Part shown: in pieces, positions 1-64,000 of the stretch | Numbering within the stretch: the stretch's first letter is position 1 | How the letters are laid out: every line of letters begins with the position of its first letter | From: Arctopsyche grandis | Taxonomy: Eukaryota > Arthropoda > Insecta > Trichoptera > Hydropsychidae | Assembly (NCBI RefSeq): GCF_051622035.1 | Contig: NC_135360.1 | Span: forward strand, 5,332,001-5,396,000 | DNA: 64,000 bases | Reading direction: 5' to 3' | Translations under genes and position numbers: made by a program | Notes under the pieces: generated by a model | Told to the model about the DNA's origin: nothing | Database searches by the model: none | The model's input: the letters and a program-made list of their open reading frames with translations, nothing else

Positions 1-245
1 ATTTTGATTTAGATATTTTATTTTATGTCCGGACATTTCACTGTATTCGTTTTATTGTGCGACCTGTTTACTATGAGGATATTTTAGCTCGCGCCCTTTT
101 CACCGTGGGAATCTTTGTCATATCGGAGCAGTCACTCTGAACGGTAGGGTTCTAAACTTTTATTTATACCAAGACAAAGTTCTCCTGTCGGCCACGATGT
201 TCGTAACAGAAAAAATAATCGAGTTTCAAAACACAAAGATTTTTT

Positions 246-520
246 TTGTATTTCTACTTCAACCGAAAGTGGTACAAGGAATGGACAAGGAAGATGCTTA
301 AATGCTCACGCTGGTGCAACTTCGGGCATTCTATAAAATACTGCAAAGAGGAAAAACCAAATTGTTCTCACTGTGCTTCTTCTGGTCACCTAGTTACAAA
401 TTGTCCATCAACGTTGAACCCGCCCAAGTGTTACAATTGTGCATTAATTAACAAACCTAGCAATTATATGACAAGAATCAACCAGTGCCCAGTGGTGTCA
501 CCCTAATGGTTTCCATGGGT
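246..520 (+). mobile_element. LINE ORF1 (Jockey-like) zinc-knuckle fragment
   Basis: A short open stretch encodes a cysteine-rich segment with CCHC knuckles: an irregular first one (CSRWCNFGHSIKYC), a regular second one (CSHCASSGHLVTNC), and the start of a third (PPKCYNC). Knuckles followed by a PKCxNC motif are typical of the nucleic-acid-binding ORF1 protein of Jockey-type LINEs, which coats the element RNA. No start codon or flanking ORF1 sequence is recognisable, and the 245 bases before it hold nothing I can identify, so this is a fragment. A Gag-like knuckle of another retroelement is the alternative. Confidence 0.5.
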
Positions 521-555
521 TTCCGGAAACTTTCGATTTTTAACAACCTGTTTAA

Positions 556-1378
556 GGTCTGTTCATACTTAACAGCACTGCACGGCTTCAGCACTGCACG
601 ACTCCGTTTCAAATATGTCATTTTATTACATTTCTATTCATATCTACCTACACGTCGCGGTCACGTCACGTTTACAGCAATTTGGCCGAGTGCAAGGCAA
701 AATCGGCTTACTTATACATTAGAGGCCATGACGATACGGCGCAATATTGCTTACGTCGTATTGTCGAGTACTTGCAATATGAATGCATACACGTGCATTC
801 GTAGCTACGCGTCAGAATACAAGTCAGCAAAAACGTTTCGGCGTTTATCGAACGAAAAATGATGTATAATCGCATTGTTGTTGGAAGAAGAAGCTCAAGA
901 AGGCAATAAAAAAGCACGGAGGCGTTTTGATGTGCATCCCATGTTAAAAAATAGAAAAACTGAAGGAGAGTTTTGGACACTGTATAAGGAGCTTGTGGAT
1001 GATGGACAAATTTTTTTTAAATATTTCCGTAAAAAATTTAATTATTTTTTTTAAATATTTGCGCCAAAACCATGTCGAAAGATTGAACAGCTGTCAACTG
1101 TCACTATCGATAATTATTGGTCCGAAACAGCAAAGCGGCAGACTCATGGCACGTAATTCGCTTGTATATTTCCACGATGGCCAAAAAAACGGATACGATA
1201 CGTTGACGGATGTTGCTGTAAGGTATGAACAGGAAATGTCGGGTACTGCTGTAAGCCTGCCGTGGCGTAAACGTGACGGTTGGTATGAATATACCCATAC
1301 AAAATGTACCAAAGAATACTTTTAGTACGGCCGGATACCTGCTGAAGTCGGTACGTGCTGACTAGGTATGAACAGACC
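556..1378 (+). mobile_element. PIF/Harbinger-derived element with terminal inverted repeats
   Basis: The ends are inverted repeats starting GGTCTGTTCATAC, about 24 bp with a few mismatches, and both sides are flanked by TTAA. Inside, about 883-1030 reads as the N-terminal part of a Harbinger transposase: a run of Leu and Glu, then RRRFDVHPM, then TEGEFWTLYKELVDD and FFKYFR. No DDE catalytic part is left, so this is a non-autonomous, internally deleted copy. Relatives with the same terminal motif lie at about 53640-54600 and 63641-63984. Harbinger normally duplicates a 3-bp TWA target; the TTAA flanks fit this only loosely. Confidence 0.72.
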
Positions 1379-1382
1379 TTAA

Positions 1383-1914
1383 ACCTGTCGTCAGAATTCT
1401 AAAAATTCATATATTTTTTGTCAAAAATTATTCAAATCTTGAAAATTGCTTTCGACGGTTACAACTTTGAAAAGGTCGCAGTCGATTACTTAGCAGATAA
1501 AGAGAAAATACTTTTTTCCGTTATGCACAAGCAAAATTAACTGTTAACAGTTAAATGTGTAGCGAAGAAAAATACTTACATACAAGGTCTCTTTCGAAAT
1601 TATATATGGATTCGCCGCTGTACATACTATGTACATGACTAAAAACAAAGCATGGATACAATAACGTGGAAAAATAAAATAAAACAAAGACATGTCAGGA
1701 AAACTGTGATTATTTAAAATAATTCAAGTTGGAAAAATATACATATGTACATATATTATATTTAATACAAAAACAAATATAAACAAGAATTTAATTTAAA
1801 AATGAAAACATTTAAAAAGCAAAAGAAAATTATTATTGCTTTAAGTCCCAAATACATATATCTAGCAAAGCTGTCTTTCCAATTTCCAAAGTAAAAAGCT
1901 TAAATTTAAATATA
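1383..1914. other. AT-rich interval without recognisable gene
   Basis: AT-rich sequence with homopolymer runs and scattered short words such as ACATATGTACATAT. I see no conserved coding segment, RNA gene or element end here. Confidence 0.5.
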
Positions 1915-1916
1915 TA

Positions 1917-3515
1917 CACTACCGTCCATATGTTTAAGACCAAACCTATAACTTGTTTTCTCATGTCCATAAAATTAATTTAGCGTGAAATAGTTCAAAT
2001 AAATGAATGCCAATTTTTTCCACAAACCCTTAGCTTTAATTTGAACAAAAAAAAACAGGGATTGTCCCATTGGTTTATTGTTTTTTTTGTGTAAGAGTTC
2101 AAAATTGTCTCAAACATGCCGCGTGACGAATCGACATATGTTGAAATCCGACACCTTTTCTGTGAGCAGTTAATATTTCGACCTTTTTTTTTACTTAATC
2201 CTGCTGATATGACATAGAAGTAGTTCAAAACAATAAAAAAAAATGAATTTGGTTCAGTTTAAGCCGATCAGCCAGACTTCGAAGTCGTATTAGCGAAGAA
2301 ATTTATAAAATATAGAGAAGACAAATTTTTTTGAAGAAATATGGGAAGAAACAAAAATCTTACCATGGAGATTCGAGGAGCTGTTATTGCTCTTTACAAT
2401 CAACACAAAAACCAGCGATATATTGCCGAAAAATTAAATATTTCGAAGACTGCAGTACAACAGACAATAAAAAAATTCCGAAATTCCAACAATATTATGG
2501 ATAAATCAAAATCAGGACGTCCCAGAATCACAACACAAGCATTGGATCAACAAATTATACTATTAAGCAAGCGAAATAGAAAAAGAACGGCACCCGAAAT
2601 TGCATCTGAGATAGAAAAGACCACCCTCAAAAAAATATCGGTAACCACGGTTAAACGTTGGCTGATGGAGGCGAACCTTGGAGGGCTCATAGCTATAAGA
2701 AAACCTTTTCTAAGAAGAAATAGTAAGGCGAAAAGACTAGCTTGAGCCCTTCAGCACCGAAATTGGTCAAAAGTAATTTAGTCCGATGAATCGAAATTCC
2801 AATTGTTCGGTTCGAAAAGACGAGTGTACGTCCGGCGCACACCCCAAGAAAAATTGATGCCAGACTGTGTGCTGCCAACAATTAAACATGGTGGTGGTTC
2901 CATAATGGTATGGGGATGTGTTGCAAGAGCTGGAGTGAGAAATTTAATTAAAATTGACGGCATTCTGAAAAAAGAAGGTTACTTGAAAATTTTAAAAGAC
3001 CAAGTTTTGCCGTGCGGCCGGAGATTATGTGGGCAGAATTTTGTATTTCAACAAGATAATGACCCAAAACATACCTCAAAACTCTGCAAGGACTTCTTAC
3101 AAGAAAAAAAAATTTTCAAAAATATGAATCACCCGATTTGAACCCCATAGAACTTCTGTGGGATGAATTGGACAGACGTACCAAAATCCATCGCTCATCA
3201 TATATAGATCAATTTTGGAAGCATCTTCAGGAAAGCTGGAAGTCCATACCTCTCACCACAATACAAAATTTAATATATAGAATGCCGAGATTATGTGCAG
3301 CAGTGATCAAAAGGTGGATTTTTTGACGAAAGTTCGGTTTGACGTTTTATTTTTTTTATCATTTTATGTTTTATAATTGTTGGAATATTTTGAATTATTT
3401 TAATAAATAGGTATTTTATAAATATAACTGCGTTTATTTTTTTTTTAAATTGGTGCAAAATTGTAATAAATATGTTGAAAAAACACTTTGGTCTTAAAAC
3501 ATATGGACGGTAGTG
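1917..3515 (+). mobile_element. Tc1/mariner transposon with inactivated transposase
   Basis: A 1599-bp element flanked by TA on both sides, with inverted ends CACTACCGTCCATATGTTT and length typical of Tc1. The transposase begins at ATG 2341 (MGRNKNLT) with a paired helix-turn-helix DNA-binding half, including the GRPRITT hinge, then a DDE catalytic half. Catalytic motifs are visible: SDESKF (first Asp, about 2780), QQDNDPKHTS (second Asp, about 3050) and SPDLNPIELLWDE (Glu, about 3150), which fits DD34E spacing. In-frame stops at 2743-2745 (where Trp is expected) and 2779-2781, plus a frameshift near 3120-3130, mean this copy cannot make transposase. The termini are well preserved, so it could still be mobilised in trans. 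Confidence 0.94.
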
Positions 3516-3975
3516 TATATACATAAGGCTTTTTTCCCATGTAACGCGGTGGAACGGAGTTCCGTCACCTAAATGTCTCAGCATTTTTTTATGTTTCAAA
3601 CGAATATTCTATATAATATAATTTTAATACAATCTTTTCCCATAAAAAACTTGACAAAAGTGAGTTCTACATTTTTTTTCAAAAAAAAGCCCTATATCAA
3701 TGTAATTGAACATTTCATTATTTAATATATAATGGAGTATATAGTCGAACTTATTTTTTGATAGTATTCACTAAGTACGCGGAAATTAATTTCAAACACT
3801 TTTATCATTAAAATTATTACTATTCCTTTTGTAACTTTATTTCGAATAATTCTAATTTTATTTAGAATACTAATAACATTTGAATAAACACTATTAACAT
3901 TTATGGTACACCTTAACATTACTTATGATACTGATACGGTAAATTTCAAATATCACATTTGTGTGGTTTTTCCCC
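3516..3975. other. 3' flank of G1, start of a duplicated segment
   Basis: From about 3655 this sequence matches 24945 onward, the 3' flank of G3, so it is the left edge of a segmental duplication. TTTATT at 3837-3842 is AATAAA on the minus strand, a plausible polyadenylation signal for G1. The tail GATACTGATACGG (about 3928) recurs downstream of every subfamily-1 gene in the window. Confidence 0.6.
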
Positions 3976-5679
3976 TTAGTGCGTTTTCATGTGTATACTA
4001 AGATAATTTTTTGAAGAAAATGATTTTAAGCAAACATCACAATTGTGTGGCTTTTCCCCCGTATGAGTTCTCATGTGTGTATGAAGATTATTACTTTGAG
4101 TAAATGATTTTAAGCAAACATTACATTTGTATGGTTTTTCCCCTTTGTGCCTTTTCACGTGTAAATTAAGATAACTTTTTACAGAAAATGATTTCGAACA
4201 AATATCGCATTTGTGGGGTTTTTCCTCTTTGTGCGTTTCCAGGTGTACACTAAGAGAATTTTTAAAAGTAAACGATTTTAAGCAAATATCACATTTGTAT
4301 TGCTTTTCCCCTGTGTGAGATTTCACGTGTTTATAAAGACCATCAATTCGACTAAATGATTTTAAGCAAATCTTGCATTTGTGTGGTTTTTCCCGTGTGT
4401 GACATGCCATGTGTGTAGCAAGGTTATTTTTTAGAGCAAAGGATTTCAAACAAATATCACATTTGTATGGTTTTTCCCCTTTGTGTGTTTTCAGGTGTAT
4501 TCTAAGATAATTTTTTGTAGAAAATGATTTTGAGCAAAGATCACATTTGTCTGGCTTTTCCCCCGTGTGAGATCTCATGTGTATATGTAGTCTATCAATT
4601 CGAATAAATGATTTTAAGCAAACCTCGCATTTGTGTGGTTTTTCCCCTGTGTGACATATCATGTGTTTATTAAGATTACTTTTTAGAGTATAGGATTTCA
4701 AACAAATATTACATTTGTATGGTTTTTCCCCTTTGTGTGTTTTCACGTGTATACTAAGATAACTTTTTACAGAAAATGATTTTAAACAAATATTACATTT
4801 GTATGGCTTTTCCACCGTGTGAATTCCCATGTGTCTATGAAGATGACTAGTTTGACTAAACGATTTTAAGCAAATATCACATTTGTGTGGCTTTTCCCCC
4901 GTGTGAGTTCTCATGTGTGCACGAAGATTATTCATTCGACTAAATGATTTTAAGCAAACCTCACATTTGTGTGGTTTTTTCCCTGTGTGACATCTCATGT
5001 GTTTACGTACACTATCTTTTTGAGTAAAGGATTTCAAACAAATATCACATTGGTAAATATTCGATAATGGAGACTCTTCCGATGGAACTCCAGTAACATC
5101 TGCCCCAAAATCACTCGAAATATCCTTTCCTACGTGTATCTGTAAAATTAAACAAACGTTATACAATGAAAACGAATACAATACGATTTTAGCAGGATTA
5201 GAAGCAACTATACGGGAGATGTAATATTTTCCATCAAATAGATATTTTGTTTTGAAACGCTTCTTTCTAAGGCACTAGATTTGAACTCATTCGCCTCGTC
5301 ATTACAAACATTTGGTGACGAATCACCATCTGATTCATCCTTCCATATTAAATCTTCCAGTAAAACTTTTTCCGTCTTCACATTCAAACTCTCATTCAAC
5401 GTCAGCTTCGACGTTCCGTTGCTTTGAAGACAATCATTTCGAAAACTGCTGAGCAATTCCAGAGTGTTGATACACGAAAGGCATATCGCATCTGGCAAGC
5501 CGTCACCACTTTTAACCTGCAAATGAGAGGGGCAGCGATGAATAGTTAATTTGGATGACAATAGGATAAAAGTAACTAACCTGCAGCCGACAAGAGGTTT
5601 GTATGAGCTGTGCTAGTGGATGAGGATTGTTGTGGATGGAGACAGTCGGAGCAGAACCAAGGCAAAGCCTGCACTCCAT
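3976..5679 (-). CDS. G1: ZAD domain C2H2 zinc-finger protein, 13 fingers
   Basis: Three exons, all in phase 0: 5679-5581, 5516-5214 and 5139-3976. Exons 1 and 2 form a ZAD: MECRLCL supplies the first Cys pair, ICLSC the second, ending in FRNDCLQS. ZADs bind one zinc and mediate dimerisation; the protein is presumably a nuclear DNA-binding regulator. An acidic linker (LLEDLIWKDESDGDSS) follows, then 13 C2H2 fingers with HTGEKPHKC-type linkers. I chose the ATG at 5679 because it starts directly at the ZAD; the frame upstream has only a TTG. Introns are GT-AG, 64 and 74 nt. The TAA at 3978-3976 replaces a linker Lys present in G3, trimming the last few residues. Closest paralog is G3. Confidence 0.9.
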
Positions 5680-5840
5680 CGCATTTACCAAGTCTTCTGT
5701 CAAAACTGAACACTTCTATTCAACGGCAACACGTAAATAGTTCGAATACTATTCACCGAATGCTATTCTACTAACGACCAGAAATCAGACGCCGAGAAGT
5801 TTCTATGCACAAAAATATCACCAATAACAGCATACCCTGG
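5680..5840 (-). promoter_or_regulatory. Shared upstream block of the subfamily-1 ZAD genes
   Basis: The 150 or so bases upstream of the G1 start recur upstream of G2 (14788-14940), G3 (27096-27235), G4 (37925-38075), G5 (46762-46915) and G6 (52397-52518). A constant motif pair is TTCACCGAATGCTATTCTA and CAGACGCCGAGA. It is the best candidate for a common promoter and 5'UTR region, but shared ancestry alone would also explain the match. No clear TATA box is visible. Confidence 0.45.
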
Positions 5841-5963
5841 TATTCGACATAAAATCCGACATGGCCACCCTCAGTATTGTCAGTGCAAAAAAAAAAACCG
5901 CTTAAATTTATCGGAAATAACTTTTAATTAAACGCCTATAACATTATCTTTTTCACACTGTAT

Positions 5964-6092
5964 AACTACCGATATTTGCGAATTTTTCCATAACCAGTTC
6001 CTAAATCGCAACCACAGGCTGCAATATGGGAAATGGATATGGAAAATTCGAGAATATCGGGTGTAGATATCGGTAGTATGGACGTAGCAAAT
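5964..6092. mobile_element. Small TIR insertion (MITE-like) in the G1/sORF intergenic space
   Basis: The equivalent G3-side sequence reads straight from CACACTGTAT into GTCTGACCGC (about 27367-27382). Here about 129 bases separate those two words, and the insert has inverted ends around CTACCGATAT. The empty paralogous site shows it arrived after the G1/G3 duplication, or was lost cleanly from the other copy. Confidence 0.6.
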
Positions 6093-6166
6093 GTCTGACC
6101 GCACTGTGCGACCTTGCACTGCTGCGAATTTAATTAAAATTCAAAATTTAAGAATTCAATTTAAAA

Positions 6167-6373
6167 ATGAAAGAAGATTATTATTTAATGAAAGAAGTTG
6201 TTTCTGCTTTGGCCGAAGAATATTGTGTGGCAATTTTAGAATCTCAAAATATTACATCGGGCACAACACTAGTATTATATAAATACAAACACAGCAGGCC
6301 TTACCGATCTGATGGAACTCCAGCGATGAATTATGTCTCTAGCAAACATCCTTTTGGCTATTATAATACGTAA
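6167..6373 (+). CDS. 68-codon ORF of unknown function, divergent from G1
   Basis: Reads MKEDYYLMKEVVSALAEEYC and ends KHPFGYYNT. It lies head to head with G1, and a near-identical copy (three amino-acid differences) lies head to head with G3 at 27450. I do not recognise the family. There is no signal peptide or membrane segment; an amphipathic start is followed by a polar, Tyr/Pro-rich half. In the G3 copy the last codons are followed by GTAAGA, a good splice donor overlapping the stop, so this may be the first coding exon of a longer gene rather than a whole protein. Here homology stops right after that point (6373), so this copy is probably cut off from any downstream exons. Confidence 0.45.
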   Translation: MKEDYYLMKEVVSALAEEYCVAILESQNITSGTTLVLYKYKHSRPYRSDGTPAMNYVSSKHPFGYYNT

Positions 6374-6458
6374 TGCGGGCTCTTCGCTCGCGTGCGAACA
6401 CGGCGCGAAATCGCGCCGCGAATCTGCGAGTGTAGTGACATATTTTTACTTTGTTCGT

Positions 6459-6771
6459 GCCAGTGGCGTAGCTAGAATTTTGGGCCCTGATGCAAAAATT
6501 TCTCCCCACTTCCTGGCCAGTTTGTTCGCTTCTGATTTTATTTCTTCGTATGAATTTCGTAATTTACTAACATTCTCATATATACGATCAAACACCAAAG
6601 TGGCTTCGTCTAAACTTTAAAGTAAGATCTCTTTTCTGCAATCGATGTTTCTACTCGAGGGCTATACGCCTACTTAGTGTATAGCAGTGGTGTACGGTGA
6701 AATTGTTTAATATCGAGCATGGGCCGTATGCTTTGTATCATTTATGCACAATGGTAACTACGCTACTGGAA
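6459..6771. mobile_element. hAT-like MITE remnant
   Basis: Begins CAGTGGCGTAGCTAGAA and ends with ACTACGCTACTG, an imperfect inverted pair of the kind common in insect hAT-derived MITEs. It contains no coding sequence. No convincing 8-bp target duplication is present. GC-rich sequence on both sides (6374-6455 and 6780-6890) may be the two halves of an older insertion that this element split. Confidence 0.45.
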
Positions 6772-7089
6772 GTGTTGCATTTTCGAAGTTCCCCGCCAAA
6801 AATGGGGCAGGCCTCCAGCCGCGAAACGCAAACACTCACACACGGAGTTTCCGGTTTACGGCGCGAGTGAAGCTTCGCAGTTTAGTTTGTGTGCTCAACG
6901 AGAATGGAAATATTTTGTAAATAAAGTATTTTGTAGATAAATAAATAAATATACTTACAGAATTAATTGTATTTTTCGTACTACATACGCCTTTCCCAAG
7001 AAAAGAGTCCATTGCATCATAGGCAAACCATATACATATATATATACTATATATAAAAACCGACTGTCGCTGAATATATATATACTAGC

Positions 7090-7140
7090 TGTATTACCCA
7101 GCTTCGCTCAGTATTTATAATATAAACCGCTTAAACATGA
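7090..7140. repeat. Short repeat word shared with the 28-32 kb palindrome arms
   Basis: The stretch around TACCCAGCTTCGCTCAGTAT, followed by AATATAAACCGCTTAAACATG, recurs at about 28610-28650 and, inverted, at about 32080-32125. The rest of 6895-7330 is AT-rich or short GC-rich low-copy sequence (repeats of GGGCTGCGCCCC type) with no recognisable gene. Confidence 0.5.
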
Positions 7141-7339
7141 CTAATCTCATAGTAAACATTTTGTTAAAAAAAAATTTTAAAATTAAAAAAAAAATCTATT
7201 GCCCCCCTTAGCTATTGCCGTTTAGGGCTTCACCCCTCTGCGCCCCCCTTAGCTAATGCCTTTTAGGGCTGCGCCCCATAAGTCTGCACCTCATAAGGCT
7301 GCGCCCCCTTCGGGGCCCCATGCGGCTGCCCCATTAAGC

Positions 7340-7660
7340 ACAAACGAAGGACTTAAGGTACAGTTTAGAAAGGGTTACCAGCAGTTCTGGCTGCAGAAAG
7401 ATATCCCTGTTGCTTATCCTGTATTGTGGGCTATCGCAAGAAAGTTTTTTATAGCATTTCCTTCTTCGCACCTCGTGGAAAGAGGTTTTAGTGCAGTTAC
7501 CAATTTTCTTACGAAAAAAAGAAATCGGTTGCAAATTACTGAACGTGGAGATTTATGATTGTACCTTACGAATTTGAACCCAAATATTGATATCGGAGCA
7601 TCAGGTTCATCCCTCTCATTAAGAGAATTTATTATTTTATGTAAGAATTTTATTATGTTT
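7340..7660 (+). mobile_element. hAT transposase C-terminal fragment
   Basis: Encodes the hAT dimerisation region: AYPVLWAIARKFF, then FPSSHLVERGFSAV, then KKRNRLQITERGDL, as in BED-finger hAT transposases. The frame has a TGA at 7556-7558 directly after GDL but the homology continues as LYLTNLNPNID. No N-terminal or catalytic part is present, so this is a 3' fragment of a plain DNA transposon. Confidence 0.75.
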
Positions 7661-7690
7661 TGATTTGTTCATGAACACACTGTGATAGGT

Positions 7691-7851
7691 TTTTTTGTAT
7701 AGTGGACAATTGTAAAAAAAATGATGTATATTTTTTATTCTTATCTTTATTGAATTTTTTTTAATGAAAGTTTTTCATTTAAAAAATATTCAATAAAGAT
7801 AAGAATAAAAAATATACAATTTTTTTTTACAATTATCCACTATACAAAAAA
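7691..7851. mobile_element. Hairpin MITE with 63-bp arms
   Basis: Positions 7691-7754 and 7789-7851 are almost perfect reverse complements, separated by about 34 bases. The arms run from TTTTTTGTATAGTGGA to TCTTTATTGAA. There is no coding capacity. A foldback of this form is typical of Tc1/mariner-type MITEs, but I cannot confirm a TA duplication because both flanks are T/A runs. Confidence 0.75.
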
Positions 7852-7989
7852 TTCGGGTGTGACCAACCCATGACTTTATCTATGTATTTGAGGAATATAA
7901 GAAGGTTACAAAACAAAATTCGATATTGAACTGATGACTAGGATAGCGATACAAATTGAGCGCAAATGTATGGAAACTTGCACAAAACA

Positions 7990-8880
7990 AAAGTTCAAAA
8001 GTACTTCCGGTTGTGAGATTTTGTTCAAATTTTTTTTATTACTAAAAATCACTATCAGTATTATACTCATTAAATATCAAGAAAATAAAAATAATTTTAA
8101 AGGTCAAAATAAAATAATGAAATATTGTTTTTAAAAAAAATACTACTTCCGGTTTACAAATTCTGACCAAAACCCTACCAGCTCTAAGTTAGTACATAAA
8201 GGATAGAAATATAAATTTTCAGCTTAATACGTTCAGGGGTGCGGACAGAGTAGTGGGCACAACATTTTTGACCTTTCTACGAGGAAAAAAAATCCCACTT
8301 CCGGTTTATAAAATTTTTTTTTTTTTTTATTTTCATCAAATTGCTACAAGAATTATACTTGAATTTTTTTGTGACGAACACACATGTTAAAGGGGTCGAA
8401 AAAAATAGTGGAAGAAAAATCGAACAAGAGTAAACTGCCACTTCCGGTTGACAGATACTTACTAAATTTTATATATAAGTTGGTATTAAACTTAAACTTT
8501 TAGATATGAAATTTCAGTTCAATAAACCAAAAGGTTTCTGAGAAAAACATAAAAAACCTCGATTCTCTAGAGTAAAAGTACTACTTCCGGTTCAGATAGA
8601 AATATTTAAAAAATATAAGGTTATAAAAATTATTATTTCTATCATATTTAAAAAAAATTCAGTTTGATTCAGTTAGTGGTTTGGAAGATAATTGAATTCA
8701 AAAACCTAAAAAAAAGAGGACACCTATAAGGGGAGGTACCATTTCCGGTCAACTTAAAAATTTGAAAAAAAATTACGACGTGTCGATAAGAATTTCATTA
8801 ACCGATACTCAGTTTCAGTTCGATAGGACTAACGGTGTTAAAAATATCCCCAAAATACACACACACACATTTTTTCTAGA
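7990..8880 (+). repeat. Diverged tandem array, about 145-bp unit, marked by ACTTCCGGT
   Basis: ACTTCCGGT (or ATTTCCGGT) occurs at 8003, 8145, 8297, 8440, 8583 and 8741, spacings of 142 to 158. Mid-unit there is a second recurring phrase resembling TTTCAGTTCGATA followed by a GGTGTT-like word. Six units are present, strongly diverged. There is no open frame through them. It could be a decayed satellite or the repetitive 3' UTR of a retroelement. Confidence 0.7.
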
Positions 8881-9744
8881 TTATGAAAACGTGATCAGTG
8901 ATCGATTCTGAGTTCGAATCAGTCAAAATCTCGAGTTCGAATTTTCGCATGATCACAAAACTTCATCTATTGTTACTACGTACATAGATAAAGTAAAAAA
9001 CCTATAAGAGTGTATTCATATTTGTATTTAAAAAAATTAGAAAATTTCACTATTAGGCATCCTGGTGGAGGGGGTCCACGAAGGATAAAATACTGGGCTA
9101 GGGGTCCACGGGGAAAATAAGTTTGGGAACCTATGATCTATACTAAAAAACATATGGGTCTTTGGAAATCAGAATCATCATTTATCTTGTGAACTTCCGA
9201 AGTCAGATTCATCACTCACTGAACTTTGACTTATTGGAATAAACTGTCTTGACAAAAACGGGAATCATGCATTTTGAAGATGGAAACATTCAAAATTATA
9301 ATAATAAACAAACGAAAAAATGAAATAGTTTACGTAAACAAAAGAACGAATGCAATGGAGGTGCAACAAAACCGAACATTTTTCACAGTTGGAGTTGCAG
9401 CAAAAACTAATAAATAATAATGGAGATAAAAGTTTGCAAGAATGTAGGTACTCACTACTCGGCGATAAATATATATTTTTTTTATTACAACCAATGTACA
9501 CTCGCCATTACAGATCGCTCCAATGCGACGAATGTACGAGAACGGTCAGATAAACATAGAATACAATAATTAATGAAGTACAGAAATAATAATCATAGAG
9601 ATAACTATGGATTATTTTTAGATTTTGTGCACAATTACTATTACAATTTTTATACACATAATAAACACGAAATTATAGAGACATCTATAGATTTCAGATT
9701 TCTGTGCATAATTTCTACAAATTATACACACAGATTTTTGTGAC
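8881..9744. other. Interval without recognisable gene
   Basis: Contains two GGGGTCCACG words near 9068 and 9108 and an ending GTTTGGGAACCTATGATC, reminiscent of a hAT-type MITE border, then AT-rich sequence with loosely repeated AGATTTNTGTGCA words (about 9610-9745). I see no conserved coding sequence. Confidence 0.4.
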
Positions 9745-9905
9745 AACAGGAAATGATCTATTACCAATTTTCAGGAACCGTTTCAACACTGATCAGATAA
9801 AATTGGCAAACTCTGATAGAGAAACGATCGATTTAGAGTCACAAAACCCCCAAATCTAACCAGCAGTTTGACGAGTCGAACCATCGATCGCAGTGGTGCT
9901 AAATA
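9745..9905 (-). mobile_element. tRNA-derived SINE, 5'-truncated copy
   Basis: On the minus strand this reads a box-B-like GGTTCGACTC, then ACTGCTGGTTAGATTTG, then CGATCGTTTCTCTATCAG, AGTTTGCCAATTTT and TGTTGAAACGGTTCC. The order and words match the fuller SINE at 56003-56215. Box A is not seen here, so the copy is 5'-truncated. Confidence 0.65.
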
Positions 9906-9909
9906 TATA

Positions 9910-11280
9910 AGCCAGCGGTTCCCGAATGGTGTTCCGCGGAACCTTGGGGTTCCGTAAAAGGCTCTCAGGTAGGGTTGCCAGATGGTATCCAAAGGGAGGA
10001 CATGTCCTCCTTTTCCATGTTTTGTCCTCCCGTCCTCCCTTACCTTTTTGCTAAATATCGGGCGGGACTTATTTATAATGATTTAGTTTCATGCATTGAG
10101 TTCTTGAGCATCAGAGGTGTAAAGATTGACGATGTTAAGCTACAAGATCAATTTTGTAACTTGATTTCATTTATTAAATCAAAATCAGATGAAGATGAAG
10201 CATATTATGATTTGAAGTTGCACGAGAAGTGGACAATCTACTTCAAAAGTGTTAAAAACATTGAATGTTTCTCAGAACTGCTCAAGATCTGCGAGTTTTA
10301 TTTTTGTATAAGCGCACATAATGCAAATGTGGAAAGATTTTTTTCACTGATTAATACTCAGTGGAACAAAGAGAGGAATAGACTAAGTGTACAGTCAGTT
10401 AAATCTTTAATTCTTACTCAATACAACTTCAAAAACATGACATGTGAAGATTTTTATAATTATTTGTTAAAAAACCAAGAACTTCTTTCCAAAATTGGCA
10501 GCTCAGCTAAATATTATTAAAATAAAGTAAAATAATATAAAAAATTCGTTTAATTTCTGAATGTCCTCCTTTTTTTACAGAAAATCCTCCTTTTTAGACC
10601 CATCTGCCCTCCTTTATCAAATTATCATCTGGCAACCCTACTCTCAGGGGTTCCATTCAAGATTTCCATATTGTAAATCGTTTCACGTTTGATAATATTT
10701 AGGTATTGTAATTTTTATATAAATGGACGTAATTATTATTCAGTTTCAATGAACTTGTTGTCCAAAAATGTTGTAGTAGGTGAAATTCCGTTTGTAGGTG
10801 TACCGTTCGCGAGTGTAAGTTAAGTACCAGTTCGCGATGGAGTGACAAAATATCTTCTTTAAAATATAAAATCGCCTTCTCGATTGAATGTCTTGGACAA
10901 AAAAGTTATGACTGTTTTCCGCTACTTCAGCAATTTCTCAAAAAAAATCATCTTCCAATGGCTACAGACGTGGAAATAAGTATACGTGAACATTTGACAA
11001 ACCTGACAACGTCTTTGGAGGAATATTTTCCAGAAGAAAAGTTTCAGTTATGGGAAATCGAATGGGTCCGAAATCCATTTAGGATTAGTACCAAAACCTT
11101 CAACATTGACTGTATTGGAGTATGAAAATTTAATTGATATTAAAAATTTATCCACACTCCAACAACTTTTGGAATCAAAAGCTACCACGAACCTGAGCCA
11201 ATTTTGGTTTGGCCTGAAAAACGAATACCCGGGTATCGCTGAAAAGGCTATCATGGCGTTACTCCCATTTGTGTCAACTT
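9910..11280 (+). mobile_element. Older hAT relic, split by a younger hAT
   Basis: The left end resembles a hAT terminus (CAGCGGTTCCCGAATGG), and coding remains at about 10900-11280 read DCFPLLQQFL, then LTTSLEEYFPEEKFQLWE, then LVPKPSTLTVLEYENLID and WFGLKNEYPGIAEKA, a pattern of BED/SCAN-associated hAT transposases. A frameshift near 11080 breaks it, and the dimerisation end is missing where GC-rich sequence begins at 11281. The 671-bp hAT at 9970-10640 sits inside its left part with a clean target duplication. Confidence 0.65.
9970..10640 (+). mobile_element. Internally deleted hAT element with 8-bp target duplication
   Basis: Ends TAGGGTTGCCAGATG and its inverse CATCTGGCAACCCTA, flanked on both sides by CTCTCAGG (9962-9969 and 10641-10648). 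A frame ending at 10520 encodes a hAT C-terminus: HEKWTIYFKS, then ISAHNANVERFFSLINTQW, then RNRLSVQSVKSL. The N-terminal and most of the catalytic part is missing, so it is non-autonomous; sharp ends and a perfect duplication indicate a relatively recent insertion. Confidence 0.88.
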
Positions 11281-11800
11281 AGGGCCGGATCGCACCGCGC
11301 GACGTGTCGTTCTGAAAATGCAAAATGACCGATCCCATACACATTGTATGGGGTCACATTTCATCGGAGCGGACCCTGCAACATGTCGGTCTCTCGGGTA
11401 ATAAAGCCCGACGACGGTTGATATCAGTTGACAGAGTTGGGTCTGGTCGCATGGATTTAATGACCTTAACGATCGACATGCCGGACCCATCAAAAAAACT
11501 CCATACAAAAAAAACACCAACAACCGCACGTGCAATCTACGACATGCCTCTATTGTATGAATGATCAATCTATGAGATAATTTCTCAATGAATTGCTCAA
11601 TATGAGGTAATTGAACTAAAATTTGATTCAGATATCATTTATTGCACGTAATAAGTTTGTTAAATCTATCGAGTACAATAAACATTAATTTGAAATAACA
11701 ACAACATAACAATGGAATTTGCCGGAGATCGAGGAAGAAGAGACGAAATACAATAAGTTAGAGAAAATTAAAAAAAAACATGGTCTACAAAATATGTGGA
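11281..11800. other. GC-richer unknown insert and flank
   Basis: 11281-11565 is GC-richer than its surroundings and includes a local palindrome around GACCGATCCCATACACATTG (about 11328-11356). It interrupts the hAT relic on its left. Open frames exist on both strands but resemble nothing known to me. 11570-11800 is AT-rich and featureless. Confidence 0.35.
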
Positions 11801-11803
11801 TAA

Positions 11804-12516
11804 GACTGGCCGCGCACTAGGCAGCCAGGCTGCCGCAGCCAATCTAACATACGGTGGCTCATTGGAGCCCGCGCACTAGGCAGCCAAGAATTCCTGGCTG
11901 CGGCAGCCAGATCGCGTACGATTGCATGGCAGCCAGCTGGCTGCACGCAGCCAGAGCCTGCAAGGTAGAATGTATGTGGCTGCCTTCAGTCTCCGCGCAC
12001 TTGACGTAGCAGCCAGAAGTTTTACGCCGCGGATAGCGATTAGAATCCCAGATACTGTGTGACCTTTCAAGGATTATCTGTAACGAATATCTGTTAACGG
12101 ATTAAATCGTAAGGCAATATGGGATATGTCTTCAGAAGAATACAGTGATCGAGATGTGAAAAGACGAAGATGGTAGGAAATCACAAATACAAAGTGTGAG
12201 GAAAGCTTGGTTTTATTAATCTTACATATATGTTTACCATCGATGGCACCAATGCAATTGGGAAAATTTGCATTTTTATTGAAACCATTTGCTATCTCAA
12301 TCCATCTTTCTCCATTAAATTCTGGAAACGCTGTTTGTTTGAATGAATGAATCCAAAATCTTCTCTTTGCTTTGCGTTTCTTACGAAACAAGAGGTAAAG
12401 AATTATTTCTTCTACGCTTGACGGAAAGGTGACTACTGGCCGTCGACTCTGGCTGCCGAAACTGGCTGCTCAATATTTTGGCTGCGGCAGCCTGGCTGCC
12501 TAGTGCGCGGCCAGCC
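11804..12516 (-). mobile_element. PIF/Harbinger element, internally deleted, TAA target duplication
   Basis: Long GC-rich inverted ends (GCCGCGCACTAGGCAGCCAG and inverse) lie between TAA at 11801-11803 and TAA at 12517-12519, which matches Harbinger's TWA target. On the minus strand about 12391-12200 reads RKKRKAKRRFWIHSFKQ, then ERWIEIANGFN and NFPNCIGAIDGKHI, fragments of the Harbinger transposase including the motif before its catalytic Asp. The left end contains a second inner copy of the terminal sequence (about 11871-11915), so the ends have been partly duplicated. Confidence 0.85.
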
Positions 12517-12635
12517 TAATGTAAATAACGGTTTTGGAGGACCTACGACACGTGTTGCTGCAATAAATCTTCTGAACAATGATTTCTAAATAGGTTCTGT
12601 AACTGTACCATCTTTACTCATTGTATCATATTGAA

Positions 12636-12905
12636 ATCATATTGAATATATATTATTTTAAATGAACAGGATGTGCCTGTGTCGTGTAAAATTAATATTT
12701 GAAATAATATATAGATGTTAAACACCCTAATAAATTACAATAGATAATACTGAACGGTAAGTAAGACTTTTTCGACTTGCATACGACGACAATAAAGCAT
12801 GAGTATGTATATTATTTTAAATGGACAGGGTGTGTGGCTGTGTCGTGTAAAATTAACAATTGAAATAATAGAGATGTTGAAAATCCTAATAAATTACAAT
12901 AGATG
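12636..12905. repeat. Direct repeat of about 105 bp, two units
   Basis: A unit running from TATTATTTTAAATGAACAGG through TGTGTCGTGTAAAATTAA to CTAATAAATTACAATAGAT occurs at about 12648-12747 and again at about 12808-12904, roughly 160 bp apart. Neither unit is coding. The remaining sequence 12905-13240 is unremarkable until the shared ZAD 3' tail near 13195. Confidence 0.6.
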
Positions 12906-13248
12906 CGTTAAATGCGTATTGTGCGTATTACGGTATTGTACGTCTGTATTGTATTATAGTCTCTATAGTGAAAAAACTAGTAGCACGTGCGGCCGTCTCA
13001 GGCCGTCCCCGTGTTGAAAGGAAGCCCGGACCCACAGATTTTCCAGCAACAAAACTCGCCAACAAAGTTGTTCGCGAGTCGAGCGGTGCGACTCGGCCCT
13101 TACAGATGTGAGGCTGGGTTTTCAGCTTACGCCTACACGAAAAATAAGTTTAGCTGGGTTAAAACGCACATATGTGCACGCCCCCGGCTCCACGTGTTAA
13201 CATTTATGGTACACTTTAAAATTATTTCGTATACTGATACGGTAAATA

Positions 13249-14787
13249 TCAAACATCACATTTGCATGGCTTTTCTTTTGTGTGAGATCTCACGTGTCTA
13301 ACAAGACTACTGTTTTTTGTAAAGGAATTCAAACAAATATCACATTTGTATGGTTTTTCCGCCGTGTGAGTTCTCGTGTGTGTATAAAGATTACTAATTT
13401 GGCTAAATGTTTTTAAGCAAACATCACATTTGTGCGGCTTTTCCCCCGTGTGAGATCTCATATGTTTATGAAGACTATCAATTCGACTAAATGATTTTAA
13501 GCAAACCTCACATTTGTGTGGTTTTTCCCCTGTGTGACATCTCAAGTGTATAGCAAGACTATTTATTTGAGTAAAGGATTTCAAACAAATATCACATTTG
13601 TGTGGCTTTTCCCCCGTGTGAGTTCTCATGTGTGTATGAAGATTACCAATTTGACTAAATGGTTTTAAGCAAACATCACAATTGTGTGGCTTTTCCCCCG
13701 TGTGAGTTCTCATGTGTGATCTAAGACCATGTTTTACAGAAAATGATTTTAAGCAAATATCACATTTGTGTGACTTTTCCCCCGTGTGAATTCTCATGTG
13801 TGTCTGAAGATGAATAATTTGACTAAATGATTTTGAGCAAACCTCACATTTGTGTGGTTTTTCTCCTGTGTGAGATCTCATGTGTTTATGAAGATAACTA
13901 CTATAAATAAATGATTTTAAACAAATATCACATTTGTATGGCTTTTCCCCATTGTGAGATTTAATTTCTCCATCAAGATGTCCTTTTTGAGTAATCATTT
14001 TTGTACAAACTTCACGTTTGGGTGATTTTATCCCAGGGCGAGATATCATGTTAATAAGAAGATCACTTTCTTGTGAAAACGATTTTTCGTGAGTGTGAAA
14101 CAATAAATGTTCCACAATAGTAGATTTTTGAGAAAATGATTTTAAACAAATATCACATTGGTAAATATTCGGTAATGGAGACTCTTCCGATGGAATTCCA
14201 GTATCATCTGCCCCAAAATCACTCGAAATATCCTTTCTTATGTGTATCTGTAAAGTTAAACGAACGTTATACAATGAAAATGAATACAATACGTTTTTAA
14301 CAAGATTAGAAGCGACTATACCGGAGATATAATATTTTCCCTCAAATAGATATTTTGTTGGGAATCGCTTCTTTCTAAGGCACTAGATTTCCAGTCATTC
14401 GCCTCGACATTACAAACATTTGGTGACGAATCAACATCTGATTCATCCTTCCATATTAAATCTTCCAGTAAAACTTCTTCCGGCTTTAAATTCAAACTCT
14501 CATTCAACGTCAGCTTCGACGTTACGTTGCTTTGAAGACAATCTTCTCGAAAACTGCTGAGCAATTCCAGAGTGTTGATACACGAAAGGCATATCCCATC
14601 TGGCAAGCCGTCACCTCTTTTAACCTGCAAATGAGAGGGGCAGCGATGAATGGTTAATTTAGATGACAATAGGATAAAAGTAATTAACCTGCAGTCGACA
14701 AGAGGTTCGTATGAGCTGTGCCAGTGGATGAGGATTGTCGTGGATGGAGACAGTCGGAGCAGAACTAAGACAAAGCCTGCACTCCAT
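13249..14787 (-). CDS. G2: ZAD domain C2H2 zinc-finger protein, 9 intact fingers
   Basis: Exons 14787-14689, 14624-14322 and 14247-13249, all phase 0, with the same exon lengths (99 and 303 nt) and intron positions as G1. The ZAD starts MECRLCL and ends with CLSC and REDCLQS; the linker is acidic. After a first normal finger come two degenerate ones (KSFSQESDLLINM and [13 protein letters not shown]) that have lost zinc ligands, then eight regular fingers, ending KPCKCDV before the TGA. The same two broken fingers are present in G5 and G6. Likely a nuclear DNA-binding regulator. Its plus-strand partner survives only as a relic at 15396-15570. Confidence 0.9.
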
Positions 14788-14935
14788 CGCATCGCCCAAG
14801 TCTTCTGTCAAAACTGAAAAATTGTATTCATCGGTAACATGTAAATCGTTCGAATACTATTCACCGAATAGTATTCTACTAACGACCAGAGATCAGACGC
14901 CGAGATGTTTATCAGCACAAAAATATGACCAATAA

Positions 14936-15395
14936 CAGGGAGCATGTAAATTGGTCGAATGCTATACACCGAAATCCATCACCGAATGCTATTCCACTAA
15001 TAACGCTTTCACCGAAAATCTAAAGACCGAAAGGTAAATTCGTCTAATATCTTTATATGGTAATTGGACTATTCGTCACATTGCGGTGATATGTGACGAA
15101 TAGTCCAATTACATGAAAATCGCGAATACACAATATTTGGCACTCAAGTTATCGTTAGTATGATGGGCTTTTCTGCTCCCAGATGTTCCGTTATAGAGAT
15201 TTTAGTGATTTGTGACCAGTAATCGCCGAGCCATATTTATATCCAATTTCGAGTTTCAAACCAGTAGTAGCCGAGTTTCAAACCTAAAGATAAAGGTAAA
15301 TATAAAGATAAAAGTTCATGAACGGGAATAAACCGGGTTTTTTCCCGACGGCACATCTCTAGAAACAATGCAATTACGTACAAAAATCTTTATTC
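14936..15395 (+). repeat. Intergenic repeat unit P, copy 1
   Basis: Starts CAGGGAGCATGTAAATTGG and includes GGTCGAATGCTATACACCGA, then GGACTATTCGTCACATT. It is shared with 38070-38300, 46914-47280 (there split by an LTR-like insertion) and, inverted, 54640-55131. This copy contains a perfect hairpin: 15061-15081 is the reverse complement of 15091-15111. It ends in GGGAATAAACCGGGTTTTTT, found also in the 54-kb copy. It always lies upstream of a subfamily-1 gene. No open reading frame. Confidence 0.65.
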
Positions 15396-15570
15396 GATAT
15401 AGGTCTAAATTGAATAAACATTTAAAAATACACAACAAGGACAGACTGTTCGAATGCAATATTTGTTCAAAGTCGTTCGCTCACCCAGAATCATATAAAA
15501 TCTCATTCTGAGATAAAACCGTACCATTGTGAAATTAGTATGGTTTCATTCGCTCACAGGTAGAGGTTGT
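15396..15570 (+). pseudogene. Relic of a subfamily-2 ZAD zinc-finger gene
   Basis: Matches two separate parts of gene A fingers: about 15404-15480 corresponds to gene A 39531-39610 (KHLKIHNKDRLFECNICSKS) and about 15484-15567 to 39890-39960 (HCE and SFAHR words). The roughly 290 bp between them is missing, and stops follow. It stands where the divergent plus-strand partner of G2 should be, so G2 plus this relic looks like a decayed fourth copy of the G/A block. Confidence 0.8.
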
Positions 15571-15572
15571 TA

Positions 15573-15720
15573 TTTCTCGACTTATTTTGATTCTCGAGAT
15601 TCGGGAATCTTTATTTCTCGGAATATTTGAATCTCGAGATATGAGAATCTTATTTTCTCGAAATATTTCAATCTCGAGAATTCGAGATTTTCTTTTTTGT
15701 TTCTCGAGATTCTTGATAAA
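15573..15720. repeat. TCTCGAGA-rich cluster, copy 1
   Basis: About 150 bp in which TCTCGAGATT-like words recur every 20-35 bp (TTTCTCGGAATATT, ATCTCGAGATATGAGAATC). A second cluster at about 18229-18370 has the same composition; both are preceded by AGAGGTTGT. Confidence 0.6.
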
Positions 15721-15857
15721 GTATATATATATATATTTTTAATATAGTGAATTGATTTTTTTAGCATATAAAATCGACAACATACAAAAATCAAAAGGAC
15801 ACAAACACTACATTTTATTTTTTTTATGTATACATACATGTATACGGTTATGGAGGA

Positions 15858-17816
15858 CGGTACGCGACGATTGGGCGCCCAGGACGATTGGTCGACCAGT
15901 GTTACTCGCCACTGCGACAACTGGACGACGAGACTGGCGGACACTGCGTCAATTGGGCCCTGCGTCAATTGGGCGCCCATCGCACTGGGCGATCGTCGAC
16001 TGGGCTATGGCGACTGGGCGACCTGGGCGCGTGGGCGACCGCCGACACGCCCGCTGGTGAAGTGGTCGCCAAGCTTACGTAAACTCTGCGTTTTGCAAGG
16101 AACGACCGCGACCGTCTCCGTTATAGGAATTTCCGATACACTGACAAATATTCTACCTACATACATATGCTTTATACCGCTTTATTTTTCGTTTCAGTTT
16201 TACCAATTTTTCGTAACAACACGAATCATACTATTAATTTTTTTCGCTATATTATATTACATTTGCTGGAATTTTATATTAAACGTACTTTTATAAATAC
16301 ATGTGTAGCACCTTTTCACAAAAAATAATTGTAAGATGACAAATCATATGTACCTACATATTCTGCAAAATAATATAAAAGAAAAATGATCGATTGAATC
16401 TTTCGCGCAGTGCTTTTAGTTTGTTTTCAAATGGACACACTTTTTTTTCTTTTAAATGTTGTATTTCAGTTTTATCATTTGGAAAAATTCACACTCTATT
16501 CTCAATTTTCTCAACACTGTATTAGTTATACATAATTACAAAATATTTTCTAGTAGCGATTCTCAAAGTTTTCAAGATTATATTTTTTTTCAATGATGAA
16601 ATAAGTTTACGAAAAAAAAGCGCATACTTAAATTCGTTTGCGGAGCTCGAATAATTTTTTTCGGCTTTTCCCATAATTAAATTATTACATCGTTTACGAT
16701 TCGCAGAGGCAATTCTCGAAAAAAATAGCTTTTTAAAGCAATTTTAAACATCTCCCGTTCTATGGTTATTGTTGAAAATTACATTGAGCCACAAAAAATC
16801 ACGTTTTTTAGTTACCAGAGCGGAGTTTAACCAATCTTTACTAACTTTGACCCACTGAATTCGAATATGATATTGATTTTTGCTGGTTGGTGATCGTTTA
16901 CGAGATATGAGCGTTTAAAAAAATGCGCGATTTTTACAGTTTTTTGGCTTTTGCGGTCTTTAAATCAAAACCTAGTATCGCAGTGCTCAAAGTGAGTATT
17001 GGAATCAATAATCAGATGTTTTTCCTATCGATTGTGATATTGCATTGCTTTAAAATACTTATAATTAATTGTCTAGCGAATTTTAAAAGTGAAAAATATA
17101 TTTTTTTTACGGATTTTTTCTCCGTGCTATTTTGCATTTATTTGGCAATTTTTTTATTTCACCTCGTTTATAAGGATTGGTTTTCTATTTCAATATTTTT
17201 TATTTTTATCTAAACGTACTAACTCAAGCAGTAATTGCAATTTAAATGCTTTCGTTTTTGTTGCTCAGTGTTATTATAGTCACATTAAAATCTATATGAT
17301 AGTTTATAGTAATTAAGGCTCATTTCGTTTATCAATAATTTAATAAGGTAAATTCGAAACATACATAAATATGTATAACGAATTATGTTTACATCTATAA
17401 CTGTCATCCAGCGCTCATCTGTTCATCTAATGTATAATTTCTTTAATAATATTTTATGCGTATAAAATATTACAAAGACCTTACAAGAAATTATATATTT
17501 TCAAATATTTGGACCGAATGAACGAACTCATTCAAAACGTTTTTTTTTACTATGAGTGGCAGTTTTATTGCCTAAAGATAAATAATACCGCGTCTCATAG
17601 GCTAGGCTACAGATGCTCTGCAAGTCGTTTTGATAAAAGAGTTCTCAAAACGACTTTTGACAACTGTTTCTCGAACTACTTTTTTTCTTGATTGTTTTAC
17701 ATGACATGTTATACATACATATGTAAGGTTTTTCAACGGGTTTTTGCGGTATCATAAATTCATGGCCCTCAAATTTGGTTTAAAATAATGCAATGACGTA
17801 AATGATTTTATACCCT
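15858..17816 (+). repeat. Left arm of a 4.9-kb palindrome
   Basis: This 1959-bp stretch is nearly identical to the reverse complement of 18829-20773. Its outer 200 bp is GC-rich with imperfect GGGCGACTG-type minisatellite units (about 15870-16060); the rest is AT-rich. Arms stay aligned through an accidental 96-codon frame at 16923-17213 that is identical in both arms. I recognise no protein. Very high arm identity means recent duplication, gene conversion between arms, or a foldback element with long inverted ends. Confidence 0.85.
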
Positions 17817-18828
17817 AAAAATAAAAATATTATTAAAGAAATTATATATAAGTTGAACAGATGAGCGCTGGATGACAGTTATACATAGATGTAAACATAA
17901 TTCGTTATATATATATGTATGTATGTATGTATGTTTCTAATTTACAAAAGCAATAGATATTTACCTACATAGTAATATAAATTATTGATAAACGAAATGA
18001 GCCTTAATTACTATAAATTACTATAAACTATCATATAAAATTTTAATATAAAGAAAATGTCTATATTTTTAATTCTTACGGCTAATTTTTACTTTATCTA
18101 TGTACGTAGTTTTTGATATATGTACATACATACATATGTACCTAAACGCATCATAACATTATGGACTCGTCATTAAATAATTATTTAAAAAGCATAATTT
18201 TCAACAATAACCATAGAACTAGAGGTTGTGATCGAGAAATCTTGTCTCGAGATTTCTCGAGAAATTTTGATTCTCGTTTCTCGAGAATATTTTATTGTAA
18301 AATTACGAGATTCTCATTTCTCGAGAATATTTTATTATGAAAATTCGAGATTCTCGTATCTCGATAAAATATGGGATCAACCGTGTGATTGGTGCTTATT
18401 TTTAATCTTACGAAAATCCAAAACGTGTAAAATTTGTAACTCTCAACATTAAATCAATTCTAGAATCGCCAGTATTTAGTATATTCATCAAATCATAGTA
18501 TTAATAAAGTTTTTTGATTTACTTTTCATTGATGAATAATGAAAATAAATATTAAATTGAAAATTTTCAAAATAACATATGTACATATGTATGTATGTAC
18601 ATGCATTCATACAACACATATATACATTGAAAAAATTATTTCCATGCTAATTATAACATTTGAAAATTACAAGGTTTATCTTAGTTTTGGACAAACCTCC
18701 TAAAACTTTTCCGATCGCTTTGAAACTTTGCCATTTTTTTTGGAATAAAAAACGTTTATTTTATCGGAGAGGTTTTGAAAAAACGATGAAAACCATTTCA
18801 GAATAATTTGAATTTAATAAAAGGATAA
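17817..18828. repeat. Palindrome spacer with a smaller nested inverted repeat
   Basis: About 17820-18050 is the reverse complement of about 17290-17480 inside the left arm (words GAACAGATGAGCGCTGG and GATAAACGAAATGAGCC), forming a second, nested palindrome. The spacer also holds the second TCTCGAGA cluster (18229-18370). No coding sequence is recognisable. Confidence 0.7.
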
Positions 18829-20773
18829 AGGGTATAAAATCATTTACGTCATTGCATTATTTTAAACCAAATTTGAGGGCCATGAATTTATGATACCGCA
18901 AAAACCCGTTGAAAAACCTTACATATGTATGTATAACATGTCATGTAAAACAATCAAGAAAAAAAGTAGTACGAGAAACAGTTGTCAAAAGTCGTTTTGA
19001 GAACTCTTTTATCAAAACGACTTGCAGAGCATCTGTAGCCTAGCCTATGAGGCGCGGTATTATTTATCTTTAGGCAATAAAACTGCCACTCATAGTAAAA
19101 AAAAACGTTTTGAATGAGTTCGTTCATTCGGTCCAAATATTTGAAAATATATAATTTCTTGTAAGGTCTTTGTAATATTTTATACGCATAAAATATTATT
19201 AAAGAAATTATACATTAGATGAACAGATGAGCGCTGGATGACAGTTATAGATGTAAACATAATTCGTTATACATATTTATGTATGTTTCGAATTTACCTT
19301 ATTAAATTATTGATAAACGAAATGAGCCTTAATTACTATAAACTATCATATAGATTTTAATGTGACTATAATAACACTGAGCAACAAAAACGAAAGCATT
19401 TAAATTGCAATTACTGCTTGAGTTAGTACGTTTAGATAAAAATAAAAAATATTGAAATAGAAAACCAATCCTTATAAACGAGGTGAAATAAAAAAATTGC
19501 CAAATAAATGCAAAATAGCACGGAGAAAAAATCCGTAAAAAAAATATATTTTTCACTTTTAAAATTCGCTAGACAATTAATTATAAGTATTTTAAAGCAA
19601 TGCAATATCACAATCGATAGGAAAAACATCTGATTATTGATTCCAATACTCACTTTGAGCACTGCGATACTAGGTTTTGATTTAAAGACCGCAAAAGCCA
19701 AAAAACTGTAAAAATCGCGCATTTTTTTAAACGCTCATATCTCGTAAACGATCACCAACCAGCAAAAATCAATATCATATTCGAATTCAGTGGGTCAAAG
19801 TTAGTAAAGATTGGTTAAACTCCGCTCTGGTAACTAAAAAACGTGATTTTTTGTGGCTCAATGTAATTTTCAACAATAACCATAGAACGGGAGATGTTTA
19901 AAATTGCTTTAAAAAGCTATTTTTTTCGAGAATTGCCTCTGCGAATCGTAAACGATGTAATAATTTAATTATGGGAAAAGCCGAAAAAAATTATTCGAGC
20001 TCCGCAAACGAATTTAAGTATGCGCTTTTTTTTCGTAAACTTATTTCATCATTGAAAAAAAATATAATCTTGAAAACTTTGAGAATCGCTACTAGAAAAT
20101 ATTTTGTAATTATGTATAACTAATACAGTGTTGAGAAAATTGAGAATAGAGTGTGAATTTTTCCAAATGATAAAACTGAAATACAACATTTAAAAGAAAA
20201 AAAAGTGTGTCCATTTGAAAACAAACTAAAAGCACTGCGCGAAAGATTCAATCGATCATTTTTCTTTTATATTATTTTGCAGAATATGTAGGTACATATG
20301 ATTTGTCATCTTACAATTATTTTTTGTGAAAAGGTGCTACACATGTATTTATAAAAGTACGTGTAATATAAAATTCCAGCAAATGTAATATAATATAGCG
20401 AAAAAAATTAATAGTATGATTCGTGTTGTTACGAAAAATTGGTAAAACTGAAACGAAAAATAAAGCGGTATAAAGCATATGTATGTAGGTAGAATATTTG
20501 TCAGTGCTTAGGAAATTCCTATAACGGAGACGGTCGCGGTCGTTCCTTGCAAAACGCAGAGTTTACGTAAGCTTGGCGACCACTTCACCAGCGGGCCGAG
20601 TCGGCGGTCGCCCAGGTGCCCGGGTCGCCCAGTCGCCGTCGCCCAGTCGACGATCGCCCAGTTCGATGGGCGCCCAATTGACGCAGTGCCCGCCAGTCTC
20701 GTCGTCCAGTTGTCGCAGTGGCGAGTAACACTGGTCGACCGATCGTCCTGGGCGCCCAATCGTCGCGTACCGC
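18829..20773 (-). repeat. Right arm of the 4.9-kb palindrome
   Basis: Reverse complement of 15858-17816, 1945 bp. It ends in GTCGCGTACCG at 20773. Differences from the left arm are concentrated in the GC-rich minisatellite. The CR1-like LINE begins immediately outside it. Confidence 0.85.
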
Positions 20774-20774
20774 C

Positions 20775-22964
20775 TGGGAGACAACTCCGCCCCTGGTAAT
20801 GAAAACTTACCTTCACTTTTTTTTAAAAAAACTGCTCTATCCATATCTCGTCCCCTCTTTAAACTCTTCAATCATTCCTTTATATCTTCCTTTATACCCA
20901 ACGAATGGAAAACTTCTAACATTATTCCTATCTACAAAAAGGGAAACAAATTAGAAGCCACTAATTATCGTCCTATCAGTCTTTCACCTCAATCTTCATA
21001 CGCGGTTGAGATTCGCGAAGAGCTACGTCTGGACAGTATTACTACACGGATGTGAGACGTGGACTCTGAAAACCAAGATGATCAGCCGCATTGAAGCTTT
21101 TGAGATGTGGGTCTATAGGCGTATGCTGAAGATTCCGTGGACCAAAAAGATATCAAACGAAGCTGTCCTCGGCATGATGGGGAGAGGCAGGGAACTTGTT
21201 TCTGTCATCAAGCGGAGAAAGATGGAGTACCTCGGACACATGATACGGGGTCCAAAATACGAATTTCTCCGTTTGATAACCATGGGGAAAATAGAAGGAA
21301 AAAAATGGATTGGCAGAAAAAAGTTATCTTGGCTTCGAAACATGCGCATGTGGACCGATATGAGCGCCGAAGAGCTATTCCGAGCCGCTGAAGACCGATG
21401 CGAATATATTCAAATAATCGACGAGGTGGTCGCCAACGTCCGGATGCGGACAAGACATTAACAAGAAGAAGAAGTCTTTCACCCATTTTGCTAAAATGTT
21501 TTGAAAAAATCATCGCCTCTCAACTGACTAAATTTCTTGAGTCTTGTAACCTTTTATCTAAATACCAGCATGGTTTTATAAAAGGCCGATCAGTACTGAG
21601 TAACCTTTTAACCGTGCACAATGATTGGTCTCTCTTTCTTAATAATAATATACCCGTAGATGTCGTCTATCTTGACTTCGAAAAAGCCTTTGATAGAGTT
21701 CCTATCGATCGGCTTTTACTAAAAATCGAGTATATAGGTGTGAGAGGAAGGCTACTTGACTGGATCAGAGTGTTTTTAAAGTCTAGATACTTCTCGGTGA
21801 GGATTGGATCCTGCTCTTCAGAATCTCATCCCGTCCTTAGTGGTGTTCCCCAAGGCTCTGTTTTAGGGCCAATTCTTTTTTTAATTTTTATTAATGATAT
21901 AGCAAATGACCTCACTTGTAAATATTCTATTTTCGCTGACGACATTAAACTTTATTGTCCTGCCAACTCAGATGGCTTCAATTTCTCTTCAAAGCGATTT
22001 GGACACAATTGTCACGTGGTCAAAAACTTGTCTTCTAACTTTAAATGTTAAGAAATGCTCTGCTCTCCACCTAGGAAAAAATAACCCAAATCTTTCCTAC
22101 AAAATAAACAGCCTTTTCCTCAATTGCGTCCAATACCAATTAGACCTAGGTATCATCACCACTTGCGACCTAAAATGGTCCGCACATATAAATCATATTG
22201 TCAACAAAACTTACTCATTTTTGTATGTTATATAGCGGGTATTCAATTTTCTAAATTTAACTATTTTAACAAAAAACTTTCATCAGACCTAAACTTGAAT
22301 ACGCTTTTAACATATGGAATCCTCATTTTAAAAAGGATATTACATGTATTGAAAGGGTTCAAAGGAGAATTTCAAAGATTCCTTCTGAACTCAAATCACT
22401 TTCTTATAATGAAAGATTGAAAATAATGAATCTCACTACATTGGAGACGAGAAGAAATAGAGGTGACTTAATCGAAGTCTATAAAATTCTTAATAATCAC
22501 TATAATTGTCATATGTCTAATTTTATTTCATTCAACATAAACACTCACCTCAGAGGTCACTCGCTTAGACTCCAAAAAGATAAATCTAATAAATTGATCA
22601 GAGATACATTATTTTCTAACAGAGTGGTTTCAGTTTGGAATAGTCTTCTCAACGATTTAGTTACCTCTATTAATATTAATATTTTTAAGAATAAACTTGA
22701 TACTTTTTTTAAAACCAAAGGATTTTTGTGATTCTTCTTTCCCATAATCATATTTCTGTATTTTTATCTTTTTTTGTTTATATATATTTTTTTTTTCTTC
22801 TCTTATTTTATTTTATTTTAATATTGTTTTTTTAATGTATTTTAATTTTTCTCATTTTTTTATTGCATATATGTATGTATAATTTGTAAAATATGTTTTT
22901 TCAAACCCCTTGGGCCTATCGGCTTTGCCGCCTCCCCCAAGTATATTAAATAAATAAATAAATA
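20775..22964 (+). mobile_element. CR1-like LINE, 5'-truncated, broken
   Basis: Reverse-transcriptase homology: PLFKLFNHSFISSFIPNEWK, NYRPISLS, then after an insertion CFEKIIASQL, QHGFIKGRSVLSNLL, YLDFEKAFDRVP, LSGVPQGSVLGPILF and the catalytic FADDIKLY. Frameshifts follow near 21990 and near 22230. The 3' end has TTGGGCCTATCGGCTTTGCC and the tail TTAAATAAATAAATAAAT near 22945-22962, typical of this group. The endonuclease half is missing. Exact clade (CR1 versus L2/Daphne-like) is not certain. Confidence 0.85.
20989..21472 (+). mobile_element. RTE-type LINE 3' fragment inserted in the CR1-like LINE
   Basis: Encodes the C-terminal end of an RTE/BovB-like polyprotein: LLHGCETWTLKTKM, EAFEMWVYRRMLKIPW, RRKMEYLGHMIRG, GKKWIGRKKLSWLRN. 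It ends in a short GAA-repeat tail (AAGAAGAAG). The host LINE's AGTCTTTCACC is duplicated on both sides (20978-20988 and 21473-21483), the expected target-site duplication, so this is a 5'-truncated insertion younger than the CR1-like copy. A related copy is at 33796-36190. Confidence 0.9.
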
Positions 22965-22965
22965 T

Positions 22966-24940
22966 CAAAACAAATTGGAAATTATTCAGAGAACTAGTAG
23001 AAGAAAACATTCGATTAAACATTCCCCTAAAAACTGAAGAGAACCTGAACGAAGCCGTAACTCATGTAACAGAAGTGATCCAAGAAGCAGCTCGCAGAGC
23101 GTCTCCGCTACTTAAAGAAGATCAAAAAAATATTGAAAATTTACCCCTATTTATAAAAGCCACAGATTACTCACTATGGAAGGCTACAAAAAAAATTAAA
23201 CAACGACAGATACACATACCCCCCCATTAAATTAGAAAACGATAAATGGGCAAGAAACAATACTGACAAAGCCTTAGCATTTGCCAATCACTTAATAAAA
23301 ATATTCGAATCATTTCCTGCCGCTTGTAAAGAAAATGAAAACGAAGAAAAAAATATTCTCTCAGAAGCACCACATCAGCTTGATATTCCAATTAAAAAAA
23401 TATCCATAAGCGAAGTTAAGTCTATCATTGGAAACGAACTAAAAAAGCCCCAGGTATTGACATGATCACAGGCAGAATACTAAAGGAACTCCCGGAAAAA
23501 GGTATGAGAATTTTAACTTATATTTATAACACCATCATACGATTGGAATATTTTCCACAAAAATAGAAAATAGCCCAAATAATTCTCATACCAAAACCGG
23601 GAAAGGATCCACAAGAGGTAAAATCATACAGACCTATAAGCCTTCTATCTATATTATCTCAAGTATTCGAAAAACTTTTACTACTGAGAATAAGACCAAT
23701 CCTCCAAAAACAAAAGGTAATTCCTAGTCACCAATTTGGTTTTTTACAAAAGCACGGAACTGTTGAACAAGTAGATCGCGTGGCGAACAAAATAAGCCTA
23801 AGCCTACATGAGAAGAAATACTGTTCGGCTCCCTTCCTAGACATTAGCCAAGCTTTCGACAAGGTCTGGCACACTGGGTTGCAATACAAACTCAAAAAGA
23901 GTCTGCCATACAATATATATCTAATACTGAAGTCATACCTGAAAGAAAGATACTTTCAAGTAAAATATCAGGATGCTGAATCAACAGTATGCGCAATCAA
24001 ATCCAGAATGCCCCAAGGTAATGTACTAGGCCCTGTTTTGTATCTTATATATATACAGCAGACCTACCAACAACGAACAGATTGACCACTGCGACCTTTG
24101 CTGACGACACAATAGTGATGGCATCACACGAAGACCCGGAAATCGCCTCATCCTACTTGCAAGAAAACCTCAACCGAATCCAAGTGGTTGCAGATATGGA
24201 GAGTGCGGGCAAATGAACAAAAATCTGTCCATGTAACCTTCACAATGAGGAAGAAGACTTGTCCTCCAATAAAGTTGAACAACGCAGTGATCCCACAGGC
24301 AGAGGAGGCAAGATACCTGGACCGCAGGTTGATATGGCGGAAGCACATCTGGACAAAAAAGGAAGCAACTAAACTTCAAGTTCCGGAAACACTACTGGCT
24401 AATTGGAAGGAATTCAAAACTGACCACGGAGAACTAACTCTTGGATTATAAGGCCATCCTCAAACCAATATGGATGTACGGGATACAGCTATGGGGGTCA
24501 GCGAGCAAAACGAACGTCGAAATAATCCAAAGATTCCAGAACAAAATCCTGAGTATTATACTGGAGGCCTCCTGGTTTGTCCCGAACGACATAGTCCACC
24601 GAGATACGAGGATGACAATGGTCATTGAAGAGTCAAATTCTGCAGTCTCAAAATATAAAGAAAGTCTTAGGAACCACCCCAACAGTCTGGCCAGGGAGTT
24701 ATTAGATAACAAGCCAATAAAAAGACCCAAGAGAGGTGATCCCTTGGACCAGTAACAGAGAGTGAATTGCCAATGGGCATTTCACCCACATGCTAGGTTT
24801 TATGGGTTTCTAGGATTGTATGATTAATATTCTATGTATTGTATGTTTAGTTCTAGGATTAAAAATGGAACGAAATGACAAAATGAACTGCTATTTATGT
24901 AAGATTGGAAACGAAAACGAAATAGGTTTTGTGAGGAATA
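22966..24940 (+). mobile_element. Jockey-clade LINE relic
   Basis: Begins inside the reverse-transcriptase ORF (NWKLFRELVEENI), then KSYRPISLLSILSQVFEKL, HQFGFLQKHGTVEQ, DISQAFDKVWHTGL, QGNVLGPVLYLIY and the C-terminal ASWFVPNDIVHRDT and HPNSLARELLDN motifs of Jockey. The YADD-type motif region is out of frame, and several stops and shifts break the frame. The 5' half (ORF1, endonuclease) is absent. The 3' UTR runs to about 24940, where the duplicated G3 flank starts. Confidence 0.88.
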
Positions 24941-25196
24941 GGAAAAGTGAGCTCTGCATTTTTTTCAAAAAAAAGGCCTCTGTATCTATGTAATTGAACA
25001 TTTAATTATTTAATATATAATGGAGTATATAATTGAACTTACTTTTTAATATTATTCACTAAGTACACGGAAATTTATTTCAAACATTTCAATCTTTTAA
25101 ATTATTACTATTCCTTTTGTAACTTTATTTAGAATACTAATAACATTTAAATAAACGCTATTAACATTTATGGTACACCTTAACATTACTTATGAT

Positions 25197-25342
25197 TAGA
25201 GGTCGGAATCTGAAGGGGCCGGAAACGTGCCGCCTATTGTTCCATTGTTGTAAATCCTTTGTAAAAAAGGTTCGGCAAACCTTTAATAATGCATTTACAA
25301 TCTTTGAACAATAAACAGCCCCTTTAGAATCCGTGCTCTACT
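25197..25342. mobile_element. hAT MITE, family M, copy 1, 8-bp target duplication
   Basis: Begins TAGAGGTCGG, ends CTCTA, with an inner conserved core TTACAAAGGATTT / AGGTTTGCGGAACC (inverse orientation here). CTTATGAT stands on both sides (25189-25196, 25343-25350). The paralogous site beside G1 (about 3915-3930) reads CTTATGATACTG uninterrupted, so this insertion postdates the G1/G3 duplication. It lies just 3' of the G3 stop and may fall in its 3' UTR. Confidence 0.9.
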
Positions 25343-25364
25343 TATGATACTGATACGGTAAATT

Positions 25365-27095
25365 TCAATTATCACATTTGTGTGGTTTTTCCCCTTTGTG
25401 CGTTTTCATGTGTGTATGAAGATTACTAATTTGTCTAAATGTTTTTAAGCAAACATCACATTTGTATGGCTTTTCCCCCGTGTGAGTTCTCATGTGTGTA
25501 TGAAGATTATTACTTTGACTAAATGATTTTAAGCAAACATTACATTTGTGTGGTTTTTCCCCTCTGTGCCTTTTCACGTGTAAATTAAGATAACTTTTTA
25601 CAGAAAATGATTTCAAACAAATATCGCATTTGTGTGGTTTTTCCCCTTTGTGCGTTTCCAGGTGCACACTAAGAGAATTTTTAAAAGTAAACGATTTTAA
25701 GCAAATATCACATTTGTGTGGCTTTTCCCCTGTGTGAGATTTCATGTGTTTATGAAGACCATCAATTCGACTAAATGATTTCAAGCAAGCCTTGCATTTG
25801 TGTGGTTTTTCCCGTGTGTGACATACCATGTGTGTAGCAAGATTATTTTTTAGAGCAAAGGATTTCAAACAAATATCACATTTGTATGGTTTTTCCCCTT
25901 TGTGTGTTTTCAGGTGTATACTAAGATAATTTTTTGCAGAAAATGATTTTAAGCAAAGATCACATTTGTGTGGCTTTTCCCCCGTGTGAGATCTCATGTG
26001 TATATGAAGACTATCAATTCGAATAAATGATTTTAAGCAAACCTCGCATTTGTGTATTTCCCCTGTGTGACATATCATGTGTTTATCAAGATTATTTTTT
26101 AGAGTATAGGATTTCAAACAAATATTACATTTGTATGGTTTTTCCCCGTTGTGTGTTTTCACGTGTATACTAAGATAACTTTTTACAGCAAATGATTTTA
26201 AACAAATATTACATTTGTATGGCTTTTCCCCCGTGTGAATTCCCATGTGTCTATGAAGATAACTAATTTGACTAAATGATTTTAAGCAAATATCACATTT
26301 GTGTGGCTTTTCCCCCGTGTGAGTTCTCATGTGTGCATGAAGATTATTCATTCGACTAAATGATTTTAAGCAAACCTCACATTTGTGTGGTTTTTTCCCC
26401 GTGTGACATCTCATGTGTTTACGTACACTATCTTTTTGAGTAAAGGATTTCAAACAAATATCACATTGGTAAATATTCGATAATGGAGACTTTTCCGATG
26501 GAACTCCAGTAACATCTGCCCCAAAATCACTCGAAATATCCTTTCCTACGTGTATCTGTAAAGTTAAACGAACGTTATACAATGAAAATGAATACAATAC
26601 GTTTTTAACAAGATTAGAAGCGACTATACCGGAGATGTAATATTTTCCATCAAATAGATATTTTGTTTTGAAACGCTTCTTTCTAAGGCACTAGATTTGA
26701 AGTCATTCGCCTCGTCATTACAAACATTTGGTGACGAATCACCATCTGATTCATCCTTCCATATTAAATCTTCCAGTAAAACATTTTCCGTCTTCACATT
26801 CAAACTCTCATTCAACGTCAGCTTCGACGTTCCGTTGCTTTGAAGACAATCGTTTCGAAAACTGCTGAGCAATTCCAGAGTGTTGATACACGAGAGGCAT
26901 ATCGCATCTGGTAACCCGTCACCTCTTTTAACCTGCAAATGAGAGGGGCAGCGATGAATAGTTAATTTGGATGACAATAGGATAAAAGTAACTAACCTGC
27001 AGTCGACAAGAGGTTTGTATGAGCTGTGCCAGTGGATGAGGATTGTCGTGAATGGAGACAGTCGGAGCAGAACCAAGACAAAGCCTGCACTCCAT
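25365..27095 (-). CDS. G3: ZAD domain C2H2 zinc-finger protein, 13 fingers
   Basis: Exons 27095-26997, 26932-26630 and 26555-25365, phase 0 throughout, GT-AG introns of 64 and 74 nt. ZAD from MECRLCL through CLSC to RNDCLQS; acidic linker LLEDLIWKDESDGDSS; then 13 C2H2 fingers. It is the close paralog of G1, with most fingers in the same order but different helices at fingers 12-13 and one linker shortened by one residue (HTGEIHKC). It retains the full C-terminus ([10 protein letters not shown]) that G1 lost to a stop. Presumed nuclear DNA-binding regulator; no target can be inferred. Confidence 0.92.
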
Positions 27096-27449
27096 CGCAT
27101 TTACCAAGTCTTCTGTCAAAACTGAACACTTCTATTCAATGGTAACATGTAAATAGTTCGAATACTATTCACCGAATGCTATTCTACTAACGACCAGAAA
27201 TCAGACGCCAAGACGTCTCTATGCACAAAAATATAATAACAGCATAGCCTGGTATTCGACATAAAATCTAACATGGCCACCCTCTCGGTATTGTCAGTGC
27301 AAAAAAAAACCGCTTAAATTTTTCGGGAATAACTTTTAATTAAACGCCTATAACATTATCTTTTTCACACTGTATGTCTGACCGCACTATGCGACCGTGC
27401 ACTGCTGCGAATTTAATTAAAATTCAAAATTTAAGAATTTAATTTAAAA

Positions 27450-27656
27450 ATGAAAGAAGATTATAATTTATTGAAAGAAGTTGTTTCTGCTTTGGCCGAA
27501 GAATATTGTGTGGCAATTTTAGAATCTCAAAATATTACATCGGGCACAACACTAGTATTATATAAATACAAACACAGCAGGCCTTACCGATCTGATGGAA
27601 CTCCAGCGATGAATTATGTCTCTAGCAAACATCCTTTTGGCTTTTATAATACGTAA
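27450..27656 (+). CDS. 68-codon ORF of unknown function, divergent from G3
   Basis: Near-identical copy of the ORF at 6167 (MKEDYNLLKEVV ... HPFGFYNT). Only three bases differ over the coding part, each changing an amino acid. The start lies about 350 bp from the G3 ATG in head-to-head layout. The end overlaps GTAAGATG, a plausible splice donor, so a longer spliced product is possible; alternatively the TAA is the true stop and AATAAA at about 27772 the polyadenylation signal. Function unknown. Confidence 0.5.
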   Translation: MKEDYNLLKEVVSALAEEYCVAILESQNITSGTTLVLYKYKHSRPYRSDGTPAMNYVSSKHPFGFYNT

Positions 27657-28376
27657 GATGAATACCATTTCTTTATATAATGGTACATATGACAAATTAA
27701 TTGTTTTGCTATGTTCTACATACATATATTTATGTGGTTTCTATTGATAGTTCACTTTCAACTTTTTATTCAATAAATAAATAGATGTAATATGTGGTCA
27801 TCTTGTTCGATATTAATACATATCAGATCTGCTTCGAATGTGAAAATTCATGTGCGTCATTATACATTTGCAATTTTGTTACGAAATCTCACAATTTAAC
27901 CAAATATCAGGGTTGTAGAATAGCCGATACGCGCCGGTACGGCGTCCTGCTACCTATTATCAGCACCGGGTCGCGACCCGCCATAAAAATTTCAAAAATC
28001 AAAATAATTAGTATAAAATTTTAATTTTTTCGAAAAATTTGACCACTTTTGCAATATTTTTCACCCAAGTTCGATAAACAAGGAGCGCTGTCGTGGCTTT
28101 ACATAGGTGAGGCACCAGATGTGTCTAGCGCATTTAAATATTGGTCCCCATTCATGGACCCATTAACAAAATAAATGGGCCCTGGACCTTTTTTCTTTTA
28201 TGAGTATGACAGCTCAAACCATTGTTTAGGGTGGACGCTTAAGTGTTCTCAGGGGCGGCGACGAAGGATACATTCATCACTCGAAGATTGCTTTGAGGAT
28301 GCATTTCTTGCAACATGAGCGCTAAATTAGCATCTAAGTTCGAAAGAGCAGCTTTTCGAAAAGATTTTAGATATTA
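27657..28376. other. Interval without recognisable gene
   Basis: AT-rich to about 27910, with AATAAATAAATAG near 27772, then GC-richer sequence (GGTCGCGACCCGCC near 27967). No conserved coding segment or element end is clear to me. Confidence 0.4.
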
Positions 28377-29199
28377 TGAATGGCAGCGTTAACACTAGCG
28401 GTAGATACCGCGTTATTTGACGGCGTGGAAACATACAGCGTGATCCAATTTTTCACCAATCCGCGAGCCACACGACGCCCCTCCATAGCTCAGGCAGTAC
28501 CCCTAGGATTGCCTTGGGGGGATGTCGTCGATATTTCAGAGAGCGTGTCGCGAACATATTTACGACATTTGCTCGGCTCATTACTTTATTCAATTATCTT
28601 TCTATTTACCCGGCTTCGCTCGGTATTTGTAATATAAACCGCTTAAACATGGCCAATCTAATGTGGCAGCTCCCCAGGTACAAGGTGTGATACCGCTTCT
28701 TCTGTCATAACAAAATGCAGTGCATAACCATCACCTCATAACCACTTTATTGTTCAATTATCGTACTCTACTCATAACTGGTCATCTAAACACGCAACTT
28801 TTATTGTTCGCAGCACACCCACAACACAGCCTTCTACGAATCGAAACTCCAAGCGAGATGACATGACTAAACTACAAATATCAAAATGTCAATATTGAAG
28901 TACCTACCTAGTTCGTTTTGTGACCCTCATTTATTAAAAAATGTTGCTAATTTATTGAAAAATGTGATTTTCAGGAAAGAGTTGAAAAAAATAGAGCAAT
29001 CTAAAAGGTTGGGCTGCGGAGCTGATGAGATATATATATACCATCATCCTCGACATTTCACGAACTGAGCTTTTTGGCCAACGTAGAAAAACCCGTGCTG
29101 ACTATGGTAATCATCTTGATTATATTACTACTTTTAGAAAATAATTTATTTATTAGGTACTATTCGACCACATCAACTTTAGTCTCGGCCCGATGATCA
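28377..29199 (+). repeat. Left arm of a 4-kb palindrome
   Basis: About 823 bp, nearly identical to the reverse complement of 31532-32356. It begins TGGCAGCGTTAACACTAGCG and ends CGGCCCGATGAT. It contains the word TACCCGGCTTCGCTCGGTAT, shared with 7090. An open stretch reads MSILKYLPSSFCDPHLLKN and continues out of frame as ELFGQRRKTRADYGNHLDY; it recurs in the other arm and I do not recognise it. Confidence 0.85.
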
Positions 29200-29339
29200 A
29201 GAAGTATATAAAGGTAAAAATAAAAACCAAAGTAATATAAAAACTTTATTTATATTACTTATTATATAGTAAACATTTTACATAAACAAAAAAACAAATT
29301 ATAATGAAATACAATAATAAAGGAGGTATGTAAAAAATA

Positions 29340-30470
29340 AATGATGACTAGATGATTATCTTTATGTGTGATGTTGTTTGATGTTTTATAAAAATTTTTG
29401 AAGCCAACCCTTCTGTTATTCGTATACCCGGATTGTATTTAATATTTTTAGGAATGTGGATAATTGGCGGACGTTTGGTAATGTGTGTTGATGGTTCCAA
29501 CCCTTCTATTACTTGTATTTTGGGTGAATTGAAGCTAGTATTCTCGGGTATGTGGATAACATGTGGCGATGAGTTTGATAAAGATGTGAGAGATAATGAA
29601 TTATTAATTTCAGTATAATACAAATTTTTCGTTTGAGCTTCATATATTATATTGTTTATGGCATGTGCTTTATCTAATTTTAGTTTCGGATTTAAGCCTT
29701 TTAAACTCTCAATCCAGGACGCACACATTAGATCGAAAGAAGTTTGGGAAGATTCAACAATGGGCCGAGACAGTATAGTGCATGCTTGTGCAAGCAGCTC
29801 ATTTTTTTTGTTCGGCCTATTCTTTGTTATTTTCGGCATTGGACCTTCATCGTCATCATTAAGAGACGAATATATCAAAGACTCTTTTTGTACTACTTCA
29901 TTTTGGTGTTGTTGAGAATAATCTTCCTGAAAAAAAAAAAAAATTTAATTTAAAATTTTTCAGATGCCAACAACAGATGCAGAATGAATCGAAATCGCAA
30001 ATGAATTTGGAAAACTTTACAATTTCCCCAGATGCATTGGAAGTCTAGATGGCAAACACATTGAAATTATTAAACCTCGAATTTCAGGTCCCTCATACTA
30101 CAATTATAAAGGCTTTTATAGCATTGTCCTCATGGCTTTGGTTAATGCGAGAAAAGAGTTCATCATGATTGATGTAGGAACAAACGGAAAAATCTAAGAT
30201 GGTGGAGTTTTATTCTATACGAAATTTTGGGAACTCTATGAACAACGCAAATTAAATTTGCCAGAGCCATGTCCATTGCCCAACACCACTACGAATTTTC
30301 CATATGTATTAGTAGCTGATGATATTGCATTAGAAGAAGACAAAGACACAATAACTAGCCTTTCCACTTATTTTAATCGAAATGCTAAGTCAGATGCAAA
30401 AACAGTCAGAGACGAGTTTCGACAGTATTTCTTCGATGAGAAAAGAAGAACAGCCTTGTAACCTTGTAGA
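29340..30470. mobile_element. PIF/Harbinger relic with two divergent-type ORFs
   Basis: On the plus strand about 29963-30461 is a Harbinger transposase: LYNFPRCIGSLDGKHIEII (first catalytic Asp), YYNYKGFYSIVLMALV, then DGGVLFYTKFWE and PYVLVADD, then directly the C-terminal SDAKTVRDEFRQYF, so the part carrying the last catalytic residue is deleted; TGA and TAA interrupt it at about 29986 and 30196. On the minus strand 29878-29348 encodes KITKNRPNKKNELLAQ, then DLMCASWIESLKGLNPK, the C-terminal half of the MADF/Myb-like companion protein that Harbinger elements carry. It lies between the arms of the 28.4-32.4 kb palindrome. Confidence 0.82.
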
Positions 30471-30726
30471 CACCGTGGTATATAATTATCTATACCTATA
30501 TAATTATCATTATTATTTACTTGTTTTTTTACTATACATATTTCTTTCTTGCTTTTTATTTTTTTACTATCTTTTTTATTCTTTTTTATGTATATTTGTA
30601 TTGTATTGATTTTTTTAAATAAAATAATTTCATTTGTGATCCGTAATTATTATTTACCGTAATAATTTTTCATATTGCTATGCTACATTATATTTATATA
30701 CATATATTCAAAGACATGGTTATATC

Positions 30727-30851
30727 TAGTCACCGGACCCAGAAGGTGACGCGTATTGTTCAAAGGTTGTAAATGCATTGTTAAAGGTTTGCGGAACCTT
30801 TTTTACAAAGGATTTACAACAATGTATAGCACTGTGACTATCCTACCTCTA
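30727..30851. mobile_element. hAT MITE, family M, copy 2, 8-bp target duplication
   Basis: 125 bp from TAGTCACCGG to CTACCTCTA, with GTTATATC on both sides (30719-30726 and 30852-30859). The core GTTGTAAATGCATTGTTA and ACAAAGGATTTACAACAATG is shared with copies at 25197 and 63479. Confidence 0.9.
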
Positions 30852-30859
30852 GTTATATC

Positions 30860-31531
30860 GCACTATCATCGAAAATCACCATAAGCTAGGGTTGCCAAGT
30901 GTCATGGACAAAAAAAGAGAACATTTAACAAAAAAAATGTTTATTTTACAATTTTCTTTATAATTGTGCGGGAAAAGATTATATCTATAAGGCCGGTCAT
31001 ACCGTGAGTATGTACCATTTACCATGCACCCTCTTTTTTTGAAATTTCGACTTAAGATCTTTCGATTTTCGATCTTTGCGTTTTCGGTAATATCAGATTC
31101 CGGCTCGTCACGTAGACCCCCATAAGGCTAAGGTATCACAATAATTTTTAAAACAAATTTACACAAAAGTCCAATTATCTCAAAGGAAATATTATATGAC
31201 TTATTCCACTTTCATAATAACCGGAATATACATATGTAGTTAGGAACTTAAAAAGTGCGCTTAAAAATTAATTGTTGAATTTAATCATCTTCATTCTCAC
31301 TCAATTTCATCACCTCTGTTGCTATATTTATTTATACACTGCTAATTTGATTCAAAAGTTTCTTATTTTCTTTATAAAATTCTAAACTATCCCATGTACG
31401 CGTTCGATGAATGCCACGTTTTTTCTATATGTATCTAAAAAAACCACGTCCCACATTCACCGCTGTTTGATTTCGCCCTCATGCCATCTTCATGGTGTTT
31501 AATATTGTTTTCAGTCCATTGTCGAATTACT
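30860..31531. other. Interval without clear gene inside the palindrome spacer
   Basis: Begins GCTAGGGTTGCCAAGTGTC (about 30886), similar to a hAT terminus (compare 9970), then AT-rich sequence. Minus-strand words near 31500 (HHEDGMRAKSNSGECGTWF) look protein-like but I cannot assign them. Confidence 0.35.
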
Positions 31532-32356
31532 ATCATCGGGCCGAGACTAAAGATGATGTGGTCGAATAGAGTACCTAATAAATAAATTATTTTCTAAAAG
31601 TAGTAATATAATCAAGATGATTACCATAGTCAGCACGGGTTATTCTACGTTGGCCAAAAAGCTCAGTTCGTGAAATGTCGAGGATGATGGTATATGTATA
31701 TATCTCATCAGCTCCGCAGCCCGACCTTTTAGATTGCTCTATTTTTTTCAACTCTTTCCTGAAAATCACATTTTTCAATAAATTAGCAACATTTTTTAAT
31801 AAATGAGGGTCACAAAACGAACTAGGTAGGTACTTCAATATTGACATTTTGATATTTGTAGTTTAGTCATGTCATCTCGCTTGGAGTTTCGATTCGTAGA
31901 AGGCTGTGTTGTGGGTGTGCTGCGAACAATAAAAGTTGCGTGTTTAGATGACCAGTTATGAGTAGAGTACGATAATTGAACAATAAAGTGGTTATGAGGT
32001 GATGGTTATGAACTGCATTTTGTTATGACAGAAGAAGCGGTATCACACCTTGTACCTGGGGAGCTGCCACATTAGATTGGCCATGTTTAAGCGGTTTATA
32101 TTACAAATACCGAGCGAAGCCGGGTAAATAGAAAGATAATTGAATAAAGTAATGAGCCGAGCAAATGTCGTAAATATGTTCGCGACACGCTCTCTGAAAT
32201 ATCGACGACATCCCCCCAAGGCAATCCTAGGGGTACTGCCCGAGCTATGGAGGGGCGTCGTGTGGCTCGCGGATTGGTGAAAAATTGGATCACGCTGTAT
32301 GTTTCCACGCCGTCAAATAACGCGGTATCTACCGCTAGTGTTAACGCTGCCAATGA
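31532..32356 (-). repeat. Right arm of the 4-kb palindrome
   Basis: Reverse complement of 28377-29199 with few differences. Together the arms enclose a 2.3-kb spacer with the Harbinger relic and a hAT MITE. Arms may be long terminal inverted repeats of one composite element or an inverted duplication. The outer junction on this side cuts into hAT coding sequence at 32357. Confidence 0.85.
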
Positions 32357-32592
32357 CTTTGACATTTTATCAACCAGTAAAGTTTTTAGAACTGCATATT
32401 TTATAGTTAAACATGGTAGACCATATTCTGATTGTTTTGATCCATTACTTTTACAAGAATTAAATGGATCGGAAATTAGCTATAGTTTGCATTCGCGTTA
32501 TAGTACAATAAATATAATTGATTATGTCGGTCAAAACATGAAATCTCGGGTATGCGAAAAAATTAGAATTGAATTGAAAAAATTGTGCAAAT
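32357..32592 (+). mobile_element. hAT transposase internal fragment
   Basis: One frame reads DFDILSTSKVFRTAYFIVKH, then DPLLLQELNGSEISYSLHSR and NIIDYVGQNMKSRV, the region upstream of the catalytic core in KIAA1586/GTF2IRD2-like hAT transposases. It is cut by the palindrome on the left and by the LTR fossil on the right. Confidence 0.7.
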
Positions 32593-33610
32593 TGTAGGCG
32601 GGGTACGATGTGTTGACCGTATCCCGGCCTAACGAAACACTGTTGTGTGGTTCAAAGATGGGGTCACCAATGTAGGCGGGGTAGCGATGTGTTGACAGCG
32701 CTGTTGGATGATCAGAAGGTTGCGTAGATCACGTCGGAGTAGTACCAATGTAGGCGGGTTACATGTGTGTTGACCGTATCCCGGCCTAACGAAACACTGT
32801 TGTGCTAGTTTTATAAAGTTTTATTGTTTGCCTATGGTTGTACAAAGGTATGGTATTTGTGGGCAAAAGTATGTCGTTCAGCGGTCTCTGGATATGGTAG
32901 AGTGTCGCTGGCTCAGCATTCAGCTATGTACGGAAGGTCTCTGGATACGGCAGTGTGTTGCTGGCTCGTCCGGCTGGTTGATCTTCCAAGTCCGCGTAGT
33001 GTAGTGGTGGCTGGTCAGGAGCTGTATGTTGACTGGTCTGCTGCTGTGTGTCGACGCTTGCTGCTGTGGGTCGACTGGCGTTGTTTGGGTTGTACCTCCT
33101 TTTATAGTGTTTTTGGAATGCTTGGTGGAAGTGGTTATTGACGCGTACGAAAGGAATTTTGTTTTCGTCGAGGCGTCGAATTTTCTGGAATGCTTGATGG
33201 AAGTGGTCGTACGAGCATTTAGTTTATTGATGCGTACGAAAGGAATTTTGTTTTCGTCGAGGCGTCGAATTTTCTGGAATGCTTGATGGAAGTGGTTATT
33301 GACGCGTACGAGAGGAATTTTGTTTTCGTCGAGGCGTCGAATTTTCTGGAATGCTTGGCGCCTTTCCGCTCGATGTATTTTAATGGTGGCGGCGTGTTTC
33401 GACCGTTTTGGTTCCACTCGACTGGTAGGGGCGTTCCGCCTGAGTTTAATATAATGACTGCAGGTGCATGTCGTCTGGGTTTCGGGAATGTAGTTTGTTG
33501 TTGCGGAATATTCTCGAAGGTTTCGATGACGATGACGACGACGAGATTCCTACAAAATTTTTTTCGGCCAGATCGTGGGTCGTAAAGCCATGAAACCCGA
33601 CCATCAGACA
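32593..33610 (-). mobile_element. Gypsy (CsRn1-group-like) LTR fossil with leader remnants
   Basis: On the minus strand an LTR runs from 33610 (TGTCTGATGG) to 32749 (CCGCCTACA). It has a TATA-like CACTATAAAAGG near 33100, an AATAAA near 32820, and in its upstream part three direct repeats of about 65-90 bp. Next to the LTR end comes a primer-binding-site-like sequence resembling the 3' end of tRNA-Trp (TTGGTGACCCC and CCGACGTGATC words), the primer used by CsRn1-type Gypsy elements. The LTR end and leader recur as 78-bp tandem units starting at 32593 and 32671. No gag or pol remains; a solo-LTR-like fossil of moderate age. Confidence 0.75.
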
Positions 33611-33795
33611 ATTGGTCTGAACAAAACTTTTAAATCTAAGAAAAATACTTTGAAGACTAAAAATGAGAACATACAGTTGCAAGAATCCAGTACAGCTTTA
33701 ATGATCAAGTTCAGTTGTATGAAAGTCATGTACGAACACGCAGAGCCAACTTCACCTTACATTATATTCACCTACACAGGAGCAAATGGAGAGCA

Positions 33796-36190
33796 AATAT
33801 AAATGCTCAAGTTATTGACTGATGAAAGAGCAGTCTCTGTTTTATTGGATTTATTCAACGCTATCCATAGAACACGTATCATTCCATCAGACCGGTTAAA
33901 ATCTGTTTTCGTGACGATACCGAAAAAACCAAAGGCTAAATCATGCGGTGATCACAGAATAATCAGTTTGATGAGCCATGTTCTCAAGATATTTCTGAAA
34001 ATTATACATGCAAGGATCTACACCAGTGTTTCTCAAGTGCGGCCTTTTTTCTGCGGCCACCAGCGACTTAATAGTAAATAATACTAATATTTAAAAAAAA
34101 TTTAATTTATTTTAAAAACTACAAAAAAGTAACTTAACAATAATAGAAACCATGCTCATCATTGACAAACTAAAAAATATAGCGAAAAGCCTTGTGACAG
34201 AAGTTGAAAATGACAATTTTTCATTTTATCTTCTTTTAGTGATTTCATAGATAAGATGACAGACACAACTTCAAAATTAAAATTTAAAATAATAGTGTCT
34301 TAAATCTCTGAATCTGGAACTTGATAAAAGATTCGAAGAATTGAATTTTTTTAAAACTCTTTCTTTTGTATCTTCCTCTTTTATTATGATGACAAATGAA
34401 GATTTCATAGTACTACAAAATAGATTAAAATCATTTTCAGTATTGAGATTAATTAACTGGGCAAACGTAAAATATGCATTATTAGAAATTAGTCATGATC
34501 AAGTACTTAATAACCATTTTGATCATATTTCGGTTCAAAACTTTTGGTCGGAAATATACGTTGACAATGAAACAAACCGATATCAAGATTTGGCAACAAT
34601 TGCTTTATTAATATTGTCTATTTTTCCCACTACCGTATATTGCGAAAGATCATTCAGTGTAATGCACTTTATTAAAAACAAATTTAGAAGCCAGCTGACA
34701 GACGCAAACTTAGAAGCAACAATGCGACTTGCATTGGAAGAAAGGAGTATTCAGCAATTTCCATTTGCATTATTATTAAATAAATATATACCAACATGTT
34801 AAAATTTCTTTTATTTTATAAATAAATTGATCCACTTTTTTTGTAACATTAATTTATTTGATTAAATTTGGTGCGGCCACCAGACATTTCCATGGGACCA
34901 CTATTATCACCTGTGCGGCCACGGTAAAATTTCGCCTGAGAAGCACTAATCTACACTAAATGCGAGGAAAGAATAGGTAACACTCAATTTGGTTTTAAAA
35001 ACGGTTTCGGTACAAGAGATGCATTATTTATCATTGATTTATAATGATACATGATTAACGCAGCGATGTCTGGATATGAACGTCGATGTATATATATGCC
35101 TGTTTCATAGACTACGAAAAAGCATTTGATAATGTGCGACATAATAAACTAATTGAAATACTATCGCAGATAGGGTTAGACAAAAGAGATATTCGGCTAA
35201 TTGGTAATCTCTACTGGAATCAGACGGCCGTAGTACGCGTCGAACGTGATAAAACAGAGAGCGTAAGAATAATGAAGGGAGTTCGGCAAGGATGTGTGCT
35301 ATCACCGCTACTTTTAATTTATATTCAGAAAATATTATTGCTGAAGTCTTGGAAGAGATAGATTCCGGAATTATAATAAATGGCACAGTAATTAATAACA
35401 TTCGGTACGCGGATGATACAGTACTACTGACCACGAACTTCAACGACTTACAGGCAACACTGGACGCAGTTGTTATGCATAGCTCTAGGACGGGGTTGAA
35501 GCTGAATACAAAAAAGATCAAATGGATGATATTCAGCAAGTCAGCGCACGATACGGTCAGCTCTCATTTACAGATCAATAACAGCGTGGTGGAGAGAGTG
35601 GATGGTTTTTGATATCTTGGGTGCTATCTGGGTGAAACGTGTGAATGTGGAAAGGAAATTCGCGTTAGAGTGGAGCAAGCAAGAGCTACATTCTTGAAAT
35701 TGAAAAAAGTCCTAACCATACGTGATCTCAGTATAGCACTCCGACTGAGACTTCTACGATACTAAGTTTTCAGCATCCTTCTGTATGGAACAGAAGCATG
35801 GACCCTGACGGATGCCAGAAACTAGAGGCATTTGAGATGTGGACATACAGAAGGATGCTGAGCATCTCATGGATGGCGCGTCATACCAATGCCGAGATGC
35901 TTGCCCTGATGGAAAAACATGTCGAAGTGCTCAAAAGTGTGAAAAGGCGTAAATTGGAGTATTTCGGACATGCGATGCGGAACGAAAAATACGATCTCCT
36001 GCGCCTTATAATACAGGGGAAAATCGTAGGTCAACGCAGTCGGGGCAGGCGGAAAACATCATGGCTAAAGAATCTTCCGCAGTAGTACGGCCTCAGCACC
36101 CGAGCACTATTCAGAGCAGCCATTGATAAAGTACGAATGCGACTCTAGTTGCCGACGTTCTAGGAGGACATGGCACATGAAGAAGAAGAA
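33796..36190 (+). mobile_element. RTE-type LINE, broken, split by a hAT element
   Basis: Reverse-transcriptase homology starts at about 33803 (VSVLLDLFNAIHRTR, SVFVTIPKKP, ISLMSHVLKIFLKI), breaks at 34023, and resumes at 34957 with NTQFGFKN, CFIDYEKAFDNVRHNKL, GVRQGCVLSPLL, NIRYADDTVLLT (catalytic), then EAFEMWTYRRMLSISW and RRKLEYFGHAMR. Frameshifts and stops lie near 35040, 35320, 35610 and 35765. It ends near 36190 in a GAAGAAGAA tail as in the copy at 20989. The endonuclease part is missing. 33611-33795, before it, has an open frame that I cannot place. Confidence 0.88.
34024..34948 (+). mobile_element. hAT element inside the RTE LINE, 8-bp target duplication
   Basis: Ends CAGTGTTTCTCAAG and the inverse CTGAGAAGCACTA, flanked by ATCTACAC on both sides (34016-34023 and 34949-34956). 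A frame ending at 34802 encodes a hAT C-terminus: DLATIALLILSIFPTTVYCE, RSFSVMHFIKNKFRSQL, ANLEATMRLAL. The N-terminal half and most of the core are deleted. It disrupts the LINE reading frame and is therefore younger than that insertion. Confidence 0.92.
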
Positions 36191-36358
36191 TTATATGGAG
36201 AGATAATTTAAAATAAAGAGCAAAAATTAAAACACAAGTTATTAAAAAGTGATACTTTTTCTTTTTGTTCAAAACGCACATATGTGCGCGCCCTCGGCTC
36301 TACGTGTTAACATTTATGGTACACCTTAAAATTATTTCGTATACTGATACGGTAAATA

Positions 36359-37924
36359 TCAAACATCACATTTGCATGGCTTTGCTTTTGTGTGAGATAT
36401 CACGTGTCTACCAAGACTACTTTTTTTTGTAAAGGAATTCAAACAAATATCACATTTGTATGGTATTTCCGCCTTGTGTGTTTTCATGTGTATATTAAGA
36501 CAATGTTTTACGGAAAATGATTCTAAACAAATATTACATTTGTATGGCTTTTCCACCGTGTGAGTTCTCATGTGTGTATAAAGATTACTACTTTGACTAA
36601 ATGATTTTAAGCAAATATTACATTTGTGTGGCTTTTCCCCCGTGTGAGATCTCATATGTTTATGAAGACTATCAATTCGACTAAACGATTTTAAGCAAAC
36701 CTCGCATTTGTGTGGTTTTTCCCCTGTGTGAGATCTCATGTGTATACCAAGATTATTTATTTGAGTAAAGGATTTCAAACAAATATTACATTTGTGTGGT
36801 TTTTCCGCTTTGTGTGTTTTCACGTGTTTACTAAAAATAATTTTTACAGAAAATGTTTCTAAACAAATATTACATTTGTATGGCTTTTCCACCATGTGAG
36901 TTCTCATGTGTGTATAAAGATTACTAATTTGGCTAAATGATTTTAAGCAAACATCACATTTGTGCGGCTTTTCCCCCGTGTGAGATCTCATATGTTTATG
37001 AAGACTATCAATTCGACTAAATGATTTTAAGCAAACCTCACATTTGTGTGGTTTTTCCCCTGTGTGACATCTCATGTGTATAGCAAGACTATTTATTTGA
37101 GTAAAGGATTTCAAACAAATATCACATTTGTGTGGCTTTTCCCCCGTGTGAGTTCTCATGTGTGTATGAAGATTACCAATTTGACTAAATGGTTTTAAGC
37201 AAACCTCACATTTGTGTGGTTTTTTCCCCGTGTGACATCTCATGTGTTTACGAACACTATTTTTAAGAGTAAAGGATTTCAAACAAGTATCACATTGGTA
37301 AATATTCGACAATGGAGACTCTTCCGATGGAATTCCAGCATCACCAGCCCCAAAATCACTCGAAATATCCTTTCCTACGTGCATCTGTAAAGTTAAACGA
37401 ACGTTATATAATGAAAATGAATACAATACGTTTTTAACAAGATTAGAAGCGACTATACCGGAGATGTAATATTTTCCCTCAAATAGATATTTTGTTGGGA
37501 ATCGCTTCTTTCTACGGCACTAGATTTCCAGTCATTCGCCTCGACATTACAAACATTTGGTGACGGATCAACATCTGATTCATCCTTCCATATTAAATCT
37601 TCCAGTAAAACTTCTTCCGGCTTTACATTCAAACTCTCATTCAACGTCAGCTTCGACGTTTCGTTGCTTTGAAGACAATCGTTTCGAAAACTGCTGAGCA
37701 ATTCCAGAGTGTTGATACACGAAATACAGATCGCATCTGGTAACCTGTCACCTCTTTTAACCTGCAAATGAGAGGGGCAGCGATGAATAGTTAATTTGGA
37801 TGACAATAGGATAAAAGTAACTAACCGGCAGTCGACAACAGGTTCGTATGAGTTGTGCCAGTGGATGAGGATTGTCGTGGATGGAGACAGTCGGAGCAGA
37901 ACTAAGACAAAGCCTGCACTCCAT
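36359..37924 (-). CDS. G4: ZAD domain C2H2 zinc-finger protein, 11 fingers
   Basis: Exons 37924-37826, 37761-37459 and 37384-36359, phase 0. The ZAD reads [14 protein letters not shown], then ICISC and RNDCLQS; the acidic linker (LLEDLIWKDESDVDPS) is intact. Eleven regular C2H2 fingers follow, ending KPCKCDV. Two pairs of fingers recur within the gene (SRIDSL and SxxSNL helices), indicating internal duplication. It is head to head with gene A, about 960 bp between start codons, forming block 1 of the array. Presumed nuclear DNA-binding protein. 36191-36358 holds only the shared ZAD 3' tail. Confidence 0.92.
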
Positions 37925-38188
37925 CGCATCGCCCAAGTCTTCTGTCAAAACTGAACAATTGTATTCATCGGTAACATGTAAATCGTTCGAATACTATTCA
38001 CCGAATACTATTCTACTAACGACCAGAGATCAGACGCCGAGATGTTTTTCAGCACAAAAATATGACCAATAACAGGGAGCATGTAAATTGGTCGAATGCT
38101 ATACACCGAAATCCATTCACCGAATGCTATTCCACTAATAACGCTTTCACCGAAAATCTGGAGACCGAAAGTTAAAATCGTCTAATAT

Positions 38189-38778
38189 CTTTATGGTAAT
38201 TGGACTATTCGCCACATTGCGGTGGTCACAAAAACAATTTTTGCCATGAAAATCGCAAATACACAATATTTGGCACTCAAGTTCACGATAAAACTGGTCA
38301 CACCCTAACACTGGTCACGATAAAACTGGTCACACCCGAAAATTGGTCACGAAAAAACTGGTCACACCCAAAAATTAAAAATTGTTCGAATTCTTGGGTG
38401 CGACCAGTTTTTTCGTGACTAATTTTCTCGTTACCATTTTTAGTGTGACGGGTGATTACGTGTGACTGATCTAGAGCGACCGGTCGTCCTGTGACTGGTT
38501 CATATATGACTAGAAGTCCGTTTACCACTAAAATATCATTTTACATTTAGGTTACATAGCTGTAAACGGTTCGGTGATTACTGGTCACAAATTACTCGTC
38601 ACAAAGTCACTAAAATCTCTATGACGGAACAACTGGCAGCCGAAAAGTCCACCATGCTAACGATAACTATCATAGTAACGAGAACTTGAGTGCCAAATAT
38701 TGTGTATTCGCGATTTTCATGGCAAAAATTGTCTTTGTGACCACCCCAATGTGACGAATAGTCCAATTACCGCTGTAA
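38189..38778. repeat. Palindromic repeat between G4 and gene A
   Basis: Outer arms 38189-38283 and 38683-38778 are inverted copies (GGACTATTCGCCACATTG, ATACACAATATTTGGCACTC). The middle contains repeats of ACTGGTCAC / AACTGGTCACACCC (about 38285-38375) and their inverse. It occupies the whole divergent intergenic space, so it likely overlaps the promoter of gene A. The upstream part 38070-38190 is repeat unit P. In block 2 most of this is deleted. Confidence 0.7.
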
Positions 38779-38884
38779 ACTGCGTTAAATTTAGACCAAT
38801 TCTTGAAGGCTATTTTTTGACAGTTATATTATCATTTGACGTTTGCATACGACTTGTTGCAATTAGCGATTTAATACCTAAAAT

Positions 38885-40512
38885 ATGGAATGTAGACTTT
38901 GTCTCTGTTTTACTCCAGTCGGGTCTTCTGTCTCCATCCACGATTATCCTCATCCACTAGTTCAACGCATTTTGGCCTGCTGTCAGCTACAAGTCCGTTA
39001 CAAATACTTTTAACAACTCAATCGGTAACACAACAAAGACTCATTACTATTATTTATTTAACAGGTTAACAAAGACGATTTATTGCCAGATACGATATGT
39101 CTTTTATGTAATAACAATCTTGAATTGTTAAGCAATTTTAGAAACATGTGTATTCAGAATGAAGAAACACAGAAACTAAGGCTGCCCGGGATTTTAAATA
39201 TCAAAAATGAAGAAACTATATTGGATGATTTAATTTGGGAGGATGAGGTTGTAATTGATTCAACATCAAATGTCTGTCAACTGGCTGTTGACGATGAAAT
39301 TAATCAATCAAGCATTTCGGGAAAAGAGTTTTTAGTAAGAGATCATTCAAAGCAAAACGCATTATTAATTGAAAATGATGAATCGGTAAAAAATCAAAAA
39401 TTTGGCGCTTAAGCTTAACCACATGTATGCTTAAAATTGTATAATCGTCGTTTTATTTTCAGGTCAACACAGGAAAATCCACGCTGCAAAACCCATACCG
39501 ATGTGAAGTTTGTTTGCTTTCATTTACTCATAGGTCTACATTAAATAAACATTTAAAAATACACAACAAGGACAGACTGTTCGAGTGCAATATTTGTTCA
39601 AAGTCGTTCACTCAGAAGCGTAATCTAGTGGCTCATATGAAACTGCACGTTGGAACCAAAGCGCTTAAATGCGAAATGTGTCCTAAACTGTTCATTTATG
39701 AAAATGTTCTCAGGGAGCATATAAATTCCCACAAAGGAATAAAACCATTCCAATGTGAAGTTTGTTTGATTTCATTCACTCATAAGTCTGCCTTCGGTAG
39801 ACATGTGAAAACTCACAACTGGGAGAGACTGTTCAAATGCGATATTTGCGCAGAGTCGTTTGCTTTTAAGCGTTACCTGGTGAATCATATAAAATCTCAC
39901 TCTGAGATAAAACCGTACCATTGTGAAATTTGTATGGTTTCATTCGCTCACAGGTACAGGTTCAACCGTCATGCGAAAACTCACACCGGAGAGAAACTAT
40001 TCCAATGCGATATTTGTTCAAAGTCGTTCACTCAGAAGCATAACTTGGAATATCATATAAAATCTCACACTGGGATAAATGAATACCATTGCAAAGTGTG
40101 TCAGCTTTCATTCGCTTGCAAGTACAGGCTCAAGCGTCATGCACAAACTCACGATGGAGAGGAACCACTCAAATGCGATATTTGTTCGAAGTCCTTCACT
40201 CTGAAGCGTAACCTGGTGGTTCATATGAATTCCCACAGAGGCATGAAATCATATCAATGTGAAATTTGTTTGATTTCATTCACTCATAGGTCTAGCCACT
40301 GGCGACACTTAAAAACTCACACTGACGACAGACGGTTCAGATGCGAAATGTGTTCCAAGTCGTTCATGGCTAAAGCTAGCCTTGTGGAGCATATGAATTC
40401 CCACAAAGGAATTAAACCATACCAGTGTGAAGTTTGTTTCAATTCATTCACTCATAAATCCGGCTTCAGTAGGCATGTAAAAACTCACACTATTGTGAGA
40501 CTGTTCGAATAA
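38885..40512 (+). CDS. Gene A: subfamily-2 ZAD C2H2 zinc-finger protein, 12 fingers
   Basis: Exons 38885-38992 (108 nt), 39065-39385 (321 nt) and 39463-40512, phase 0 joins, GT-AG (second donor GTAAAA). The ZAD is MECRLCLCFTPVGSS, QRILACCQLQ, then LLPDTICLLC and FRNMCIQNEE. The acidic linker is ETILDDLIWEDEVV. Twelve C2H2 fingers follow, with less canonical linkers than in subfamily 1 (for example HNKDRLFEC, HVGTKALKC, HSEIKPYHC), so they may be older. The TAA at 40510 is followed 11 bp later by a hAT insertion, so the 3' UTR is replaced by transposon sequence. Presumed nuclear DNA-binding regulator. Confidence 0.9.
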
Positions 40513-40523
40513 GGCATTTGTAT

Positions 40524-41535
40524 TATGGTTTCTGTATTCCCGGACTTCTTCAATTCCCGAGACAAAGGACGGTGCCCGGGATAGCCGGGGACACGTGTAA
40601 AAAAACTATTTTTTCAATTAAATATATTTTTTATTAAAAAAAATATTTATTTATTTACAAAATATAAAAAAAAGTAAACAATACATAATATATGTAATTA
40701 TAAAAGTAAACTTATTTAAAGTAGCGTCTTAATTGTACTAAAATATTTAAATGAGAATCCGAAAGCGTATTTCTAGATTTGGTACAAAAATTTCCAGCAA
40801 TGGAAAAAATTCTTTCATTTTCGGTCAAAGTTGGTTTTATTGTTAAAAGGGATGAAGATTTTTTTTATAAATTATTTCTCGTCATCATGTATGTATATTT
40901 AAATTTCTTTTTTAAAGTCGAGGTTATTTTGTATATTTGTCTTTGATAACTCCTTATTCAATTCTTCATTCATCGTCAAACACATAATTGTTTCATCTTC
41001 TTTCGAATCTAAAAGAGTTTCTTCCATTGTGGAATTGTCAATACAAGAAGGATATACTCGCTTCATAATAGTTTCACCCTAGGATAAACATTCGCTTTTA
41101 TTACAACATTTAAAGAATGTTTTGTTCGGTATAAAATTAGAATTATTTAAAATTTGTGTTAAAAAAACAGCTTTAAGCTCTTATTTCTTCGATTCTTATT
41201 TTCAATTCTTGGAATAATTCATGAATAAGGTCAAGTCCTTCAGTATTGAGATTTTCCAAAAATAGAAATACAAGAAACGATTTTGGCCGAACGCATAGAA
41301 ACATAATGCTTATAAAACTTCCATGTTTGGGGAATGCGCTGTACTTACTGCTAAACAACAAACCTTTTAAAATATTTTACGATTCTTTTTTATATTTGAT
41401 TTATTATTTCCCTTCGCCTAGTCGTGAAAATGTTGTTTATTTTAAAAAATTTTTTAAATCCAATTCCCGGTACAACAAAAATTCCGTGAATTCCCGGGAA
41501 TGTCTGTCCCAGGTCGACCCGGGTCAGAAACCCTA
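40524..41535 (-). mobile_element. hAT relic directly 3' of gene A
   Basis: Ends TATGGTTTCTG and the inverse CAGAAACCCTA; flanks ATTTGTAT (40516-40523) and ATCTGTAT (41536-41543) match at seven of eight positions. On the minus strand about 40840-40710 encodes an intact hAT dimerisation motif: TLTENERIFSIAGNFC, TKSRNTLSDSHLNILV, QLRRYF. Upstream coding is broken. Gene C keeps the empty site (about 59571-59582). A truncated copy follows gene B. Confidence 0.82.
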
Positions 41536-41543
41536 ATCTGTAT

Positions 41544-42295
41544 AATCTGGATTAAGGATGCCATATTACTCGACTTTTTTAGTATCCGGGTAGTCGAATA
41601 TTTCTCAAAATTCCAACCGGGAATTCCTTAAATCGGGGATTAAAATTTAAAAAATCCAGTCATAAATAAACAATTTTATACATAGAAATTTATAAAAAAT
41701 GAAAAATAAATAACGTTTTTGATTCTTTTATGCTAGATTCGGAATATTCTTCAAATATTCCGAATCAAAATATTGTCGTATTTAAAAAAAAAACTAGCAG
41801 AACAACCTCAGTCCTCAAATAGGAAGTTTTATGAACAGATTTTGGACTCGTATTTACATATAACTTGTGTCGCAATTGATTTTGAATCATTTATATGTTG
41901 TTTAAATGAATTTATTGCACCTTAGTATACCCAGATTTAATGTGAATTTTCGGTATTGTTATAAGTTCATGTGCAACTTGGAATTGAATTAAAATAAATT
42001 TTATAACCCAAACGATAATGGATTATTTTATTATACTAACCTATCCAGAACACAGATGGTATGACAATGATAAATCAAAATATTTATTAAATATTTTTAG
42101 ACACAGTGTAAGTATGCCACACCCCTCGAATCCAAAATCGAAGTATTTCTGCTTCTAAATTACATTTCCGAAATTTATTTTTCGGTTTTTAGACATTCGC
42201 TCTTCAAATTGTTTAACGATTTAACCTTTTTCAAAAATGAATAATAAATTTCGAAAAAATATCATTTTAACAGCTTTTCACAAAAAATAAATAAA
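41544..42295. repeat. Shared 3' tail of the ZAD blocks, copy 1
   Basis: Non-coding AT-rich sequence starting TTAAGGATGCC and including CCGGGTAGTCGAATATTTC. It recurs after gene B (49561-50102) and after gene C (59590-59948, continuing at 62925-63250 after two insertions). It marks the right end of the duplicated block. Confidence 0.75.
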
Positions 42296-42600
42296 TGGCG
42301 TCAAAATATGTAATTATAGGGCGGCGGTCAAATTTCGATTGCCCAAAAAAAATGGCTCGCTATTGTCCTACAAAGCAAAAGAGCAAAAACAAGGTTGACA
42401 ATAGTGAACCGGTTTTTGTGAGAAATGGAAACTAAACTGCTGCCCTACATATAATATATCCTTCAGAACACGATAAAAGAAAAATCATTGATTTAATCTT
42501 TCGTACCAGAGCTTCTCCGATTTCTTCAAATCGACCCCCTTTTTTACTAAATCTTTTTACTTTCACTTACTATCACTAGTCAAAAAAAATTGGGCTCTTA
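42296..42600 (+). pseudogene. Copy of the 50103 ORF, interrupted
   Basis: Begins ATGGCGTCAAAATATGTAAT; the product starts MASKYVIIGRRSNFDC and stops at a TAA near 42433, whereas the block-2 copy stays open to 50441. It lies at the right edge of block 1. Not recognised. Confidence 0.3.
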
Positions 42601-42814
42601 TCCGATCGTTTTCATACTTTGTCGAAATGTTTGTGAAATTAGAGATTATTTTTTTTTCGAAATAATATTATTCAATCCCTAGTAGTGATATCTATTATTA
42701 GAAATCGAAATATTAAAGCGCGCAAAAATTCAAAACGAACATATATGCGCGCCCAAATAATTTTAATAGGAGCCGGTCCTATTAAAATTATTTGTGATAC
42801 TGATACGGTAAATA

Positions 42815-44550
42815 TCAAACATCACAATTGTATGGCTTTACTTTTGTGTGAGATCTCATGTGTGTACCAAGACGAGATTTTAGAGCAAATGATTTCAAAC
42901 AAATATCACATTTGTATGGTTTTTCCCCTTTGTGCGTTTTCACGTGTATACTAAGACCATATTTTTCAGCAAATGATTTTAAGCAAACATCACATTTGTG
43001 TGGTTTTTCCCCTGTGTGAGATCTCATGTGTTTATGAAGATTACTAATGTGACTAAATGTTTTTAAGCAAACATCACATTTGTGTGGCTGTTCCCTCGTG
43101 TGAGTTCTCATGTGTGATATAAGATAACTTTTTTCGGCAAATGATTATAAACAAACATCACATTTGTGTGGCTTTTCCCCCGTGTGAGTTCTCATGTGTG
43201 TATGAAGACTATCAATTCGACTAAATGATTTTAAGCAAACCTCGCATTTGTGTGATTTTTCCCGTGTGAGATCTCATGTGTGTATGAAGATTACTAATGT
43301 GACTAAATGGTTTTAAGCAAACATCACATTTGTGTGGCTTTTCCCCCGTGTGAGTTCTCATGTGTGATTTAAGATGCCTTTTTAAGGCAAATGATTTTAA
43401 GCAAATATCACATTTGTGTGGCTTTTCCCCCATGTGTGTATGAAGACCATCAATTCGACTAAATGATTTTAAGCAAACCTCGTATTTCTGTGGTTTTTCC
43501 CCTGTGTGAGATCTCATGTGTGTATGAAGATTACTAATGTGACTAAATGGTTTTAAGCAAACATCACATTTGTGTGGCTTTTCCCCCGTGTGAGTTCTCA
43601 TGTGTGATTTAAGATAACTTTTTTCGGCAAATGATTTTAAACAAACATCACATTTGTGTGGCTTTTCCCCCGTGTGAGTTCTCATGTGTGTATGAAGACT
43701 ATAAATTCGACTAAATGATTTTAAGCAAACATCACATTTGTGTGGCTTTTCCCCCGTGTGAGTTCTTATGTGTGATTTAAGATGCCTTTTTAAGGCGTAT
43801 GATTTTAAGCAAATATCACATTTGTGTGGCTTTTCCCCCGTGTGAGTTCTCATGTGTGTATGAAGACTATCAATTCGACTAAATGATTTTAAGCAAACCT
43901 CGCATTTGTGTGGTTTTTCCCCTGTGTGAGATCTCATGTGTTTATGAAGATTACTAATGTGACTAAATGGTTTTAAGCAAACATCACATTTGTGTGGCTG
44001 TTCCCTCGTGTGAGTTCTCATGTGTGATATAAGATAACTTTTTTCGGCAAATGATTTTAAACAAACATCACATTTGTGTGGCTTTTCCCCCGTGTGAGTT
44101 ATCATGTGTGTATGAAGACTATAAATTCGACTAAATGATTTTAAGCAAACATCACATTTGTGTGGCTTTTCCCCCGTGTGAGTTCTTATGTGTGATTTAA
44201 GATGCCTTTTTAAGGCGTATGATTTTAAGCAAATATCACATTTGTGTGGCTTTTCCCCCGTGTGAGTTCTCATGTGTGTATGAAGACTATCAATTCGACT
44301 AAATGATTTTAAGCAAACCTCGCATTTGTGTGGTTTTTCCCCTGTGTGAGATCTCATGTGTTTATGAAGATTACTAATGTGACTAAATGTTTTTAAGCAA
44401 ACATCACATTTGTGTGGCTGTTCCCTCGTGTGAGTTCTCATGTGTGATATAAGATAACTTTTTTCGGCAAATGATTATAAACAAACATCACATTTGTGTG
44501 GCTTTTCCCCCGTGTGAGTTCTCATGTGTGTATGAAGACTATCAATTCGA
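42815..44550 (-). pseudogene. Decayed 3' finger arrays of G5 (tandem duplicate)
   Basis: Finger-coding sequence continuing downstream of the G5 stop in two other frames: 44441-43221 (about 12 fingers) and 43111-42815 (four fingers, ending KPYNCDV like other family members). 43021-44100 repeats 44351-45430 at an exact offset of 1330 bp, so this is a tandem duplication by unequal crossing-over between fingers. Each unit carries the same 2-nt deletion (about 44590 and 43260) and the same TAA in a finger (44475-44477 and 43145-43147). Not translatable as one protein with G5. Confidence 0.85.
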
Positions 44551-46761
44551 CTAAATGATTTTAAGCAAACCTCGCATTTGTGTGATTTTTCCCGTGTGAG
44601 ATCTCATGTGTGTATGAAGATTACTAATGTGACTAAATGGTTTTAAGCAAACATCACATTTGTGTGGCTTTTCCCCCGTGTGAGTTCTCATGTGTGATTT
44701 AAGATGCCTTTTTAAGGCAAATGATTTTAAGCAAATATCACATTTGTGTGGCTTTTCCCCCATGTGTGTATGAAGACCATCAATTCGACTAAATGATTTT
44801 AAGCAAACCTCGTATTTCTGTGGTTTTTCCCCTGTGTGAGATCTCATGTGTGTATGAAGATTACTAATGTGACTAAATGGTTTTAAGCAAACATCACATT
44901 TGTGTGGCTTTTCCCCCGTGTGAGTTCTCATGTGTGATTTAAGATAACTTTTTTCGGCAAATGATTTTAAACAAACATCACATTTGTGTGGCTTTTCCCC
45001 CGTGTGAGTTCTCATGTGTGTATGAAGACTATAAATTCGACTAAATGATTTTAAGCAAACATCACATTTGTGTGGCTTTTCCCCCGTGTGAGTTCTTATG
45101 TGTGATTTAAGATGCCTTTTTAAGGCGTATGATTTTAAGCAAATATCACATTTGTGTGGCTTTTCCCCCGTGTGAGTTCTCATGTGTGTATGAAGACTAT
45201 CAATTCGACTAAATGATTTTAAGCAAACCTCGCATTTGTGTGGTTTTTCCCCTGTGTGAGATCTCATGTGTTTATGAAGATTACTAATGTGACTAAATGG
45301 TTTTAAGCAAACATCACATTTGTGTGGCTGTTCCCTCGTGTGAGTTCTCATGTGTGATATAAGATAACTTTTTTCGGCAAATGATTTTAAACAAACATCA
45401 CATTTGTGTGGCTTTTCCCCCGTGTGAGTTATCATGTGTGATTTAAGATACCTTTTTTCGGCGTATGATTTTAAGCAAATATCACATTTGTGTGGCTTTT
45501 CCCCCGTGTGAGTTCTCATGTGTGTATGAAGACCATCAATTCGACTAAATGATTTTAAGCAAACATCACATTTGTGTGGCTTTTCCCCCGTGTGAGTTCT
45601 CATGTGTGATATAAGAGAACTTTTTTCGGCAAATGATTTTAAACAAACATCACATTTGTGTGGCTTTTCCCCCGTGTGAGTTCTCATGTGTGATTTAAGA
45701 TGCCTTTTTAAGGCAAATGATTTTAAGCAAATATCACATTTGTGTGGCTTTTCCCCCGTGTGAGTTCTCATGTGTGTATGAAGACCATCAATTCGACTAA
45801 ATGATTTTAAGCAAACATCACATTTGTGTGGCTTTTCCCCCGTGTGAGTTCTCATGTGTGTATGAAGATTATCAATACGACTAAATGATTTTAAGCAAAC
45901 ATCACATTTGTGTGGCTTTTCCCCAGTGTGAGATTTAATGCCTCCATCAAGATATCCTTTTTGAGTAAACATTTTTGTACAAACTTCACGTTTGCTTGAT
46001 TTTATTCCAGGGTGACATTTTATGCTTGTAAGAAGATCACTTTCTTTTGAAAACGATTTTTCTTCAGTGTGAAAAGACAAATGTTTCACAATAGTAGATT
46101 TTTGAGAAAATGATTTTAAACAAATATCACATTGGTAAATATTCGGTGAAGGACACTCTTCCGATGGAATTCCAGCATCACCAGCCCCAAAATCACTCGA
46201 AATATCCTTTCCTACGTGCATCTGTAAAGTTAAACGAACGTTATATAATGAAAATGAATACAATACGTTTTTAACAAGAATAGAAGCGACTATACCGGAG
46301 ATGTAATATTTTCCATCAAATAGATATTTTGTTTTGAAACGCTTCTTTCTAAGGCACTAGATTTCCAGTCATTCGCCTCGTCATTACAAACATTTGGTGA
46401 CGAATCAACATCTGATTCATCCTCCCATATTAAATCTTCCAGTAAAACTTCTTCCGTCTTCACATTCAAACTCTCATTCAACGTCAGCGTCGAAGTTTCG
46501 TTGCTTTGAAGACAATCGTTTCGAAAACTGCTGAGCAATTCCAGAGTGTTGATACACGAAAGGCATATCCCATCTGGCAAGCCGTCACCTCTTTTAACCT
46601 GCAAATGAGAGGGGCAGCGATGAATAGTTAATTTGGATGACAATTGGATAAAAGTAACTAACCGGCAGTCGACAACAGGTTCGTATGAGCTGTGCCAGTG
46701 GATGAGAATTGTCGTGGATGGAGACAGTCGGAGCAGAACTAAGACAAAGCCTGCACTCCAT
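44551..46761 (-). CDS. G5: ZAD domain C2H2 zinc-finger protein, about 17 fingers
   Basis: Exons 46761-46663, 46598-46296 and 46221-44551, phase 0. ZAD (MECRLCL, ICLSC, RNDCLQS) and acidic linker ([16 protein letters not shown]) are intact. The first finger is regular, the next two are degenerate as in G2 and G6, then comes a long run of fingers drawn from a few repeated modules (SRIDSL, ALKRHL, AEKSYL, SHISNL). One late finger has lost its first Cys (QKYEVC) and part of its end. A 2-nt deletion near 44590 shifts the frame into [11 protein letters not shown] and a stop. The protein up to that point should fold and could bind DNA. It is the longest array in the window. Confidence 0.88.
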
Positions 46762-47027
46762 CGCATCGCCCAAGTCTTCTGTCAAATCTGAACAATTGTA
46801 TTCAACGGTAACATGTAAATCGTTCGAATACTATTCACCGAATACTATTCTACTAATGACCAGAGATCAGACGCCGAGATGTTTTTCAGCACAAAAATAT
46901 GACCAATAACAGGGAGCATGTAAATTGGTCGAATGCTATACACCGAAATCCATTCACCGAATCCTATTCCTCTAATAACGCTTTCACCGAAAATCTGGAG
47001 ACCGAAAGTTAAAATCGTCTAATATCT

Positions 47028-47189
47028 TATGGAGGATGAACGAATGAGACGACTGGCATGCTAATGCACGTGTTTATTATATGACAGCTGAAGACAGAGT
47101 GAGTAGTGGCTCTCCGAACCCAGCCGGGTTGGTCCCCACTCGCAGGAAGGCAACCAAACTCGACCATGTCGTATAAGCGAGCCGCCACA
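47028..47189 (-). mobile_element. Solo LTR-like insertion, family L, copy 1
   Basis: 162 bp; on the minus strand it starts TGTGGCGGCTCGC and ends near CATCCTCCATA, with an AATAAA-like TATAATAAACACGTG in its second half. ATCT is duplicated on both sides (47024-47027 and 47190-47193), and the related site at about 38173-38180 is uninterrupted. A 4-bp duplication and TG start fit a short Gypsy solo LTR; no internal region is present. It looks whole and young. Confidence 0.75.
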
Positions 47190-47280
47190 ATCTTTATGGT
47201 AATTGGACTATTCGTCACATTGCGGTGGTCACAAAAACAATTTTTGCCATGAAAATCGCAAATACACAATATTTGGCACT

Positions 47281-48820
47281 AGTTCAACGCATTTTGGCCT
47301 GCTGTCAGCTACAAGTCCGTTACAAATACTTTTAACAACTCAATCGGTAACACAACAAAGACTCATTACTATTATTTATTTAACAGGTTAACAAAGACGA
47401 TTTATTGCCAGATACGATATGTCTTTTATGTAATAACAATCTTGAATTGTTAAGCAATTTTAGAAACATGTGTATTCAGAATGAAGAAACACAGAAACTA
47501 AGGCTGCCCGGGATTTTAAATATCAAAAATGAAGAAACTATATTGGATGATTTAATTTGGGAGGATGAGGTTGTAATTGATTCAACATCAAATGTCTGTC
47601 AACTGGCTGTTGACGATGAAATTAATCAATCAAGCATTTCGGGAAAAGAGTTTTTAGTAAGAGATCATTCAAAGCAAAACGCATTATTAATTGAAAATGA
47701 TGAATCGGTAAAAAATCAAAAATTTGGCGCTTAAGCTTAACCACATGTATGCTTAAAATTGTATAATCGTCGTTTTATTTTCAGGTCAACACAGGAAAAC
47801 CCATACCGTTGTGAAGTTTGTTTGATTTCATTTACTCATAGGTCTACATTAAATAAACATTTAAAAATACACAACAAGGACAGACTGTTCGAGTGCAATA
47901 TTTGTTCAAAGTCGTTCACTCAGAAGCGTAATCTAGTGGCTCATATGAAACTGCACGTTGGAACCAAAGCGCTTAAATGCGAAATGTGTCCTAAACTGTT
48001 CATTTATGAAAATGTTCTCAGGGAGCATATAAATTCCCACAAAGGAATAAAACCATTCCAATGTGAAGTTTGTTTGATTTCATTCACTCATAAGTCTGCC
48101 TTCGGTAGACATGTGAAAACTCACAACTGGGAGAGACTGTTCAAATGCGATATTTGCGCAGAGTCGTATGCTTTTAAGCGTTACCTGGTGAATCATATAA
48201 AATCTCACTCTGAGATAAAACCGTACCATTGTGAAATTTGTATGGTTTCATTCGCTCACAGGTACAGGTTCAACCGTCATGCGAAAACTCACACCGGAGA
48301 GAAACTATTCCAATGCGATATTTGTTCAAAGTCGTTCACTCAGAAGCATAACTTGGAATATCATATAAAATCTCACACTGGGATAAATCAATACCATTGC
48401 AAAGTGTGTCAGCTTTCATTCGCTTGCAAGTACAGGCTCAAGCGTCATGCACAAACTCACGATGGAGAGGAACCACTCAAATGCGATATTTGTTCGAAGT
48501 CCTTCACTCTGAAGCGTAACCTGGTGGTTCATATGAATTCCCACAGAGGCATGAAATCATATCAATGTGAAATTTGTTTGATTACATTCACTCATAGGTC
48601 TAGCCACTGGCGAAACTTAAAAACTCACACTGACGACAGACGGTTCAGATGCGAAATGTGTTCCAAGTCGTTCATGGCTAAAGCTAGCCTTGTGGAGCAT
48701 ATGAATTCCCACAAAGGAATTAAACCATACCAGTGTGAAGTTTGTTTCAATTCATTCACTCATAAATCCGGCTTCAGAAGGCATGTAAAAACTCACACTA
48801 TTGTGAGACTGTTCGAATAA
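47281..48820 (+). pseudogene. Gene B: headless copy of gene A
   Basis: Exon 2 (47387-47707) and the finger exon (to 48820) are almost identical to gene A, but the start codon and the first Cys pair of the ZAD are gone: the sequence jumps from repeat unit P (TTTGGCACT) into the last 12 codons of exon 1 (QRILACCQLQ). A 14-nt deletion after the exon-3 acceptor puts the fingers out of phase unless the next CAG, ending at 47794, serves as acceptor. Finger 10 has lost a His ligand (HWRNLKTH). All 12 fingers are otherwise open. Probably non-functional unless transcribed from another promoter with an internal start. Confidence 0.85.
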
Positions 48821-48831
48821 GGCATTTGTAT

Positions 48832-49557
48832 TATGGTTTCTGTATTCCCGGACTTCTTCAATTCCCGAGACAAAGGACGGTTGCCGGGATACCCGGGGAC
48901 ACGTGTAAAAAAACTATTTTTTCAATTAAATATATTTTTTATTAAAAAAAATATTTATTTATTTACAAAATATAAAAAAAAGTAAACAATACATAATATA
49001 TGTAATTATAAAAGTAAACTTATTTAAAGTAGCGTCTTAATTGTACTAAAATATTTAAATGAGAATCCAAAAGCGTATTTCTAGATTTGGTACAAAAATT
49101 TCCAGCAATGGAAAAAACTCTTTCATTTTCGGTCAAAGTTGGTTTTATTGTTAAAAGGATGAAGATTTTTTTTATAAATTATTTCTCGTCATCATGTATG
49201 TATATTTAAATTTCTTTTTTAAAGTCGAGGTTATTTTATATATTTGTCTTTGATAACTCCTTATTCAATTCTTCATTCATCGTCAAACACATAATTGTTT
49301 CATCTTCTTTCGAATCTAAAAGAGTTTCTTCCATTGTGGAATTGTCAATACAAGAAGGATATACTCGCTTCATAATAGTTTCACCGTAGGATAAACATTC
49401 GCTTTTATTACAACATTTAAAGAATGTTTTGTTCGGTATAAAATTAGAATTATTTAAAATTTGTGTTAAAAAAACAGCTTTAAGCTCTTATTTCTTCGAT
49501 TTTTATTTTCAATTCTTAGAATAATTCATGAATGAGGTCAAGTCCTTCAGTATTGAA
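48832..49557 (-). mobile_element. hAT relic 3' of gene B, truncated copy
   Basis: Copy of the hAT at 40524, inherited with the block duplication. It keeps the left end and the dimerisation motif but its right end is deleted at 49557, where it joins the shared 3' tail. A 22-bp tandem duplication (CCGGGTAGTCGAATATTTCT) follows at the junction. Confidence 0.8.
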
Positions 49558-49560
49558 GTC

Positions 49561-50102
49561 CGGGTAGTCGAATATTTCTATCCGGGTAGTCGAATATTTC
49601 TCAAAATTACAACCGGGAATTCCTTAAATCCGGGATTAAAATTTAAAAAATCCTGTCATAAATAAACAATTTTATACATAGAAATTTATAAAAAATGAAA
49701 AATAAATAACGTTTTTGATTCTTATATGCTAGATTCGGAATATTCCGAATCAAAATATTGTCGTCTTTAAAAAAAAAACTAGCAGAACAACCTCAGTCCT
49801 CAAATAGGAAGTTTTATGAACAGATTTTGGACTCGTATTTACATATAACTTGTGTCCCAATTGATTTTGAATCATTTATATGAAGTTTAAATGAATTTAT
49901 TGCACCTTAGTATACCCACCTTTAATGTGAATTTTCGGTATTGTTATAAGTTCATGTGCAACTTGCTTCTAAATTACATTTCCGAAATTTATTTTTCGGT
50001 TTTTAGACATTCGCTCTTCAAATTGTTTAACCTTCGCTCTTCAAATGAATTATAAATTTCGAAAAAATATCATTTTAACACCTTTTCACATAAAATAAAT
50101 AA
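49561..50102. repeat. Shared 3' tail of the ZAD blocks, copy 2
   Basis: Counterpart of 41544-42295, shortened by a deletion near 49965. Non-coding. Confidence 0.7.
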
Positions 50103-50441
50103 ATGGCGTCAAAATATGTAATTATAGGGCGGCAGTCAAATTTCTATTGCTCACAAAAAATGGCTCGTTATTGTCCTACAAAGCAAAAGAGCAAAAAAAA
50201 GGTTTACAATAGTGAACCGGTTTTTGTGGGAAATGGAAACGTAACTGCTGCCCTACATATAATTTCTCCTCCAGAACACGATAAAAGAAAAATCATTGAT
50301 TTAATCTTTCGTACCAGAACTTCTCCGATTTCTTCAAATCGACCCCCTTTTTTACTAACCTCTTTTTACTTTCACTTACGATCACTAGTCAAAAAAAATT
50401 TCTTATCCGATCGTTTTCATACTTTGTCGAAATGTTTGTGA
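50103..50441 (+). CDS. Hypothetical 112-codon ORF at the block edge
   Basis: Product starts MASKYVIIGRQSNFYC and runs through PTKQKSKKKVYNSEP and KRKIIDLIFRT. I recognise no family. Cysteines and basic residues are frequent at the start. The homologous stretch at 42296 is interrupted, and none is obvious after gene C, so coding status is doubtful; it may be a fragment of an older gene or element carried along with the block. Confidence 0.25.
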   Translation: MASKYVIIGRQSNFYCSQKMARYCPTKQKSKKKVYNSEPVFVGNGNVTAALHIISPPEHDKRKIIDLIFRTRTSPISSNRPPFLLTSFYFHLRSLVKKNFLSDRFHTLSKCL

Positions 50442-50605
50442 AATTCGAGATTATTATTTTTTTTTCAAAATAATATTATTCAATCCCTAGTAGTGATATC
50501 TATTATTAGAACTCGAAATATTAAAGCGCGCAAAAATTCAAAACGTACATATATGCGCGCCCCCGGCTCCTATTAAAATTATTTGTGATACTGATACGGT
50601 AAATA

Positions 50606-50935
50606 TCAAACATCACATTTGTATGGCTTTACTTTTGTGTGAGATCTCATGTGTGTACCAAGACGAGATTTTAGAGCAAATGATTTCAAACAAATATCAC
50701 ATTTGTATGGTTTTTCCCCTTTGTGCGTTTTCACGTGTATACTAAGACCATATTTTTCAGCAAATGATTTTAAGCAAACATCACATTTGTGTGGTTTTTC
50801 CCCTGTGTGAGATCTCATGTGTTTATGAAGATTACTAATGTGACTAAATGGTTTTAAGCAAACATCACATTTGTGTGGCTGTTCCCTCGTATGAGTTCTC
50901 ATGTGTGATGTAAGATAACTTTTTTCGGCAAATGA
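50606..50935 (-). pseudogene. Last fingers of G6 beyond its stop
   Basis: In the same frame as G6 and directly after its TAA come four more fingers (AEKS, SHISNL, AEKYGL and ALKSRL helices) ending KPYKCDV. They would be added only by stop readthrough. The same stop is present twice in G5's decayed tail, so it predates the G5/G6 split. Confidence 0.8.
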
Positions 50936-52396
50936 TTATAAACAAACATCACATTTGTGTGGCTTTTCCCCCGTGTGAGTTCTCATGTGTGTATGAAGAC
51001 TATCAATTCGACTAAATGATTTTAAGCAAACCTCGCATTTGTGTGGTTTTTCCCCTGTGTGAGATCTCATGTGTGTATTAAGATTACTAATGTGACTAAA
51101 TGGTTTTAAGCAAACATCACATTTGTGTGGCTTTTCCCCCGTGTGAGTTCTCATGTGTGATTTAAGATAATTTTTTTCGGCAAATGATTTTAAACAAACA
51201 TCACATTTGTGTGGCTTTTCCCCCGTGTGAGTTCTCATGTGTGATTTAAGATGCCTTTTTATGGCAAATGATTTTAAGCAAATATCACATTTGTGTGGCT
51301 TTTCCCCCGTGTGAGTTCTTATGTGTGTATAAAGATTACCAATTTGACTAAATGATTTTAAGCAAACATCACATTTGTGTGGTTTTTCTCCTGTGTGAGA
51401 TCTCATGTGTTTATGAAGATTACTAATGTGACTAAATAGTTTTAAGCAAACATCACATTTGTGTGGCTTTTCCCCCGTGTGAGTTCTCATGTGTGTATGA
51501 AGATTATCAATACGACTAAATGATTTTAAGCAAACATCACATTTGTGTGGCTTTTCCCCAGTGTGAGATTTAATGCCTCCATCAAGATATCCTTTTTGAG
51601 TAAACATTTTTGTACAAACTTCACGTTTGCTTGATTTTATTCCAGGGTGACATTTTATGCTTGTAAGAAGATCACTTTCTTTTGAAAACGATTTTTCTTC
51701 AGTGTGAAAAGACAAATGTTTCACAATAGTAGATTTTTGAGAAAATGATTTTAAACAAATATCACATTGGTAAATATTCGGTGAAGGACACTCTTCCGAT
51801 GGAATTCCAGCATCACCAGCCCCAAAATCACTCGAAATATCCTTTCCTACGTGCATCTGTAAAGTTAAACGAACGTTATATAATGAAAATGAATACAATA
51901 CGTTTTTAACAAGATTAGAAGCGACTATACCGGAGATGTAATATTTTCCATCAAATAGATATTTTGTTTTGAAACGCTTCTTTCTAAGGCACTAGATTTC
52001 CAGTCATTCGCCTCGTCATTACAAACATTTGGTGACGAATCAACATCTGATTCATCCTCCCATATTAAATCTTCCAGTAAAACTTCTTCCGTCTTCACAT
52101 TCAAACTCTCATTCAACGTCAGCGTCGAAGTTTCGTTGCTTTGAAGACAATCGTTTCGAAAACTGCTGAGCAATTCCAGAGTGTTGATACACGAAATACA
52201 GATCGCATCTGGTAACCTGTCACCTCTTTTAACCTGCAAATGAGAGGGGCAGCGATGAATAGTTAATTTGGATGACAATAGGATAAAAGTAACTAACCGG
52301 CAGTCGACAACAGGTTCGTATGAGCTGTGCCAGTGGATGAGGATTGTCGTGGATGGAGACAGTCGGAGCAGAACTAAGACAAAGCCTGCACTCCAT
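50936..52396 (-). CDS. G6: ZAD domain C2H2 zinc-finger protein, 8 intact fingers
   Basis: Exons 52396-52298, 52233-51931 and 51856-50936, phase 0. ZAD ([26 protein letters not shown]) and acidic linker are intact. Finger 1 is regular, two degenerate fingers follow ([26 protein letters not shown]), then seven regular ones; the protein stops inside the next finger at TAA 50938-50936. Helices match modules of G5, with one unique (SQIGNLYT, shared with G2 and G4). It is the minus-strand half of block 3, its partner gene C lying 5.3 kb away because of later insertions. Confidence 0.9.
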
Positions 52397-52612
52397 CGCA
52401 TCGCCTAAGTCTTCTGTCAAAACTGAACAATTGTATTCATCGGTAACATGTAAATAGTTCGAATACTATTCACCGAATGCTATTCTACTAACGACCAGAG
52501 ATCAGACGCCGAGATGTTTTTAATCCAAATTCGTCGAGATAAGTTGAAGGTAAGGCAGTGAAATATAAACTTGCCTTCTCCCAAAGCTGTGGAAATATAC
52601 TTGCTATTTCAC

Positions 52613-53557
52613 AGTTGGTCCAAAAATTATCTTTTTAATTTGGGCCAACTTTTTAACCAGCAGGATAAAACCAGTAGCGTTCAAAATATCGAAATAAAAA
52701 TTAAATTTCAAAATTGAAATTAAATATCAAATTTAAAACTATTATTATTATATTAAAATTAAATTCAAATATCAAAATAAAATTATAATCATTATATTAA
52801 AATTAAATTAAAATATCGAAAGTTAAAACAGAACATGCCCAATTTAAATAAATTTTCGAGATTGACCTAAAATAAGATCATCAACAATCACATACAGGTA
52901 ATCCTCGACTTAAAATGTTTTGACTTACGAAGATATGCACTAAGATCGAAAAAAAATCAAAGAATTATTATTTTTACTTCCCCGTAATGCACAGTTACTG
53001 AGAATATATCATGTGCTAGTATGGGTGACCGAGCGATGGTCCCAACCCGGTACGTTGTCGGTTTATTAAAAGAATTTTTTTTATTCTTCAATTGTTTCTC
53101 TCGTCGAAATAAATCAATTAATTAAATCATTTCAGAGGTAAATTTTATCGGATAATGTGTGATTTTTAATTTTATTTCGACGAAAGAAAAAAAAACCCTT
53201 TGACAAATCACCGACAACCGACATCGACAGTTTTTTTTATTAAATGTTTCATCGACGGCCGAAACACAGTAGTATATCGTGACGACTTTTAAGAAATAAT
53301 AACAAGGTTTTTTTTCGCTAGTAATCAGAGAAATTATAATATTTCTCTGTTTGTAAATGTGTATCGTCGTAATTCAAAACATTGTTGTAATTCAAAACAT
53401 CAACGATGATATAATTTTAGGTCAATCTTGCTCTTTAGCTTAATTTTGATATTTAATTTCAATTTTTTAATTTAATTTTTATTTCGATATTTTGTACGCT
53501 ACTGGTTTTTAAAGTTGGCCCAAAATCGTCGTTGGTTTGGTCCGTACGCAGCATAAC
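52613..53557 (+). mobile_element. Long-TIR non-autonomous element, family T, copy 1
   Basis: About 945 bp. The right end reads ACGATATTTTGTACGCTACTGG-like sequence into TTGGTTTGGTCCGTACGCAG; the left end is its imperfect inverse (GGGCCAACTTTTTAACCAGC). The inverted copy is at 59949-60897. An inner pair of inverted words (GTAATCCTCGACTTA near 52910 and TCGTCGTAATTCAAAACA near 53365) suggests a nested second palindrome. No coding capacity. The superfamily is not evident. 52519-52612 before it contains short palindromes only. Confidence 0.7.
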
Positions 53558-53675
53558 GTAACGTATTTTCGCGCTTAGAACGGCTCCCACGTGTGGGGAG
53601 CGAATGGCGAACAAGTGTCCTTCCAGGAAATGCGTTAAGATCTGTTCATACATAACAGCAGTGTTCAGACTATGT

Positions 53676-54010
53676 CTGATGATCGGCTTTCGTGGCTTTA
53701 CGACCCACGATATTTTTGTGCTGGCCACCCTGAGACAGCGGTTGGCACACAAACTGACAGTTGTCGATAGCGGTTTGGCGCGTAATCACCCCGGTCCTTA
53801 CGGGGCCCACCTCGCCACCGAAATCACCAGCTAGAGGCTGGTGAGGGCTGTGACGATACTTGGAGACCAGCTTTAGTATCCGTCCGGTGTGCACCAGAGG
53901 AAGCTTGGTCTGTCTTCGTCCAGAAGGCAGACAACTGAGCTACGCGTGGCCAACCTCAAAGGGCACGCGTGGTTACTTTGTTACTCCCCCCCTGTCCCCC
54001 CTGATTGATC

Positions 54011-54085
<75 letters not shown>

Positions 54086-54285
54086 CAGTCACCATACAAA
54101 CAGAATTACAACCTGTTTTCATTATTATACAATTTCCCGCCTTTGTCCTGTATCACACTCACTTACGCACACTGTACGAGAGAGAGCGAGATATACATCG
54201 AGCCGAGCCGACATCAGCAGAGACCAGACCACCGACGACGAAGGAAGGCACCTTGAGGAGATCAGCCCCGCCCAAGCTTACCACT
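53676..54285 (+). mobile_element. Gypsy-type solo LTR fossil
   Basis: Starts TGTCTGATGATCGG, the same opening as the LTR at 33610, followed by the shared GGCTTTACGACCCACGAT. It ends near CCCAAGCTTACCA; ACTA near both borders may be a target duplication. No internal region is present. It contains a long TA microsatellite. It looks like an old solo LTR; the right border is uncertain. Confidence 0.5.
54015..54081. repeat. TA microsatellite, about 33 units
   Basis: Uninterrupted TATATA tract inside the LTR fossil. Length is likely to be polymorphic and may be misassembled. Confidence 0.95.
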
Positions 54286-54639
54286 AGCTATTTCACAAAA
54301 CCGACTTCGGGGGTGCTCTCGAGTTGAACATCCCTGGAGTCTGTACAAGCAGTATCCGTTTACATCACTACACGTCTCCGTCTCGAATACGCCAGTTCTA
54401 TTCATATTTACCGACACAGCACGGTTCCGGCATTTTGGCCGAATGCAAGGCAAAATCGGCTTACGTATACATTTCTGAAGCGCGACGATAAGACCCAAAT
54501 TAGCTTGCGTAGGGGCCAAAATAAAACGTTTCTGAAAATATTCAATTGCGTGTGCGTAACCACACGTGAGCAATTGACACATTAAAATTCGCAACTAAGG
54601 TGACAGTAAGTTATCAAAAATGTTTCACCTATCGAATGA

Positions 54640-55131
54640 AGATTTTTGTACGTAATTGCATTGTTTCTAGAGTTGTGCCGGCGGGAAAAAACCCGGCTTA
54701 TTCCCGGGAATAAACCTTTATCTTTATATTTACCTTTATCTTTATGTTTGAAACTCGGCTACTACTGGCTTGAAACTCGAAATTCCGTGAATTTATCTTT
54801 CAATATAAAGATGGTTCGGTGATTACTGGTCACAAAGTACTCGTCATGAAGTCACTAAAATCTCTATAACGGAACATTTGACAGCCGAAAACTCCATCAT
54901 ACTAACGAGAACTTAAGTGCCAAATATTGTGTATTCGCGATTTTCATGGCAAAAATTGTCTTTGTGGCCACGGGAATGTGACGAATAGTCCAATTACCAT
55001 AAAGATATTGGACGAATTTACCTTTCGGTCTCCTTATTTTCGGTGAAAGCGTTATTAGTGGAATAGCATTCGGTGAATGTACTTCGGTGTATAGCATTCG
55101 ACCAATTTACATGCTCCCTGTTATTTTTGTG
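54640..55131 (-). repeat. Intergenic repeat unit P, inverted copy
   Basis: Reverse complement of the unit at 14936-15395 (TTCCCGGGAATAAACC at the left, TTTACATGCTCCCTGTTA at the right). In blocks 1 and 2 this unit runs directly from the subfamily-1 promoter in the opposite orientation, so the segment has been inverted in block 3. Confidence 0.7.
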
Positions 55132-55859
55132 CTTAATTGTGAATTATGGGTGCATTATAAAAAGTGTTTTTTTTTTGTTACATTTACAATTCTATGTTAA
55201 ACAATAAAAATCTATTTACAAACTTATTAATAACAAGAACAAAAGGAAAACATTTTAAGTGGAACTATTCGATATTTTGATGCCGCAAATTTATCTATTT
55301 TATTATCACAATCTAATAAATTCACGACGTCACTTTCAATGAACATCACTGTTAAATTATTTAAGTTATCTTTATTTAACGAATTCGTTAAATTATTTTT
55401 AACTCGTTTCAAAACTGAAAATTAACGTTCACCACTTGCATTATACATCTATAGGAAGCGTTAGGAAAATTCTTAAAATTGTTTCAATACCCGGAAACGT
55501 TGACTTTAAACCTCGAGGTTATAATTTATAAATATCGACAGAATTCGTAATATTTTCACTTTGACATATGCCATAAAATGTACAATTTTAACTTTAAAAT
55601 CATTTTTATATTTTGAAATTATTCGTTCAACACATTCGTTAAATTCATTTTCAATTATTTCGAAATTAAAAAATAATTTAAAATTTTTTAGCACACTATC
55701 GTAAATTGAATTTCTTCTTGTTATTTCCGAAATTAATGCATCACAATAAAGTTTACTTTTTGACTAAAATTAACTTCATCGCATATCTCCCCAAATTGCA
55801 ATTTTCTTTTTTTACGTCTAGTGTCTTTTATTGCTGATGTACTCGTATTGCTGATTTCA

Positions 55860-55999
55860 CTGAGCAACAAAAAATCACGTTTTTGAGTAACCAGAGCGGA
55901 AACTAACCAATGAATATGATTTTGAGTTACCAGAGCGGAGACTAACTGAAATTGAATATGATAATGGTTTTTGTTGGTTTGTGATCGTTTACGAGATAT
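55860..55999 (+). repeat. Fragment related to the 4.9-kb palindrome arms
   Basis: CACTGAGCAACAAAAAATCACG, GTTACCAGAGCGGAGACTAA and GTGATCGTTTACGAGATAT match arm sequence near 16790-16915 and 19730-19860. A 40-bp part (ACCAGAGCGGA with flanks) is duplicated in tandem here. It shows that the palindrome is built from a dispersed repeat family. Confidence 0.6.
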
Positions 56000-56002
56000 T
56001 AG

Positions 56003-56215
56003 CCAGCAGCATAGCTCGGTCGTTAAGCTTCTGCCTAACACCGAGAGGCACCGGGTTCGATCCCATGAGCTGACCTCGACTGAAAAGAATTTTCTGAGTA
56101 TATCTGTAGTGCTGCTGGTCAGACCTGGATATTTGTGACTCCAGGTCGATCGTTTCCTATCAGAGTTTGCCAATTTTCTATGATTTCATTGTTGAAACGG
56201 TTCCCGATTAAAAAT
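56003..56215 (+). mobile_element. tRNA-derived SINE
   Basis: The head carries RNA polymerase III internal promoter boxes: box A-like ATAGCTCGGTCGTTAAG (about 56012) and a perfect box B GGGTTCGATCCC (about 56050). The body reads GTGCTGCTGGTCAGACC, CAGGTCGATCGTTTCC, AGTTTGCCAATTTT, GTTGAAACGGTTCC. A second, 5'-truncated copy is at 9745-9905. A functional tRNA is excluded because no acceptor stem closes. The head comes from a tRNA I cannot assign. Confidence 0.8.
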
Positions 56216-56432
56216 TGGCTAAAAACCTTCCTACCTAGCGAATTTTAAAAGTCAACGTTTCAAAAGAGATTTTATCATTGTTCCCAACAACAAATTGTGC
56301 TACATATTTTTTAACGATTTATTTTTAAAATTGATGCGTTGTAATAATTTATACCACAAATTAGTTAGCAGTGCCGTATCATATTCATTAAAATATACTG
56401 CCAACTTTTTGCCTCCAATTTTCCCATAGGTT

Positions 56433-56593
56433 TATGGGGGATGAACGAATGAGACGACTGGCATGTTAACGCACGTGTTTATTATATGACAGCTAAAGGC
56501 AGAGTGGTAGTGGCTCTCCGAACCCAACCGGGTTGGTCCCCACTCGCAGGAAGGCAACCAAACTCGACCATGTCGTATAAGCGAGCCGCCACA
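56433..56593 (-). mobile_element. Solo LTR-like insertion, family L, copy 2
   Basis: 161 bp, same sequence as 47028-47189, inside the hAT relic. GGTT is duplicated on both sides (56429-56432 and 56594-56597). Looks whole and young. Confidence 0.75.
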
Positions 56594-57649
56594 GGTTTTT
56601 CAAATTCAGACGTACTGATTTTAATAAGAGCTTGTTTATTATTTTGATAGTTTGATTTTAAAGCAAAAACAGCATCTGCTCTAGATGCTCATCGCGTACT
56701 GTTTATTCTTTTTAAATGTTGGTTATTCGAAATATTACTTAAAAAAATATTCTATAAGCTTTAATAAAATCAAAATAATATAACGCACCTAAACAGGATT
56801 CTGCAGCATAGTTCCCAATTAAGTTTAGGTATGACTAGCGCATGGTATAAAGGTGGTTGTATTACAATGATGTAATATTCTAGCCTGCAAACCTTTGAAT
56901 TTTCCAACCATATTGGCTCCATTGTCATATGATTTTCCCCTACATTTAGAAATATCTAAATATTCAGATTCGTGTTTTTCAATATTTAAAAATCCAAAGA
57001 AACGCTCTTTTATATCTCTATTTTTATCCACAAATCTCAAGATTAATGCTAACTGGTCTATATGAGATACATCAGGAGTTGAGTCGACTAGTGAAACGCA
57101 TAGGCTTTGTAGTGAAATGCATAGGAAATTCCGAAATACATATGATAATTTTTCTTAGAACGATTTGGAGACCCCTTCAATTTGAAGGCCACAGATATGC
57201 ACCAATTCCGCTGTGCGATAATCTGCCACTGCTTGCACTACTACTAATACTACATACGGTACTATTACATTATCGCAAAAGAAATCTAAAATGGATGAGT
57301 TGAAATATTTAGATGTGATTTTAATCACGATTTCAGGCATGCAATCAATATGGAATTACAAACAATAGAATATTCAAAAAATATAAAAGTTGTGCTAAAA
57401 TAGTCATATTATCACATTAACCCTTTCCTCTCCGAATTGAAGGGCAGATACAATAAATGTGACTAATAAAAACGAAAGCGAGAAAATTTTTAAAGTAATG
57501 AAGTAACAAAATATCAATTTAGATTTAGAGTACATGGCTGTACACTGCGTTCAATTTAGACCAAATCTCGACGATTATTTTTTGACAGCTGTGTTACCAA
57601 TTGACGTTTCCATATGTCTCGTTCGAATTAGCGATTTATTATCTGAATT

Positions 57650-59389
57650 ATGGAATGCAGACTTTGTCTCCGTTCTGCTCCAGTCGAGTCCTCTGTGTCC
57701 ATCCATGATTATCCTCATCCACTAGTTCAACGTATTTTGGCCTGCTATCAGCTACAAGTCCATTACAAATACTTTTAACAACTCAACCGGTAACACAATA
57801 GAGACTCATTGCTATTATTTATTTTACAGGTTAACAGAGATGATTTGTTGCCAGATACGATATGTCTTTTATGTAAAAACAATCTTGGATTGTTAAGCAA
57901 TTTTAGAAACATGTGTATTCAGAATGAAGAAACACAGAAACTAAGGCTAGCCGAGATTTTCGATATCAAAACTGAAGAAATTATATTGGACGATTTAAAT
58001 TGGAAATACGAGATCGGTATAAATTCGACATTGAATGTCTGTCAACCAGCCGTTGACAATGATATCAATGAATCAAAGTCAAGCAATCTGGGAAAACAGT
58101 CTTCGGAAGGAGATCATTCAAAGCAAAACGCCATATCAATAAAAAATGAAAACGTCAGTAAAATTTCAAAATTTGGCGCTTAAGCGTAACAGACATGCCA
58201 TTAATTGAACAATTGTTGTTTTATTTTACAGATACTTAGAGGAGAATTCACGCACGAAAACCAATATAGATGTGAAACTTGTTCTAAATTATTCACTGGC
58301 AAAGCTAGTCTCGTTGAGCATATGAAATCTCACAAAGGGTTAAAACCTTACAATTGCGAAGCTAGGTTCAAGTGCGAAATCTGTTTAAAGTCGTTCTCAC
58401 ACAAACATACCTTTCTAGGTCATATGAATATCCACAAAGGAATAAAACCGTACCAATGCGAAGTTTGTTTCAATTCGTTCTCTTATAAGTCTAACTTCTA
58501 CAGTCATAGAAAAACTCACTTCGAGAAGAGACGGTTCAAATGCAAAATGTGTTCTAAATTGTTGAATTCAAAAGCTACCCTCGTGGAGCATATGAATTCC
58601 CACAAAGGAATGAAACCATTCCAATGTGACGTTTGTTTGATTTCGTTCACTCGTAGGTCTAACCTTAATACACATACAAAAATTCACACCGAGGAGAGAC
58701 AGTTCAAATGCGAAATCTGTTCTAAATCGTTCATTGGTAAAGCCAACCTCATCGAGCATGTGAATTCTCACAAAGGGATAAAACCATACCAGTGTGGAAT
58801 TTGTTTGATTTCATTCACTCATGGGTCTGCCTTCAGTAGACATGTAAAAACTCACACCCAGGAGAGACTGTTTAAATGCGATATTTGCCCAGAGTCGTTT
58901 TCGATTAAGCGTAACCTAGTGAATCATATGATATCTCATTCCGAGATAAAACCATACCACTGCGAAATTTGTCTGAATTCATTCGCTTGCAAGTATAGGT
59001 TCAAGCGTCATGCGAAAACTCACACCAGAGAGAAACTATTCAAATGCGACATTTGTTCAAAGTCGTTCACCGTGAAGCATAACCTAGTGTTTCATATGCA
59101 ATCTCACACTGGGAAAAAACCATACCATTGTAAAGTTTGTCTGGTTTCATTCACTCGCAAGTATACGCTCAATCTTCATGCAAAAACTCACAATGAAAAG
59201 ACAGAAGACTCAAATGGAAAGAAATCACTCGAATGCGAAATTTGTTCGAAGTCGTTCACTGTGAAGCGTAACCTAGTGGAACATTTGAATTCCCACAAAG
59301 GAATAAAATCATATCAATGTGAAATTTGTCTGGTTTCATTCTCTCATAGGGTTAGCCACTGGCGACATGTAAAAAGTCACACCAATTAG
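57650..59389 (+). CDS. Gene C: subfamily-2 ZAD C2H2 zinc-finger protein, 13 fingers
   Basis: Exons 57650-57757, 57830-58153 and 58232-59389, phase 0; the second donor is GTCAGT, chosen because it keeps phase with the ATA start of exon 3. ZAD: MECRLCLRSAPVESS, QRILACYQLQ, LLPDTICLLC, FRNMCIQNEE; linker EIILDDLNWKYEIGIN, less acidic than in A. The array starts with one regular finger, a fragment (YNCEAR), then 12 more fingers. TAG at 59387-59389 follows HTN; two further fingers remain open in the same frame to 59571, so the protein is shortened compared with gene A. The G6/gene C pair is block 3. Confidence 0.9.
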
Positions 59390-59571
59390 ACACGATTCAG
59401 ATGCAAAGTGTGTTCCAAGTTGTTCATTGCTAAATTTTATCTTATGGAGCATGTGAATTACCACAAAGGAATAAAATCACACCGGTGTGAAGTTTGTTTG
59501 ATTTCATTCACTCATGGGTCCGCCTTCAGTAGACATGAAAAAACTCACAACAAGGAGAGACAGTTCAAATA
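59390..59571 (+). pseudogene. Last two fingers of gene C beyond its stop
   Basis: In frame after the TAG: FRCKVCSKLFIAK and HRCEVCLISFTHG, ending with a TAA that aligns with the gene A stop. They match the last two fingers of gene A, so the TAG is a recent nonsense change or a readthrough site. Confidence 0.8.
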
Positions 59572-59948
59572 AGACATCTGTACACTCTTAATTAAGGATG
59601 ACAAATTACTCGACCTTTTTAGTATTTGGGTAGTCGAATATTTCTCAAAATTACAAATGGGAATTCCTTAAATTAGGGATTAAAAATTTAAAAAATCCAG
59701 TCATAAATAAATTTTATAGATAGACGAATATAAAATGAAAAAAAAATAACGTTTTTGATTCTTATATGCCAGATTCGGAATATTCTTCAAATATTGTGAA
59801 TCAAAATATTGTCATCAATACAAAAAAAAAAAAACTAACAAAAACCTCAGTCCTCAAAAATGAAGTTTTATGGACAGTTTTAGGGCTCGTATTTACATAT
59901 GAATTCATTTTTTTGAAGTCTAAATGAATTGATGGCACCTTGTAATGG

Positions 59949-60897
59949 TGCTTACGGACTAAACCAACGACGATTTTGGGCCAACTTTTTAACCAGCAGT
60001 AGCGTACAAAATATCGAAATAAAAATTAAATTTTAAAATTGAAATTAAATATCAAAATCAAGCTAAAGAGCGAGATTGAGCTAAAATTAGATCATCGTTG
60101 ATGTTTTGAATTACAACAATGTTTTGAATTACGACGATACGCATTTACAAACAGAGAAATATTATAATTTCTCTGCTTACGAGCGAAAAAAATATTGTTA
60201 TTATTTCTTAAAAGTCGTCACGATATACTACTGTGTTTCGGCCGTCGATGAAACATTTAATAAAAAAAACTGTCGATGTCGGTTGTCGGTGATTTGTCAA
60301 AGGGCTTTTTTTTCTTTCGTCGAAATAAAATTAAAAATCACACATTATCCGATAAAATTTACCTCTGAAATGATTTAATTAATTGATTTATTTCGACGAG
60401 AGAAACAATTGAAGAATAAAAAAAATTCTTTTGATAACGTACCGGGTTGGGACCATCGCTCGGTCACCCATACTAACACATGATATATTCTCAGTAACTG
60501 CGCATTACGGGGAAGTAAAAATAATAATTCTTTGATTTTTTTTTCGATCTTAGTGCGTATCTTCGTAAGTCAAAACATCTTCGACAAACAAAAGTCGAGG
60601 ATTACCTGTATGTGATTGTTGATGATCTAATTTTAGGTCAATCTCGAAAATTTATTTAAATTGAGCATGTTCTGTTTTAACTTTCAATATTTTATTTTAA
60701 TTTTAATATATTGATTATAATTTTATTTTGATATTTGAATTTAATTTTAATATAATAATAATATTTTTAATTTTGATATTTAATTTCATCTTTTAAATTT
60801 AATTTTTATTTCGATATTTTGTACGCTACTGGTTTTATCCTGCTGGTTAAAACGTTGGACCAAAATCGTCGTTGGTTTGGTCCGTACGCAGCATAAC
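59949..60897 (-). mobile_element. Long-TIR non-autonomous element, family T, copy 2
   Basis: About 949 bp, inverted relative to 52613-53557. Ends TGCTTACGGACTAAACCAAC and the inverse TTGGTTTGGTCCGTACGCAG, with inverted similarity reaching about 150 bp inward. It sits within the shared 3' tail (after GGCACCTTGTAA, compare 41918-41925). Non-coding. Confidence 0.72.
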
Positions 60898-62920
60898 ACT
60901 ATGGTCTCCGCCTCGTCAGTTGTCAGCAATGCCAATGTTTAGGTTGGCAGTCGTGCAAACCACCCACCCGAATGGACTTCCCTTCGAGCGAGACGCGTGT
61001 CGCTCTCTAACCATCCGACCTTCAAGGGATACAGACGTGTGCCCAGCAGCCTTCTGAGCCGTCCCCCCACTGCGGTACATCAAGGCTCCATCTAGACGAC
61101 GAGCAGCCAACCAGGAAACCCTACGACAGATACACGATATCCCAGGTCAGTCAACGGTTTCCTCTACAACGCGTTCTCTGGAAGGACGACACCTGTTCGC
61201 CATCTCGCTCTCAACGTGGGAAAAGACGATGTTTCAGGAGAGGCAGCGCAAGCGCCTCCTTCACAGTCGACTCCACCATCGACAGTTCCAGTAGACGGCG
61301 CGATGCTGATGGATATGATGGAGCAGGTGATCGCCTCCTGCACTTCATCTGTTCTCCCCACCGTCGTTTCACATCCATCGGTCGCGGTGGGAAACTTCGC
61401 AAATTGCCACAGAGTCCGTTGACGCTTTCTTAGACGCAGTAGAAATATACAAAAACTGTTGCTGCGTTTAGGACGAAGATGCTCTCCGAGGCTTACCGAT
61501 GTTGCTCGACAAGAATCAGCTGGGCAGTCAGGGGTTTCCTGCTGATCCAAGGCGTTCTCTATCGTCTTAGTCCCGACCTAGAAATGGAGGAGGCTCAGCT
61601 GATGGTACCCGTTGATATACGCGGAACCATCATGAAGGAGCTGCATGACGCACCTACGGCCGGACACACTGGAATCGCGAGGACCATCAGCAGTACTTTC
61701 CCGGAATGCGGAAGTTCATCGCCGATTACGTCCGCACCTGCGTTGAATGCCAACAGTACAAACCCAACAACTTGAAGCCCACCGGATTAGTACAAACCCC
61801 CGTACCTGCTCAACGTTTCGAAGTGCTAGCCATCGACCTTTTCGGTCCGCTACCTGCTGGCAAGCAGGGCTAGTGGTGGATTTTTTTGGTAGAAGACGTT
61901 GCCAGTAAGTGGGTTGAACTATTTGCTCTCCCAGTCGCGACCGCGGAGGAGTGCGCAAAAGTTTAAATAGAAAAACTTTTCCTTCGGTACAGACTACCGC
62001 GGCGAATCATCTCAGATAATGGAGTGCAATTCGTCGCAGAGGGGATGCAACACAGGCCATGTCTACCTTTGGAGTGAAACAGAATTTACTGCCGTTGTAT
62101 CACCCGGAAGGAAACCCAGCGAAGAGAAAGAACCGCGACCTAAAGGTTCAGCTCCCTATGTTAGTAAAGAACCAGCATTCAAATTGGCCGCACGCCTTGC
62201 CATCCATCCGATTTGCCATGAATTGTGCAATCACGCAAGTGACAAACCAATCCCCTGAATACCTCACGTTTGCATGAGAGCTACGGTCGCCTCTGGACGT
62301 ACTCCATGACCTAGGCGCGGTTCTGGCTGCTGATAACTACGTTCTCCAGATCTAAGCTTTAAAAGTCAAGGAATTTGACCCTTAAAGCCCCTACCTGGCC
62401 AGGGAGGCCGGGATTCCGGCACCGGTCGTGCCGAAGCGAAGAAGAGGGAGACCCCGCAAGCAGCGACTTGCGTAACCACAGGCAGCGATCTCTATCCAAG
62501 TTCAGAAGCGGGACGTCTTCCTCTGAACTCGAGAGGGGGAGGATGTAAAACTACGTTATCCTCATCGTCCCGTCAGTTGGCAGCAATGCCAATGCTTAGG
62601 TTGGCAACCGTGCAACCCCCCCCCCCCCCCCGAATGGACTTCGTTTCGAGCGAGACGAGTGTCGCTCTCTCGCCATCCGACCTTCAAAGGGACAGACGTG
62701 TGCCCAGTTCCAGAGAGCTCGCCATCAGCCGCTGTGACCAGACCGGCAAGGCTCCATCTAGACGACGAGCAGCCAACCAGGAAACCCTACGACACATACA
62801 CGATATCCCAAGTCAGTCAACGGTTTCCCCTACATCGCGTTCTCTGGAAGGACGACACCTGTTTGGCATCGCGCTCTCAACGTGGGAGCGGAAAAGACGG
62901 TCATTACGACCTTATTAAAC
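60893..62920 (+). mobile_element. Gypsy LTR retrotransposon fossil, internally deleted
   Basis: Two related LTR-like stretches, about 60893-61215 and 62545-62915 (both containing GTCAGTTGNCAGCAATGCC and CCATCTAGACGACGAGCAG), flank a short internal region. The internal part holds recognisable pol pieces only: the integrase zinc-binding region (words GHTGIARTI, FIADYVRTC) and the integrase core (AIDLFGPLPAG, ISDNGVQF). No gag, protease or reverse transcriptase is visible. The element is broken in many places and the LTRs have clearly diverged, so it is old. It sits at the border of family-T copy 2. Confidence 0.8.
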
Positions 62921-63263
62921 CCAGCTTTAATGTGAATTTTCGGCATTGTTTTAAGTTTATGTACAACTTGGAATTGAATTAAAATAAATGTTATAACCCT
63001 AATGAATATGGATTATTTTATTGTACTTACCTATCCAGAACACAGATGGTATAAGAATGATAAATAAAAATGTGCATTAAATATTTTTAGACACGGCCAC
63101 ACACCTCGAAACTAGAAGCTAAGTATTTCTGCTTCCAAATTACATTTACAAAATTTAGCTTTCGTATTATAGACTTCTCGCTCTTCAAATTGTACCGCAA
63201 AACACTCGACAGTTTTTAGGTCTTTTCTCTTAAAAATTGAAAACATGTTGACAACATTATTAT
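62921..63263. repeat. Shared 3' tail of the ZAD blocks, copy 3, right part
   Basis: CCCAGCTTTAATGTGAATTTTCGGC matches 41930 onward, continuing the tail that was interrupted at 59948. Non-coding. Confidence 0.7.
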
Positions 63264-63450
63264 TGTAGGGTTCGGATATAGGGGGGATTGCGGGAGGGAG
63301 ACATTAAAAGGTGATCTTTAGTCAACCTTATACGTTTATTACACATTAAAGTATACACACGATGCGCGTACGCATCCAGCCAACCGGCGGCGCGGCCACA
63401 ACTCAACTCAGTCTGTTGGCGTCACGTTGCGCCAACCTATAACAGTGAAC
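63264..63450 (-). mobile_element. Possible solo LTR
   Basis: TGTAGGGTTCGG at the left and a CA near 63450 at the right; on the minus strand it contains GTGTAATAAACGTATAAGG, an AATAAA-type signal, and ends CCGAACCCTACA like other LTR ends here. No target duplication is clear. Confidence 0.3.
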
Positions 63451-63478
63451 ACAGATGTGTACCACTGCCTGTCATTAC

Positions 63479-63611
63479 TAGGCACCGGAGCCTGAGGGGG
63501 CCGTGTATTGTTCAAAGGTTGTAAATGCATTGTTACAGGTTTGCCGAACCTTTTTTACAAAGGATTTACAACAATGGAACAATAGATAGCACTGTGACTA
63601 TCCTACCTCTA
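63479..63611. mobile_element. hAT MITE, family M, copy 3, 8-bp target duplication
   Basis: 133 bp from TAGGCACCGG to CTACCTCTA; GTCATTAC on both sides (63471-63478 and 63612-63619). Core shared with 25197 and 30727. Confidence 0.9.
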
Positions 63612-63640
63612 GTCATTACACTTAACATTACACTCAATAA

Positions 63641-63984
63641 GGTCTGTTCATACCTATCCAGCACGACCCGTATCCTGCAGTTGTCATGCAAGTGCGGATA
63701 GTATTCTTTGGTACATTCTATATGGACGCGCATGAGTGCGTAAATGCGCATGCGCGAATGGAGAATGAATACGTCCATATAATGGATACGGGTCGTGCTG
63801 GATAGGTATTGTGGCGGCTCGCTATACGACATGGTCGAGTTTGGTTGCCTTCCTGTGAGTGGGGACCAACTCGGCTGGGTTCGGAGAGCCGCTACTCACT
63901 CTGCCTTCAGCTGTCATAAATAAAACACGTGCATTCAACATGCCAATCGTCTCATTCGTTCATCCCCCATAGTATGAACAGACC
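63641..63984. mobile_element. TIR element related to 556-1378, carrying a solo LTR-like insert
   Basis: Inverted ends GGTCTGTTCATACC, extending inward as TATCCAGCACGACCCGTATC, about 36 bp in all. Without the insert at 63810-63971 it is only about 180 bp, a MITE. Same terminal motif as the Harbinger derivative at 556. Confidence 0.75.
63810..63971 (+). mobile_element. Solo LTR-like insertion, family L, copy 3
   Basis: 162 bp, TGTGGCGGCTCGC to CATCCCCCATA, opposite orientation to the other two copies. GTAT is duplicated on both sides (63806-63809 and 63972-63975), and it splits the right inverted end of the MITE at 63641. Looks whole and young. Confidence 0.78.
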
Positions 63985-64000
63985 TTTACACATCAAATCC

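Follow-up and report, generated by a model that had tools for sequence, protein, structure and literature searches.

The window analysed here, a stretch of 64,000 nucleotides from the caddisfly Arctopsyche grandis (NC_135360.1, positions 5,332,001 to 5,396,000), holds zinc-finger regulator genes of an insect type, clustered and showing ordinary gene-family turnover: six genes designated G1 to G6, the subfamily-2 genes A and C, and B, a partial copy of A. All eight whole ZADs (those of G1 to G6, A and C) scored above the Pfam cut-off for zf-AD (ZAD, PF07776), with CxxC at both ends. For G1, G2, G3, G5 and G6 the final gene models were scanned, while the G4 query had, relative to the final G4 model, two additional residues (VQ) where exons 1 and 2 meet. 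By pattern, the eight gene models other than B encode 8 to 16 regular C2H2 fingers, and Pfam C2H2 families were matched in both of the arrays scanned, those of G4 and A. A three-exon plan is common to G1 to G6, A and C, and introns are in phase 0 in every model but that of C, whose reading frame requires a nearby donor, GTCAGT, four bases ahead of GTAAAA. A PDB sequence search with the G4 ZAD gave one weak match, 7pok (LD15650p), at E 0.068. The intact members are predicted to be ZAD-dimerising, DNA-binding regulators. Rfam returned no match at the gathering threshold over 36000-64000, and a phage DNA collection returned none to 38300-40600. Coordinates of the features are collected in Table 1.

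Table 1. Genes, relics, elements and junctions of the cluster, in window coordinates.
Feature	Position	Strand	Description
A-like partner relic	15399..15568	+	paired head-to-head with G2; finger 1 (85 bp at 95.3%) fused to one of the later fingers
G4	36359..37924	-	intact subfamily-1 ZAD-C2H2 gene; exons 37924-37826, 37761-37459, 37384-36359; 475 aa; 11 regular fingers
G4/A intergenic region	37925..38884		960 bp; holds the upstream block of the G side, a truncated copy of the element, an imperfect palindromic repeat (38297-38466), the copy of the element on the A side and the upstream sequence of A
MITE-like element upstream of A	38568..38771	-	204 bp; copies of GCTGTAAAC on either side
A	38885..40512	+	intact subfamily-2 ZAD-C2H2 gene; exons 38885-38992, 39065-39385, 39463-40512; 492 aa; 13 regular fingers
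Putative tandemly copied segment	38955..47280		A minus its 5' end, spacer, G5 with upstream element; from junction topology
G5	44551..46761	-	ZAD intact; 690 aa; 16 regular fingers, then frameshift
Duplication junction	47277..47280		CACT (4 bases) common to G5 upstream element and A exon 1
B	47277..49556	+	copy of A lacking the 5' end; 98.6% to 38955-41249
Spacer and G6 3' flank	49565..50606		paralogous to 41567-42815; 38 substitutions in 1033 aligned
G6	50936..52396	-	ZAD intact; 440 aa; 8 regular fingers; early stop
Probable inverted segment, G6/C intergenic region	52523..55133		G upstream block interrupted at 52522, continuing from 55133 on the opposite strand
Complete G-side element copy	54813..54998	-	186 bp; flanked by ATCTTTAT copies; within the probably inverted part of the G6/C region
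C	57650..59389	+	subfamily-2 gene; 81-83% to A; last fingers cut off
Continuation of C tail	62909..63193	+	84% to 41919-42212; after insertion 59942-62908 (roughly 3 kb)

In G4/A, G5/B and G6/C alike, a subfamily-1 gene on the minus strand stands head-to-head with a subfamily-2 gene or copy on the plus strand, with strands, order and span (36359-59571) as originally predicted; 36359 is the end of G4 exon 3, and homology in the C array stops near 59570-59584. The search for repeated blocks kept matches of at least 80 bp, with tail and array homology taken from those of at least 120 bp among the matches listed; a second comparison, with finger arrays masked, kept matches of at least 60 bp. The matches run to hundreds of bases at 78-100% identity, far beyond chance. 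As predicted, the G upstream blocks are common to the pairs (G4 to G5 96.2%, G4 to G6 96.8%, G5 to G6 97.7%), as is a downstream tail, found after A at 41536-41991, after B at 49565-49976, and after C at 59576-59941 and 62909-63193. G4/A is the only pair both intact and compact. The 84-bp array of G5 extends beyond the frameshift to 42816, for 37.4 units in all, and finger homology in G6 carries on past the early stop to 50607.

A fourth, decayed pair, absent from the original prediction, consists of G2 and a subfamily-2 relic. Its two sides match G4/A concordantly, at 94.1% on the G side and 95.3% over 85 bp of the relic, so that an older duplication of a head-to-head pair is plausible from the sequence. 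A partner, or the trace of one, thus accompanies four of the six G genes; short AT-rich matches aside, the hits starting outside the known genes gave no partner for G1 or G3 within the window at E 1e-3.

While the orientation claimed for the three gene pairs holds, B does not stand as a whole gene, since the first base of A that it matches is 38955, a position inside exon 1 (38885-38992). B has neither the upstream region of A, nor the ancestral start codon, nor the first CxxC. The duplication junction, where sequence of the element upstream of G5 passes directly into A exon 1, lies 515 bp from the G5 start. At the corresponding break points, the A sequence extends unbroken to the left and the G6-side element goes on past the break. 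These three observations, B starting inside exon 1, A intact to the left and the G6-side element continuing, support one tandem duplication, of a segment that excludes the first 70 coding bases of A. The earlier claim that the pair is the duplicated unit therefore fails for this newest event, in which the left break falls inside A exon 1, rather than outside both genes, and the right one in the G5 upstream element; it is for the older events, as the G2 relic suggests, that copying of a pair stays plausible. Block boundaries that differ between the subfamilies had been expected to indicate independent duplication of each. The boundaries indeed do not enclose the pair, yet the copying took in A and the convergent G5 jointly. 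For the newest event, separate duplication of single genes in each subfamily is rejected, the spacer and G 3' flank being collinear between A-G5 and B-G6.

Such similarity raises the question of whether the assembler set two haplotypes of a single locus, A-G5 and B-G6, side by side. High identity, a break that falls inside a gene and, over part of the comparison, an oddly high share of transversions all fit that explanation, but we judge it very unlikely, as the overlap at the junction is only 4 bp, too short in our view for an assembler overlap, and as the G5 and G6 arrays are about 26 units of 84 bp apart (37.4 versus 11.4), which, like the 163-bp insertion and the probable inversion that distinguish the two, is much for alleles.

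If instead the head-to-head pair had been copied as a unit in every event, B would have lost its 5' end later by deletion. The orientation, gene families and tails common to the three pairs would follow, as would the concordance of G2 and its relic with G4/A. Against this, the G5 element runs straight into A exon 1 and a complete element survives on the G6 side, a topology that a deletion must yield identically by chance. Partners, moreover, are not equally diverged: A and B are 0 to 1.4% apart across gene and 3' flank, as against 3.5% for G4 and G5, and dS is 0.343 for A and C but 0.0475 for G4 and G6, a seven-fold difference. A copy of G4/A giving G5/B would also need sites that join G4 with G5. 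Of 17 sites that split G2, G4, G5 and G6 two against two, none does so; ten join G5 with G6, and seven, all in one 22-bp patch, join G4 with G6. The order of these mosaic sites shows one switch in 16 steps (permutation P 0.00016). In the AU test on the whole G block, weak when taken by itself, the grouping of G4 with G5 is not rejected (p-AU 0.108; 0.041 minus the patch, which was picked after being seen), and this counts in favour of copying by pairs; the tree joining G5 with G6 is not the best either, with lnL 0.72 lower. On balance we find it unlikely that every event copied the pair.

Uneven divergence along the copied segment, with differences of 0/508, 7/1046, 10/719, 38/1033 and 19/1091 in its parts, speaks against tandem duplication from A to G5, and a single event would need later conversion or uneven mutation to account for the pattern. 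In favour of the duplication, G5 and G6 differ at 0 of 400 positions at the finger-side end and at 19 of 1091 over the 5' part.

The fusion at the junction could conceivably have made B a newborn chimeric gene. An in-frame start at 47249, in the transposon-like element upstream of G5, would join MKIANTQYLA to LVQRILACC, and expression might come from the divergent promoter of G5. With the ordinary acceptor, 14 bp lost at the start of B exon 3 lead to a stop after nine codons, but use of a second acceptor 10 bases further on, with exon 3 beginning at 47795, would lead in frame into an intact finger array. The chimeric reading matches positions 24-70 of 75 in the zf-AD profile, without the first CxxC, at 34.8 bits against a cut-off of 28. 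A protein with such a half ZAD might compete with A at the DNA sites of A without dimerising. We regard a chimeric gene of this kind as highly improbable.

The intergenic regions of the three pairs are not equivalent. That of G4/A, 960 bp long, contains two element copies; that of G5/B is the duplication junction; that of G6/C, with start codons 5253 bp apart, contains repeats and a strand switch that is probably an inversion. A repeat shared between the intergenic regions had been predicted, and it does occur on both the G and the A sides. It is a MITE-like element inserted at different target sites, with the site at C empty (163 positions aligned, 128 identical). Transposons of the hAT superfamily create 8-bp target-site duplications. 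Here the duplications are of about that length, ATCTTTAT on the G6 side and the 9-bp GCTGTAAAC on the A side, as expected of a hAT-like MITE; aligned against its own reverse, as a check for terminal inverted repeats, the element matches at only 65.6%, with gaps. A palindromic promoter in G4/A, suggested by inverted arms of 93-94% identity, was rejected, the arms being copies of the element.

Because target sites differ between the G and A sides and the C site is empty, the repeat provides no evidence of a common control region or of a control sequence conserved across the copies, and the argument for a putative co-regulation loses its basis in the sequence. The divergent layout might still have been kept if each intergenic region were a shared bidirectional promoter co-regulating both genes. 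G4/A, with both genes intact and start codons 960 bp apart, would suit such a promoter; the element at different target sites, the 5253 bp between G6 and C, the lack of an ancestral start or upstream region in B, and the failure to find partners of G1 or G3 in the window do not, and we think this explanation improbable.

We consider it very likely that the locus is a cluster of ZAD-C2H2 transcription-factor genes, young and specific to its lineage, which grows through segmental duplication and loss and in which the newest 8-kb tandem copy cut through A, with later conversion and separate element insertions. An old head-to-head pair, subfamily 1 on the minus strand and subfamily 2 on the plus, would have spread in the cluster, giving G2 with its relic, G4/A and G6/C. 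Later, an 8-kb segment reaching from inside A exon 1 through the spacer and the convergent G5 as far as the G5 upstream element would have been copied in tandem, its joining probably mediated by microhomology. B and G6 would then be the new copy, and the G5/B pair an incidental product in which B is decapitated. Gene conversion may afterwards have mixed the subfamily-1 sequences, and MITE-like elements would have inserted separately on the G and A sides. Alternating inverted gene arrays can mislead in this respect: orientation repeats with a period, and the copied unit is visible only from the breakpoints.

Nothing here lies outside known ZAD-ZNF cluster evolution. Drosophila ZAD-ZNF genes occur in tandem clusters (e.g. 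Oddjob-Nicknack) whose common intron/exon structures are attributed to segmental duplication (PMC7655104). They resemble the present locus in the N-terminal ZAD, linker and C2H2 array and in gains, losses and partial copies; what sets the present locus apart is the alternation, on opposite strands, of two subfamilies that split anciently, with MITE-like insertions separating them. In the Cucoid clade of fly ZAD-ZNF genes, gene conversion has been suggested as one cause of discordant trees (PMC9810180), and here too probable conversion decouples the histories of adjacent genes. Common introns and tandem duplication are shared with that clade, although a head-to-head pair array is not among the features described in the available portion of that paper; nor was such an array of ZAD pairs found among the matches listed from open-licence papers. 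In Drosophila yakuba, tandem duplications produced chimeric genes and recruited non-coding sequence, with expression measured (PMC5460883). There, duplications that ignore gene boundaries place part of a gene behind upstream sequence from elsewhere. The G5/B junction is similar, with a fragment of a regulator gene fused to element-derived upstream sequence; in contrast to those chimeras, B carries a further frameshift.

B, a truncated copy of the subfamily-2 gene A, is 98.6% identical to A over 2295 aligned bases, with no differences among the 508 positions of the exon 1 to intron 2 part common to both. The match begins at 38955, inside the A coding sequence. Leftward of this point A continues intact, while B runs on as the MITE-like element upstream of G5, and the CACT at the join is common to both source sequences. 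On the G6 side the whole element is present and extends beyond the point corresponding to the B join, and G5 and G6 match collinearly in the downstream spacer and 3' flank and also at the gene starts. One tandem duplication, taking in A without its 5' end, the spacer, G5 and its upstream element, explains both the junction and the collinearity. The original prediction took the head-to-head pair (G4/A, G5/B, G6/C) as the duplicated unit; for this newest event the pair was not the copied block, since the break lies 70 bases into the A coding sequence, and nor were the two subfamilies copied independently, since A and G5 were copied together.

Other results cut the other way. On the G block, G4 grouped with G5 is not rejected by the AU test (p 0.108; p 0.041 with a patch removed after the fact), and the tree placing G5 with G6 does not come out best either. 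Divergence is uneven along the copied segment. Across A/B exon 3 and spacer, in regions picked after the data were seen, 37 of 45 differences are transversions, 21 of the 37 being A-T or C-G swaps, against 14 of 39 for G1/G3; the A/B 3' flank (4 of 10) and the 5' part of G5/G6 (11 of 19) show no comparably strong excess.

Coordinates of genes, repeats and compared regions (window positions)
Feature	Position	Strand	Remark
G1	5679	minus	subfamily 1, start codon
G2	14787	minus	subfamily 1, start codon
G3	27095	minus	subfamily 1, start codon
G4	37924	minus	subfamily 1, start codon
G5	46761	minus	subfamily 1, start codon
G6	52396	minus	subfamily 1, start codon
A	38885	plus	subfamily 2, start
B	47277-49556	plus	subfamily-2 copy
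C	57650	plus	subfamily 2, start
G1/G3 block	3656-6373 vs 24943-27656
G5 finger array	42816-46060
A-like relic	15399-15568		divergent from G2
Transversion comparison	39463-40522 and 41567-42815 vs 47785-48830 and 49565-50606		A/B exon 3 and spacer
0.92-kb repeat	52639-53557		inverted copy 59942-60864, 93.7%
Second repeat, 163 bp	47027-47189		between G5 and B; copies 56432-56593, 63808-63971
Long inverted repeat	15858-17845 vs 18803-20772		97.7% identity
Long inverted repeat	28381-29197 vs 31532-32352		98.9%

For an older event the claim is partly rescued. Upstream of G2 lies a fragment of an A-like gene, comprising 85 bp at 95.3% to the first finger of A, followed by part of a finger further along the array; where upstream sequence and finger 1 meet, both share ATAGGT (read by eye), which suggests a microhomology deletion. 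This relic, together with the likeness of G2 to G4 across the upstream block and first exons (94.1%) and in the 3' flank (95.5% over 89 bp, against 70.7% for G4 and G5), makes a whole-pair duplication linking G2 and its partner with G4/A plausible. A and C are far apart (dN 0.136, dS 0.343), whereas G4 is close to G6, the neighbor of C (dN 0.029, dS 0.0475). This contrast probably stems from conversion among the G genes, because the 17 sites that split two against two form a first run of 7 and a second of 10, switching only once (P 0.00016), and because G4 exon 3 starts unlike that of G5 and G6. PMC9810180 proposes gene conversion as one cause of tree conflicts within the ZAD family, and PMC5460883 documents tandem duplications in D. 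yakuba in which genes are broken and non-coding sequence is recruited; the present locus fits among these known kinds of event.

Both subfamilies have a three-exon plan, with zf-AD and linker in exons 1 and 2 and C2H2 fingers in exon 3, and are about 63-65% alike across exon 1, intron 1 and part of exon 2. In a Pfam profile scan zf-AD exceeds the cut-off in all eight of G1-G6, A and C. Membership of the ZAD family suggests an insect source. Reading frames of G1-G4 and A are open from end to end; G5 (37.4 units of 84 bp) has 16 regular fingers and then a frameshift, G6 (11.4 such units) stops after 8 regular fingers, and the C model requires a splice donor that precedes the obvious one by four bases. 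Part of the G5 array repeats at a 1330-bp shift (91.9% identity), and its two ORFs have the same frameshifted ending. G1 and G3 form a separate duplicate block, with pieces at 84, 95 and 98% and differing upstream sequence; no subfamily-2 partner for either was found in the window.

In B the ancestral start is gone, together with the upstream region and the first CxxC, and its chimeric reading covers only positions 24-70 of the 75 in the zf-AD profile, yet it passes the cut-off (34.8 bits against 28). Near its exon 3 start, where A and C are equal in length up to the first finger, 14 bp are lost, and the ordinary acceptor gives V-N-T-G-K-P-I-P-L, then a stop. An in-frame start at 47249, with a second AG ten bases past the ordinary acceptor that would bring the frame into the intact finger array, offers a possible reading frame, though no evidence that B functions. 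Between A and B the array shows 7 differences in 1017 bases (dN 0.0074, dS 0.0050), too few for a constraint test.

The start codons of G6 and C are 5253 bp apart. The 2.6 kb between these genes at 52523-55133, which contain the 0.92-kb repeat, are an apparent inversion, because the G upstream block is interrupted at 52522 and picks up again on the opposite strand at 55133. The C tail resumes at 62909-63193, past an insertion of about 3 kb, and a further minus-strand G gene may lie past it, beyond the window.

The inverted arms of the G4/A region both represent copies of a single element, which is 186 bp long on the G6 side, flanked at both ends by ATCTTTAT, and 204 bp on the A side, flanked at both ends by GCTGTAAAC; the site is uninterrupted in C. 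The G-side insertion is detectable in G2, G4, G5 and G6; the G4 and G5 copies are truncated. The terminal inverted repeats of the element are weak, so hAT-like MITE is a tentative label, given for the target-site length, rather than an established membership. The 163-bp repeat and two long inverted repeats are also present.
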